64,000 nucleotides of DNA, taken from NCBI GenBank assembly GCA_037447655.1, contig JBBHKE010002852.1, positions 62,001 to 126,000 on the forward strand, written 5' to 3'. The stretch's first letter is position 1. The number at the start of each line of letters is the position of its first letter. Made by a program: the position numbers and the translations under genes. Under the pieces are notes generated by a model. That model ran no database searches, was not told the DNA's origin, and saw only the letters and a program-made list of their open reading frames with translations. This document shows positions 1 through 64,000 of this stretch, piece after piece. This DNA is from Zygnema cylindricum. Lineage: Eukaryota > Streptophyta > Zygnematophyceae > Zygnematales > Zygnemataceae.

Positions 1-1021
1 TTTATGGTTTGCGGTTTTTGTTTTGTTTTGTTTTATGCTGTTTTGTTGTTTTGTTTTGCTTCGTAACGCCTTTAAATATATATATTTTAAAATAGACGTT
101 CTTCTTTCGATCCTGTATATGAAGGCAATGTAGCGAGTCTCCGTACCAGAAATTCAAGTTTTTTTTTTTTTGTTTCCTTATCTGTCCCCTGGCTATCATT
201 TTTGCTTAGGAAACAAAGCAGAAGCATTTTTTCGCAATTCATAACTCCACTCTGTCTCATTCAGGTCTTTCACAGAAATGAAATTTCTGTTGTAATTGTC
301 AGATTTGGTAAAATCTTGTGTTGCAAATGCATCAGTTTTCATAAAATTTTGTCAAACTTTCAACTTTCAGTAATTTTATCAATCTTTAGTAAATGTGTCC
401 TGGAGAAACATATTGCGACACTTATGTTGTTAAAAATTTAACAATTAGTTTGTAACAACATCATTAACATAATTGTTGTGATCAGCAATTCTGATTAAAA
501 TATAGCTGTTCTCTCCACTCTTCTATTCAGTCTTTCAGTTTTTTTGTTCAACTGTAAGAAAACTGTTGACCTTCACTAGATTCAATATTTGAAACAGGTC
601 TTACTTTGTTTTAGTGAAATGCAAAATGCTACACCATCTATAACTCTTAGGGTTACTGAATTATTACGCTGAATTATGTTTCCCCATGTGGCGCATTAAG
701 GGCCATTTGACTAAACAGTGCTATTAACACTAATTTATGATTTTGGGTCACAAAAACATCCTCTCAAATTAGAGTGATTAGCTCTAATAGCGACGAGCAG
801 TGTATTTTAACACCAAAATCAACTGTTAAGCGACAGTTTTTTTTTTGAAATTTAGGTAACTGTACCATTTTCAGCGTCAATTCAAGTGACTTCATTCGAA
901 ACTTGATTATGACTTTAATTTTTGGAGTAACGAACCTTTGGATGTGAAACCAGGTACAAAACTGCTGACAAATTCGATTGTTGTTTGTTTATTTCTGGTT
1001 GACTGATGTTGACACTGACAG
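1..1021. other. IPK1 upstream intron/flank, AT-rich, no gene recognised
   Basis: The stretch is AT-rich. I looked for the missing first exon of IPK1, whose hallmark is a YRGEG-type glycine-rich motif, and did not find it, so this is probably intron. Its last bases (CTGACAG) form the 3' splice site of the exon starting at 1022. The first 60 bases are T-rich with repeated TTTTG. At about 670-812 there is a remnant of the TA-flanked MITE family seen elsewhere, with a gtgctattaacactaat core and a right end near ctctaatagcgac. Confidence 0.6.
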
Positions 1022-4000
1022 ATGGGGAAGGTTCTTCGCATCCGGAAAGTTCCAACTGCTTCTGGAAATGCCAAAAGTCCAAAGGATATCCTTTCGACCA
1101 ATGGAACATCAAGTGAATCACATCAGAATAGAAACAAAGATGATTCTCCGAATTTGTCTACCTTCACGTCTGAAGGACCTAATGTTTCCGACCCTGTGTC
1201 AGAAGGTAAAAGAGATTATCCTTTGTTTCCCACTACTGAATCGCTGGAAACTGGTACTCTTTCTAGACCTATTCTGAACACTTCAGAAGGAGAAAAGGGA
1301 ATTGAAATGCAGTATCCTTCTGGGCAAGAAAAAAGGCCGTTAATGGTCCAGGTATTGAGCGACAATATTGGAGGATCTATACTGAGCTCTGAAGAACAAG
1401 AGATATGGCATGATTGGCCGGAAGTGGCTGGTGCAATCACAAACGCTGACTTAGTCCACGAATTTACCAAAAATGTTATGCAACCTTTGCTCGGAGAGGA
1501 GTTTGTGGATCCCGGAGTAAGAAAACATCCTCACTTCTTTGCCCTTTTGTTAATTTTTTAGTGAGTCTTTTGCACCGGGGTCATTTTGCGATCAGATTCT
1601 GTCCACAGGGAATGCTGTTCGCAAATCTCAGTTTCTCTATTGAAGAAGGGCATGTTCTTGTAAGTTGCGGTGCGGTTGGAAAAGGACGAATAATTTTGAT
1701 ATTAAAATGCCATATTCTTCTGCCGCTTTTTGCCAGTCATATTTCTGGTACAAGTAGAAGTCAAGTGGAATTTATGAGTGAATTTACCTGCGACCTTTTT
1801 GTCAAATAGTAGTTGTGCTTTTAGTTTACTTACTATTGCAAGACCTCCACTGCTTAGAAGTATTGTGTTTCATCAATTATATGCATTCAAAGGTGGATTG
1901 ATTATTTTCTTCAAAACATGTTTGCTGCATAAAAAGGTTTTGCAGTCTTTTCCTTTAATAAAAAATAGATATTATGCGAAATGGACGCTTATCGTGCATG
2001 GTTTAGTAACTGCTATACAAAATCCCTCGTCTCCAGTCCTTGTTCTCCTTTCTCTCTCAATGTGTTATTTCTCTTCATTTTTGGCGGTAGATACTGTTAC
2101 TGTGGTGGCTCTTTCTTTCTTTCGTCCTCTATCTTTCCATGAAAAGTACACTCAAATCCTGTGCTGGCTTTATCATCCAAAGGAAAACAGACATAAATTT
2201 TATTCCTGACTTGCTGCAAAAACCAGATGCCCCGACCAAAAAAAAATTTGAATGCTGTTTTTACAGACGCCAGTCCATGTTTCGAGGCCGTTTCTGGAAA
2301 CTGTATGCAAGAATATTTCAACTGAAAGACCGGCTTGGAGAGCGGCAGAAGGCCAGCTGTCGCTAATAAAAGGACGAGCGACGTTGATTTCCGACCATTC
2401 CTTGTTTCCTTCTCCACCTAGTAAGCTCTAGATTGTGACTTTGTTTATAATTCTATTAATAATTTTTTGATTTCATTCCAGCAACCAATTAAAAGACTCC
2501 ATGTCAAAAAATTGTTTCAGATTAACTAGAAAGGTGGGTGCAGTGGATGACATGACCGCCAACTATAACTAGTCTAGACTGCACTAGGTTTGTGGTGTCG
2601 ATTTTTTATTTTTACATAAAATTGAGTATGGATCATGATAATTTCATGCAATGAAATCGATGGACATTCACAAAGGTTGCTGTTTTACATACATTTGACA
2701 TCGATTTTACGAGCCTGTCTAGACTAATCTCGGTGGGCTATGTACAGTTCTTACCACCAATGTCTTTGTGCTCCTTTACAACATTTTTACACTTTGTGTT
2801 AAGTGCCTAGATAAGTCTATAATAAAGTATGATATAAGCCTATATATATAAAGCTTAAAAAGTTTATAAAGCTTTAAAAAAGTCTTACCACATAGCTTTC
2901 CCAGGACAAGTGGTACCTTATATTTATATCAGAAAGCTTCAACAAAAATTGGGATGAACAGATAGTTCATAAACTAGCTAAACTTGTTTAGGTTATAAAA
3001 CTGTGGACTGATGTATCTGTATGTAATCATCATGGTGTATGCCATGACCGCCTTACGTAATGTATTTCTATGTGGTATACAGTAACACTTTATGGTTAAA
3101 CCATGGAATACACACATCAACAGTTTATGGAGCATGCAGTATCACATTAACAATGCTATTTTAATGTGTTTTCTCATGTTACTGTTGTCAATACCTTCTA
3201 TTTACGTCCTTCATTTTTTTTTTATCAGTATTGGGTGGTCTTGAATTCTATCTACTTTTTGGACTATGAAGGAAACTATTACAGTCCACAAAGTTGTGGA
3301 GTACTCAACGTACACACATCTTGTGAAGAATGGGCACCTTAATTAGTGTGGTTCAGACTTATCCTGTGGATGGTATGATAGCTTCAGTTTGTATTCGAAT
3401 TTGGAGGTGTGTCGACTAATAGGTTGTGGTAAACTTGGGAGAGATCGTGGGCTTTTTTACAATTGAAACACATTCGTATATAGCAACATTCTCTTAATGA
3501 TTTCTTTTTGTTTTTATTTTGTCTTTTTCTTCCCTTTTCTCAATAATATACTTTTCTCTCACTATAAAAGTGTGCTTTTTACAAAGTGTGTCGTAACAAG
3601 GATTAATTGAAAATGCCTGTTGAAATGCCCAATATTGTATTCAAATGTTATGTATTTGTGTTTGGCAGGTGATTCTGAGAGCTCGCAGCCGGCCATATGT
3701 GTGGAGATAAAGGTGAGATTTCTGATTCTTGTTAAGGGAGATTGGGAATTTTTTTAATTCTACAAGTGCATGTATATTGGATTTGGCCGTGAATGGTCAA
3801 GTTTTCAGTTTTGGGTTGTTAGTACAAAGCAATGTGTCCCAATTTTTTTTTTATACACCATAAAAAAGTAAACCTACGATTGAAAGCGCAGCAATTCCTT
3901 CAATTACGCCTATAAACCATAATGGGATTAGAGGAATTTTCTTGTATGGGCATATTTACGCCCACAGGAAACAGCAAGAAAGTTTAAACAAATAAAAGCA

Positions 4001-7000
4001 TAGTTGCTCAATCCAGTCCCATTAGTTATTACACTGTATTTTCTACCCTATCTGCTACTAACTAAATTTTGAACTGCTAATGCATATGGATGTTGTTATC
4101 AGCTATTATAGTTATCAGTAAGATCGCCAATGTGAAACACAAGCTACAAATATATCATTTTCAATCTAAATAAAAAAAAAGAAAATCCCAAACCATCAGC
4201 TAAGAATATGTTTATCAATCACTGCTGCGATTATCCATCAATATTAGTGTGAAAAGCCAATTGCATTTCTCAGTCACCATCGTTGATGTCTTTAATAAGG
4301 CAATGTTCTGTAAGCCTCTCACCAATAACGATGTGTACCGATGTGTACCTTTTCTGGTACCAGTCGTCGATGTATCAGTGAAATCTATCAGTATATAAAT
4401 AAGAGAACGTTGTTCACCCCTCTGCGAAGCCTTATATAGGCGGTAGGCGGTGTGTCTGTCATCGATTTTTTCCGTCCGTCCGCAGTACGGACAGCCGTAC
4501 GTCTGGCACAATGTAACGCTGCCGTGCGACCGTCCGCAATACGGTACAAATGTTAGTGGAATTAGTAATTTTAGCAAGAAGTTTGGATGCGGGCCAGAGC
4601 TGAAGATTTGCAAACATGGCTCACTCGTTGACCGTATAAACCATTCCACATGTTATAGTGTACAGGCATGGAAAGCGCATTTCTGAAGTCTTTATGATCA
4701 AGTTAGCTGTAGGAAAGTGCATCTTTAAAATATTTGGGTCCAAATTAGCTGTAGAAAAGATAGTTTTTGACTTATTTGGTAGTGTTGCGCATTGATTGAG
4801 GGCGATATATTGTGATATCGGAAAGTTTAAAACTCGATAATAGCTATAAATATCATTAACATGATCTTTTACAATAATCACCCGATATTTTCAAATATTA
4901 ATGTAGTTTTGATGTACGAAATAAACAGAATTCGCAGAAAGTATGATTAGTACAAATATTCTGAAAGTATGGCTTGTACGCATTGTACGAACTGGATGTC
5001 AATATTGTTTATATCGCGATGTCGATATTTTTAATATCGCGATTATCGGTCATTTGATATGTCGATCACCGAGATTCCTAAAACAAGTACATATTGATTT
5101 TTGGCAAAACTCGTTGGATATGCAACACTAGTAGTTGGGTCCAAATGAGCCGGCAGTAATTATGTCTACCTGCAAATACTGCATCATCAGTAAATAATGT
5201 ACCTTTTGGCACGTGCCTGACATGTATCGGTTCTTACGATAAATACAGCTATGGCGTCATTTGTCCTTCAATCACAATTGGGACATACTGCTTCTTAAGA
5301 ATTGATGATGTTGTTAAGAAATTTTCACCTAAAGATGATTCTGGCTGATTTCTAGGGAAAGATTTCGAACTCCCTTGTCCCCTTCATTTCATCTTAAGCA
5401 AAAACAGTCTCATAGAAACTCAAACTCCCAAGTTTGGGTCGCCGTTGTTAAAGACTTAAAAGTGGAGTAGAGTACACAGTCCATCGCCATTTGCGTCAGA
5501 CATTTTTCGGCACCTCAATCAACTTTTACCTTATTTTCAGCCATTTGGTATATGTGTATTTTTAGGGGAATCGATGGAAAGTTAACGATCTCACCTTTAT
5601 GTCACGATTGACAACAGGAAAATTCTGTGACGAGAGTGAAAAATTTTACAGCCTGAAAAGTGTTTCACACTAGGAGCAATGGGCACTTAAGTAGATCGTA
5701 AGCAACAAAATGGAATGTTATGGTTTTTCCTCTGTCTAATATTTGAATAGTGATTCAATGCCTGGGCGTTTCCAACTGACGAATGGGTTTATGTTTTCTG
5801 AATATGTGCTCAAAGTGGAACTTGATCTGTAGTTTTTTTTTTTCCGAAAAGTTTTCTTGTGGAAATTGCCACCGGAGGACATTTTAGTTTGTGATTTTTT
5901 ATGGGCCCGTGATCCTGAGCTCCTGTTGTCCCCCCCCCCCCCTTTTTTTGATTTTTCCAGCCAAAATGTGGTTTTCTGCCGTCTTCAGACGCCATTGGTC
6001 CTGAGAATGAAGTGAAGCGACATATGTCACGTTTTGAGCTACATCAGCACCTCAAACTATCTCGAGGGGAGGTAAAAAATAAATTTAAAATGAAGTTGAA
6101 ACTAATAATTCAAGGCTATCTTTGAAAATCAAGAGTCCCAGCTAAGTTTCTATTGTTTTTACTGTTTAGAGAGAGAGATAGAGAGAGAGAACGAGGGAGA
6201 GGAGGAGAGAGGAGGGGAGGGGAGAGAAGGACTAATATGGGCTTTTATTGTGATAGGTAACTGGTCTTAGCAAATACAACCCGCTCGACTTCTTTTCGGG
6301 GGAACATGAACGAGTTTTATCAGCTATTGCATCACTCTTTCAAACACCTCAAAACAATTTAAGAGTTTTCAAAGATGGGCACGAAGTATTTGGGATTCGA
6401 AATGTGAGAGAAGAAACGAATGGTGGAGAGGACCAAAAAATTGAGAAAGACGAGAAAGAACAGGAAGAGTTATCTTTTCCGGTTGTTGAGGAAAGACTAC
6501 AAGCATTAGATGAGGAGCTCAAAGGCGTTTTTAGTTTTCCAAAAGGCCAGAGAGTAAAACTTTTACAAAGTCTCTTAACAGAAGCCTTTTTACAAACTAA
6601 GGTTTTGGAGAGACTTTTGGATGCCCATAAACTGGACAAAGAGGATATTGAAGGCACTATTACCGGATATAAAACATTTTTGCAATTTCTCGATTCAAAC
6701 AATAATGATTCGAAGAAGAAAGATATATCGGGTTTCAACGAAGAAACGTTTGAAAAGTGTCGAAAACAAGTACAGGATTTTCTTATTGCGGCAACTGCGA
6801 AAGATTGTGGGTTAATGGCTACTTTTCGTCGCAAAAGTGTACAAAGTGACGAAAGGATGGCACTGAAAACATCGACTTTTCGAACATTGCAATGTGGAGA
6901 TAATAATGCGCAATACGAGTTTAAGGTGAGTTTTTATGGTTTTCGAGCCAATTTTGTTCGGTTGGACAGGTTGAATGTTTTTTGGTACTGAATTGAGGAT

Positions 7001-8108
7001 TTTTTGGAACTTAGCTATCTCCTGGTGAAAAAGTTTGTCTCCCTCCCTAATCTCCTTCTCTCCCTCTAAATAATTTGCACTCTCCTTCTCTAACCTCTGA
7101 ACTCTCCCTCATTAATTCATCCCTCTCTTTCTCTCCCTTGTATCTGCAACATGAATAAAAAATATTTGGAAACGCTATATGCTGTTTCCCCGTACAGTAC
7201 TCGTACTATACGAGAATTTAGTGTATAATACCCATATAGTACATACTGTATAGGGTAACGATGCATAGCTTTTTCAATTGTTTTTGCAGATTAAACCAAT
7301 AACATGAACCAGAATGCGGTTACCCCGTGGATCGTTTAGAAACAAATTGTGTAAAGAAATTATTAGAGTAAAGAAACAAGTAGTGTTCTCAACTCTATTT
7401 TGGGTTCAAGGCCTAACGCCAGCAAAAATTAAACGCTAATTTATGCATCCAGTAATTTGGATACACATTCCCACATTGTAGCAGATATAACCTGTGTTCA
7501 CATAGTTGACGCTTGAACATGTGAGAACAGGTTTGCGCTATTTTTCCTCGTCTTTATTACTAGGAATCAAATCTGAGTGCGCTTTCCCGTCTCGACGCAG
7601 TTATCTGACACTTTTTCTGTACGTTTGTACGAAATAACTAGCATTTTCAGCATGGACTGACACAATTGGTACACTACACTATTTAAAAACCGTTGAAATT
7701 ATAATCGCCACTAATAATGCCATACCTATATTAGCGTAAAGGAAAATATAGAATTATATTTTAGGTTGGAGGGACAAAATCTAGAGGTTCCGGAATAGTG
7801 TTATTAACACTAATAGCGATTCACGGTGTACTGAAAACTGACTTTGACGGCTTCTTTTAAATGCAAACAAACATGTGGGGCTTTTAATGGAAAACTGGTG
7901 CACTTAAAAAAAAAAAAAGATGAAGGCTTTTATTTCCTCGTTTGAAATTGTTCACCACTGTCAAGCACCTGTTTTGATGATTTGATTTTTGTGGGGTGGT
8001 TTGGGATAGGTCTCGTTTGTGGACCTAGATATGAAGTCATCGAAGAAAATACCAAAGTATTTGAAATTAGACCAAGAGATTGTGAAATTCTATAATAGTT
8101 TGAAGTAA
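1022..8108 (+). CDS. IPK1: inositol-pentakisphosphate 2-kinase (IPK1), 5'-partial
   Basis: Enzyme that phosphorylates inositol 1,3,4,5,6-pentakisphosphate at the 2-position to make phytate (InsP6). Exons read: 1022-1516, 2267-2420, 3669-3712, 5961-6071, 6257-6925, 8010-8108, with GT-AG borders and closing phases; stop TAA at 8106. Family motifs in order are GKVLRIRK (N-lobe), LSSEEQEIWHDWPE, FTKNVMQPLLG, ISDHSLF, CVEIKPKCGFLP, MSRFELHQHLKL, NPLDFFSG, LDKEDIEG, AATAKDCGLM and the C-terminal FVDLDMKSSKKI. The exon upstream of 1022 (glycine-rich YRGEG motif) is missing, probably beyond the window edge. The ATG at 1022 is in frame, but it sits directly after a splice acceptor at the spot where homologues read FVGK, so I do not take it as the start. 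Oddities are a linker of about 100 residues after GKVLRIRK and an acidic, charged insert around 6400-6480. It converges on OEP80. Confidence 0.93.
4780..5130. mobile_element. hAT-like non-autonomous element
   Basis: The ends are inverted copies of TAGTGTTGC (left 4780-4788; right gcaacacta ending at 5130). The flanking octamers ttatttgg and gtagttgg agree at 6 of 8 positions, as expected for an old hAT 8-bp target duplication. The interior is non-coding and rich in TATCGCGATA-type palindromes, like the second hAT-like element at 36043. It lies in the third IPK1 intron in this window. Confidence 0.6.
6170..6232. repeat. GA-rich simple repeat
   Basis: A run of gagagaga-type purines in an IPK1 intron, just upstream of the exon at 6257. 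No other function is visible. Confidence 0.8.
7690..7836. repeat. TA-MITE family remnant
   Basis: The right part matches the shared terminus: gtgttattaacactaatagcg followed by a cacggtg end and TA at about 7835. The left border is not clear. It lies in the last IPK1 intron. Confidence 0.5.
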
Positions 8109-9918
8109 AAATGACAATACTTCAAATTGGCGCATGTCAATATATTTTTCAGTCTACTATTATGTCGGTAAATATATATGTATATATTTGTGGGTACTCT
8201 TTTTCTTGTGTACCTTTTTTATGGTTCCTTCTAGATTTTTTTTTTTCTGTAGGTTAGGCGGTATTGCAACGTATGATTTGTATTATTGGATGTTGACAAA
8301 TTGAGATTTTTTACCGAGGAGTGACAACAAACTTATTTTTTGTTCTCTTGAGAGTTTTTCTTTCTGTGTTTGAAAATTTGGGCTGTACATGCGACACGTA
8401 AGTGCACGGAACTTTTATGTTAGGTTCATGAAGGCTCCTTTCTCTGTTCTTTGAGTGTATTATGTTACAGGGAAAGAACAAAGAATTTATAAGGTCCGTA
8501 AGTTCCAAGCACGGATTTGTATCAAAAAGTGTCAGGTTTGAAGTTATCGCCTTCATGAGAAAATGGAACTTCTGGGAAAAGAAAGAAAATTATATTAAAA
8601 TTGACTGTAAACAGCTGCATTGCTTCGGGCTACTGTCCGGACGCCTGCTTCTACTTCTGACAGAAACAGAAGTGTACGTTGTTGTGTGACCTGGTCACCA
8701 ATCCAGATTTTTTTGATTGGTTGCGGAAATTCTTTTATTTGAGAAAAACCCAGGGTGTTGCAGTTTTGTCATCTAAATGTGCAGCAGGTTTGTAACGACA
8801 TTGTTCACAATTACCTGTACGGCGGTGAGACCAAAATTCAGTATTACTGGAATGAAGCAAAAGTCAAGTCTTTCTTGCAGGTTAACCAAACGTTCCTGGA
8901 ATTTTCTAGGTGTTTGTACTTTTTTGTTATACGCATGTTGCTTCTTGAAGGAATTGCATGGCTACAGGATAGACTATCTTCGCAATACTGGTGAGAGTTC
9001 TTATCACATACACATGGCAAAGCACAAATCTTTACACTGGCAATCACTTTTCGTGTTACAGAGTTTTTGGGCAGTTGAAGTATTTTCTTTCAATGTTTAG
9101 TTTTGCTTTTTTGTGTACATTTTCAAAATTTCCAGATCAATGCATCAGATTTTGTCATGCCATTAGTCTGCCCCAATCAAGAACTCGCCAAGTTGTTGTG
9201 CTGTCACCAGAAATGAGTTCACAAAAGAGATCTCCAAAGAAGGGATTTCGAGTATTCGACTGCAAGGCATTTCACATTGGAGAAAAAGTAAAAAAGCCCC
9301 ATTATAACAAAGCTACTGAAACTTTCACCTAAAACAATACTTGCCTCAATACCACAAGTAGCTGTTCAACGACTGTAAAAAGTTTCTCAATATAAAGCTA
9401 GTTTTCCTCTTTTCTTATCGAGCAAATATAGCACTGAAGAAGCAACTCCATAAACCTTTACAATATCGTAATTGTTATTGTAAATCTCGTTTTCCGTTCG
9501 GCGGGTACAACAAAAATCCGATATATTGACTAGTTTAAAAATCTGAATACAAAAACTTTAACAGAAATTCATAAATCAAATAGGAAACCCTATGAGAGCT
9601 GCAATTTTCGTGCCATAAAATTATGCTTCAAAAAAAAATGATGCTTTCAACTGAAGCCAAAAATAGTGGCTTCGCTTCAATAAACTCCCATAGGACTAAA
9701 TACATCAATTGAATCAAAAACTAATACTATATCCTAAATCTGAAACCTCCTCCGTCTACCAAAACTGTCTCCCTTCTCTTAGAGATGGGATGAAACTGGA
9801 AAAAACACGCCGTCCGGGGCTCTTATGAAACAAACCAATATACTGAGATTCTACGAAAAAGTCAAACGCAAATGTTCAATTGGTCAACAAACTACTATAC
9901 TATTCCGTGAATAGAACA
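8109..9918 (+). other. IPK1/OEP80 convergent spacer with unidentified exon-like segments
   Basis: I recognise no gene. Several short + strand segments look like exons. One is 8470-8496 (GKNKEFIRS) followed by a GTAAGT donor. Another is about 8790-8880, bounded by CAG and GTTAAC and encoding VCNDIVHNYLYGG.. with no stop. A third is about 8951-8991 (ELHGYRIDYLRNT) followed by GTGAGA. The last is about 9136-9227, after a TTTCCAG acceptor, ending in a TGA. Alternatively the last segment stays open in another frame to 9332. No family was recognised and the pieces do not join in a single forced way. They could be a small unknown gene or chance. The rest is AT-rich 3' flank of both neighbours. Confidence 0.3.
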
Positions 9919-12900
9919 CTAGTTCCGGTACCCGATGCCGAAATGGAAGCGGCGGATTCCTTTATCGTTGAAAGCGTACTCCAATCGAAGAGGACCCAAG
10001 GGAGAGTCGAAACGAATACCCGCCCCATAACCATAACCGGTACCGGGTTTCCCTCGAGCTCCCGCGGGATCACCTGATCAACAGTAATAAAGACAAAACA
10101 TCAAAAAAGACAAAGCATAAAAAGGACAAAACATCAGAAAGAACAAAATAGAAAAAGGACAAAACACCAAAAAGGACAAAACACCGAAAAGGACAAAACA
10201 TAAAAACGGACAAGACATCAAAAAGGACAAAACACTAAAAAGGACAGAATAAAAAAGGACAAAACATCAAAAAGGACAAAAGTTCAATTCCAGCTTTAGA
10301 AAAAATAATAAGCTTTATTGAGAAAGCACGACGGTTAAACCATTTACAAGTACGTACACAGAACGAAAGAAAGGAAAAGGACACACCAAAACGGAACTGA
10401 AAAACCTCACAAAATCAAACGAACAGACAAGACAAGACATCTATATTTCAGCTTTAGGAAAGGGCTCGGAGGTTTATAAAAAAAGTCGACTACGGCAAAG
10501 CCAGAAGTAATTTGCTCTTTTCTTTACGTAAAAAGTGTGATCTACAGCTGTGTTGAATCCTATAGAGCACAAAAGTAGTTACTTTATTTCACCAGTTTGT
10601 ATCCGTTTTAAAGTGAAGTAATTGATAAAATACGCAGCACAAAAAATTGAAGCCAATCGAAGTGAAAAGCTTTGTCGAAAACGACAACGCAAAAAAAACA
10701 AAAAAGGAATATAACCATATTTAGTTGTCTTTGGCAAGTGACGCAAATAGACATTTGACAGCCTGATGTTAAAGAAACATCCACAATACATAGCTAAACT
10801 TCTGAAGGGTATTGTGTAGACTATCAAACACCATGCAAGACCTTTTTTAAACCACGATTTGGGAAGCCCCCTTACCAAGCACGGTGGCTCCAGATCCAAG
10901 ATCAGTTCCATAGTCGGCAAAAACTGCTCCTTCAATAGGGCCAACCTGTCCATTCCAATAGAAAGCATCAATATGCAATCACACCAATGCCACTCTCCCT
11001 CTCCCTCTCCCTCTCCCTCACACTCAGCTCGTTCTCAAAAAACTGAGTCAAAATCAGAGGATAAGTACACAGTAAACACAACAATATTCACCATATAGAG
11101 AATATATATTCCTATGCATATGAGAGCTGCTCCTCACCAATGGCACTGAGATTTCTCCACTAGTCACAACGTAAGATCTCCCTGAGCCCACAGCTCCTTC
11201 ATCGTATCCCCTCACACTATTGGCTCCTCCAATGGGGAAGGCCTCATGTGGTGCCAAATCACCCACTACTGTCCCTCCTGAGAAGCTGTAGGAAAGAGAA
11301 AAGATTATAGAAGACAGTTAGCAATAAAAACCAAGAAGGTTCCTTTGGATTAAGAACACCCCAAAAAATTAGGCTCAAACGTCCAGACAGAATACAAACA
11401 GGTTTATTGTGCCTCCAAACTTAAATTAGAGGATTTCTATGGATATAATTGAAGGATAAGTGAATCATATATGTTCGTTAAACTGAGTTTACCATAATCC
11501 TAGGATGCTCCTCCGAAAGAAGAGCATGAAAAAAAGCTGTACCACATCATTCCATTGTTCCAATTTTTTAAAACATCTTTTCTCTTTGGCACTGGGATCC
11601 GAGTTGCCTATTTCGCTGTAAGGTCTCTTCCTTTGAACTCTAAATTCAATCATTCCTTCTAGTACCGGCTTTTTTTATATTTCATGAATATACACTTCAA
11701 CTTACTCTTCAACTTGTGTGTCGATAGCATTAGAGCAAAACATAATTATGGGTTAGTGAACTTTCAATTTTCCCGTTCGAGTAACGAGTACCTAAAACGC
11801 AAATGATTACATACCAATTTTGCTCCGATACAGTGCGGACTTCTACATCATCACATCATTAAAGCAAAGCTACAATCCTTGAGAAATTAAGTGCAAATAT
11901 TATTCGATTTTCGTTACAGTTGTACACAACAACACATCATAAATGACAACCGTATGGCAGGACACCTGACATCCGTAGGCTTTTTCAAGGTCCTCGTGGC
12001 CTTATAAAAATAGGATCTTCTTGAGGCGAACTATTCTACTCAAACAGGTTTCCAAGGAAATGAAAATTCTGTAAAACTAATAGTCAGTCAGTTACTTCTA
12101 TGTTAAAAGCCCCCAAAACCAACCCGTGGTTGAAAAGACAATTTTGCTGCCAAAACAGACACAAATGGAGGTCAACTTTACCAGGAAAGGTCCACAGAAA
12201 TTCCCAAATGAAGAATTCCCTTCACGTAAACGTCATAACTTTGGTATCACTACCAGCCCTGATTGCAAAGAACTAAGAAAAACCTTTTGGAGTTGCACAC
12301 ACGGCTCCTGGAAACACTGACCAGATAATTCCACTGGGTTGTTCTACCAATTCTGTAGTGAAGGTCGGCTCTACATGCTGACACTGGTTAACAAGTCTCA
12401 TTATTCTTCATATTCTTCTCATACTCTTTGTCTTCTTCTTCCCATAAAAGAAGGGGATTGCGATAAATGGCACTACAGCTGAAATACGTGGGGGATTCGT
12501 TTTAATCCTCTAGGAAAAATGGTGTTTAAGTGATGCTCAAAATAACTGTGGAAGACAAGCATTCCACAGCAACAAATACTTTCAGCAATACATTTGGAAA
12601 TAACGTTGAAGAGTGTGATACATTACAATCACCTATAACATCTGATATTTGTACCTTTCACTTTGTGCAAAGGAAAGATGTTTCTATCTGCCTTTCATAT
12701 AGCTCCTGCAATTAAGCGCCAATATTTTGGAACAAAACCACAGAAGCTGCAACATAAGTGAAAGTACGAGGAACAAACCTGCCGATGCAACGAAGGGGTC
12801 CAAGTCGAACACCTTGCCTAGCTCTCACGTTTATTCTATTAAAAAATAGCCAATCAGGTTGAATAGGCAATCCTTGCTCTGTACTTAGTACTAACTGCAA

Positions 12901-15900
12901 AACATTCCCACCCAGAAAACAGAAGAAAAGTGTTTCACAGTCAGATCGATGGAGTGAGAAATGAGAGGGGTGCGGAGTACAAGACAATATTTTTTCTATA
13001 GCTGCAGTGATACATCCCAAAACTACTCAATGGGCAGCCTTGGACATCTTTTCCAGTTTGAAGCAAATCAAGTTTCCGTCTTAAGAGGGCCTTTATGCTC
13101 CCTCCCAAACCATGTCATGTAGCAAAATTGAATGTAATCTGTTCTTTTGTCAGAAATAATAGAGATAATGAGTCAATCCGAGTCTCACCAATCTTGCAAT
13201 CACTCATTAAATTGTAACTTGAACAGCCAGAAATAACCTATCTCGGAGTATTGCAATGCCCATCGCTATCAGTGTAAAGGTTATCATTAATAGCAATTAT
13301 ACTAATTTAAGGCAGACTGATATGGACGATTAAAGGCACTTCTCTAAATAGTGCTACAAACACTATTTTATGGTTTTCGGTGAGAAAAATACGCAAATGA
13401 ATTAGTGTTATCAACACTGGGATAACCAAATTTCTGATTACTAAAGTTAGATGTAACCTGTTGCTGACTAAAATCAGAAGTAGAATGGGATGAAAAACAG
13501 TCAGATCAAGGAAAGCATTAGAATCACCTGTGATGAGCCATTGTCCCCGGAGTCTGTGTAAACGGTTTCCAGTTTGCCTACCAGCATGTTATCGCATGTC
13601 CGGCCACTGTCACATCCAGAATGCAAGTGAGTAAAAAATTGATGACGAGATAAAAAGACGATCCATATTATAAAAAACAAGTATCACTGATCAACTTTTA
13701 GAGACGAGGCCTTAGTCAATAGCCAACTTATTTGCAAACTCCGAGCAAACAAACTCTGTGCCTCACAAACTGGAAACACCTTGTAATAACTGAGCGAATA
13801 CCGAAAAGGGAGAATACCCCAGATACAGATTCTTCATTCAATAATTTTGTCATTCAAGGCAAATAACACATGAGCAACACTAATACAGAGTAAGAATGCA
13901 AAGATGATCAAACAAAGCTCTACTTCTGTGTCCACTCTCGCTCCTCGGGCAGCTACTTGTGACAATTAAGGAGCTCTCCTGAAACAGCATAGGACCACTG
14001 TAAACGATGCGGTCTCAGTTTTCCCACTGGGGACGTCATAAAAAGCATACATAAGTTATTCACCTGAAGGTAAGTGGACTGCTGTAAGTGTCGACGAGCC
14101 TAGGTTGGCCATGGTCGTCTCTGGCTCCAGCTCGCTGTCAAGAATTACCCACCCAATAGATGACCAAAGTTCATCCATTGTTACCTTTGAAAACAACTTT
14201 GGTTATTTCCAAAGTTCAGAAAACAAAGCTTTTTCCCCCTCTTTTCTTCAATGCCACTGTCCCTGTTCCTGGTAGTAACTACAGGGAGAAAAATGACAGT
14301 AGCTACAGGAAGAAAAATGGGGTAACCACAGAGAAAAGAATAGCAGTAACACTTCAGGGAGAAAAATGGCCAACATGTGGAAAGAGAGAGAGGGGGGGGG
14401 GCAACAGCAGGTCCACAACCACAGTCAGTTCCAGACATTTTTTTCCACACATCATCTGCTATAAGGACTCCTTCGAGTAATTTAAATTTGTTTCAACAGA
14501 ATAGAAACCATATATGACACATAGCCTTCAAACATTAATTCACCAAAAACATGACCAAACACTCTAAACACAAACAGAAGATGCTGTATCCCATTTCCCG
14601 AAACATCTTATTTCCAGTTTCTGGTCAATACAGGGAAAATGCCCACTTTTAACTTAAACCCTGTGTAGAAATTCACGAGTTGTACTTGCCAAGGATAGAG
14701 AATTCCTGAATGTGAAGTGTGGCGGAATAGCGTCAGAGTTTTCTGAATTGGATGATGACACATCTTCTTCACAGAGAAGAGAGTAAAAGCATGGACAGTT
14801 CATGTTTGAAAACTTAAACCTGTTCCCCGACTTTTCACTCATAGAAAAAAAGTTCGTCTGGACGACCAAAACGGAAGTTTCACTAACTTTTCACTAACTT
14901 CAGTGTGACAACAACATACCTGAAAACTTAAGCCTGCGGTGCCACTCCATTTGGGTCTTAGAGGTCTACTCCAATCAACACCAGCCACCAACCGCCCAAT
15001 TGTAATACCTCCATGCCATGGACCGGCCCCTTCTCGTCTCACACCATGGACAGTTGTACCGGGACTTCTGGAATTCTGTCAGGCCAACCGATCAGCTCGC
15101 AACTATGTGTGAGGCAACATCAATAAAAACTGCCAAGAGAGTGTCATAAAAGGTTTAATCACATGTAAATTATTCAGATCTAACGCGGAAAATGTAAAAA
15201 ATGAGCTCCAAGTACTTGCAGAAGAAGAAACTGTAAAAATGCAACTCTTTTTCTTGTCCAAGAATTTGGCCATCTCACCTGGATGTTGATTGCCCTTGAA
15301 GTCCGTTTATCATCTCCTTCGATCCATGGATCAGTGTAATTGATTTTAAACATTGAATCGAACTGACCGCGTTCAAGGGATATGTTCAATTTTTGATTGC
15401 GACCGAATGCATTTCGGTGTGAATAAGCAAAGCTGCAATGCAAAGCAGACCAGCACGGGTCCTCCAATTAAAGACCTAATAGAAGTTGTGGAAGGTTTCC
15501 CGTCCATATCTCATGCTTCCGACAAAAAAAAATCCCATACTCGTACACAAGAAGCATTGACAAACACTTGAATCCCAGCTAAGCAAAATTGATGCTTGAA
15601 AAAAAGAATCCCATATCCGCAAAAAAATTCGACTCAAAGTCACCATCACTCTCCACAACAGTAGAAATGAACCATTGTTCGCCGCGGTTCTAGGAAAAAG
15701 TCATTTGTTGTTAGTATTTTTTTGTTTCTGGAGTTTCATATCCTATTAGTTGCATAATCAATAATAAACATTACAACTTGTTGTCTGATAGTTTATGTTA
15801 AGTGTGTGAATCCCCAGTAAACAGACAACTCCAAGTAGTCAATATGTACAAACAGGTACAAAAAAACACTGAAATACCTTGGTGGCCAACAACAGACTGG

Positions 15901-18900
15901 ATAGTAAATTATTTTTTTACTACCCGAATCCTCGCCACTGCAAAATTTTGCAAAGGATTTTGCGGCTTCATTATTATTTTTTTCTCTTTATACGTTATTT
16001 CCACAGGTCACAATTTTCACATTGTTCAAGAATCCGTAACCTGTACATTTCGTCACTTGTTTGTAATGTATTGTTTTGGATTAATTTTGCTTTGCTTTAA
16101 ATTGGTCTAATAACGGGTTATTGGCAACACAGAAGGAACTCATTGTTGAAGATTGAAAAACTGTCACCAATATGAGACTCTAATTGTTAGATAACCTATT
16201 GTGCAAGGAGAACGGGATTGACTAAAGATGGAACTTGTAAACACAGTTTCAGGATTGGAGCATGCTTATCCATCATTTGAGACTTGTAAAAAAAAAAAAA
16301 AAAAGCCAACATAAAAAATAATAATAATATAATATAATAATATAATAATAAATATAATATTACATTTTTTTTTCATTATTTGGACGTTGCAGTTACAGTT
16401 TGCCCTTACTTCACCTGCTTTTATGTTCTAAATAACAAGTGACGCAAGTACATTTTTAGGCATAGGTAGTCCTAGTTGCCTGCTTCAATCAGCATGCCAT
16501 ACAACACATTCCAGCAATATATCAGGTACATATCGACTTAAACGGGAAACTAAACATCTTCAAAACCTACCTATAGAAGGGAATTATAGCCCCAGCTTGA
16601 TGCCAAAATCTTGACAAAGTACAAACTGCATGAGAACCTAAGTACTCAGTAACTATCCTTGAACTATTTTTTGCCAAAAACAAAAAAATGGCGTCATACT
16701 CTTTCCTGATGCATAGCTACAGTCTGTGCCAATCAAGTTCCGTGTGGATGCAGACACATCCAAAACAAAAACTAGCTTACCAACGTCTATACAGCACTGT
16801 GAGAACCATACCTTCGACACGAACTAAAGCTTTAAAGAAAATGCATAGGTTACGGATTCCCTTACCGACAGATTCATATGTGTCTACTCTCCCTTGACTC
16901 CACAGTGAACTTAGCTGTCTAAAAAATTCCCCTAGAATCGGCAATCCTTGATTACACAAGAAAGGATAGAAGAAAAGGAAAATCCCCTTAAATGAAGGCC
17001 CAGACAAGATTTATGCTGTGCAGCAGGCTAATTATAAACTTACAATTCATAAAAGTACTTCACAAACTTACAATTCATAAAAGTACATGACAGGATATGT
17101 GAAGGGTTCAAGGGCTCTGAAGAGGGCGCCCAGACCTGAGTGCAGCAGAGCCGTGCTCACGGGCCTGAGCCCCATGCACCCCTAAGCCCATTGTGTCCTT
17201 TGGCTTTCCTTGAAATAGTTTCTAAGAAAGGTAATAGTGAGTTGCCTTAATATATACTAGAAGAACCCTTGCATTTCAGTGATTTTTTGTTTTTCTTCTA
17301 TTTTTTTGTTTGTTTTGTTTGTTTTGTTTTTTGAAGTTAACGTGCCTGCTGCTGTATTCCAAATTAATGCAGTAATCGCATCTTCATATTTTCAGCAGAG
17401 ACTGTTAAATAGATCTAACATCGATGGAACTTACAGTAAGGGTATGAAAAAACTGGATAAGGAAAACTATAGCTACTGCAAAGAGAATGGCTATCACAAG
17501 CAACCGAACGCTGTAACAACTCAAGAAAAGTATCTGCAATTGGACAGTACCTCATCAAGGCAACAACTGCATCAGTTAACAGGTCCACTATACCTAACAT
17601 GGCTGACAACATGCAAGGAGACAAGTTTCCATCGTAAGACGTTTAAAAAAGGGTGTGTCATCTGCAACGATACTGAGACCAGCCTTGGAAAAACCTAGAT
17701 GATACAATTGTGGATGATACAAGAATGAAGAGGTGAGAGAACCAGCACTTTGTCATCAATCGCAGCACTTAGAAGCCCGAAATTTCACTATTGCCAACCT
17801 TCTCTTAAGTGCTCACGTGGAACTTGGCCAGCATTGACTTATAGGGTAATTATACGTACACGATTACCGGCAATGACTCGTGATACTGGCCAGAAATAGG
17901 GTAAATTACACGAGCGCTATCACTAGCGTTACTGGCCAGTAAAAAATAATTGCATAAAAAATGTGCTGTTCATACATTTCCGTACATTTTTCTGTACGAT
18001 TACTGCGATTACTGACCAGTAACGCCAGTAATAGCGTATGTATAATTACCCTATAATCGACATAATCGTACAAGAATAGGTACTGGGCTCGTATAATTCC
18101 CCTATTATAGAACATGACAATCAACTCATACAAAAGTCAAGGCAGAAATCAGTCTCCAAGATGTAAGTTACACTCTTAAATCGACATGGGTGAAACCCTA
18201 TAAATGAACAGGCAAAAATGAAATAAACTTTTTTGATTAGAACACTCTCATGGGCAATGGAAATACATATCAGAACATAAGTACAGAAACTGATATTGCC
18301 AGACAGTACCTTTCAAACAGTGCGATGTTATAGGAGAAGATAGGATTGTACCACACTTCTTCATTGGAATTGGCAACATAACCGGACAACTTGACCAAAG
18401 CCCCACACTTGGTCTATCCATTCAATGGATGGATTTTCAAACAAAGTATTGCCTATCATTCTCGTCCTGTTTGACATGAAGGCTATCCCACCACCCTTTT
18501 CCAAGACAATCATTGTCGGCTCTCCTGGTATACTTTCCCTTATGCCGTTGACATACTCACTACTTTTGACATAAAACCATGGAGCAAAACAAGCGGAGAC
18601 AAGAGGGCAACCAAAATGATGCATGACATACTTTACGAATGCAACTAACACTGCATCACTAAAATTGTGGCTTTATAATAGGATGCATATTTCGAGAAGC
18701 AATTTAGATTTTCCTTAACTTCACCGTTTACAAAACTGATGACAACTGACAAGATGCTGATACCATCGATATTCATCAGCAACATGGAATACAATGACAT
18801 TCCCAATCCCGAAGAGGCAATCCTCACAAGGCATCGATGTGTTTGACTAATGCAATGCTGTTCTCTAAATGTAGACTAGGAGGGATATCACAAGTAGTCC

Positions 18901-21900
18901 GTATCACAAAAAGTGAAGCCATTAATGCCCAGCTGGAGGGTTTGACACAAAAAGGTAACAAAGGTGATGCTTCTTCTCACCTGCCAATAAGACCGGACAA
19001 TGCGCCATTGGATATGCTGCAATGCCAATACCAACCCCACTTCAACTTTGGTCAAGTAGCATGATATGTCAAAAAAATTGTATATCAATCAGCTGACAAG
19101 AAGCCAAAGACCTGCGAAAACAGTTACAGCATAAGAGTCTTCCCAAGCTTCGGGACTGAGGAAGAAAATAAAGGCATAAAATTGTAGGACGTTGCATGAG
19201 AAGTAAAGGACATGCTTAAAGAAAAATCAGATGTACACTGTGTCATGTAGAGAACCAAAGCCCAAGTACTCCACACTCCACTCCCCATAGCTAGTAGAGA
19301 CAAACACTCTAGATTGAGTGTCTTTTTGACCCAAAATCATGAATTTGTGTAACCAACACTTTGATTAAGTGGCCCATAATGAGCCACATGGCATATCAAA
19401 ATTTAGTGTAATTAATTCTAATAACGTGTTAACAATAACGTTTACTAACTCTAATAGCCATGGCCGGTGTACGGATGCAGGCCAACCTGTTTCCTGAAAG
19501 GCCACCTCCCGCCGAAAACCCTCCTGCGACTCGCTCTACCACATTCATGGTCAAATCTACCATGCCCGTATCTGCAAATCCAACCAGCAAAAGTACAGCT
19601 CAATAATACCATAGTTAAGATCTATAATTTCGGTCCAGAGGAAGCAGCAATGGATCAAAACACCAAGATTGGAGCTAGCTTTCTCCTATTTAAGAAAATA
19701 GTTTTGTCCTTCAGCAAACAAAAACACTGACGCCCTGTTCATAAGAGCCTTCTGTGAGATATTCCGGCGAAAATGCCGGGAAGGTGCCGGGCGACGGTAC
19801 GAACAATCAAAAAGAGATGAAATTGACACATTTTTTTTTATTTTACCAGACATTCCTCATGATAATTCAGGAAATTTTGGTTTTGCATTCACATTACCAG
19901 AACATCGAGGTTCTGTTTTGGAATGAATGTATTTTTTGGTTGTCCAAAAAAGACAGGCAACTAAAAATTTGAGTGACAAGACAAAACACTCCAAATTTAA
20001 TGGTGCAATTTCACAGAAACTCTGTTTAAGCACAGCTGTTTTCGTGAAAAAGAACGTTGTAATTCGACTTTTCACTTATCATATCAAGTATATGTAAACC
20101 ATTGTCTCCATTTGTCTCTGTTTATGGTGGCAGAGGCATTTTTTGGCCAACTCAGTGGCAGTAAAAAGTTCGCAGAAAAGAGATAAGGCTTCGATGTGAA
20201 CAGGGCATGAGAAAGCTATTTAAATGTGAACGATCAAGACAACAGCTGTTGGAACTTCTGTCAGAACACAATTACTTCTAATAAGCAGCCATAGGATGAT
20301 CATTTAGGTTGCTCCATCAACAAATGTTCAACACACTAGCTGTGTCTCAGCTCAGGTCTATTCAATATCCAGGCCTAAAGAAATTAAAACTTCCTATTGT
20401 TTTTGCATTAGGTCACCTATACTTGGCAACAAAAACTAGTATATACCAAAAGAGCTAACTGATTTCAAACTCAATTTGATACAAGATGTCCGACACGCTC
20501 AAAGCGTGACTCTTAACAATTCAAATTATTCTTCCAATGATCAAAACTGGCTTTCCGCACCTGCTGGCTGCGGTACAACATTCACATCTTCCATGATTCC
20601 CATGGTGAAAACAGTCTCCACATCTCGCTTTCCTTGCTGGAGACTATACACCTGTCACCTCCCATAACTTTCCCGCAGCTAATTCATTTCTACAACTAAG
20701 TTTTTCAATATGAGAATGATATTTTCCTTTATTCATTCAGAAAAGGCAAATGGATTGTAAACGTATCGGCAGTTAACTACGGCACTTAGAGTGCTTATAC
20801 TTTGCATGCAAACCACACGAATGTGAATCAACCTATAGTCCAGAACCTGGCGGCTGGTTTGCTGTAAAAGACCATTTAACTACAACTTGTTGAACTAAAA
20901 ACTAAACACCAGGCGCCCTCTGTCTTGCTTCAAAAAGACTACACTGCCAAACCGACTATAATAGGTGATCCTTAGTTAGTGCCTCCTGTTTACAAGCGAA
21001 CATAAACCATACAAGCATGTTTAAAACAGAGGCAAAGAGCCTGCTATATGCCCACATCGCATATATACACAAAATGGTATAATTATAGTTTATCTTGAAA
21101 CACCTTATCCACAGCACCTTGGACCCAGGCAGAGAATACCAAAGGCACTAAATGTCCATAACTCGAGAAACCTAGAAGCCTTGCAAGTACATGGCGGCAT
21201 ACCTGGCCTGGCTTGGTCATCAGCTGCCGTAGAAGGGTTTCCGGCCTCGTTTTCCCTGTTGTAGGCTCCCCGCTGACACCACATCTTTCACATTAGTTTT
21301 CACATTCATGTCAATAAGAAATAACAAATTGAATGGACAAAACAACAAGTCACAAGGACATTCAGCATCCCAAAGTCAAAATGCAGGACAAGATTCAACC
21401 GAAAAACAATTTCAAAGCTTGTATGACAAAATTGTCACGACTTATCATAGAGTCAACAAATTCAAAGAATCAGCTTGTGGCTACTAGGCTGGTCATGTTA
21501 GTGGTATTGCAGCTTCCGACAAAATCATCAACATATAATGCCCATACACATAACAACCCTCATCTGGCAAACCTTGTCATGGAGTGGCACCCAATGTCAT
21601 ACACATTATATCGTTGTGCTTTCCCCTTGTGGGAAAGAATAGAAGATTGCTGTGCAAGGCATTGTTTTCTATGTTTTAAAAAAAAAAAAAATTACCCGTT
21701 GATTGAAAACAGTACAACATGCCAATTGCAGCCACAAACTCTATGCTACAAAATCGAATGAGACAAAACTGAAACAAATCATGGGCTGTCAAGTATAATA
21801 ATTAGCATGTCAGTTGTTCAATAAATTATGAATTTTATATCTTTGAATTCGACTGGCCACAAAAACCCCTCCATACACGGTAAAGCAAGGCCTCTGGATA

Positions 21901-24834
21901 ATAAATCTCAAGTCATTTGTTGCTTATCGCTTATTTCACGCTAAGAACTGTATTAGTTTCAAATTAATTTTTTTCTCATTGAACTGTGTATTTCGAACAG
22001 TCACTTAGGTGATTTTCCCCCTTAAATTTTATGTGTACATTGGTGTATTCACACATAGTTGAAGAAATTATTCGAAGCAGAAGATAATGGACCTTCCTGA
22101 ATTTACGTCGTAGAAATACTGCTCCATTGAAGTTCACTTCGCCAACTAAAATAAAATATTACTGAAACGGATGGCCAGGCTCACATGAAGTAGTGCCCTG
22201 GTATTTGAGATCCATAAACCGTGTATACTCCTTGCTCAAGTTGAAACTATGTTTCATCCTAATACATGTCAACTTGCTAGAAGCTGTCACCAGTTTGTCA
22301 CTCATAACATGCGACTAAGTAGAACCATCAATCTCACTTTTCTATTAGGTGAGCCACTCACGTTTTCCGATCTCGAAAACGGATGGTGATGGTATTGACT
22401 TCTGACTCTGCCACCTGAATGCAGATAACACCACCTGGCAACATGGCCATATCGGTAACCTGCCCATAAACACCCAGTCAACAAGCATTGTCATAATCCA
22501 GTGCTTGCATATTATTCTGTCCACTGGATCCTCCCTCAACTAGGGATCGTTCTTGGGCCATCCACGTGGCCTACATGGATAAATCGCCTTGCAACACATG
22601 CCCAATTGTGAATAAAGCAAAAATCATTATCAGAAGCAGTGAAAGACATTAGAGGTACATATTTCACAAAAATGACAGGTGATACCAACAGTTATCCAGC
22701 GCTCAGCTAGATGCCCATACTGATGGTAGGTGCTATAAGAACCAAAAGGAATGCTAGATTAAAATTTCTTACCTGTCCAAATAGACCTCGTGTATTATAC
22801 CACCCGTTAACAGTATCCATAGCTCGGTTCAGGCTGTGAATGTTGATGACCTTGCCTGTCAACCCACATCGTCACTTGACAACTGAGAAATAAGGAAGAC
22901 CAATATTTGGCCTCAAGAATCTCAAAAAAACAACCTTGAGACACTTATATGCTGCAAAGAGCAGCCATTTATACACAATTGAAAGAAAAGGATCATGAAA
23001 TTCTCAACCAATCTATAGAGATAAAGCCTTCACAAAATAATTACAGCGGACTTTCAAAGTTTTCCAAAAAACAGTCCACTTGCCAAAATCTTCGCGGAAT
23101 GCATTCTCCACTATACGTGTTGGTAGCACATTGGCTCCATAGACTTTTAGACCCATCATCTCCACATTTGGCTCCACCTGCCATCCCCATTGTCAAACGT
23201 GGACGAGAATTAAAAATGGATATTAACTTGCGGTTTGAATATAGCCCATGATGCTCAAGAAGAATAAAACTCGGTGCAATTTCCTTTGTTTTCGCTAACT
23301 ACCGCCACACAATTCCACAATCACCTTTTGAAACCTTGCCATTGACCAAGCTGGATGCCCTTCCCACCCCCAACGTTTAGACTAGCTCGATAAAAAAACT
23401 CCTCTTTACTTCTTTTAGTATCCTTGCACAAAGACATTTTATCTTTTGAAATTTTACCTTTGCAGCATCTCTCTCAATTTGTTATCTTTTATCTTGTTTG
23501 CTGCTTTTTTTGTTTTTACACTTTTTTTCTTTTTGCCATGGCTGACCCTGTAATACTCTCCTTTCTCTCTATCTCTCTTCCTTTGACTTTGGGTCTACCA
23601 AAGGTTTAACAATCATGTCAAAATAGCAAACAAAAGGCTCAAGCTCGAATCATGGCAGTACTCATGCTTGCAATTGACCCTCACTCCAAAGATAGTGCCT
23701 TACACAACTCATCCTTCAAGTACTATTTTCTAGCCAGGAGTGATTTGCTCTTTTGTCAAGTTTGAAAGTTATTAGGCAAAAAAACCGAAATTCCCCTAAT
23801 TCTCAACAGGGACCTAAATTCTTAGGCCTGAAGAATTCTTAGGTCTGAAGACCTAATTATTCGGTTTTCACTTAGGCTCCAGTCAAATCCAGCGCTATCA
23901 ACCTAAAAAAAAAACTAGGTCGAGGTTTGTAAAGATGGAGTTATACCCTAAAAATGAGTCGAACACCATCTCTAGTGTCTTCTGCAAGAGGTAAACAGGA
24001 TGCAAAATATCCGGTGTCAATGATTCGAAAGACATCTTCCTGAACCTCTTTTGTCGTCAGAGCTAGAGTAGGCTTTGAAGCTTTTACAGCTTTCATGGCT
24101 ATCCCTAAAAGATTCTTATCTTCAACATCTTGTCCATCCATATCCTTAATCAATATTTCACTAATTAAAACTCTCTCCTGGCCTTCTGGATCATCTGCCA
24201 GCTTTATTCCATGCCCTTTTTTACGTCCACGAGGCTTCCGCGTATTCGTTTTCGATGAAGGTGAAACGGCTGATGGAGAAGGCAATCCATCGTCTCTTTC
24301 TGTGACATTTCCTGAATCCATTTCTTCTCCTCCACTTTGACCGTTACTGTTTTCTTCATCGGCTTGCCCTCCAATATCACCAGATCCATCTGATCCCTCA
24401 CCACCAGCTATTGAGGATGACGAAATCGAACAAAGCAATAGGTTATTAAGTCCAGCCTGAGAAGAATGTCGAATTCTCCTAGAAACTTTCGTTGAGTTAT
24501 GAAGAGCTAAGCAAGCGTCTTTAGCAGCATTGCTTGCTGTACGGCTAAGAGAAAACCTAATTTCATGAAAAGCTTCCAAAACTGGAGAGAAAACTCCTTT
24601 AACATGGGACCCAAGTCGGTTGGAAAAATCTTCCAGAAATTTGGCAGAACAAGCGTTGTGCAGAGGTTCATCCAATCTTCTCGCTTTTTCAGTAAGGGCG
24701 AAGTTATATGAAGACTTCTGTTTAAAAGCTGGAATAAATCTAGCTGATAGAGAACTACCGGCATTTTCTTCTATTTGCAGAGGCAGTTGTGTAAATTTAA
24801 ATTTCACATTTTGTGCAGGTATATCGCTATCCAT
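9919..24834 (-). CDS. OEP80: OEP80 / Toc75-V, chloroplast outer-envelope Omp85 protein
   Basis: Omp85-family beta-barrel protein of the plastid outer envelope, essential in plants and linked to insertion of outer-membrane barrels. Exons (- strand order): 24834-23947, 23177-23084, 22855-22773, 22459-22362, 21272-21203, 20651-20561, 19571-19487, 19016-18981, 15432-15279, 15075-14920, 14134-14064, 13606-13528, 12894-12779, 11285-11138, 10945-10876, 10073-9919. They total 2,394 nt in frame (797 aa, stop TAG). An N-terminal Ser/Gly-rich region of about 200 residues is followed by POTRA-like segments (from ERVLISEIL) and the barrel, with [32 protein letters not shown], the loop-6 signature [17 protein letters not shown] and C-terminus FHFGIGYRN. 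The start is placed at MDSDIPAQN; an in-frame ATG 51 codons upstream (24987) is the alternative. It is divergent from PUS1. Oddities are a GC-AG second intron and a 36-nt exon. Confidence 0.96.
10088..10281. repeat. degenerate ~17-bp minisatellite
   Basis: About ten imperfect copies of a unit like aaaaaggacaaaacatc in tandem, inside the last OEP80 intron and just upstream of the terminal exon's acceptor. Confidence 0.85.
13320..13425. repeat. TA-MITE family remnant in OEP80 intron
   Basis: Shares the aaatagtgctacaaacactattttatggtttt core with the copies at 0.7, 37.1 and 46.7 kb. The borders are degraded. Confidence 0.4.
15433..18980. other. largest OEP80 intron: repeats, no coding exon seen
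   Basis: This 3.5 kb intron (- strand) holds an AATAAT/AATATA microsatellite (about 16317-16365), a 28-bp direct repeat at 17036-17091, the palindromic element at 17840-18055, and a G+C-richer patch near 17110-17170. An antisense ORF of 96 codons at 18361-18651 and its neighbour at 18645-18827 could be transposase debris, but I cannot assign a family. Confidence 0.55.
17840..18055. mobile_element. 216-bp palindromic MITE-like element
   Basis: The left end tatagggtaattatac is mirrored by gtataattaccctata at the right end. Inner parts also pair (for example gttactggccagt and actgaccagtaac). It is foldback-shaped and non-coding, and lies in an OEP80 intron. The superfamily is not determined. 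Confidence 0.65.
19300..19472. repeat. TA-MITE family copy, cccataatgagccac subfamily
   Basis: It shares the ccataatgagccacatggca stretch with 30100-30292 and, in reverse orientation, with 670-760. The right end actctaatagccatggccggtgta resembles the family terminus. It overlaps the area just before the OEP80 exon at 19487. Confidence 0.5.
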
Positions 24835-26473
24835 GGATGCCAACCAAAAGAAAACAAAAATAAACACTTCCACTGGATTACAGAATTGCTTGCACTCTAC
24901 AGTAGTGTGACCAGAATGCAGAGCGTGAACAAGTGGAGATATGCAGAACAAATACTCTACATCACCACGGTAGCAAATTGATTGCAAAAAGTTGTAGGCT
25001 TGTAGCTGTGCGTATACCTATGAATCGAAAGTGCGAAATTTTGTTTACACATTCCGCACTTGTGGAAACTGGAAACTATGAATTTTTCTATTGTAGACAT
25101 TTAGTGCGGCTACGCACGAAATGACCACAAACGCGGCCCATTATGATCATGGGCCACTTATAACTATTCTTAACTTGCGAAAGGTATATATCCCGTTGGT
25201 CGAATCTGTTTGCACGTCTTGACACTGAACTTTAAACCGGCGCCTGATCAGGTTGAACCGTTGAAAGTTCGGTGAAACGATGAGTTGGCACGAGCTCTTC
25301 TTCGTTCCCTTCGCTGTACGATTGTGTACGATTTCAAAGTCCGGTCGCTAAAAAACAGATTTTTATTAGATGCGTGGGGGCGAAAATGCGAAATGCCTTC
25401 GAATGTGAATTTGGCGACTTGCATTCTTCGTACGACAAAAGATTTCGCCGCTAATGCCTTTAGTTTCATTCCTAAAAGACAAAAAAAGGGCGAGTTTTGT
25501 GCCCTTTAGCGTGATTAAACCATAGTTCAAAAGTAGGTGACCGTACGCCCATACAATATGCCTATTGTATGCAAAACATACAATATGGCCTTAAGACCCA
25601 TATTGTATTGGCCGCAAATGAAATAAAATAGTAACAGGGTTGAGTTGCACATGGATCGATAGAGAATTAAACGTCATGTCTAAATTTGAAAAAAAAATAG
25701 GACAAAAAAATCTTTTTCTGTGAGTTTTGAGCGACTTTCTATTTAAACCATCAGATTCGGACGATCTGACGGTCGTTGATGAAAGTAACGATCTAAGAAG
25801 ATCACATGAAAAGCCCATAACACAACTTACGATAGGACTATCGTCAAATTCGGACGATCGGACGGTCGCTGATGAAAGTAGCGATATAAGAAGATCACAT
25901 GGAAAGCCCGTAACACAACTTACGCTAAAGGCGGCCAACAAAAGGCCTACCAAAAAACGCCTACTTTTGAACTATGGATTAAACTCTAATAACGATGGGC
26001 AGTATACTGTATAATAAATTTCGCACTGTTTGTGGATATCCCTGACGTCATGTCCGCACGTTATATTTAACAAGCTCGGATAGAGTTGCATATAGTACAG
26101 TTGTAGTGTTACCTGTAGAAAGTTAGAAACCAATCCGATTTAGCACAGGAGAATGGACAGAGCTCATTGGCTCGTTACTCATTAAGTATGCCAACTCAGC
26201 AAACCATAATATCGTACTTTGATGAATCGTGTAGCTTTTCGAAACTGAAGTACCAATTTTTTAGCCTGTAGGACCTTCCTACTAGTACGACAGTAGGTTC
26301 TTTGCACCTTCTTCCACCGACTTTTGCCTGAACCCCTCTCTGTTTGCACTTTTCCAGCCTCGATAAGCAATGTGGTGCATGTTGGTATGTTGAATGCGTT
26401 CACTGCGGAAGACCTTCATACTACAGTAATAGCAATACACTAATACTTCTGCACAGGCGTTCTACAAGCAGCC
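24835..26473. other. divergent promoter region between OEP80 and PUS1
   Basis: The spacer between two divergent start codons presumably holds both promoters; I see no clear core motif. Near 25545-25620 there are repeated inverted copies of catacaatatg/catattgtatg. The 93-bp tandem repeat lies at 25751-25936. A short TA-MITE right end (ctctaataacgatgggcagtata) is at about 25984-26008. Confidence 0.6.
25751..25936 (+). repeat. 93-bp tandem duplication, two diverged copies
   Basis: Copies start at 25751 and 25844. They share tcggacgatc.gacggtcg, tgatgaaagta.cgat and aagaagatcacatg.aaagccc. The 93-bp period keeps one + strand frame open (31-residue repeat with DESxDxRRSHxKPxTQLT). It could be a coding remnant or just a promoter repeat. 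Confidence 0.85.
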
Positions 26474-29423
26474 ATGGCGTCATCACCACAAAAACAAGAC
26501 GGATGTATGAATGACTCAACGGAGGCCATCATGAAGTCGCCATCTGCTGCCGAACCACTGTTGAAGCGAGCGAGGCTAGAGCTCAGCAGCAAACCTAATG
26601 GAGAGAAAGAAGTTGACAGTGGACTGAGTGCATTCGAAAGTGTCAGCGGCAGTTTACCACCTGCAACATTAACAGAGCACTTGCCAGCTGTTATTCCTCT
26701 GGAACCTGTTTCTCTATCGCACTCTACACAAGATCAAACCATGCCTGATAGCCTTTCAGCTCCAATGGAAGATAAAATGACAGTGGAACCAACTGCAGAT
26801 GTCATCATTCATTCTGAAATAGCAGTCAGTGAAGCAGTGAATTTATCATTATCTGCTAATATGTCGACAGGTCCCTCAGTTGAAGAAAAAGACGTGAAAA
26901 CTGGAACTCCGGCCACTCTAGCCACGAGAGGAGGCAAAGAAAATGAAATGTTTTCAAAGAAAAAGAGGTTCAAGAAGCGCAAAATCGTCATGTTTTTCTG
27001 TTATTGTGGTGAGAAGTATCAGGGAATGCAACGCAATCCGGGAGCCATAACGATCGAGGGAATCTTGGAAGCGGCATTAAATAGAGCGGGCGCCATTGAA
27101 AATGAGAGCTTTGGAGACATGAGAAGCGTTGATTGGGCGAGAGCTGCCAGAACAGACAAAGGAGTGAGTGCAGTCGGTCAAGTCGTGTCAGGTCGAATGA
27201 TGATTGAACCAGCTGGTTTTGTGGAACGTGTGAACAAAGAACTTCCTCAAGACATAAGGCTGTTAGGGTTTAAACGGGTGACGAATGGATTCAACGCTAA
27301 GCAGCTCTGTGATAGGAGGAGATATGAGTATGTTATTCCCACTTTTGCATTTGATCCAGAATTTTTGAAGACGGAAGGAGTACAGCTGCGAAGCACTGTT
27401 TCAGGAGAGGGTGAGATTGAAAAAGTGTGTTTGTCTTCTGTAGAATCAGGGACTTTGAATGGGAGTTTAGGGCAGGAGGGTTTATCAGGAAATCAGAGTG
27501 ATTTGAACAGAACCGCGACTTCAGGGAATGGAACCATAGTGAGTGACGCAAACGGGAAAGAGAAAAACAGGGGCCAAGGGTTAGAGGAAGAGAGATCGAG
27601 GAATGGAGAGGCGATATTGGACGATGCATCAGAAGACAAGAAGAAGGATGATGTTAGATTGGAAGTTGAAGTAACTGAGGGGAGTGAGCTTGGAGACAGA
27701 GGGACTGTAGATATTGCAAAATTGGCATCTGTCATTGATGCAAGTGGAGAGTCAAAGCAGGAGGCAAAACCTGAAAGGCCTTCCGAGGGAGAAGTCAATG
27801 GAAGTTTGCCACAATGTATTTCACTAGGAGGAGAAGGGCAACTTGAGGGGAAATCGTTTGCGGTATTTGATGAGAAAGCGAGGGCGAGATTGGACAAAAT
27901 TTTAAGTTTGTATGAAGGAACACACAACTTCTATAACTTTACTTCTAGAATAAGTCCGGAGGATCCTAGTGCACTTCGGTACATCCTTTCTTTCAAAACA
28001 GTTGAAGTGTTCAATGAGGGTGGCATAGAGTTCGTGAAGTGCCATGTGTTAGGGCAGAGTTTTATGCTCCATCAAATTAGGAAAATGATTGGCCTAGCAG
28101 TCGCAATTATGCGAGGGTGTGCTCCGGAATCCATCATCACCACAGCTTTTAGGAGGTATGTTATTGTCCACTTTATGTTTCTTAGCAGTTTGTATTTTGA
28201 ATGCTGTATCTCTTTTTGGAATCTAACTAACTTCGAGGCGCTAATTCCTCTGTGTCTTCATAATTTTCATCTCTTTTTTTGGGCTTCAAAACGTTGAGAG
28301 GTGGTCCCACATTGTCTTGTTGCTCCTTTTTCACAGGAACTATGTTCATTCGTGGTTAGTCTTTGTTCTAATTGTTTGGTTACAATGTGACTGAGAGCAT
28401 GCTGCGATCTTGTGGTTCTTAAGTAAACGTTTCATTGTCTTTTTTGTCATTCTCTTCCAAGGAGATTTTTGACTTTCACCAAAATTCTCTCGCGATGTTT
28501 ACAGCATCTGTCCTGTTCGTTTGCTATCTTAATTGCATTATGATTACCATGTGTATTGATTTTTAAAAGCTCAAAACGCTTCATGGTCTTGTAGGCTTTA
28601 GGTTGAGGTTGCAGAAGGAAAAGCTTTCAGGTGATGTAGTACACCGTTATTGTTTTATTGTTAATAACACAAATTTCGTCCGGTTTTTTGCCCTATAAAC
28701 ACAAAATTGTTCCTTTTTTTCTTTACGTTATTGCTATTTGAACCGAAAATAGAACTAATAACACTAAAACAGTCTTCATACTAATTATTTCTTTAACGCT
28801 AAGAGCGAACCACGGTGAATCTTGGAACAGTGACTGACTGAGTTGTCACAAAAATAGGTAAAGTCTGGTGATTCTAGAAGTTGAGGTTACTAAACTGCAA
28901 CTCAGGTTCACATCCAGACGGCAATTGGAAATAGAGGAAGGATTTGTAAGAGAATCCGTAAGAGAATTATTAAGAGGGCTTGTACGAGAATTTGTGAGAG
29001 AACTTGTAAGAGAATTAGGAAGAGAATTTGTTAGGTCATCAGATCTGCAGTGAGCACCAATGGATGAAGAGTCTAAGGTGATTTACGAATTCGCTCTTCG
29101 GTTTTTTTGTCTGTTTATACAGGGACCGGAAAATCAACACTCCTATTGCACCAGAGGTTGGATTGTTTTTGGACGAATGTTTATACACCGGGTACAATCG
29201 AAAGTATGAGTTAACACACGAAGAAGTCAGTCTCGATTGTTTTCAGGAGCAAGTGGACACATTCAAACACAAAGTTCTTTACCCACACATTGCCGCAAAA
29301 GAGAAGCAAGACCAGAATGTGAGAATGTTTTTGCTCTCACTTAATGATAGTAACCATCCTGATTTTGTTTCCGCGTGGCAAGAAGAAAAAGAAAAGATAG
29401 CAAAGGCTTCGACTACTGCCTGA
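26474..29423 (+). CDS. PUS1: tRNA pseudouridine synthase, PUS1/TruA family
   Basis: Converts uridine to pseudouridine in tRNA. Two exons, 26474-28155 and 29123-29423, with donor GTATGT and acceptor ATACAG; they join in frame (AG + G) to give 660 aa ending in TGA. A disordered N-terminal leader of about 170 residues ends in the basic stretch KKKRFKKRK, a possible nuclear targeting signal. The catalytic core follows: FFCYCGEKYQGMQRNPG, AARTDKGVSAVGQ (nucleophile Asp about residue 228), RLLGFKRVTNGFNAK and CDRRRYEYVIP. The second half has EGTHNFYNFTSR, CHVLGQSFMLHQIRKMIGL and the C-terminal APEVGLFLDECLYTGYN. About 150 residues of acidic, low-complexity sequence are inserted between the two halves, longer than in most relatives. 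It is divergent from OEP80. Assignment to Pus1 rather than another TruA-family paralogue rests on core similarity. Confidence 0.95.
28642..28817. mobile_element. TA-MITE family copy in PUS1 intron
   Basis: The left terminus CACCGTTATTG is preceded by TA, and the right end gaaccacggtg mirrors it. At 176 bp it fits the short non-autonomous members of the family. Confidence 0.55.
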
Positions 29424-30552
29424 AATATGTCTTAACTCCTTCAGATTTGGTTACTATGTTTTATAAATAGTCTCCTTTGTATGTTTGTTCAAAAGAAGTA
29501 CTGAAGGTTTTCTCTAAAATGTCTCGAATATGGTTTCTGAGGTACGGTTCCTTTTTTTTTTTTCGATTAGTTATGTTTTTGTTTTTTAACTTTGTTTTGC
29601 CATAGGCAGTAGGTGATTGTTACCACATTACACCATCAATTTTTGTTATCCTATCAAAGCGTTTTGACTCATACTTCTAAAAAATGTACGCTACTTCCAC
29701 GATGCTTTTGTGCTTTATAATGCGACAGCGATTTTATCATCTTCAAATGTTACTTCGGTTCGATGCATTTTATACCATTCATTCAAATGTACAAAAACTA
29801 TCGGAAACGCTACATGTTGTTTTCTACCTTATGTTATGGATCCTCAAAATTTGGCCTCTTAGATTCTAATTTTCAATTGAACCTGTCAAGCAAACAAGCA
29901 TTAGCTCGGTCACTTCAAAATATATATGAGATTTTTTGGGGAAGAGAGGGGGAGGGGGAGGAGGAAAGAGGGGCGAAGCATAAGTTGCATATTGCATCAC
30001 TTTTTTCTAACTGTTGTTATATACTTTATGGCCTTTCTTTAAGAGTTCCCCTCACAATGCTATAAGAGTAAAAACGTTCTATTGAGTGCAGGTTTTACCC
30101 AAGATCGTAATTAGTGTTGATAACCCTATGGTGACCCGTAATGAGCCACTTGGCAAGACTTAAGTTAGTTTGATTAATGCGATTACCCCATTATCAGTAA
30201 CAATGTAGTAGTATTCATTAGTTCTAATAACAATGTAAGCTGTAACTTGTAAACACTAATTTTTTGTAACACCAATAGCGAGGAGCGGTGTACTGCACTA
30301 TTCAGGCCCTAAAAGGTTCTTTTTCCAAGAGAGAAAGCGAATCATAGAGGTTCCATTTGCATACAATGCCCGCATGAAACGCCCAAAAAATAATAAATAT
30401 GTGCATGGAACAAATGCACTGTTTTTAAAATGCTGACCAACTTTGACCTCATAACAAAAGAAAAAATAGAAAAACATTTAATAAAAAATACTACTACAAC
30501 TTAATCAAAACGAAACGAAACACATTTCGACGTCACTTCAAATATCTCTCTA
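29424..30552. other. PUS1 3' flank with MITE remnants
   Basis: No gene is seen. A short G-rich purine run lies near 29938-29975. A TA-MITE-related segment lies at about 30100-30292 (cccgtaatgagccacttggc; right end ccaatagcgaggagcggtgta). Confidence 0.5.
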
Positions 30553-30884
30553 CACCGTGAATAGGATTAGCCTCAATGACGCTAATTCAACATCCCCGGA
30601 TTTAGACCCTTGAATCTAAAATAAAATTAATAACTCTATTTTTTTATGTTAATAAAGGTAATGTTTAATTAGCGTTAATTACTTTTGACTGTTTTTAAAT
30701 AGTGAAATATAGGAAATGTGTTAGTCCATACTAAAACTGCTCATAATCTCGCACAGACGTGCAAAATAAGTGTACGACAAGGGCGTCTAAACTGGAAATT
30801 GAGTGCAAAAAGTGGATTGAGATTTGATTCCTTGTCATAAAGACAGTGGAAAAAATAGCATGAACCGGTTCCCACATGTTCCGG

Positions 30885-30980
30885 AACTCCCTCAACGTGC
30901 TCCCCCAAGCTTGGGAGACTTATGAGGTTGCTTTTAGTAGATATTTAATTTTGTTGAGGTCGGGGTTGTTGTGTTGGTTT
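30885..30980 (+). repeat. diverged second copy of the RT element's 3' end
   Basis: Matches 31745-31845 in ctcc.tcaacgtgctccccc, gggagactta.g.ggttgctttt and gtagatatt.aatt. In the reading frame of the downstream copy it contains stops (after GDL), so it is a dead tail of another copy lying just upstream in the same orientation. Confidence 0.75.
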
Positions 30981-30999
30981 AAGTAGGCGCTTCCCTCCG

Positions 31000-31802
31000 A
31001 TTCTTCGCGTGCCCGTCTTCTCTCTTATGGGGGACCTGGTTCTGGGTCTTAGCTTTTGGCTACACCTATTTTGTCCACTCCGCTTTTCACCTGCTCAGTT
31101 CACCACCGCCCTCCGGTTTCGCCTTGGCCTCCCTCATCCTCCTTTACTTGGCTCTCTTGTTTGTGCATGTGGTCGTGTCTTGGGGCCCGATGGTGTACAT
31201 TTGCTTCGTTGCTCCCATGGGGGAGATTTGATCCAGGCGCACGACACTATTCGCGACGCTGTTGCGACTATCGCTTCGGAAGGGGTCTTTTCTGTGCGTC
31301 GAGAGGTTTCTCATGTTGAGAGGTTTCTCATGTTATTCCCTTGTGTCAGATTGGTGTTGTTTTGCTTGATGGTGCCCGTCGCATCTTCGGTGATATTGTT
31401 TTGGCGAACCCTACTTCAGCTACAGTTGTTGGTCAGGCGGCCCGACATGTTGGGGTGGTAGCTCGTGATACCGCTAAGGCAAAGGAGCGTGATTATGCCC
31501 ACCCGGACCCTATGGATGACTTTATTCCGATGGCGGTCGAGATCTTTGGTTGTTTGGGTGTTGCACTGGACGAGTTTCTCCGTACTTGTGCTCGACGTGC
31601 TTTCGAGCGTCGAGGACTTGGGAGCCCTCCTCCTTCGGTTCTTATTGCTTTTTATCGTCAATGCTTATGTGTGGCTTTACAGCTAGTGCATGCTTCTATT
31701 CTCCTCCGATCGGCTGTTACGGTTATGGATCGTCGCCGTGTTTCAGAACTCCTTCAACGTGCTCCCCCGGGCTGGGGGGACTTACGGGGTTGCTTTTCGT
31801 AG
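31000..31802 (+). pseudogene. reverse-transcriptase-type retrotransposon ORF, C-terminal part, frameshifted
   Basis: The first frame carries ALRFRLGLPHPP and a Cys/His cluster (CACGRVLGPDGVHLLRCSHGG) followed by HDTIRDAV and VRREVSHV. The second frame carries VVLLDGARRIFGDIVLANPT and the tail FIPMAVEIFGCLGVALDEFL, ending at 31802. I recall this architecture from plant non-LTR-type RT proteins. The frame changes at a perfect 17-bp tandem duplication, 31301-31317/31318-31334, so the copy is broken. The catalytic RT core is absent, so this is a 5'-truncated copy. Confidence 0.75.
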
Positions 31803-31978
31803 ATATTGAATTGAGTTGGGGTTGGGATTTTAGTTTTGGTTTTGTGAGTTGCCGTGCTTTTTATTTTTTATTTTGAGTTTGGGTGCTTTTATTTTCTTTG
31901 TTGTTGTTTCTTTTTTTTTCCGAGGGGAAGGAGGTTTATTTACACTAATTATTTCATCTCTAATAGCGACTCACGGTA

Positions 31979-32197
31979 TATCTCCAAATTGGAAATGACG
32001 CAACGTGTCGTTTTCTGAAATTTTACGTACACTATGCGTACACAAAAAGTATACGAAATTTTCGAAAAGTTAAAAAACTATAAAAAATAACGCATTTTCG
32101 TAAAAAAGTAAAAAAAAGTACGAGTGAAACCTCTATGAAGCGAATGGACTATGATTGTTTTGTATCAGAGATTACTTCCGGGAAACAAAGTCAGTAA
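31979..32197. other. spacer between RT element and TIR element
   Basis: AT-rich sequence with many cgtac/gtacg words; no feature recognised. Confidence 0.4.
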
Positions 32198-33123
32198 GGG
32201 CTTGTCCCCATGTAACCGAAACTTTGAAACGTTACTTTGGATTTTAGCGCAGATTTTACGGTGTACTTTTCAAAGTGTGCATATGTCAATCGTTACTTGC
32301 GCGCTCATTACTTCGAATATGTGACAGTTGTAGACGTCTACAAAATGTGCGACAGTCTACGAAACGAAATGTAGACGAGTACGAAACTGCGATACTTCCC
32401 ACAAACGGCGACGGTTGTAGACGTCGAGGTTTTTGTGACGTTGTAGATGTTTAGGGTTTTGTGACATAGCGAAATCATGCTACCACGTGACGTCATCAGT
32501 ACGTACATTTTTCGCCATGGCTTCCCGATTTCGTTTTCTTATCTTTTATCATTCGATATGCCATCAAACTTAGACCAAAAATATATAAAAAAAAGAAAAA
32601 AAATAAACCTTTCATTTGATACTATTATTGCTGCATCTCGTGTAAATATGAGAGAAAGAGGAGTGGTCGAGTGAGAAAGAGGGGGAAAGAGGAGGACGCC
32701 GTAAAATTTTGCAAAGGACCCATGAAGGAAAGTTGAGGTTCGCGACCCCTTCAATTTTTTTTCCGTACATGTTTGTCATTTTCTTATGTGCATGCGCGTG
32801 ACGAGGAGTGAAAAAAATAGCGTGTACTTTCCTTCGTGAATTTTTTTTCGAAAACGTTTGACACGTGCAATCCAAGTTTTCTATTCGTCAATAAGGTAGT
32901 ATTTTGATAAAAATCAAGTCGCGATTTGATTCCAGTGCAAGTGTGAAGATGAGTCGCGATGATAATAACGCCAAATTGCCGTACCCTCCAAGTTCCAAGA
33001 GGACGCAAAATGTACTTGTGTTTTTGCCCATTTTTCGTACGGCGTAATATTTTCTCGTTACAAGTCCCATTTTCTGTGAAAACGACGGAAAAAAACCTTT
33101 ACTTGAACACATGGGGACACGCC
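32198..33123 (-). mobile_element. GGGC-TIR (PIF/Harbinger-like?) non-autonomous element, copy A
   Basis: Left end gggcttgtccccatgt, right end acatggggacacgcc: imperfect terminal inverted repeats of about 15 bp. The whole 926 bp is the reverse complement of 48519-49470, at roughly 85% identity by eye. The interior is non-coding, with palindromic gtagacgtctac units. No target duplication is clear for this copy. TIR style and the 3-bp duplication of copy B suggest PIF/Harbinger, but that is inference. Confidence 0.7.
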
Positions 33124-33135
33124 ATTAGGAGTTTT

Positions 33136-33395
33136 GACTTCCGTAACTTTGGATACCGGGGTGGTTCCATGGAACCTCGAGCTCAGTTCCGTTAAAGTCC
33201 AAGGAAGGCTGTCAATTGGACTGCTGACGTGGGAGAAGCCGGGCAGCCATCGCGTCAGCTGCCAGCTCATCATCTTTTGTCTTGTTGTGATTGTGTTTTT
33301 TATGGCGATCTCTTTGGGAAATGTGGCAGCACAGCTTGGTGAGTGGATATTGAAGGAAGTGCGAAAATTTACATTTGCTTTCTGCAATTTTCCTA
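33136..33395 (+). pseudogene. orphan inverted copy of receptor-kinase exon 1
   Basis: Homologous to the signal-peptide exon at 61406-61562, on the opposite strand. Shared features are the gacttccgt leader, the ggttc.atgga start region, the hydrophobic segment and a GNxAAQ end followed by the same GTGAGTGGATATTGAAGGAA donor and intron start. The cognate ATG is at 33169, but an in-frame TAA at 33193 stops it after eight codons. No malectin or kinase exon follows on this strand, so it is a dead duplicate. It begins 13 bp from the end of the TIR element. Confidence 0.8.
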
Positions 33396-33974
33396 AACCG
33401 ATAGACTAATCCTCGGTTTTTTAGCATTGGAGCGGTTTTACTGCGGTTTTAACAACGGTTTTACTAAAAGTAAACAGTTTATTTCGAAAGAAAATGACAT
33501 TTTTGCCTTCTAATTGAGGAACCGGGCCATTTAAACCAACTTCTGAGTAGAAAATCACATCTGCTGAAATTAGGCTCCTGTTTCTAATGGCAGGAAATAC
33601 ACAATTTGGTGATTTTTTTTTTCTATTTACCAAATTCACCAATTTTAGCTCACAAATTGGGGGCTAAATGGGGCGGAACGAAAAAACAAAGGAGGTTCAT
33701 CGAATCAGCTTTAAAGAATTTTATTTCTTGCCCAGGATTTATTCTACTGTAAAAGCTGTTACGTCAAAAAGAAAGAAAGCTGTTACGTTTAAAAATAAAG
33801 AGCATCGTTTATATTTTTGTAATTTTTTGTTAGTCTTGTATTCTGGAGAGTTTGCCCTTCAGTATAGGAAAGTCTCCATTGTCTTCAATCTATATTGCAC
33901 TCAATATTTCAAGTAATGAAAACCACAACTTTATAAAGTGATTTAAACTTCACCCTTTAACATTCATGAAGCTA

Positions 33975-34551
33975 CACTGAGGGGGAGCAAGAGATTGAGA
34001 TGGAGGAAAGAATGAGAGGAAGATTTGAAAGGGAGGGGGAAAGGGCGGCGTAGGAGGAGGGGAAAGGAGAGTGGGAGGGGGTGTGGGGGTGGCGGCAAGG
34101 ACGGGTGAGGAGGGGGAGAGGCGCCGAAGGTATTTTCAAGAGGGGAGGAGAGGGAGAGGAGGAGAGGGGCGCAAGCGGAGGGTGATAGGGTGAGAGATGG
34201 AGAATCGTTCTTAGTGTCAATAACACTAATTCGGTCGCGACTTTCCTTGGCCAAAAATCACAAAGTAGCCTCTCCCTCCCCCTTCCCTGTTCCCTCTCCC
34301 TGTCCCTATCCCTCTCCCATTTTCCCTCTCCCTCCTCTCCCCCCCCCCTCCCTCTCCCTCTCCGCCCCCCTCTCCCCCCCGCTCCCTTTTCTTCTCCCTG
34401 TCCCTCTCCCTCCCCCTCCCCCTCCCCCTAACATCATTATATAAGGACGTGGACTACAACCTGCCATGTCTCCTTGCACTAAATTAGTATTATTGATTCT
34501 AATTTCGCATTAACACAAATAAATCTTTAACGCTAATAAGGATGAGCGGTG
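33975..34551. mobile_element. TA-flanked element with purine arm and pyrimidine arm
   Basis: Left terminus TA|CACTG (33973-33979) and right terminus CGGTG|TA (34547-34553). The left arm (about 33980-34200) is nearly all G/A; the right arm (about 34262-34430) is nearly all C/T, so the two can pair into a long imperfect hairpin around a central cactaattcggtcgcg. Non-coding; the Pro/Ser/Leu-rich ORFs here are repeat artefacts. Confidence 0.65.
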
Positions 34552-35549
34552 TAGCTTTTGTCTCTATGACTAGTGGTTGCTCCTAGTCTAATGTACACGG
34601 ATACGTTACAGATTTTATACTCTTTCATAATGTGGCATAACTTTCAGAAAGGTTGAGATCAGCTATTTGTCGCTTCTGGAATTGTCTGAATTGAAGTGTG
34701 TGTGACATGTGAGACCTGGTAAGGTGACAATATTTTCAACATTCACCTTTCAACCACAGTAAATCTTGTGACAACTGACTTAACCATTACTAAATTATTC
34801 TGTTCACAAGTCAATTGTCACAAAAACAACACACGGAAACCATAAAAATGCTCGCCTATTCAGTCGTTTTTAACATAGCCTTTGCAAGATGGGTGTGTAT
34901 TGTTGCATTACTTTGCATCAGTCAATATGCATTCAAGATTCGCAAGCTATTTGCAACCTATGATTGGTCATGCCATATGATTCCATAAGTTTCCAACTTA
35001 TTGTCAGAGGATAGAAAGAGAGGGTAAACAGACAAGAAAGAGAATATAATTTATTAATCATTCAAGATCAAAAAGATCACCTACAAATTGGAAGTTCAGG
35101 GGCTATTTCTATCAACTGACAATACTGTTCATAACTTATTAAAACACGGCCTCTATGCTTTTTGACCCTTTTAAGTAGCTTTCATTTGTGTTGTTACGAC
35201 GGTTAAAGGTATTCTAACTGGCCCAGGTTGATTACAATTAAAAAGAGGTGTCTATCCTTGAAACAAAATCTTATATAATCTGTTCGAAAACTGTCAAGTC
35301 AAAATTTGATCTCCTAAAAGACATGTCTACATACAACTTTATAATGACACCACAGATTTCCACCTTCACAATACATGCCTCTACTTCTAATATTCCCACT
35401 TTTTGGAACCAGTGAAACCATGCGACTGAAGGAACAGTCCCATTGCGTCTAAAACATATGGCTCTACTTTATACTAAAGATGTTGGTGAAACGTTGTTTT
35501 TAAACCAAATTGCTCTCAAGATAAAAGTTTTTGCAATGTTGTCAAAAGG
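34552..35549. other. 3' flank of the receptor-kinase gene
   Basis: AT-rich sequence downstream (- strand) of the kinase stop codon, presumably including its 3' UTR. No ORF or RNA gene is seen. Confidence 0.5.
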
Positions 35550-38500
35550 TTATCGTGGCATAATATCGCTCATCTCATAAAAGCTCTTGTTTGTTGTAGA
35601 AGATCGTACTCCCGGTGAACCAAAAATAATTGTACTGTACCCCAAATCTCGGCTTCCAGATGATGCCCTAATTTCGGAACCACCGTCCCTGTTGCTTTCG
35701 ACCAGACCTTTGGAAAGGGACCTAACGTTTTCTATCATCTTATCATCGATATCCACATCGACTTCACCGGAACATATTTCTTCAAGTCGGAGCTGAATAT
35801 CGTTCATGGGTGGACGATCCACACCAAATTGTTGTACACAGCTCAGGGCAAGGTTCGTGACAACTATCACCACGTCCATAAACTCGTTCTCATCTTTATG
35901 ATTTCTCAACCGCTGGTCAGGAATATGCTCCCAGTTATTCTCGTTCACTTTCTCCTTCACCTGTCAGATGACCCAATCGTTTTTAAGTTTTTTGTTTTTT
36001 TATTTTGTAGTATTCAGTTAGTACTTCAGTACACCTGTTTACTAGTGTTGTGTATCGGTAGCCATTTGCCGATAACCGATATGCCCCTTTTTTTGGTCTA
36101 TCGATAATCGATATTTTGTCGCGATATATTGGTACCGGTGTTATCGCGATAGAAAACCGATATTTTTTTATCGGTTTTTTATCGCGATAACACCGGTTCG
36201 ATAACTATCGTCGATAATTGTACGGTTCATACTGTACAGCTGTACTGTTTATTCCGTTGTACTGGACTTGCGTTCTCCCGTAATACTGGGTACGGAACAG
36301 AATGTCATACGTGGCATGCCACGCTATATACAACGAAAATGTAATATATATCATTAAGTACTATTATATAGCGTACTACATTTTTTTTCCGTTTATCGCC
36401 GATAAGGAATTTGTTGGTCTCGGAGCGATATATCGGGACCCCTCATCGTTCGATAACCGATAACTATCGGTATCGGTTTTATCGCGATAAGTTTTTTCAT
36501 GATACACAACACTACACTGCTAATCGTTATTAGTGTTAAAGTTTTTTTCGCCTCTCAAAACATCTTTTCTTTGTGCACACTTGTGGGAATGTTAATCGAA
36601 GACTGCCAATAGGAAGGTGAGGATCTTGCTTTCCAATAGCAACCATCGGATTGACAATCGGACGAGTGTGCACGAAGAAAAGATGTTCTGAGTGGCGAAA
36701 AAAAAAATAGCACTAATAACGATTAGCGGTGCACTGTTTACCTGATCATTTCAGTAAGTGTTTTGACTCTTCAAAACGTTTGGTTCCAGATATATAATGA
36801 TATCATTGTCCCATTTATGACTTCCATGGAGTCCACTATTCTCGAAATTTCAATGATGTTAAGAACCAGAAACTAGGAGGTCTCTGTAGCAACCTAAATT
36901 GAAACATGTTTAACAGGTGAGAATGAACTATTGTTTGGTGCTTACAACAAGATGCCTCTTCACTACACCATCTCCACCAGTAGAGTTTGTGAATTACTAT
37001 TGTTAAAGTGGTTTTAGAATAAACTACACTAGATTATGGTCAGACATCATCGCTCATTTCAGGCCACCTATTTACATGCATAATTAGTGTTATTAATGCT
37101 AATTTATCATTTTGGCTCAAAAAAACCTAATGCCCAAAAAATTATATCAGCTCTCACAGCGATGGAGTACTGTAAGCTACTCACCCATGATACCAAATAT
37201 GTGACTCCATTTCCTTCCTCCTCATCCTCGAAGATAGCTGTCCGACCCGTAAGTATTTTCAGAAGCACCACTCCAAAACTGCCCAAGCCCCAATCCCTCC
37301 CCAGATTCACATTCGCAACAATGAGATCAAGTTTAAGCAAATAGGTAGGAAAAATGTAACTAGTGAGCAAATGTGGTCGACTGTGACCTGTATACATCCG
37401 ATTTTGTGGTGACCAAAAAGGTGGTGTAGTACTCGGGGTCCAGATAGCCACGTGTACCAACCACCTTTTGTGTTTCTTGTGTATTGCCATTCGTTTCCAG
37501 GCGTTTCAAAAGTCCAAAATCCGCCAGTTTAGCCTGTGGAAGTGATTCAAGAATAAAACGAATGTGTTAAGAGAATTGGATATGGATTTCCTTTGGTCCA
37601 TGTCCTTGTTATTTGCAACTTGAAGAGTTGGGTGTATTGTATTTAAGGAACATATATCTACCAGTGTCAATATTTGATGACGGTAGAGACTTTTGCTTTT
37701 ATGTCACAAAAATATTGCCCTCTGAGATGAATACCTGGAAGTTTTCATCTAGCAAAATGTTTTCAGATTTTATGTCCCTGTGGATAATTGGCTCCTTCGC
37801 AAAACTTTGAAGATAGTTAAGGCCTCGAGCGGCTCCAAGGGCGATCTCCAGTCGTTGCTCCAGAGTCAAATGGCACTCAGGTGACTCTGCAAATAGAAGA
37901 AACATTTTTCAAGCTTTGTTACGTCTCCTGTTGTAACTTCTCTATATTTTCTAGTCAAGTCAAGTCAAATGAAGTCGTCAAGTCAAGTTTCTGGACAAAG
38001 CAAGTCAGAATTTTTCCCCACCATGTAAATGCTTGGCCAAAGTTCCCTGCGCCATGTACTCCATCACGAAAATTTGTTCGTCTTTTTCTGTACAGAAGCC
38101 TATCAGATGCACCAGGTTCACATGGTTCAGCTGCGATATCAGCTCCACCTGCATGCCCGACAAACCCGAATCTCATTTTCCATCCCACAACCACACCTTT
38201 TTCTCTCTCCATGTTGCACTCTTCTGCACACTGCATATTATTGCGTGTTTACTGCATATTCACAAGTAACCTACCTCCCGGACAAATTCCTGGAGGCTTG
38301 AAGGAGAGACATTTTTAGCACGTTTTACAGCCACCTTCTGTCCTTCGAGTTCCGCACGATAAACAGCCCCAAAACTTCCTGCTCCTAAAGACGTGTCATT
38401 GGAGAAGTCATTTGTGGCTGAACGAACCACCGCGAGAGGAATAGGTCGAACATGACGCTGCTGCAATCGAGCTAACAATTCAGCGCCACCTGTTGCCAAA

Positions 38501-41500
38501 AAAATCGTATAATTAATTGCTCTTAGAACCATCTGTTTCCCTTTTCTGCTGCAGTTTCTCTGCAAACCTGAGACTGCCTGACAATGGCCGAATGTCGCTT
38601 TCATGACCTACCTGGTCCTTTCGCAATTTGTCCAAAGTCAAGTTCGCGGGAAAGACGTCTTTGGCGAAAGAAGAGCAAGAGTGCAATTCCCAACAACACT
38701 AGAGAAAGGAGGGCGGCTCCCACTGCAATGCCGGCAATCATGCCTGCTGCCATATTGTTGGAACCTAACAGGAAAAGGAAGACAAAAGTACATATATTCA
38801 GTGTACAAAAATTATGTGTTCTGTATCCTTTTGAGCACATCGACAAAGAGTTAAACAGCAAATTTTTGATCTTATCAGGCATTGGAGAGGAGGAGCCTTA
38901 CTGGTGGAACCGATTGAGGGTCCCGGCAAAATGGCAAGAATCTCAAGACCGTTGAGCTTTGGCTCCTTCACACGAGACGTGCTACTGGCCAGAATGGAAA
39001 TGCGGATGAGGTTGGTGCTTGAATCTTTTGTAACTGTGAAAGTTTTATATAATGCAGTTGAAAACCCCGCCTCTTTCACTATGTCAAGCCCGGAATAAAC
39101 AAGCTGCATTCAAAATTTGGACAACTCTGGATATGATTAACAACCTTTCCCGGCTACAATATTTGTTAACTCCATCAGAAAAAATCAGACAAAGCTACAA
39201 TTCTGTAGAATGTAACGATAATTGTACAATATATGCTATTTTCGATGTAGCTATTCTTTCTCTCGTCTCAATGCACCACTGATCTATGAGAGGTTACATT
39301 GCTTTAGCCTGTAACCAGGAATCTGACCTTTAACACTTGTCCTATAAAAAATTGATATTTACAATATTTTCTTGTCCTCAACCGACACTCAGCATGTTTT
39401 TCACATCCTTTGCTTATCTTCAAGGAATAATGTGTATAAACACAAAAAGAGAAATTAATATATAAATCAAAAAACACAATAAACTATTGTTCAAGTCATT
39501 CGGAATTGAATTAGAATTAATAACATAAACATAAACCCCACGCTTATAATTCCTTTAATAGCGATCAACGGTGTACCTAGCTAAATAGCCTGTCATTCAG
39601 GTACAACCCATGCACTAATATTACTATTATTCTGTGAGATATACATGTTGGAAGATTAGCCTTTGATAGAAGCTATCTCTTATTAGAATTTTACTTGTGT
39701 TTTATAATACCGTAATCTAGAAATATTTAGCCTGTTTTAGTATCTAGGATTTCGATATTTCAGTTTTCTTTTTCTTTTAGTTAGATTTCTTCTCCGTACC
39801 TTAGGCACGATTAGATTCCGGTCAAAGATCTGTCTATGAATCTTGACCGCAGCTTTTGAGTGAAGGATCAAGTGACCCTTAAGGTTAGGAAAGTTCCTTT
39901 AGATCCGGAGAGGTCACTCTCGGAATATATTTCCCTTTTCTATTAAAACTCTGTCTGTTTCTTGTCGTTTATCAGTTCAAAAACCTTTCAGGCTCGTCTT
40001 TTAATCTAATAATACGCAGTTAACAAAGCGATTCAACACTCTAAAACCCGTCTCACTTGAACGTTTATTTCTAGTTTCACTTATCCCGACCTCGTGAATT
40101 TTGGGCATATCATTCAAAGTTTGAATGGTGCACACTATAGCCTTCCTCCTGTAAAAGTCAAAGCTGTCTAGCAATTTTTTTTACTAATATCTACATTTTG
40201 TCACCGTTTTATCTAAACTCACCTGGTCATTTACTTTAATGTCCAGCACACGATCTCCCGCGTTCACATAATCTGTTTCTACAAAATGCAGGCGCACCAA
40301 AAACTTGCTCCCATACAATGCATAAAATGACCCTGTAAGGCCATCGACCGAATTGTATATTTCTTGAAGTTTTCGCTGCGTCTGATATATGGTAGAGGGC
40401 ACACTCGCCAGCCCACTCGGTATTGCAATTTCTGTCAAAACATTTGAAACTATTGTATCCGGATTTGTGTAATTGGTTGAGTAATCCATTAGCCATGTGC
40501 GACCTTCCGAGTCAGTCACAGTTGTTCCTCCAACGTTAAAGCGATGTTGCCATCGGAGAATGTCTTTTGACTCGAGAGTTTGTTGGTATGGACTGCCATT
40601 AAGTTGAGGCATCACCTGGAAAAAAAATAATTGGAAAACACCTTTCAAGTTTCAGGGACACTGCTGTGTTTCAGATGTGCAAAGTAGTCTGAAGTATGTT
40701 CGATTACTACGGGAAAAACTCGAAAAAAATCCATGCTGTGTGCGCAATTCAACTGCTGCAGTTTTGTATATTTCTATAAAGAATGGTTTTTTAGCACAGC
40801 CAATCAGAAGCAATGGCAGAAAGCTTTAGTAGGTTGTGAACTGACCTCGATGCCATTGATGTATGGATCGCCTGATAACCGTACAAAAGTAATTGTGAGA
40901 TTGGGACCAAGAACAGGAAGAGAAAACTCATAGTAATACCCATAGTTGACTGAGATGATGTTAAAATTGTCAATCACCTGCATGGAGAAAAACGAAAGCG
41001 TCAAAGGAACCTTTCATGCAAATTAACGTTCTTAATCCTTTCGAGAGTACTCCTACAACAGACGGACAGGAGAAGGTATCTTTACCTGAAAGCCATCCAG
41101 GTACACCGAGAAAGTGCGAGCATTGGTGGTGGTGTACTCTGATTCCGCAAAATAAAATCGTACCTACGACATAAACCAAAATTTTAATTCTTTAAACATT
41201 GAATATCTGACATGAAAACTTAAAACACTTGAAATGTGATCAGCGTTCATCATCTGACTGACTCTCTCCAGAAATGAGATGGTGAAGAATTTAATTGAAA
41301 ACAAATAGCAAACATAAAGAAACGAGCTTAAAAAGTGAACTAGCTAATAGGTTAGGTGTGCCTGACAGAGGAATGACATAAGAATTCTTTGTCCCACTAG
41401 GCCACCGTCTATAGGTTGATGTTAAGAAAGGCTGATACACTCCACGATTCACAAGCATATTGAAGTACGACTGAGGAGCTGTTACCGCCTCTCCTCCTTC

Positions 41501-44500
41501 AAAATGCGAGTCAGCCTCCCACACCTTCCCGATAGGATCCACATATTTTGTGGACGAACCACAATTAATCCGAACGGTTCCTGCAATCCCAAGTCCAATA
41601 AATAACAAAATTGTCTCGATTAGATCGCCTACTATAATAGTTGTTTAGCTGCCACTAAAGAAAACACATAAATTATGGGTTTGCTTAGTTTCCTGCAATT
41701 TATTCCCAGTATTTTTTTTAGCTTTCACTGTATGAGACCTTTTGCCCCAATTCAAACATGCCATTTTTACCACCGGATAACATCAACACCCTTTTCATCG
41801 ACAACTGACGCAAAAGGAAATGACTTTAAGGTGTTGGTTATATAACAACATGTACCTTCAGGAGCTTGAGGGAAGGTGACATTATTAAAAATGATGAAAG
41901 CCTCAAATGCATTCAGCATCGGTTCCGGATGCCGACTTGTTCTGTTACCGTAAATAGCGTATGTGAGATTACCTCTTTCTGGATTTGCTTGGACCACTAA
42001 GTCCTTGTAAAAGGCAGTAAGAGGCCCAGCCTCAGCTATTATATCCAAACCAGACAATACCAACTGCAGAGGAAAAAAGTAAAAAAAGAAGTCACCAAAA
42101 ATACTTAAATTTCAACATCCGCCATGGACAGTTTGTTAACAATTCCTATTCTTTGAAGGTGAATAAAAAGAAAGGCTGACAAAGCTTTGACAGCTGAAAT
42201 AATGAATGTTTTGACTTCCCTCCAGTAAATATTCGACCCCGAGGTGAAACCGTGCTCTTTCCTTCTCATCGACATAAATGTCCATAATCCTGTCTCCGAC
42301 TTCCGAATACTCTAATTCCGAAAAATGAAACCGCAACAGAATAAAAGTATTACTTCCAAAATTTATCACTCTTCCCCTAATAGGACTCGCTGTTCCGTTC
42401 ACCGATACACCCATTTTTCGAGCTGTTTGGTAGAGATGGGGTGGGAGGTAGTCGGGAGTCGAGTTCGTTCCAGTTATTAGAAAGGTTGTTGTGATAATAC
42501 TTGAATTCAAGCCGACTGCAAAAGTAGAGTTATCGGTCGTCCATGAGCGTCTGAAAGAGTCGAGGACTTGGTAACCTCCAAAATTTTCCCGTTCAAGGAT
42601 ACCGAGAAGTCCCGGGTTATTTAGACTGTTTCTGTATTGGCTGGGAGTAGGAATTATCTGAAAACAAAGAAAAAACATGATGAGCGCCAGGATTATCTTA
42701 CCTCTTGTTGAAGAAACATCTGAAAGCTGCTACTATATCTTGTCACGATAATCAAGCAAAGTGTGTAATTCAAAAAATTGATGAGTCGTTTTGCGTTTTA
42801 CGGTTGTAATTACTAGGGCTCTAAAAGAAAGTTTTTCTTTGCCCGAAAAGAGAAAGTTTCAACTGTTCTGGACTAAGTTTTGAATAAGGACAGCAATGAA
42901 AGAAAGTCACTTCTTCCTATACCCCAGAGCCAAAGGAGGCTTTCTTTATCGACGGTGTTGAAGCTCTAAAAAATAGTATCTCACACCCTCTCTCTTTCAC
43001 TAATCAGTTTCGGTTTTACACTCAAATGGCTCATTTATTCTCAATTATCGGATACCTCTCCCTCCCCTCCCCGGCCCTCCCCAAAACAAAGGGCAAAGAA
43101 ATCAGAAAATTGAAAGTGTTATTTTCTTCTACCTCACGCCATAACTATACCTATCATTTCAGTTGCCATTGTTTTGCTTCCTCCCTTTAATTTAGTGGAC
43201 CGCAGCAATTACTTGTAGGAATATAATTGGATTAGAATAATATGTACGTACTTGGCATAGACAGTATTGTTTTCCCATTCAGATTAATATTGCATCTACA
43301 CTAATTACAATGAATTGTAACATTGCGACCCCAAATAGAGTTGAAACTCACCGCGATTGAGTTTATATATGGACTTCCGTAAAGGGGAATCAACTCGATT
43401 GTGATGTTGCTATATGAAGAGTGAAGACTGTACTGAGATACATAACTAGCATAATTCTCCGGAACATTATAATTGATCAAAACCTGCAAAAATCACACGC
43501 CCCGAGGCTCAGAATGTTAGGGCTATTACTTACGGCTATACAAAGAGTAAAAATATTACAGAGGCCATATCAACCTGTATCCAGAAAGGATCACATGGAC
43601 AGTATTTTTTCCAATGTTTGCCGATGCAACAGAAAATACATCTCTTTGTTACTGTCTGAAAGCCAAAAATAACTTCACTCTATAAATGCATGTAGGATAA
43701 GAAAAGCTGAGCTTACAAATTCTCCATTGATGGTCACTGCAAACGAACGATAGGTACCGTTTGCAATCTCGGCATTCGTGGATTCAATGTCCATAAAACT
43801 TAGCCAAACCTGCACCCAGAAAATGCTGACATTTAAAAAACTTGCTTATGTATAATCTGCACCTTTTCTATCATCTTATTTCTGGAGGCTCCTGTAATGT
43901 GCTTCTATGAATCCCATACTCATACAATCAACAATCCATAAACACAAGTAGACAACAAGTTTTACTCTTGTATGTGTCCTTTCTCTGGTTAGCATTGAAA
44001 CCTTTCCGACTCCACCAATAAGATACGTTGCCAGCAAAATTATCAAATGACTGAAAAGATGGATACTTCAGTCAAGGATTTTGCTACCGTTGAAGACAAT
44101 TAAAGACGAGATACTAGATTGTGTAGTCAAGAGATAAAAGGAAATTAGCTGCAAGCCTCTTGTTTGGCCACGTAACTCGGAGGAGTGTTTTGTTGTTAAA
44201 TTTTTAAATTTGTTTTGCCATGCATTATGGACTGTATTCCAAAACAGATGACTAGATTATCCTCTATATCTTCCAAAGACCCTAAAAAACCCTAAAAAAC
44301 ATACTAGCTAACAACTAAGTTGTTATTGCCCTTTGGTCTAACTAATATGTTACTAATCAAGGTGTTAAGATGAACTCACATGCAAGATCCACATTAAAAC
44401 AATCCGTCGCAATCCAAGTATTTTGTATTCCAAAGGTTAAATCAGGAATGTACAATACAACTGGGTCATATTTATGAGATTTTACTTACGTAATAAAATC

Positions 44501-47500
44501 CTGGTTCAACAGGAATAACATATGAACCACTGGTATGATTCCATCTCCGATAAGGTCCAAAGAGCTCCACATCAGGAACTAATGCAGTTGCCATTTTTCC
44601 AAGTATGGTTACATTCAGAGAAATGGGAGTTCCTCCCACATAGTACATGTCAGAACTCCATACATCTCCATATTGATCAGTGAAATCTTTTCCACCACAA
44701 TTTATCCGAATTGTCCCTGAAGAAACAAAGTTGTAGGAAAGAGGTTAAGAAAAAAGTAACACATGCACTTGACCTTATATAATAAAAATCTTTAGAGAAA
44801 AGCAGTTTTTCAAGAATATAATATCAACAACAAAAACAAAAAAGACAGTATTGATTTTAAAATCAGAACTAGCAGCACCTTTTGGTGGAGCCTCGACAAC
44901 GGGTAAAGGGAAAACTGACTGCACTTCATGTGCACTGAGATAAACCGCCGGGTTTTTGCTTTTACTATTTGACCGGATAGTCACATTCATCGAAGCCTCA
45001 GCCTCATTGGTACGAATTACCACATCTTTGTACAAACTCGCATTTGCTCCCACTTCGCCGACCACGTCTAGTCCTTCAAGATATGCCTGTCAACATTTTA
45101 TATTTTACCCACATTATATAACTTATCCCACATTATATCACCCACTCTACATTTTATCAAGAGTATGTTTCGAGTCCAATACTTCAACTACAGTACCGCA
45201 GAATTCATAAGGAACCTAGGAATAAGAGGCATATCACAAAAGTAGTCACCCACTTAGTTATTGTAAGTTTGTGCATTCAAATCCGTAAAAAAATTATCGA
45301 TACCAAATGTTTTAGGAGCCATCCATACACTACAACACCTACCACAATTCATATACACCACAAGAGTTTAGGAACCTGAAATTTTTACCTTCTCACAACA
45401 AACACGGTGGCTTACAAAAATGATAAAACCCCACCTACATTAGGTGATACCCATCTAACCACGCTATTTTTTCTTCTCAATACTGAATTTGAATCCACGT
45501 TAATGGTAGTAGGTGGTGTAAAATCTCAGAAGAATACCAAAAAATACCACTTTTTGCCACCATGATTTTTTTTTACCCACCTTCTCATTCACATAAACGT
45601 CCATTAGTCGATCCCCGACTTTCTCTCCGAGAATTGCTGCAAAATGAAGTCGCAGAAGGTAAACCCTGAGAAATCCTCCACTCAGTTCTTGCATCTGAAT
45701 TCTTGCTGGTAAGGAAGAATTTTGGAAATTTGTTGCTATTCTTATACTCTGAAAAAGTGCGACTGGTAAAAGGTCTGGTACCGTAGACACATTCGAAATA
45801 ACTGCCTTCACAGTAAAAGTTGAGAGGGAATTATTTGTGACGGCGACATAAGTTTGGGCTGTATCTCGATCCCAGGATCTCCCTTGCTCATCTTTTACAC
45901 TAAATCCTCCAGTATTATAACGCCACGTTCTCGTTATTACAACAGGAATTGGAAATTCCTCTCTGTATTGACCCTGTGGTTGGGGAATTATCTGCAATTT
46001 CGTGTCCAACAGTGTTAGAGATATGATAAATAAAACAGAGATTTCTTTCTAGCGAGAAGTTTGGTGTTTTCAAATTATTGAGCAATAAATAAATTTAGTT
46101 TTGATCTTAGTGAGAAAAAACATGTAAGCATTCCTGACTATGTACAGTTTTCAGTACGGTTCCATACCTCCAATGCGTAGAGATGGGCTTCTCCTTTGTC
46201 AGGAATGAACTTTAGAGTTAAAATGGTAGATTGTAAAAAATAACTGGTTTCTATATATTCGGACACGTATGGATCTGTTGGGGAATAGCCAGAAAGCACC
46301 TGCATAATTCAAATGTGACAGGAATTATCACTTTATAGGCATGAATTTTTGGTTTAAAAGTAACTCACTCCACTATGATTTCATCCTACTAGTTCTAAAA
46401 TATCCACGAGAGCACATCGATTGGAAGAAGGCAAATGTGCTTAACATTTTGACATCAACTCTTGTCTTTCTTTCCAAGCATTTCTTGTTATCGAAATGTT
46501 CGATTGCTATATTTCTCCAAACAATCTTAATTTTGGCAGCAAGGACAAGATATAAACGCCCTTTTATAACCTAGTATAAAGATGGAAAGCCCATCATTCA
46601 GATCTCAAGTGTCTTTTCTGTTACAACAGAAAGCTACAACCTCCATCATTTCTAGGGTCAAATAATTATCAGTATTGATGCAAAATAATAATCAATTTAA
46701 TAACCTGGGGCTGGTGGCTTGCTGTCCGCTCCTTTAATTAATGTTATTAGCACTATTTTATGAATTTGGGTAAAAGAAACGCCCAGCCAAATTATTGTTT
46801 TTAACTTTAATAGGGATAAGGGTTTAGCAATCACCCCCAACCCATTGATGTAAATGGACATTGATCGTTCGGAAGTGTTGTTGTATTTAAGCTCAGAAAA
46901 GTGTAATCGTATCTGCATTCCAAAGAAAACACTCCTCAGTTCGGAATACTCATGTTACAATTTTTGAGATCAATTTGTCGATAGCTTTACGTACGCGAAG
47001 CTCTAATTTGCATTAACTTTTTGGCTAAAACATACATCCAAAGAGTGATTTTACCACCAAAGGTGAGCAACCAAGCCTTGTGATAAAAATAACTTATTTG
47101 CACTAGCTTCAGAAAATTGACAATTTCAAAGATCGAGGACAATTTATCCTACCCAATAAAGTCCCGGCCTGAGTGAAAATCTGTACATTCCGATGTCACC
47201 AATCGGCCATACTCTTTCGGTTTTTTGTAAATCCACAGCTAGGTCATCATTTGCGGCCAGCATAACAATCGAATGGTCACTGTTGTTATATCCAACTCCC
47301 CCAATGTAATTGCTGTCTTTCGAATAGGTTTTACTGTAGGCAGTCGTGACAGACATGTTGGATCCACAGTTAATCCGAATGGCTCCTGCATTTAAAACGG
47401 CACAATATTTTCGGACGAAGGAACAACAAGGATAGTCAATTATCACAAATACCACTTACCTCCAGTTGTGTGATTCACACAGTGAAATAAGTGCACTATT

Positions 47501-50500
47501 TATGATACAACTCCACTGAATGGTTGGAGTTAAAAAATCTGCGTCGTAGACAATATGAGTCAGGGTGAAGGGCATCTGGTCCTTGAAAATTGTACGGACA
47601 GTACACCGTGTATGGCTATTAGTGTTAATGTTTCTTTTGCCACTTAATACATCTTTTCTTCGTACACACATGTCCGTTTGTGGATCTGACGGTAGAAATT
47701 GGAAGGTAAGATACCCAGATTGAAAATTGGACAAGTGTGTACAAAGAAAAGATGTTTTAAGCGGCGAAAAAATTATTAACACTAATAGCGATACACGGTG
47801 TAGTGTTGATTCGTGACGGACACTCGATCATATTCTTGCCAGCACAATTCACACCGATAGTGGTAACGATGAAGTTTACTCGTTGCGTACTAGACATCTC
47901 CCCAAAAAATAGAATGCACCTAACTCAACTACATGACTTCAGGGTTGATATTTACCACCTATTTTGTAACAAAGTACATGTTGGGGATCGAAGTGATACG
48001 TGCATACATGATGCTTCGGGGAACATTAAGTTGAGTCGGGAACAGGAAGGAAGTTGTAAGGAAGTTTTGGCGCAATTTTTGTGATAATCGCAAAACCGCT
48101 TTCGAATCCCTTTGTACTCCAGAGTGCCGTACAACAAATCTGAACACCAGGAAACAGAGGACGTCCGTACAGAGGGCAGTCAGCTGCCTTGTGTACTTGT
48201 GATGTCGGGAACCGAGCTGGACACTTCTACTGCAGTCTCAGTCGTCAGCAGGTATTGTCAGGCCAGAAGTACAGTGCTGTAGATTCATTGGGAAGCAGTG
48301 AAACGAATTTTCAGGTGCTTTGTCGGTACCATTGAGTTTGGGACTACGAGTTCGGAACGTTGATAGTGTTACGATTATTGTGACGTGGATTCAGGCGGAG
48401 ACTTTCATTTCGAAAAGTGTACGTTTGGTTATGCTTTTGTTTTCGGTGGAGCGGCGGTTTTGTGCTGTTCTCGACTCCAATCGAGTACATGGTCGAGTGC
48501 CATGCTGCGGAAGCTTCAGGGCGTGTCCCCATGTGTTCAAGTAAGGGTTTTTTTCCGTCGTTTTCACAGAAAATGGGACTTCCAACGAGAAAATATTACG
48601 CCGTACGAAAAATGGTCAAAAACACAAGTACATTTTGCGTCATCTTGGAACTTGGAAGGTACGGAAATTTGGCGTTATTATCATCGCGACCCACTTCCAG
48701 CTCATCTTCACACTTGCACTGGAATCAAATCGAGACCTGATTTTAATCAAAATACTACCCTATTGACGAATAGAAAACCGGGATTGCACGCGTCAAACGT
48801 TTTCAAAAATTTTGAGCGACGGAGAGTACATTCTATTTTTTCCCCTGCTCGTCACGCGCATGTACGTACGAAAATGACGAGCATGTACGGAAAAAATTCG
48901 TTGGGGTCTCGGACCTCCACTTTCATTCATGGGTCCTTTGCAAAATTTTACGTCGTCCTCGTCTCTCCCACTCTTTCTCACTCGACCGCTCCTCTTTCTC
49001 TCTTACTTACACGAGATGCAGCAATAATAGTATCAAATGAAAGATATTTTTTTTTCTTTTTTTTGAATATTTTTGGTCTAAGTTTGATGGCATATCGAAT
49101 GATAAAAGATAAGAAAACGAAATCGGGAAGCCATGGCAGAAAATCTACGTACTGATGACGTCACATGGTAGCATGACTTCGCTATGTCACAAAACCCTAA
49201 ACATCTACAACGTCACAAAAACCTCGACGTCTACAACCGTCGCCGTTTTTGTAGACGTCACCGATTTTAGGAAGTTTCGTAGTTTCGTAGTCGTCTACAT
49301 TTCGTTTCGTAGACTGTCGCACATTTTGTAGACGTCTACAGCTGTCATATATTTGAAGTAATGAAGGCGCAAGTAATGATTGACATAGGCACACTTTGAA
49401 AAGTACACCGTAAAATCTGCGCTAAAATCCAAAGTAACGTTTCAAAGTTTCGGTTACATGGGACACACCCTCAGTTTGGGTGAAGGAGATGTTGGAAGAA
49501 TTACGATACACTCGCGTGTATGCGAATTTATACGAATTTATGCGAATTTACTCAGACAATGTGAGGTCTATCGCTTTGGCTAAAAATCTCGTGGTTTCAT
49601 AAGCGCACGAAACACATCCGCATTTAGTGGTATTTTTTTAAGGATTTAGTGAAGGCTAAGGAGTCAGAGTTCAGTTATGTGCCTACAGTTGAGGAAGTTG
49701 CCGAGACGTTGACTAAAAACAGCGGTGTACGACGTGTTTGTCAGAGGACGACCAAAGTTAGGTCGTACATGACAGGACGTAAGGACTGCCATACTGAGAG
49801 GGGAGAATGTTACGACGCATTGTGCGAATCGGCGTATCAACCGATATTCATGTTGCGTCAATATGTACAATTTGGTATTTGGTGCGCTTGGTATGTATGT
49901 AAACTATTTAGTGCGTAATATACGGTACAAGTACAGTACTGTGCCTTCGATCCAGCGCACAGTACGTTTCGGTGAAATGTGTTTTGTAAGGCGTGGACAT
50001 GTTTGTCGCGTAGTTCGTGTTCGGTGTTTGCATGTCTCTTTTGAGTCCTGTAGTGGAGAACGATTGGTAGCAGTTATGCCATGCAGAGTTAGGAGGTGAG
50101 TTATTCCGCCTGTGTAGGAAGAATTATAGTGAGAAGAATTCTGCTCAAGGTACTTTGTGAGAGTGAGAGTAAGTGAGAGAAAAGACTTCGGTCAATATAA
50201 TAATATTGGCCTATCCTTAGTGTAATTTTATGGTGAATGTTTCTGTGAGTGTTTATTGCTTCTGCCTGTGAGTGTGAGTTTTGGAATGGCGTGCACTTTG
50301 TGTACTGTCTTATCGATCATATCAAAATTTATGTAAGAGTAATATAATTTTGTAAGATTTATTATGATTGCTCATACTAAATTAGTAAATCTTGCATATA
50401 TAGCTTTTCCTTGAGTCAGCATTGAAGAATGCCACAATATACAGAATCTGCCATACAACTCTTTAGGCTTTTGACTATATTAATAATAGACCCATATTGA

Positions 50501-51156
50501 TACCCTAAACTGTAATGAACAACTAGAAAAAGGGCACATTCTAATTCATTGAAGAAGGCGAAAGTAAAAAAAAAGGACTGTCTGCAAAATTTGTCGATCA
50601 AGTTTATGGCCAAAATGTTGACGAAATGGACCAAAAATAAATAAATAAATAAGGGCATAAATCATAGAAAATCCAGTGAGATCAATAGTTGGAGCAAAAG
50701 AAATTTTCAAAAACCTGTGAGTCAAAAGACACTAGGAAGATGATACCTTAATCATTAAATATTTTACTCTTAAAAAAAAAAGGGGGGTGGCTGGGAAATT
50801 GGACACATACCACTAGTAGGAGCAGGAAATATTTGCAAATCCAGGAGGTAGAAAATTTCTACTGCGCTCCACATTGTTTGCTTATATTTACTTTGTTCAT
50901 TGGCGGAAATTTTGATTGTGTGGTTATCAATCGTTGGTTCGGTTGAATCCACCACAAAATCTTTGTATAAAGCTGTATTGGGTCCCACCTCCTCCAAAAC
51001 ATCTAGTCCTGAATATCTTAACTGCACAGGAGAGAGCGGGAGAAGAGAAGGGGGGAAAGGCAGAGAGAGGGGGTGTAGGGAGAGATAGTGGGTAGTAGAA
51101 AGAGGGGCAGAGGGGAGAGGAGAGGGGCAAAGAGAGAAGGAAGAGGGAGAAAGAGG

Positions 51157-51201
<45 letters not shown>

Positions 51202-54200
51202 GTTTGAAAGATGACCATCGAAGATGCTGACTCTTTCACGATACTCGGAATTTTTTTTTGCGATGTTGAGTAGGTGACATGTATTCACAAAGGAATCCTT
51301 TACCAATTAGGGCAACCACAAAATTAACTGCATTTTTACCCCAAAAAAGCCCTGGAATAACTTTTATTTTGAAAAAAAAGTCCCTTTTGTGAAAAAGAGG
51401 CCTCTCACCTGACCGTACATATAGATATCCATAATCCGGTCACCCACATTTTTAAACTGAAGTTCCGCAAAATGAAGCCGAATCAGGATATACGACTTGA
51501 AAGGAGAAATTGAAGAAATAAGGAGAGCTCTTGGGTTTTCTGTCGTCGAATCAACAATTTGTTGACTACGATAAATTTCAGGCGGAAGGAAATCGGGATA
51601 CTTTCCTGTTCTTGCAATTTCGAGATTGGTATTGGCGGTAAGCGTACGAACTGCCATAGATTTGCCGGTTGAAGGATTTATGTAAGAACTAGTACTGTCT
51701 CGAGACCAATATCGTGATTGAGCATCGGGTACTGACAATCCTCCAACATTTTGGCGTAAATAGTTGCGTAGTGTGTATTTTATTGTTAGGAGTTCCTGGT
51801 ACTGGGAAGAGGGCGCGGGAGTTACCTGCAATTGTAATACACAACAATGATTTTATAAGCGCTGTAAAGAATAAGATCGCGGAGATTTAATTCACATAAA
51901 AAATGCTTGAAGTGTTCGACATGATATGCATCATTGCAACACATAAATCATTGCAAAACATCCATTCCAGAATCAGGAAATTAGCACTGTGAACTTAATT
52001 TCATTAGAACCCTGAAATAAAATGATAATGCAGAACTGTAGATCGGAAATCTACTCCACTAAAAACAAAATAAAGCAAACTTTCTGGTTTTACAATTTAC
52101 CTCGATTGCATTTACATATGGAGCACCGGAATATAAAGTAAAGGTAATGGTCAAGTTTGAGGTTGAAACTGGAACAAGATACTCATATTCATATACTGAG
52201 AAAGAGGAGCCAACATTGACATTTGTCAATACCTGCAAAGCTTAGAAAAAGGTTGGAAAATCAGAATTAATACCAACAATTGGACTGTAGAGTGATTTAT
52301 TTATGACTGTAAATGGTCAGCAAGTAAATGATTTTTGACACTGAAATCACTTTTTTTGTAGTAAAGATCACACGTAAAGGTCGACTGTGTAAAAACATGC
52401 CATACAACAGTTTTCTTGAGCACAATGTTCTAGATGATTACAAAAATCAAACTGTTAATTGTTATTCACACAAGAGACTCTCAACATCAAACTCATATAA
52501 CCAAGCTTGCAAATGACCAAAGCAAAAGAAAAAAAAAATCGATTTCGGTCTTCACTTACCACATAGCCATTAAACGAAACGGATAAGTACCTCAGAGTCA
52601 TATTTCCAGGCTCAAAAAATGATAAACGCACCTGAAAAAAAGTGGAAGTATTCTTGCCATTGTCTTTTTTTCCAACCCGAGAAACATAATAGAGATAGTA
52701 CAATCATCCTAAAATTTAAGAAACAATTGCATAAGAAACTATCCTTTTTGTCCTCATTCAGGAAAGAGCAACTATCACGTACGCATCTGTGTCAAAAACT
52801 TTTGAAAAACAAACAAAAAAGGTAATTTAAAAAAAGAAAAAAAACTTACCAAAAACAGTTCTGCGCCCGAATCTAATGGAATGTTGTAGGAATTTTCAAC
52901 TCCAACAGGCCACTCCCTGTAGGTTTTGTATAGAGGGATATCACCGCCAAAATTATTACTAGAATACTCTTTTAAGTCGGAATCGTTGAGAGTTTTAGCA
53001 ATTCCTGTCGTAAAATAGTTATCTTTTTGCCATGAATTTCCTCCCTCGTCCGTATATGCTTCCCCTCCACAGTTGATTCTTATTGCCCCTGTATGAAAAA
53101 CCAGAGAGAGAGAAAAAAAAAAAAAAAACGCAAGTTAAACGTCCATAGATAATCCACAATCTGAATTGGTTTTCAATTTGAACAGCTTTTTCTTAATGCC
53201 AGTTTTATGCAAAAAGTCTATTAAAACGGAAGATTCATTTGTAATTTCTGCAATGTTTTTTACATTGCAGAAATTGAGGATAAAGATTAAACGTTTCATT
53301 CTGACATTTTAACAACAATATAATTCGAGTTAAGAACATAAAACATACAGAATAATCGCACTTTTTGCACCAGTCTTCCCATTCAGTGACGGACTGACGG
53401 GTGACAGACCGTACAGTTTAGTCGGGACGTAAACCCTAATCCAATTCAAATTTCCAAATTCTGGAATTTCGTAAAAATGCAAAATGGACGAATTGTGTTG
53501 TACTTGAGAGTACAAAAATTACTGTACGGACCTCCAGGACCGGTTTGGTTCCAAGAAACGCGATATTGATACACCTCGATACCACTTAAAATCGGTTCTT
53601 GTACGGCACTTTCGGTGTTTGGTACGATTCCAATTACAATCGAGAGAGAATCGAGATAAGGAAGTGAATTAAAATCCACATAGAAACCACTGTTACGCCC
53701 AACTTCAGAAATTATATCAAGGGCGCGTCGGACTACCTGCAACCAATCACACTTTTTTTGTTTTTAACTTTTTTTTTTCAGTCAGTTATCCACAACGGAA
53801 CTGAAAACAAAAGCTATAAGGAACCAGCAAGTCATTCTTGCAGATTTTGATATTTGTAGGCTTGCCAAATTAATTTGTATATATTTTTAGACATTTACAA
53901 CCAACTTGAAAATTGGAATTGAGGAATTTTTTTTCACGAGCTTCTTATGAATCTCAATGTACAAAGACAATATTGGCATGTACGATGCCGGAACATTATT
54001 CTTCAAAATATTTTAAAAATTGTCCAAATATTTCGAACTATACAACCAATACAATTTAACTCGCATTTTACGGAATAAAAGTAGAGTCATTTACAGTTTT
54101 CCTAAACCTCCGCACTTTATAAAAATAGTTCGAACTAATGGAGAGTCCGCCGACTACCAAAATTTCTTACAACATATTAATATCCCCTTTCATGAAACCG

Positions 54201-57200
54201 CTACCTTAGTGTCCTATTTGCAAAATAAAATAAAAATCAGCAAGCTTTTACACCCAGCGAAATACCAATAATTTTGACATTATGAAACATCCTCTTAATT
54301 AAAATGCTACTTACAGTTCCATGGAAAAAAAAAAAAAATGTTTTTCCGGCTTATTTTCACGAGTATTTATTATCCGCAGTCGAGAATCACTCACCAATCC
54401 ATTGATGTATATGTCCAGAAGCCTCTCTCCCACTGTCAAATTAGCAATTTCGGTAAAATACAACCGAATTAAATGATACGTACTAAATCAAACCGGTAAG
54501 GCAATCACGAGGCCATCGGAGCCGTTCATTTCCGCCGAGATTGTTCTCACGCCGTTAAAAACTCTGCTAGGAATCGTCTCTGGAAGTTTATTTGAACCGG
54601 AAATTGCGGACGGCGCATTGAGAATTGTTGAATTTTTGTTTGTGTAAAAATCCGGCGAATCCGACGGCCACAAACGTCCCAGGTCGTCGAAAAAGCTTTC
54701 TTCTCCGCACACAAATCGCCATTTTTTTATGAGAATAAATGTCCCCGTACCAATTTGTCGGTATTCGGTCGTAGTTGTGGCCTTCACAATCTGATTTCAC
54801 AGAAAAAAAAAAAAAAACGGAAAAAGCAAAACAAAAAAGGAAACAAGTCAAGAGCGTTTAGTTTTTCAAGAGAGTTAGTTTTTTTTTTTCTATTTTACTT
54901 TCTTATATGTTTTGAAGGAAAATAGTGTTATGAATTATACTCTAAGAACCTTATAATTTTTCATTCATAGTGTCAACCGCTTCGGGGCTATGTATGGTGG
55001 AAAGAAATATATATTATTATTATAATTTGTAATGTATAAAAAAACAAATGTAGGTTTTGCCTCAAATCTTTTGAACATAAATACGACATTTTTGGATAGA
55101 TGAAAATGGATCCGATACAATAAATAAAAAAAATAAAAAGCAAAACAAAAAAGGAAACAGCTGAAGAGAGGGCGAGAGGGAGAGAGGGGAAGTGGGAGAG
55201 AGGGGTAGAGGGAGAGGGAGAGGAAGAGGGAGAGAGAGAGGGAGAGGGAGACGGAGAGGGAGAGGGAGAGGGAGAGGGAGAGGGAGAGGGAGAGGAGAGG
55301 GAGAGGGAGAGGGAGAGGGAGAGGGAGAGGGAGGAAGGGAGATAGGGGGAGAGGGAAAGGGAGAGGGAGAGAGAAAGGAGAGAGGGAGAGAGAGGGAGAG
55401 AGAGAGGGGGAGAGGAAGAGAGGGAGAGGAGAGAGGGAGAGAGGGAGAGAGGGAGAGAGGGAGAGAAGGAGAGAGGGAGATCGGAAAGGAGACGAAGAGG
55501 GAGAAAGGAGACAGGCATAGCGAGAGAGAGAGGAGAGGGAGAGGAGGGAGGGAGGAAGAGAGGGAGGGAGGGAGGAAGAGAGGGAGGGAGGGAGGAAGAT
55601 GTTAAGATTCCTTAGGTTTTGCCTCAAATCTTTTGAACATAAATACGACATTTTTGGATAGATGAAAATGGATCCGATACAATAAATAAAAAACATGAAA
55701 AGCAAAACAAAAAAGGAAACAGCTGAAGAGAGGGCGAGAGGGAGAGAGGGGAAGTGGGAGAGGGAGAGGGAGAGGGAGAGGGAGAGGGAGAGGGAGAGGG
55801 AGAGGGAGAGGGAGACGGAGAGGGAGAGGGAGAGGGAGAGGGAGAGGGAGAGGGAGAGGGAGAGGGAGAGGGAGAGGGAGAGGGAGAGGGAGGAAGGGAG
55901 ATAGGGGGAGAGGGAAAGGGAGAGGGAGAGAGAAAGGAGAGAGGGAGAGAGGGAGAGAGAGAGGGGGAGAGGAAGAGAGGGAGAGGAGAGAGGGAGAGAG
56001 GGAGAGAGGGAGAGAGGGAGAGAAGGAGAGAGGGAGATCGGAAAGGAGACGAAGAGGGAGAAAGGAGACAGGCATAGCGAGAGAGAGAGGAGAGGGAGAG
56101 GAGGGAGGGAGGAAGAGAGGGAGGGAGGGAGGAAGAGAGGGAGGGAGGGAGGAAGATGTTAAGATTCCTAGGATCGGGGGATAGAATAGACGATCCCAAT
56201 GTAGGGATTGATGAGCCGGCCAGGATTATATAGGTTTAAGTGTGGATTTTTACCACAATTCCGGATATCGAGCAAACATTTCACGTACGTCAACACCCCC
56301 CCTCGAGAGGTAGCCGGTCATAATTGTCCATGTAAACCTAGTCCCCTTGGCTCCGATACCATGTTAAGATTCCTAGAATCGGAGGATAGAATGAACGATC
56401 CCAATAAAGGGAATGATGAGCCGGCCAGGATTTGAACCTGGGACCTTTCACTTTAGCTGTGAATGTACTAACCACTGTACCACCAGCTCAGATGTTACGC
56501 TGGTGGGTCCAATATTATATAGGTTTTAGTGTGGATTTTACCACAATTTCGGATATCGAGCGCACGTTTCACGTACGTCAACACCCCCACCCCACGTACG
56601 GCCAGGATTTGAACCTGAGACCTTTCACTTTAGCTCCGAACGCACTATCACTGTGCCACCAGCTCAGATGTTATGCTAGTGGGTCCAATTTTCCAATTTT
56701 ATATAGGTTTAAGTGTGGATTTTTACCACAATTCCGGATATCAAGCGCACATTGGGATCGTCTATTCTATCCCCTGATCCTAGGAATCTTAACAGAAGAG
56801 AGGGAGGGAGGGAGAGAGGGAGAGAGGGAGAGGAGAAAAAAGTTGTACTTCAATGCCAGAAATATGAGGCCGGCCGAGGTAGCTCAGAAAGGTGACGCTG
56901 ATGCCATTTTTGTCGATAGGAACAGAAAATTCTTCGAAACTTCCTCCTGCAGAGAAATTCAGAAGGACCTGCATTCTCCGTTTGCTTCTCAAATGACTCA
57001 GGTCGCAGGTCAAAACAGTTGAATTTGGATGGCGAGGGTCTCCCGGTTCGTTTCTTGGGCCACAAACTTCACTTCTTTCGTTGACCTTCAAACCGAAAAA
57101 GTCAATTTTGATTTAGCGCTTTACAGTAACCATGTCAGACTGCGACAGTGACAGCGACAGTGACAGCGACAGAAGTCTTAAAGTCTTAATGCGGCAAGGC

Positions 57201-60200
57201 TATAAGACGTTTTTTTTTTCTTTCTGAAGCTTTAATTTCTCTCCCCTCTCGGCCTTTTTTCCCTTCCCCTCACTCTCTCTCTGCCTCTCTCCGCCTCTTA
57301 CAGTTTTTTTTTCTTGATTCTGTGTACGTCTTTCCAAATAGGTGTCCATGGAGGATTTGATAAAAGACGACATGATGGAATTGGGTGTTAAAGTGGTATT
57401 TAAAACGATTAATAGTATTGCAAGAGGGACATATAATATGGTGACAGAATCTATGGAAAGAGTCTCATGGTTCATTGAAGTGAAACACAAAAAAGGAATC
57501 GACGAGCAAAAAATCATTTTTCAGATGCAACTTGAGAATAATATACTGTCTATTCACAAGCTTCCAAGCCAACAATCTTTGCATTTTAAATCTTTGTCAT
57601 CGAAAGGCAACTGGAAGTGGGAAAGAAATTTAGCTTCTCTCCAGTATTGTGAAACTGAAAGATCGGTCTTTATGGATCAGATGAAGAGGGGAGGCTTGGT
57701 AGAGGGAAATGTAACTCACATGTGTGCTGTCATGAGTCTCAAGGATCTGATTGGTCTGATGGCCTGTTGGCTTCTTTTCTTCTGGGAAGGGCTGGTAGCT
57801 GAAAAGGATTTCAATGACAGTAGATCCCTCATGGAGATAAAATGTCGTCATTATTCGCTTGAAAATGTGTATGATGGGGAAGTGACGATGGGGTACTGTA
57901 GCAAGCTTGACAAGTTTATGACATTATGTGTCAATGTAGTGTGTTTTCACATTGAGGAAAGTTATGGCATAGATGCTAGCTTGCAAGAAGAAAAATCTGA
58001 GGATAAAAGAGAGATGGGGGACCTATAAAATTCCTAAAATCGGGGGATATAATGAACGATCCCAATAAAGGGATTGATGAGCCGGCCAGGATTTGAACCT
58101 AGGACCTTTCACTTTAGCTGTGAATGTACTAACCACTGTACCACCAGCTCAGATGTTACGCTGGTGGGTCCAATATTATATAGGTTTTAGTGTGGATTTT
58201 ACCACAATTTCGGATATCGAGCGCACGTTTCACGTACGTCAACAACCCCACCCCACGTACGGCCAGGATTTGAACCTGAGACCTTTCACTTTAGCTCCGA
58301 ACGCACTATCACTGTGCCACCAGCTCAGATGTTATGCTAGTGGGTCCAATTTTCCAATTTTATATAGGTTTAAGTGTGGATTTTTACCACAATTCCGGAT
58401 ATCGAGCGCACATTGGGATCGTCTATTCTATCCCCTGATCCTAGGAATCTTAACAGAAGAGAGGGAGGGAGGGAGAGAGGGAGAGAGGGAGAGGAGAAAA
58501 AAGTTGTACTTCAATGCCAGAAATATGAGGCCGGCCGAGGTAGCTCAGAAAGGTGACGCTGATGCCATTTTTGTCGATAGGAACAGAAAATTCTTCGAAA
58601 CTTCCTCCTGCAGAGAAATTCAGAAGGACCTGCATTCTCCGTTTGCTTCTCAAATGACTCAGTCTCCCGTCACACTTTATTTATTTAAAACAGCACAGGC
58701 TTCTTCAGATTGTTAAGAGCAAATTGAATGTACGTTTACTAACTAAATTTTCCACAATTTAGCACTTTAGTATAATGTGTGAGATTTACAGATAGCAGCC
58801 GTTGTCATTAAAGTTTAGGGGAGAAACAAAATAATGAGTTTGTTTTCCGGTATCTATAAGAGGTTTGGTGGTCAAATCTTTTTAATGTCCTTGCTGTAAA
58901 CTGAAAAAATAGTGACATATTTCATGTTTTCAATTAGAATTTTACGAAGGAATGGTGAACTCAAATTTTACCTGGTGAAATTTGAATCAAAAACATAATA
59001 ATAATAACGATATCCTCATTTTCCGCACTTATAAAGTATGAAGTATAGAAATGGATTGTACACACACCCTCTTCATATGTAGTAGCGACATTATTACAAT
59101 AGCAAATATAGCTCGACTTTTTTTTATTAATTCTGAGACAGTTTTCGTATTTTTACTCACAGTCATGTCATTCAGAGCAATAGAAAAAGAACCGCCTGTT
59201 TGATTGACATAACCAAAACTAGAAAAATAGAGGCGAACCTGTCCAGTGAAAAAAAAGAAAAAAAAATAAAATAAAAACAAATATGAATAAATAGGCATTC
59301 AAAACTGCAAGGTAACCTTCCATAATATGCATGTTAAAATTCTCTGACAGGTTTCTTTTAACCCCAAAGCTGCATTTTCAATCCGTTTCTAAAACTAGAT
59401 TCCCATTACATTCAAACTATCTCTATATAACCACACCTATAAATGTCTCTAGGAATGCCTTTTTTTCTCCAGGCTCCATTGAAAATTGCTAGAGCTGGAA
59501 ACACTTTTGTACGTATAAAAGTGCATTCCTTTTGTTTGGTACTTTTGTACTTTTGTGTTTTTGTACTTTAGTACTTTGTGTACTCACCCAATAAACTCCG
59601 GATGTCAATGGAATATAGTATCCGAAACTTTGGTTGAAGTCAGTCGGCCATAAACGCGCCGTCGAAAAAATGTTTTCCGTTCGTTAAGGGCAGCGAGTGT
59701 GGTGTTTTCCCCTCCCACAACATAGGGAGAACTTAAATCTCCCGACCATACTCGTCCATAAACATCGGCTAGGGAGGGCCCACCACAATTAATGCGGATG
59801 ACGGAGACTGCATTGGATAACTGAGGCTAGATAAGAGATTTGTCGATGGGATTCAAAACGATAAGAGTACATTTTGTGAAAGACATAGACATTTGACACC
59901 AGTATAAGACAATGAATGTGGAGAGGGACACGTGTATAGCAACTTGGAGGCATTTTTTGCAGATAGAAATTGCCAAAGTGGCGATCGTATGGTCAAATTG
60001 AACTGTGGCAAACCCGTTGACAAAAAGTATGCGATGGCAGTTTTAAGAGACTATTGGCCACTTAAAGCATGGAGTGGTTCCTGTGCGATCACATAATGTA
60101 GAAGCATCCACTACAGAATGAGTTCTGAATTATTTTTGACAGTCATGGAGAAGCAGTATGATTCTAAATGGCAACACTTAAAATGCCAACATTCACTAAA

Positions 60201-61562
60201 TGGAAACTGGCGCTTCAATTCGACCTTCACGATTGAACGTTAGCCTGATTCGGCTTTTCGTTAGACATTAAATTTCATGATGATTATAATGGTTGAGAAT
60301 TAGCGTTGATTTTGAACACCCAACATTTCACATTTCGCATTCAACAACCCACATCGAACAAACTAACCAACATTTGAAAAACCAAAATTGAACAATGCCT
60401 TAGCCTTGAACATCGCACATTGGCTGGTGGGCATTGTCCAATGAACACCCCAAATTTTGCAATTAAAACATCATACATATATGAGTGTGTATGTGTATAA
60501 TTGAAAATTGAAGCCTAATTGAGATCCAACAATTTAAAAATTTAATACACATTGTAAACTTGGTATGTGTTTCACGACTAGATACGTCCATTTCATCTTT
60601 ATATATCCTTTTTTCAATGTCCTTCGATTCTATCTTAATTATAATTCGAAGCAATGTTCATCTTTAGCCTTTAATGGTGGTCAAAAATTTTGCATCGTGC
60701 TCTATACCCAAAAAGGTTAACCTATTGCAAAAATTATGAAATAGAATCTTCTTCTCTCGTATTTATATTCAGCTTATTTTCTAAAAGAAAAAGGAGTAAA
60801 GGGATGAAAACCTGACAGAGAATAAAAAAAAAACTCCCATTTCATCCTATTTTGGACCGTACAATTCGGTTTTTCACATTAATAAATCCACCCGGGTTAT
60901 ATGCACTTTTTGACCTCATCCTCCGTGACGTGACAATTTTTACAGAAAAATAGACCTCAGCCAGGAAGTCCAATTCCATTTTTTTAAAACCGGTTTTTGT
61001 AAAAAAACCACCCCCCCCTTTTTCTTTTCTCCATTCCTCCGGATTTAGATTCTAGTTGTGAGTCAAAATTGGGGAATTTGGTTAAAAAAAATTACATTTA
61101 AAAAATTAAGTATTTAAAAAAAAAAATGGAGACCCAATTTCAATTCATTAAATTCAGTTTTTTCTCAAATTCTGGTTCAGCAATCATGAAACGGTTTAAA
61201 TCATGAAAAAAAGGTAAGAAAAAACGGTTTTTCCCTGCAAAAACATCTGTTTAATTTGGTAAAAGACGGCGGTTTTTCTCCGATATGAAAATCGGGAATC
61301 GGTCAATTTGCTTCAAAAAACTTCTAAAAATTCTAAAAATCCTTGTCCCCAAAAAAAAAAAAAAAAAGGAATAAAATGTTCGCATTTCCTTCAATATCCA
61401 CTCACCATTTTGTGCTGCCGCATTTCCCAAAAAGTCCGCCATAAAAAACAAAATCACAGAAACGACAAAAGTTGGATGAGCTGGTAGGTGACGCCATAGC
61501 TGTCCCGGCGCTGCCACGTCAGCCTTCCTTTGCCTCCAACGGAACTGAACTCCGTTATCCAT
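35550..61562 (-). CDS. penta-malectin-like receptor kinase (possibly defective at its 5' end)
   Basis: Predicted plasma-membrane receptor kinase of about 2,230 aa. The signal-peptide exon 61562-61406 (start MDNGVQFRW, hydrophobic [19 protein letters not shown]) is followed by five tandem malectin-like modules of about 345-357 aa, one transmembrane exon, and a complete kinase ending with TAA at 35550. There are 33 exons; coordinates are in the module entries. Each module repeats the same five exons, starting in phase 1 (..RINCG) and ending in phase 1, so they join in frame. Only one signal exon and one TM/kinase set exist, so I read one gene rather than five. Malectin-like ectodomains bind cell-wall or peptide ligands in relatives such as FERONIA; the ligand here is unknown, and no LRR was seen. 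Module 1 carries a frameshift and a stop, so full-length protein may not be made unless those exons are skipped. cDNA is needed to settle the model. Confidence 0.8.
36043..36514. mobile_element. hAT-like non-autonomous element
   Basis: Perfect 14-bp terminal inverted repeats TAGTGTTGTGTATC (36043-36056; reverse complement 36501-36514). The octamer CTGTTTAC precedes it (36035-36042) and recurs at 36734-36741, beyond the MITE nested at its right end: an exact 8-bp hAT target duplication. The interior is full of TATCGCGATA-type palindromes and is non-coding. Confidence 0.85.
36515..36731. mobile_element. TA-MITE family copy nested in hAT-like terminus
   Basis: Long inverted repeats: cactgctaatcgttattagtg at the left and cactaataacgattagcggtg at the right, continuing inward with ttttttcgcc.ct and acatcttttctt. 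It sits exactly after the terminal TA of the hAT-like element. The right-hand duplicate reads CA, one change from TA. Confidence 0.85.
37065..37135. repeat. TA-MITE family fragment next to kinase exon
   Basis: attagtgttattaatgctaatttatcattttggctcaaaaaaacc shares the core of the copies at 0.7 and 46.7 kb. It ends about 50 bp from the donor of the kinase exon 37185-37278. Confidence 0.4.
38275..38764 (-). other. receptor-kinase transmembrane exon and kinase N-lobe exon
   Basis: Exon 38764-38612 encodes [20 protein letters not shown] then LLLFFRQRR, a single helix followed by a basic stop-transfer. Exon 38489-38275 starts the kinase: [20 protein letters not shown] contains the glycine-rich loop GAGSFG, VAVKRAK holds the ATP-binding lysine, and EFVREVELI (running into the next exon) carries the helix-C glutamate. 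Confidence 0.9.
38902..41580 (-). other. malectin-like module 5 (membrane-proximal)
   Basis: Exons: a 41580 to about 41355 ([20 protein letters not shown].., [17 protein letters not shown]; donor unclear), b 41163-41086 ([13 protein letters not shown]), c 40977-40846 ([18 protein letters not shown]), d 40615-40223 ([15 protein letters not shown].., [18 protein letters not shown]), e 39103-38902 ([20 protein letters not shown]). Exon a lacks the usual G-Y-W plus donor ending; after IPLSG the frame runs on without a good GT. Exon e ends in phase 1 and joins the TM exon. Confidence 0.8.
41856..44716 (-). other. malectin-like module 4
   Basis: Exons: a 44716-44490 ([20 protein letters not shown]), b 43809-43717 ([15 protein letters not shown]), c 43483-43352 ([20 protein letters not shown]), d 42657 to about 42262 ([16 protein letters not shown].., [20 protein letters not shown]), e 42063-41856 ([20 protein letters not shown]). 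At the point where sister modules splice after exon d, this one reads GAGAAG|GAAAGA with no GT. The next in-phase GT (after ..CTC GGG, eight codons on) is weak. All other borders are canonical. Confidence 0.8.
44879..47385 (-). other. malectin-like module 3
   Basis: Exons: a 47385-47153 ([16 protein letters not shown].., [20 protein letters not shown]), b 46912-46835 ([20 protein letters not shown]), c 46299-46168 ([18 protein letters not shown]), d 45991-45581 ([18 protein letters not shown].., [16 protein letters not shown]), e 45086-44879 ([19 protein letters not shown]). Frame is open throughout. The donor of exon b (GTGATT) lies 8-10 bp from the end of a MITE remnant, so its use should be checked. 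Confidence 0.85.
46725..46828. repeat. TA-MITE family remnant abutting exon 3b
   Basis: tgttattagcactattttatgaatttgggt is shared with the copies at 0.7, 13.4 and 37.1 kb. The right end ctttaatagggataagggttta corresponds to the family terminus and stops a few bases from the splice donor at 46835. Confidence 0.5.
47604..47800. mobile_element. TA-MITE family, full-length copy
   Basis: TA at 47602-47603 and 47801-47802 flank an element starting CACCGTGTATGGCTATTAGTG and ending cactaatagcgatacacggtg. The inverted repeats extend about 60 bp inward (cgcc or ggcg, acatcttttctt, gtacacac). Non-coding; it lies upstream (- strand) of module 3 exon a. Confidence 0.88.
48519..49470 (+). mobile_element. 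GGGC-TIR element, copy B, 3-bp target duplication
   Basis: Starts gggcgtgtccccatgt and ends acatgggacacaccc, flanked by TCA on both sides (48516-48518 and 49471-49473). It is the inverted, diverged copy of 32198-33123. The long + strand ORF over it is a mobile-element artefact. It lies in the intron between modules 2 and 3. Confidence 0.75.
49474..50750. other. module 2/3 intron remainder
   Basis: A + strand ORF of about 90 codons (49649-49918; [15 protein letters not shown]..) has no recognised family. Otherwise the stretch is AT-rich; no receptor exon was found here on either strand. Confidence 0.4.
50811..53088 (-). other. malectin-like module 2
   Basis: Exons: a 53088-52850 ([19 protein letters not shown]..), b 52631-52560 ([13 protein letters not shown]), c 52232-52101 ([20 protein letters not shown]), d 51825-51409 ([18 protein letters not shown].., [20 protein letters not shown]), e 51021-50811 ([20 protein letters not shown]). 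All borders are canonical and all phases close (357 codons). The intron between d and e holds a GA microsatellite (about 51024-51203). Confidence 0.88.
55051..56160. repeat. GA microsatellite in a 562-bp tandem duplication
   Basis: Two copies, about 55051-55612 and 55613-56160, each start with taggttttgcctcaaatc plus about 110 bp of unique sequence. Each then runs through roughly 400 bp of gagaggga-type repeats and ends in ggaggaaga. Copy 1 also ends with TGTTAAGATTCCT, the first 13 bases of the LTR that begins right after copy 2, so the duplication is younger than the LTR insertion. Ser/Pro/Leu-rich ORFs here are artefacts. Confidence 0.9.
56418..56489 (-). tRNA. tRNA-like sequence in LTR, perfect cloverleaf, CTA anticodon
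   Basis: This 72-nt - strand sequence pairs fully: acceptor GAGCTGG/CCGGCTC (one G-T), D-stem GTAC/GTAC, anticodon stem TTCAC/GTGAA, T-stem CCAGG/CCTGG. The D loop is AGTGGTTA and the T loop TTCAAAT. The anticodon loop AGCTAAA puts CTA at 34-36, which would read UAG, but position 33 is G instead of the near-universal T. The A box TGGTACAGTGG fits the pol III consensus and the B box GGTTCAAATCC is one base off. No T4 terminator follows at once. It may be a pol III-transcribed LTR module rather than a working tRNA. Confidence 0.55.
56595..56665 (-). pseudogene. degenerate tRNA-like copy in the same LTR
   Basis: This 71-nt - strand relative of 56418-56489 keeps the B box and T arm, but its acceptor 3' half (CCGTACG) and anticodon stem (TTCGG/GTGAA) no longer pair. 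The loop AGCTAAA is retained. Confidence 0.6.
57001..57341. other. unique spacer with possible broken malectin exon and SD-repeat ORF
   Basis: On the - strand, 57010-57080 encodes [20 protein letters not shown] before a stop at the duplication breakpoint. It looks faintly like the SNLTITF part of c-type malectin exons and may be an exon fragment. On the + strand, 57131-57200 opens [20 protein letters not shown], then T-rich and C/T-rich tracts lead to CAAATAG just before the 228-aa ORF, so it could be a first exon of that gene, but no good donor is seen. Confidence 0.3.
57342..58028 (+). CDS. 228-aa protein of unknown function
   Basis: An uninterrupted [19 protein letters not shown] to ..EDKREMGDL, lies inside the receptor gene on the opposite strand, between the two copies of the 1,661-bp duplication. 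Visible features are a charged N-terminus, a hydrophobic stretch [18 protein letters not shown] (about residues 138-155, a possible membrane segment), several scattered cysteines and an acidic tail. No family recognised. Its TAA lies at the edge of the second LTR copy. A CAAATAG acceptor-like site directly precedes GTGTCCATGG, so it might be the last exon of a spliced gene. It could be captured host sequence or the body of an unknown element. Confidence 0.5.
   Translation: MSMEDLIKDDMMELGVKVVFKTINSIARGTYNMVTESMERVSWFIEVKHKKGIDEQKIIFQMQLENNILSIHKLPSQQSLHFKSLSSKGNWKWERNLASLQYCETERSVFMDQMKRGGLVEGNVTHMCAVMSLKDLIGLMACWLLFFWEGLVAEKDFNDSRSLMEIKCRHYSLENVYDGEVTMGYCSKLDKFMTLCVNVVCFHIEESYGIDASLQEEKSEDKREMGDL
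58079..58150 (-). tRNA. tRNA-like sequence, second intact-looking copy
   Basis: Same as 56418-56489 apart from a T-stem change (CTAGG/CCTGG) that still pairs through G-T. The CTA anticodon and G33 are retained. Duplicated with its LTR. Confidence 0.5.
58256..58326 (-). pseudogene. degenerate tRNA-like copy, duplicated
   Basis: Counterpart of 56595-56665 at the constant 1,661-bp offset, with the same broken acceptor and anticodon stems. Confidence 0.55.
61406..61562 (-). other. receptor-kinase exon 1: signal peptide
   Basis: The ATG at 61562 opens [17 protein letters not shown] hydrophobic stretch [14 protein letters not shown] then precedes the likely cleavage region AAAQ. The exon ends ..CAA AAT G|GTGAGT in phase 1, matching the phase-1 acceptor of exon 2. 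The frame is open further upstream but has no earlier ATG. A short form starting at the internal Met before ADFLG is possible. Confidence 0.75.
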
Positions 61563-62986
61563 AGAACCACGCTGCCAGCCTTCTTCACGGAAGTCGAATC
61601 CTTCGTCTTCACTTTCGTTCCGGGGAAAAAAAAACGAGCGCTGCAAAAAAAACGCTTACCCTATCGTTTTTTCAATTTTCGTCTGTTGAAATGAAAAGCT
61701 AGGCTCCCTTTTTTCCGCAGTTCTGACAGGATTGGCTGATGAGAGCTGGTGTCTTTCTTTCATTTTCTTACTTTTTTGTCCTTTTCTTTTGGTACGGAAG
61801 CTGGAGGGACGCAAAAGTGGTACTATGGCGTACTAAGTACGTGTTACGCGACACATTTGGTACTTTGGTACGAAGGTACATTTTGCGAATGATGTACGGT
61901 ACGAACCACATTAAAAAACATAGCACCGTACTAAGCTGTACTGCACCAATAGTCCAAGAGCACTAAAGTACAGTAACTGCGGCGTTTCTGTGTTTTATTT
62001 TGTTGGCGTGAGAATGTCGGTCGCTGTCGATGTCGACAACGCGATATCTTGACCATCGTGGAATTGTTATGATGCCCAATCCTTTTTCGACGACAGTGAC
62101 ACGTCATGTACTGTATTGTACTGTACTGTACTGTACTGTACTGTACTGTACTGTACTGTACTATCCGAAAGCGTGTTGCACGGACTGCAGGCATGTCAAC
62201 GAATGTCAACGAGTCAGCTGGAGGATAGCGAGAATTCGTACATCTGTCATTTGCGATGAAAAAGGCCGTTGAAATTCCCAGATTGTCGTTATGGTCGCCA
62301 GCTTATCTGACAGCTGACGAGGTGCGAGTGCACCAATGTACGGAGTCGATGCAATTGCAGCGTACAGCCGAAATGAGGGAAGCGTCACGTATATGATGAC
62401 AAAAGTACAATACTGCAATCTTGCAAATGAAGCCGCTTTTTTCTTCATCTGACATCCTCGTGCACGCAAATTCGTCACTTTATTTTGTCTTTTTTGCGCA
62501 AACTTAAAAATAAAACCGTCGGATCCTGATTAGTACGAAGCAGTTTAACTTAGGGTGCACCTCTCTGTGCGAAAACTTGTCCTTTCTTCTTGTCGTTCTT
62601 TTCGCGTACTAAATCAAGAAATCGTAAAATTTTTGTTACAGGTTTTTGAAATGAAAAATGCTTCGCCACGTCAACACTTTCAAATAAGCACGATCACATT
62701 CTTCCGTATTTTATTGATTTCCATCACGATTCGTACTAAAAAAGGACGCGAAAGGGAGCGGTTCCAGCTCAGGCCAACCACTCAACTTTCCAATGGAAAA
62801 AAAAAAAAACCGGAGAGTCTCTCAAATATTTGAGCGTACGGCCAATCGGAAACGTACTTCACACGAATTGAAATAAAAAAGTACACATATTATTTAGAAA
62901 GTACATATGTACCCTCCAATACACCAGAAAAGAACAAAAAAACAAAACGTACGGTCAAAAACATTTAAAAAAAAAATCGCAAGCTA
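61563..62986. other. upstream region of the receptor-kinase gene
   Basis: Presumed promoter/5' UTR of the - strand receptor gene. It contains many gtac words and a TGTAC pentamer microsatellite. Short + strand ORFs (for example 62555-62833) match nothing I know. Confidence 0.45.
62107..62162. repeat. (ctgta)n pentanucleotide microsatellite
   Basis: About eleven tandem ctgta units, upstream of the receptor-kinase start. Confidence 0.9.
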
Positions 62987-63473
62987 CACCGCGAATCGTA
63001 ATTAGAGTAAATTACTCTAATTCGGTCGCTCGAAATTTCGACTCTATCACATCAAATAGAGTGGATGATTCTAATTTTTTCATTATACTGTTTAATTAGC
63101 GTTTTTAATTTTAATATATGTTCGTTTTAAATAGTGTGGAGTACGGATGACGTCCGTCCGTGCAAAATTGTACTTTTATAAATAAAAAGTACAAATAATG
63201 ATTTAATACAGGCCATTATCATGTAACTGCGTTTTAACAATCCGCGTAGTGCAGACGTTATAGTGACGATAAACTGTACGTTTTGTCAGATTCTGTAAAA
63301 ATACCTTATTTACAGTAGAGGATATTAACTTGCCAAATTAGAGTACACCGCATAAATTAGAGTAAATTCCTTTCTGAAACAGTTCTTCACATAAATTAGA
63401 GTAAATTACTCTAATTATTTTTTTATCTTTTTTTACTCTAATTTTTTCATTACTCTAATTACGATGCGCGGTG
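62987..63473. mobile_element. TA-flanked TIR element, attagagtaa subfamily
   Basis: Starts CACCGCGAATCGTAATTAGAG and ends ctctaattacgatgcgcggtg, flanked by TA on both sides (62985-62986, 63474-63475). The interior repeats attagagtaaattactctaatt several times. 487 bp, non-coding. Confidence 0.85.
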
Positions 63474-63752
63474 TACAGTACAGTACAGTACATCGCTGAG
63501 ATAGTGAGATAAAACCAGAACACTTCTCTCCCTTCTCCTTTTCGCGTCCTTTCTAAAACTATTTCACATGGAAAGATAATTTCTTTACGGGTTGATGGCA
63601 GCATGGAACTACACAATAGAGTCAAATTATTTTTACTGTTGCATATTCTTGTCCTTATCGCATGATTCCCGTCCCTCTTCCAAAGGAGACCGACAAATGC
63701 CGCGATTTTTTTCTGCAATAAAGGTAAACCCATGATTTTTAAAAGTACAGTT

Positions 63753-63967
63753 CACCGTGAATCGCTATTATTGTTAACAATTTTTTCGCCACTAAAAACA
63801 TTTTTTTCGTACACACTTGTCCGATTTTCAATTTGAAACCGCCAATAAGAAGCTGAGAATCTTACCTTTCAATCGAAACCGTCAGATCGATAATCCGACA
63901 AGTTTATACGGAGAAAAGATGTTTTATGTGGCGAAAAAAATACTAACACTAATAGCGATTCGCGGTG
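63753..63967. mobile_element. TA-MITE family copy near window end
   Basis: Starts CACCGTGAATCGCTATTATTG and ends cactaatagcgattcgcggtg then TA (the left side reads TT). The interior matches 47604-47800 and 36515-36731 (tttttcgcc, acatttttttcgtacacac, agaaaagatgttt). Confidence 0.88.
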
Positions 63968-64000
63968 TACTGTACTGTAGTCGTCCACTATCGACAAAAT

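Follow-up and report, generated by a model that had tools for sequence, protein, structure and literature searches.

Among described receptors, those closest to the locus analysed here are the CrRLK1L proteins (FERONIA, ANXUR1/2, THESEUS1), in which a single double-malectin unit without LRRs is joined through one transmembrane (TM) segment to an RD kinase, and whose size is given as 800-900 residues in the available part of PMC7618880. A second group, the malectin-like/LRR kinases (LRR-I, SymRK), carries LRRs between the malectin-like domain and the TM segment. The Pfam family PF12819 stands for two malectin domains in tandem, found on kinases alone or with LRRs (available text of PMC5485988 and PMC7783096). 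Malectin-like receptor kinases outside the land-plant CrRLK1L group are described from streptophyte algae, namely Closterium CpRLK1, with a CrRLK1L-like composition, and Chara genes, which average about 1,000 residues and place an LRR between the malectin-like domain and the TM segment; the available portion of that description mentions no multi-unit malectin array for either (PMC7618880). As far as its accessible text goes, the open-licence PMC literature yielded no description of more than one double-malectin unit per receptor, and there may well be relatives that are unpublished or known only as annotations.

The locus considered here lies in a 64,000-nt stretch of Zygnema cylindricum DNA (the window) and, as read from its sequence, is a real, unusual receptor architecture whose first unit is broken. 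On the minus strand, from 61,562 to 35,550, we mapped 33 exons (one signal-peptide-like, 25 ectodomain, one TM and six kinase), with the ectodomain exons in the order A-A2-A3-B-C repeated five times:

61406..61562, minus strand: exon 1, ATG and signal-peptide-like segment, ending in phase 1 with the donor ATG/GTGAGT
53532..59807, minus strand: module 1 (broken); A 59807-59588, A2 59238-59161, A3 58629-58510, B 54790-54395, C 53736-53532
56968-56849, minus strand: second A3 copy of module 1, within a tandem duplication
50811..53088, minus strand: module 2; A 53088-52850, A2 52631-52560, A3 52232-52101, B 51825-51409, C 51021-50811
44879..47385, minus strand: module 3; A 47385-47153, A2 46912-46835, A3 46299-46168, B 45991-45581, C 45086-44879
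41856..44716, minus strand: module 4; A 44716-44490, A2 43809-43717, A3 43483-43352, B 42657-42262 (homologous end), C 42063-41856
38902..41580, minus strand: module 5; A 41580-41345 (GC donor), A2 41163-41086, A3 40977-40846, B 40615-40223, C 39103-38902
38612..38764, minus strand: transmembrane exon, hydrophobic stretch
35550..38489, minus strand: RD kinase in six exons; 38489-38275, 38148-38022, 37886-37735, 37533-37388, 37278-37185, 35960-35550 (stop TAA)

A sequence-only reading of this DNA had proposed five double-malectin units without LRR, one TM segment and one RD kinase in one gene, and this architecture is supported. Its one signal-peptide exon, its 25 ectodomain exons in five repeats, and its single TM exon and intact RD kinase all find their counterparts in the list above, and the five modules total 5,249 nt, in line with the ectodomain of about 1,750 aa that it gave. 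The signal peptide and the TM segment are assigned solely from hydrophobicity, and the splice sites were picked by eye to match the repeat, so that the exon set is a model and not independent proof of it. In this model, acceptors are AG in 32 of 32 cases and donors GT in 30 of 32. Exon lengths give a phase pattern in which the module is entered in phase 1 at A, all its internal junctions from A to C are in phase 0, and it is left in phase 1 at C; 24 of the 25 ectodomain exons obey this pattern, the exception being exon A of module 1, and B4 and A_5, two of the 24, have no GT at their homologous ends. The compatible phases proposed earlier therefore hold by length for these 24 exons and do not hold for A1, which is out of frame; B1 moreover contains a TGA, and the B4 and A_5 donors lack the GT. 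The donors of A2_4, K2, K3 and A3_1, left out of the training of our home-made matrix, score just 1.2-1.6, as low as the cryptic donor of B4 described below.

With homologous joins, none of the 28 exons outside module 1 interrupts the reading frame. This frame survives omission of module 1 and likewise omission of B4: the signal peptide followed by modules 2-5, the TM segment and the kinase gives an open frame of 1,894 aa if both damaged sites are spliced at the homologous junctions, and one of 1,762 aa when B4 is skipped as well. These junctions replace an earlier splice model of 1,928 aa, which was discarded and which had used the cryptic B4 donor and a GT for A_5 scoring -5.6.

Pfam matched malectin families on all five modules, as the sequence-only reading would have it, with PF12819 in modules 2, 4 and 5 and in a piece of module 1, and absent from module 3. 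Module 2 matches PF12819 at 1.2e-23 (positions 1-330 of 331), module 3 matches PF11721 at 3.1e-20 with no match to PF12819, module 4 matches PF11721 at 7.1e-18 and PF12819 partially at 4.8e-13, and module 5 matches PF11721 at 3.3e-24 and PF12819 at 7.7e-21 over nearly the whole module, where the scan of modules 4 and 5 used the earlier splice model with its extra residues. Cutting module 1 at its lesions leaves three pieces, two of which pass the Pfam cut-offs (PF12819 2e-6, PF11721 4e-7), while the first, of 48 aa, stays below at just 12.4 bits. A profile combining modules 2-5 matches the ectodomains of ANXUR1 (3e-21), FERONIA (1e-20) and ANXUR2 (6e-19) in nearly end-to-end alignments, from which it follows that one module corresponds to one double-malectin unit; the first third of the profile also aligns with animal malectin (5e-5). 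At the level of sequence, the five modules are thus ten malectin folds. No LRR was listed by Pfam at E up to 1 in modules 2-5 or the TM-kinase part, and the gap between C5 and the TM exon, where LRR-I and SymRK-type receptors carry their LRRs, is a 137-nt intron. The four open modules hold 27 N-glycosylation sequons. The predicted structure of exon B alone had a mean pLDDT of 38.6 and was not used.

Exon-type profiles were built from modules 2-5 only and searched against the 2,158 stop-to-stop frames (20 aa or longer, all six frames) of the whole window. Each exon type was found five times and in order, with A3 of module 1 doubled. Module 1, held out of training, was recovered through A at 5.9e-7 (with the second half, which is in a different frame, at 0.0049), A2 at 0.0042, the two copies of A3 at 1e-4 and 2e-4, B at 1.8e-10 with the half behind the stop at 6.8e-7, and C at 1.7e-7. 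Apart from these, the matches with E <0.5 comprised seven weak strays, the best of which (profile C, plus strand, 52,434-52,583) reached 0.014, and cross-matches linking the first malectin fold of these modules with the second. With 20 shuffles per profile, the best E values were 0.14 for A, 0.0044 for A2, 0.012 for A3, 0.044 for B and 0.073 for C, and since A2 of module 1 at 0.0042 is by itself no better than chance, this exon rests on its position, phase and splice sites. Pairwise identity between modules is 25-38%.

The kinase domain matches PF07714 at 5e-48, and VAVK, HRD, DFG and LDPE are all present in the alignment. Its PDB matches are a tie between SymRK (214.9 bits, the best match) and FERONIA (213.9 bits), and also include BRI1, BAK1 and an entry labelled protein kinase, which we take to be a Pto-type kinase. 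With a putatively secreted ectodomain, one TM segment (both by hydrophobicity) and a kinase of this type, the gene has the features of an RLK/Pelle receptor kinase. The locus resembles the CrRLK1L receptors in having a PF12819-type ectodomain homologous over nearly its whole length to ANX1/FER, no LRR, one TM segment and an RD kinase, and differs from them in its five units (four of them open) instead of one, its 33 exons, its 1,894 aa even without module 1, and a kinase that scores equally with SymRK. It shares a malectin-like ectodomain and the best kinase match with the malectin-like/LRR kinases, and differs from them in the absence of LRRs.

Damage that the sequence-only reading had overlooked lies at four places, the last of them a possible lesion:

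59588..59807, minus strand: exon A of module 1 out of frame, with 220 nt against 239, 233, 227 and 236 nt in the other A exons
54488..54490, minus strand: in-frame TGA in exon B of module 1
42256..42264, minus strand: donor of B4 reading AAG/GAAAGA, GA for GT, at the position of the GT donor of the other B exons
41339..41347, minus strand: possible lesion, donor of A_5 reading TTA/GCTAGT, GC for GT

The break in A1 adjoins short homopolymers (AAAA, TTTTTT), and the TGA is not at a homopolymer. Each of the two donor changes is explicable by a single base. For B4, a cryptic in-frame GT at 42180-42179, 81 nt further on, scores 1.39, a value that 34% of minus-strand GTs reach; for A_5, 92% of minus-strand GTs score at least as high as the -5.6 of the alternative in-phase GT, and its GC donor may work in a GC-AG intron. 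The intact five-unit protein of the sequence-only reading does not survive this inspection, given two disabling changes in module 1 and damage to two donors; as the sequence reads, A1 out of frame and the TGA of B1 rule such a protein out.

Several repeats and remnants lie in and around the gene:

56365..58662, no strand assigned: tandem duplication, 98.7% (58026-58662 against 56365-57001), which includes tRNA-like repeats as well as the extra A3 exon of module 1
33133..33370, plus strand: broken signal-peptide exon copy in inverted orientation, 75% to 61374-61598

Two tRNA-like genes with a CUA anticodon (56415-56490 and 58076-58151, minus strand; 98.7% alike; Rfam tRNA 56.6 and 53.9 bits) are accompanied by partial copies (88%) at 56599-56666 and 58260-58327. 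Such genes could in principle act as amber suppressors, a rescue that we rejected because CUA does not match the TGA lesion; they look like tRNA-derived (SINE-type) repeats. A large simple-sequence (CTCTCC-like) stretch at 55051-56169, tandemly duplicated (97.5%), lies within a module 1 intron. The inverted signal-peptide copy adjoins the other copy of a mobile element that also lies within the gene, has no match to the modules 2-5 malectin-exon profiles near 33,133-33,370, and is a probable remnant of the 5' end of a paralogue. Three element copies of roughly 210-230 bp (36508-36738, 47598-47806 and 63744-63976) resemble a palindromic mobile element in that they match themselves in reverse complement (74-78%). 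Neighbouring the gene are an inositol-pentakisphosphate 2-kinase exon (6257-6985, plus strand, 3.7e-31) with a second piece below cut-off (1019-1555, 0.0034), an Omp85 exon (11060-11317, minus strand, 2.6e-10) and a frame with a tRNA pseudouridine synthase domain (26447-28294, plus strand, 6.9e-15). As to the host, the receptor family suggests a plant or an alga close to plants, and the Omp85 and inositol-pentakisphosphate 2-kinase exons are compatible with this.

It is important to consider whether two or more adjacent receptor genes have been misread as one. The gaps between modules are 443, 3,425, 162 and 275 nt, and the 3,425-nt gap (C2-A_3) could hold gene ends and contains a mobile-element copy (48,520-49,471, 89% to 33,123-32,197), whereas the remaining three, at 162-443 nt, are short. 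Hidden signal-peptide or kinase exons between modules had been named beforehand as findings that would speak against a single gene, and neither the scan nor the kinase probes found any. The scan combined three criteria (ATG, hydrophobic stretch, phase-1 donor). It detects exon 1, the donor of which had also served as training data, and gives no candidate in the four inter-module introns; across 33 kb of minus-strand background it produces four hits, located at two places. Five kinase probes each match one exon and nothing else at E <0.5; in the search for the sixth kinase exon, the next best kinase match among those listed is on the plus strand at 33,549-33,662, with E 0.03 and a stop. The short introns, the lack of a signal-peptide candidate between modules and the absence of a second kinase point to one transcription unit with its one signal-peptide exon and one kinase on the minus strand; on these grounds we set separate genes aside as highly improbable. 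Collapsed or duplicated assembly copies, also named in advance as a possible artefact, were ruled out because the units are just 25-38% identical, the only recent duplicate being the A3 exon of module 1.

The same divergence means that the duplications are old, and this bears on the present state of the locus. We let the entire gene decay neutrally in a simulation that covered substitutions, indels (5-15% as frequent as substitutions) and splice dinucleotides, with module 2 as a stand-in for an intact module 1, and three lesions arose at a median of 0.22-0.40% substitutions per site and four at 0.31-0.55%, with 95% ranges from 0.04% to 1.4%. Since an old array has collected three to four lesions expected at so little neutral divergence, selection probably kept the array until recently; for module 1 alone, where about 1 kb contains two lesions, constraint may have ended earlier. 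No other observation argues as strongly as this contrast between old modules and recent decay for the architecture having been in use, regardless of its state now. The locus would then make at most a shorter receptor, or be a recently disabled gene, that is, a pseudogene or null allele of a five-unit receptor that was functional until lately and gives no working protein now. We put the latter at not far short of an even chance: a frameshift, a nonsense codon, a lost donor and a GC donor are spread over modules 1, 4 and 5, repeats and an internal tandem duplication have entered module 1, a dead paralogue fragment lies at 33.1-33.4 kb, and the lesions fit a median neutral divergence of 0.2-0.6%, although the exons outside module 1 are open in 28 of 28 cases, the kinase motifs are in place, and the frame is rescued by omitting module 1 and B4. 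Recent inactivation of the whole locus is thus about as likely as a four-unit product, and the two readings share the same architecture and history and differ only in present function. That the lesions are instead errors of an unpolished assembly, or confined to one allele, and that the true gene encodes an intact five-unit receptor seems unlikely; the homopolymers beside the A1 break and donor changes of possibly one base each would fit, but the changes are of three different kinds, including a stop codon away from any homopolymer, and the neighbouring 616-aa pseudouridine-synthase frame, the sole control of that kind, is uninterrupted.

We consider it likely that the locus is a single plant-type RLK/Pelle gene whose ectodomain arose by cassette duplication, that the ancestral receptor had five units, and that the present product, if any, is most probably a four-unit one. 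The architecture, the identity of the units, the symmetry of the frame and the damage can be read off the DNA itself. The ectodomain would have grown through repeated duplication of a five-exon genomic cassette, each cassette being one complete double-malectin unit of ANXUR/FERONIA type, and because the cassettes are bounded by phase-1 introns they can be added or dropped without loss of frame. The ancestral product would have had five units (ten malectin folds) and one RD kinase. The N-terminal unit is broken in the present sequence, and since omitting unit 1 and omitting B4 both keep the frame, any present product would most likely be a four-unit receptor, one of its units perhaps shortened through exon skipping. 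Such a protein would presumably be secreted, anchored in the membrane, bind ligand and signal, most likely as a surface receptor of CrRLK1L or SymRK type, in which the malectin string would make several contacts with its ligands (wall polymer and/or peptide) and the kinase would be activated by clustering.

The multivalent cell-wall or glycan sensor of the sequence-only reading stays a candidate role, and a string of units bearing 27 sequons would be well suited to multivalent binding, be it to polymers of the wall or to peptides bound there. In the available text of PMC6038381, no oligosaccharide binding was detected for ANXUR1 and HERCULES1, and related ectodomains are without canonical carbohydrate surfaces; for FER, BUPS1 and ANX1/2, in vitro binding to pectin is reported (available text of PMC7618880, citing others). 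A broader proposal, which we hold tentatively and at clearly less than even odds, is that there is a receptor class with a variable number of double-malectin units, in which phase-1 cassettes are gained, decay and are skipped, and of which this locus would be a live four-unit, formerly five-unit, member. If true, such a class would provide long multivalent wall-sensing ectodomains. A string of four to five units would be a natural multivalent version of a malectin-like receptor, useful for asking how wall or peptide sensing is set by how many malectin folds there are and how they are spaced, and the locus illustrates how phase-symmetric exons may let a receptor ectodomain grow and shrink.
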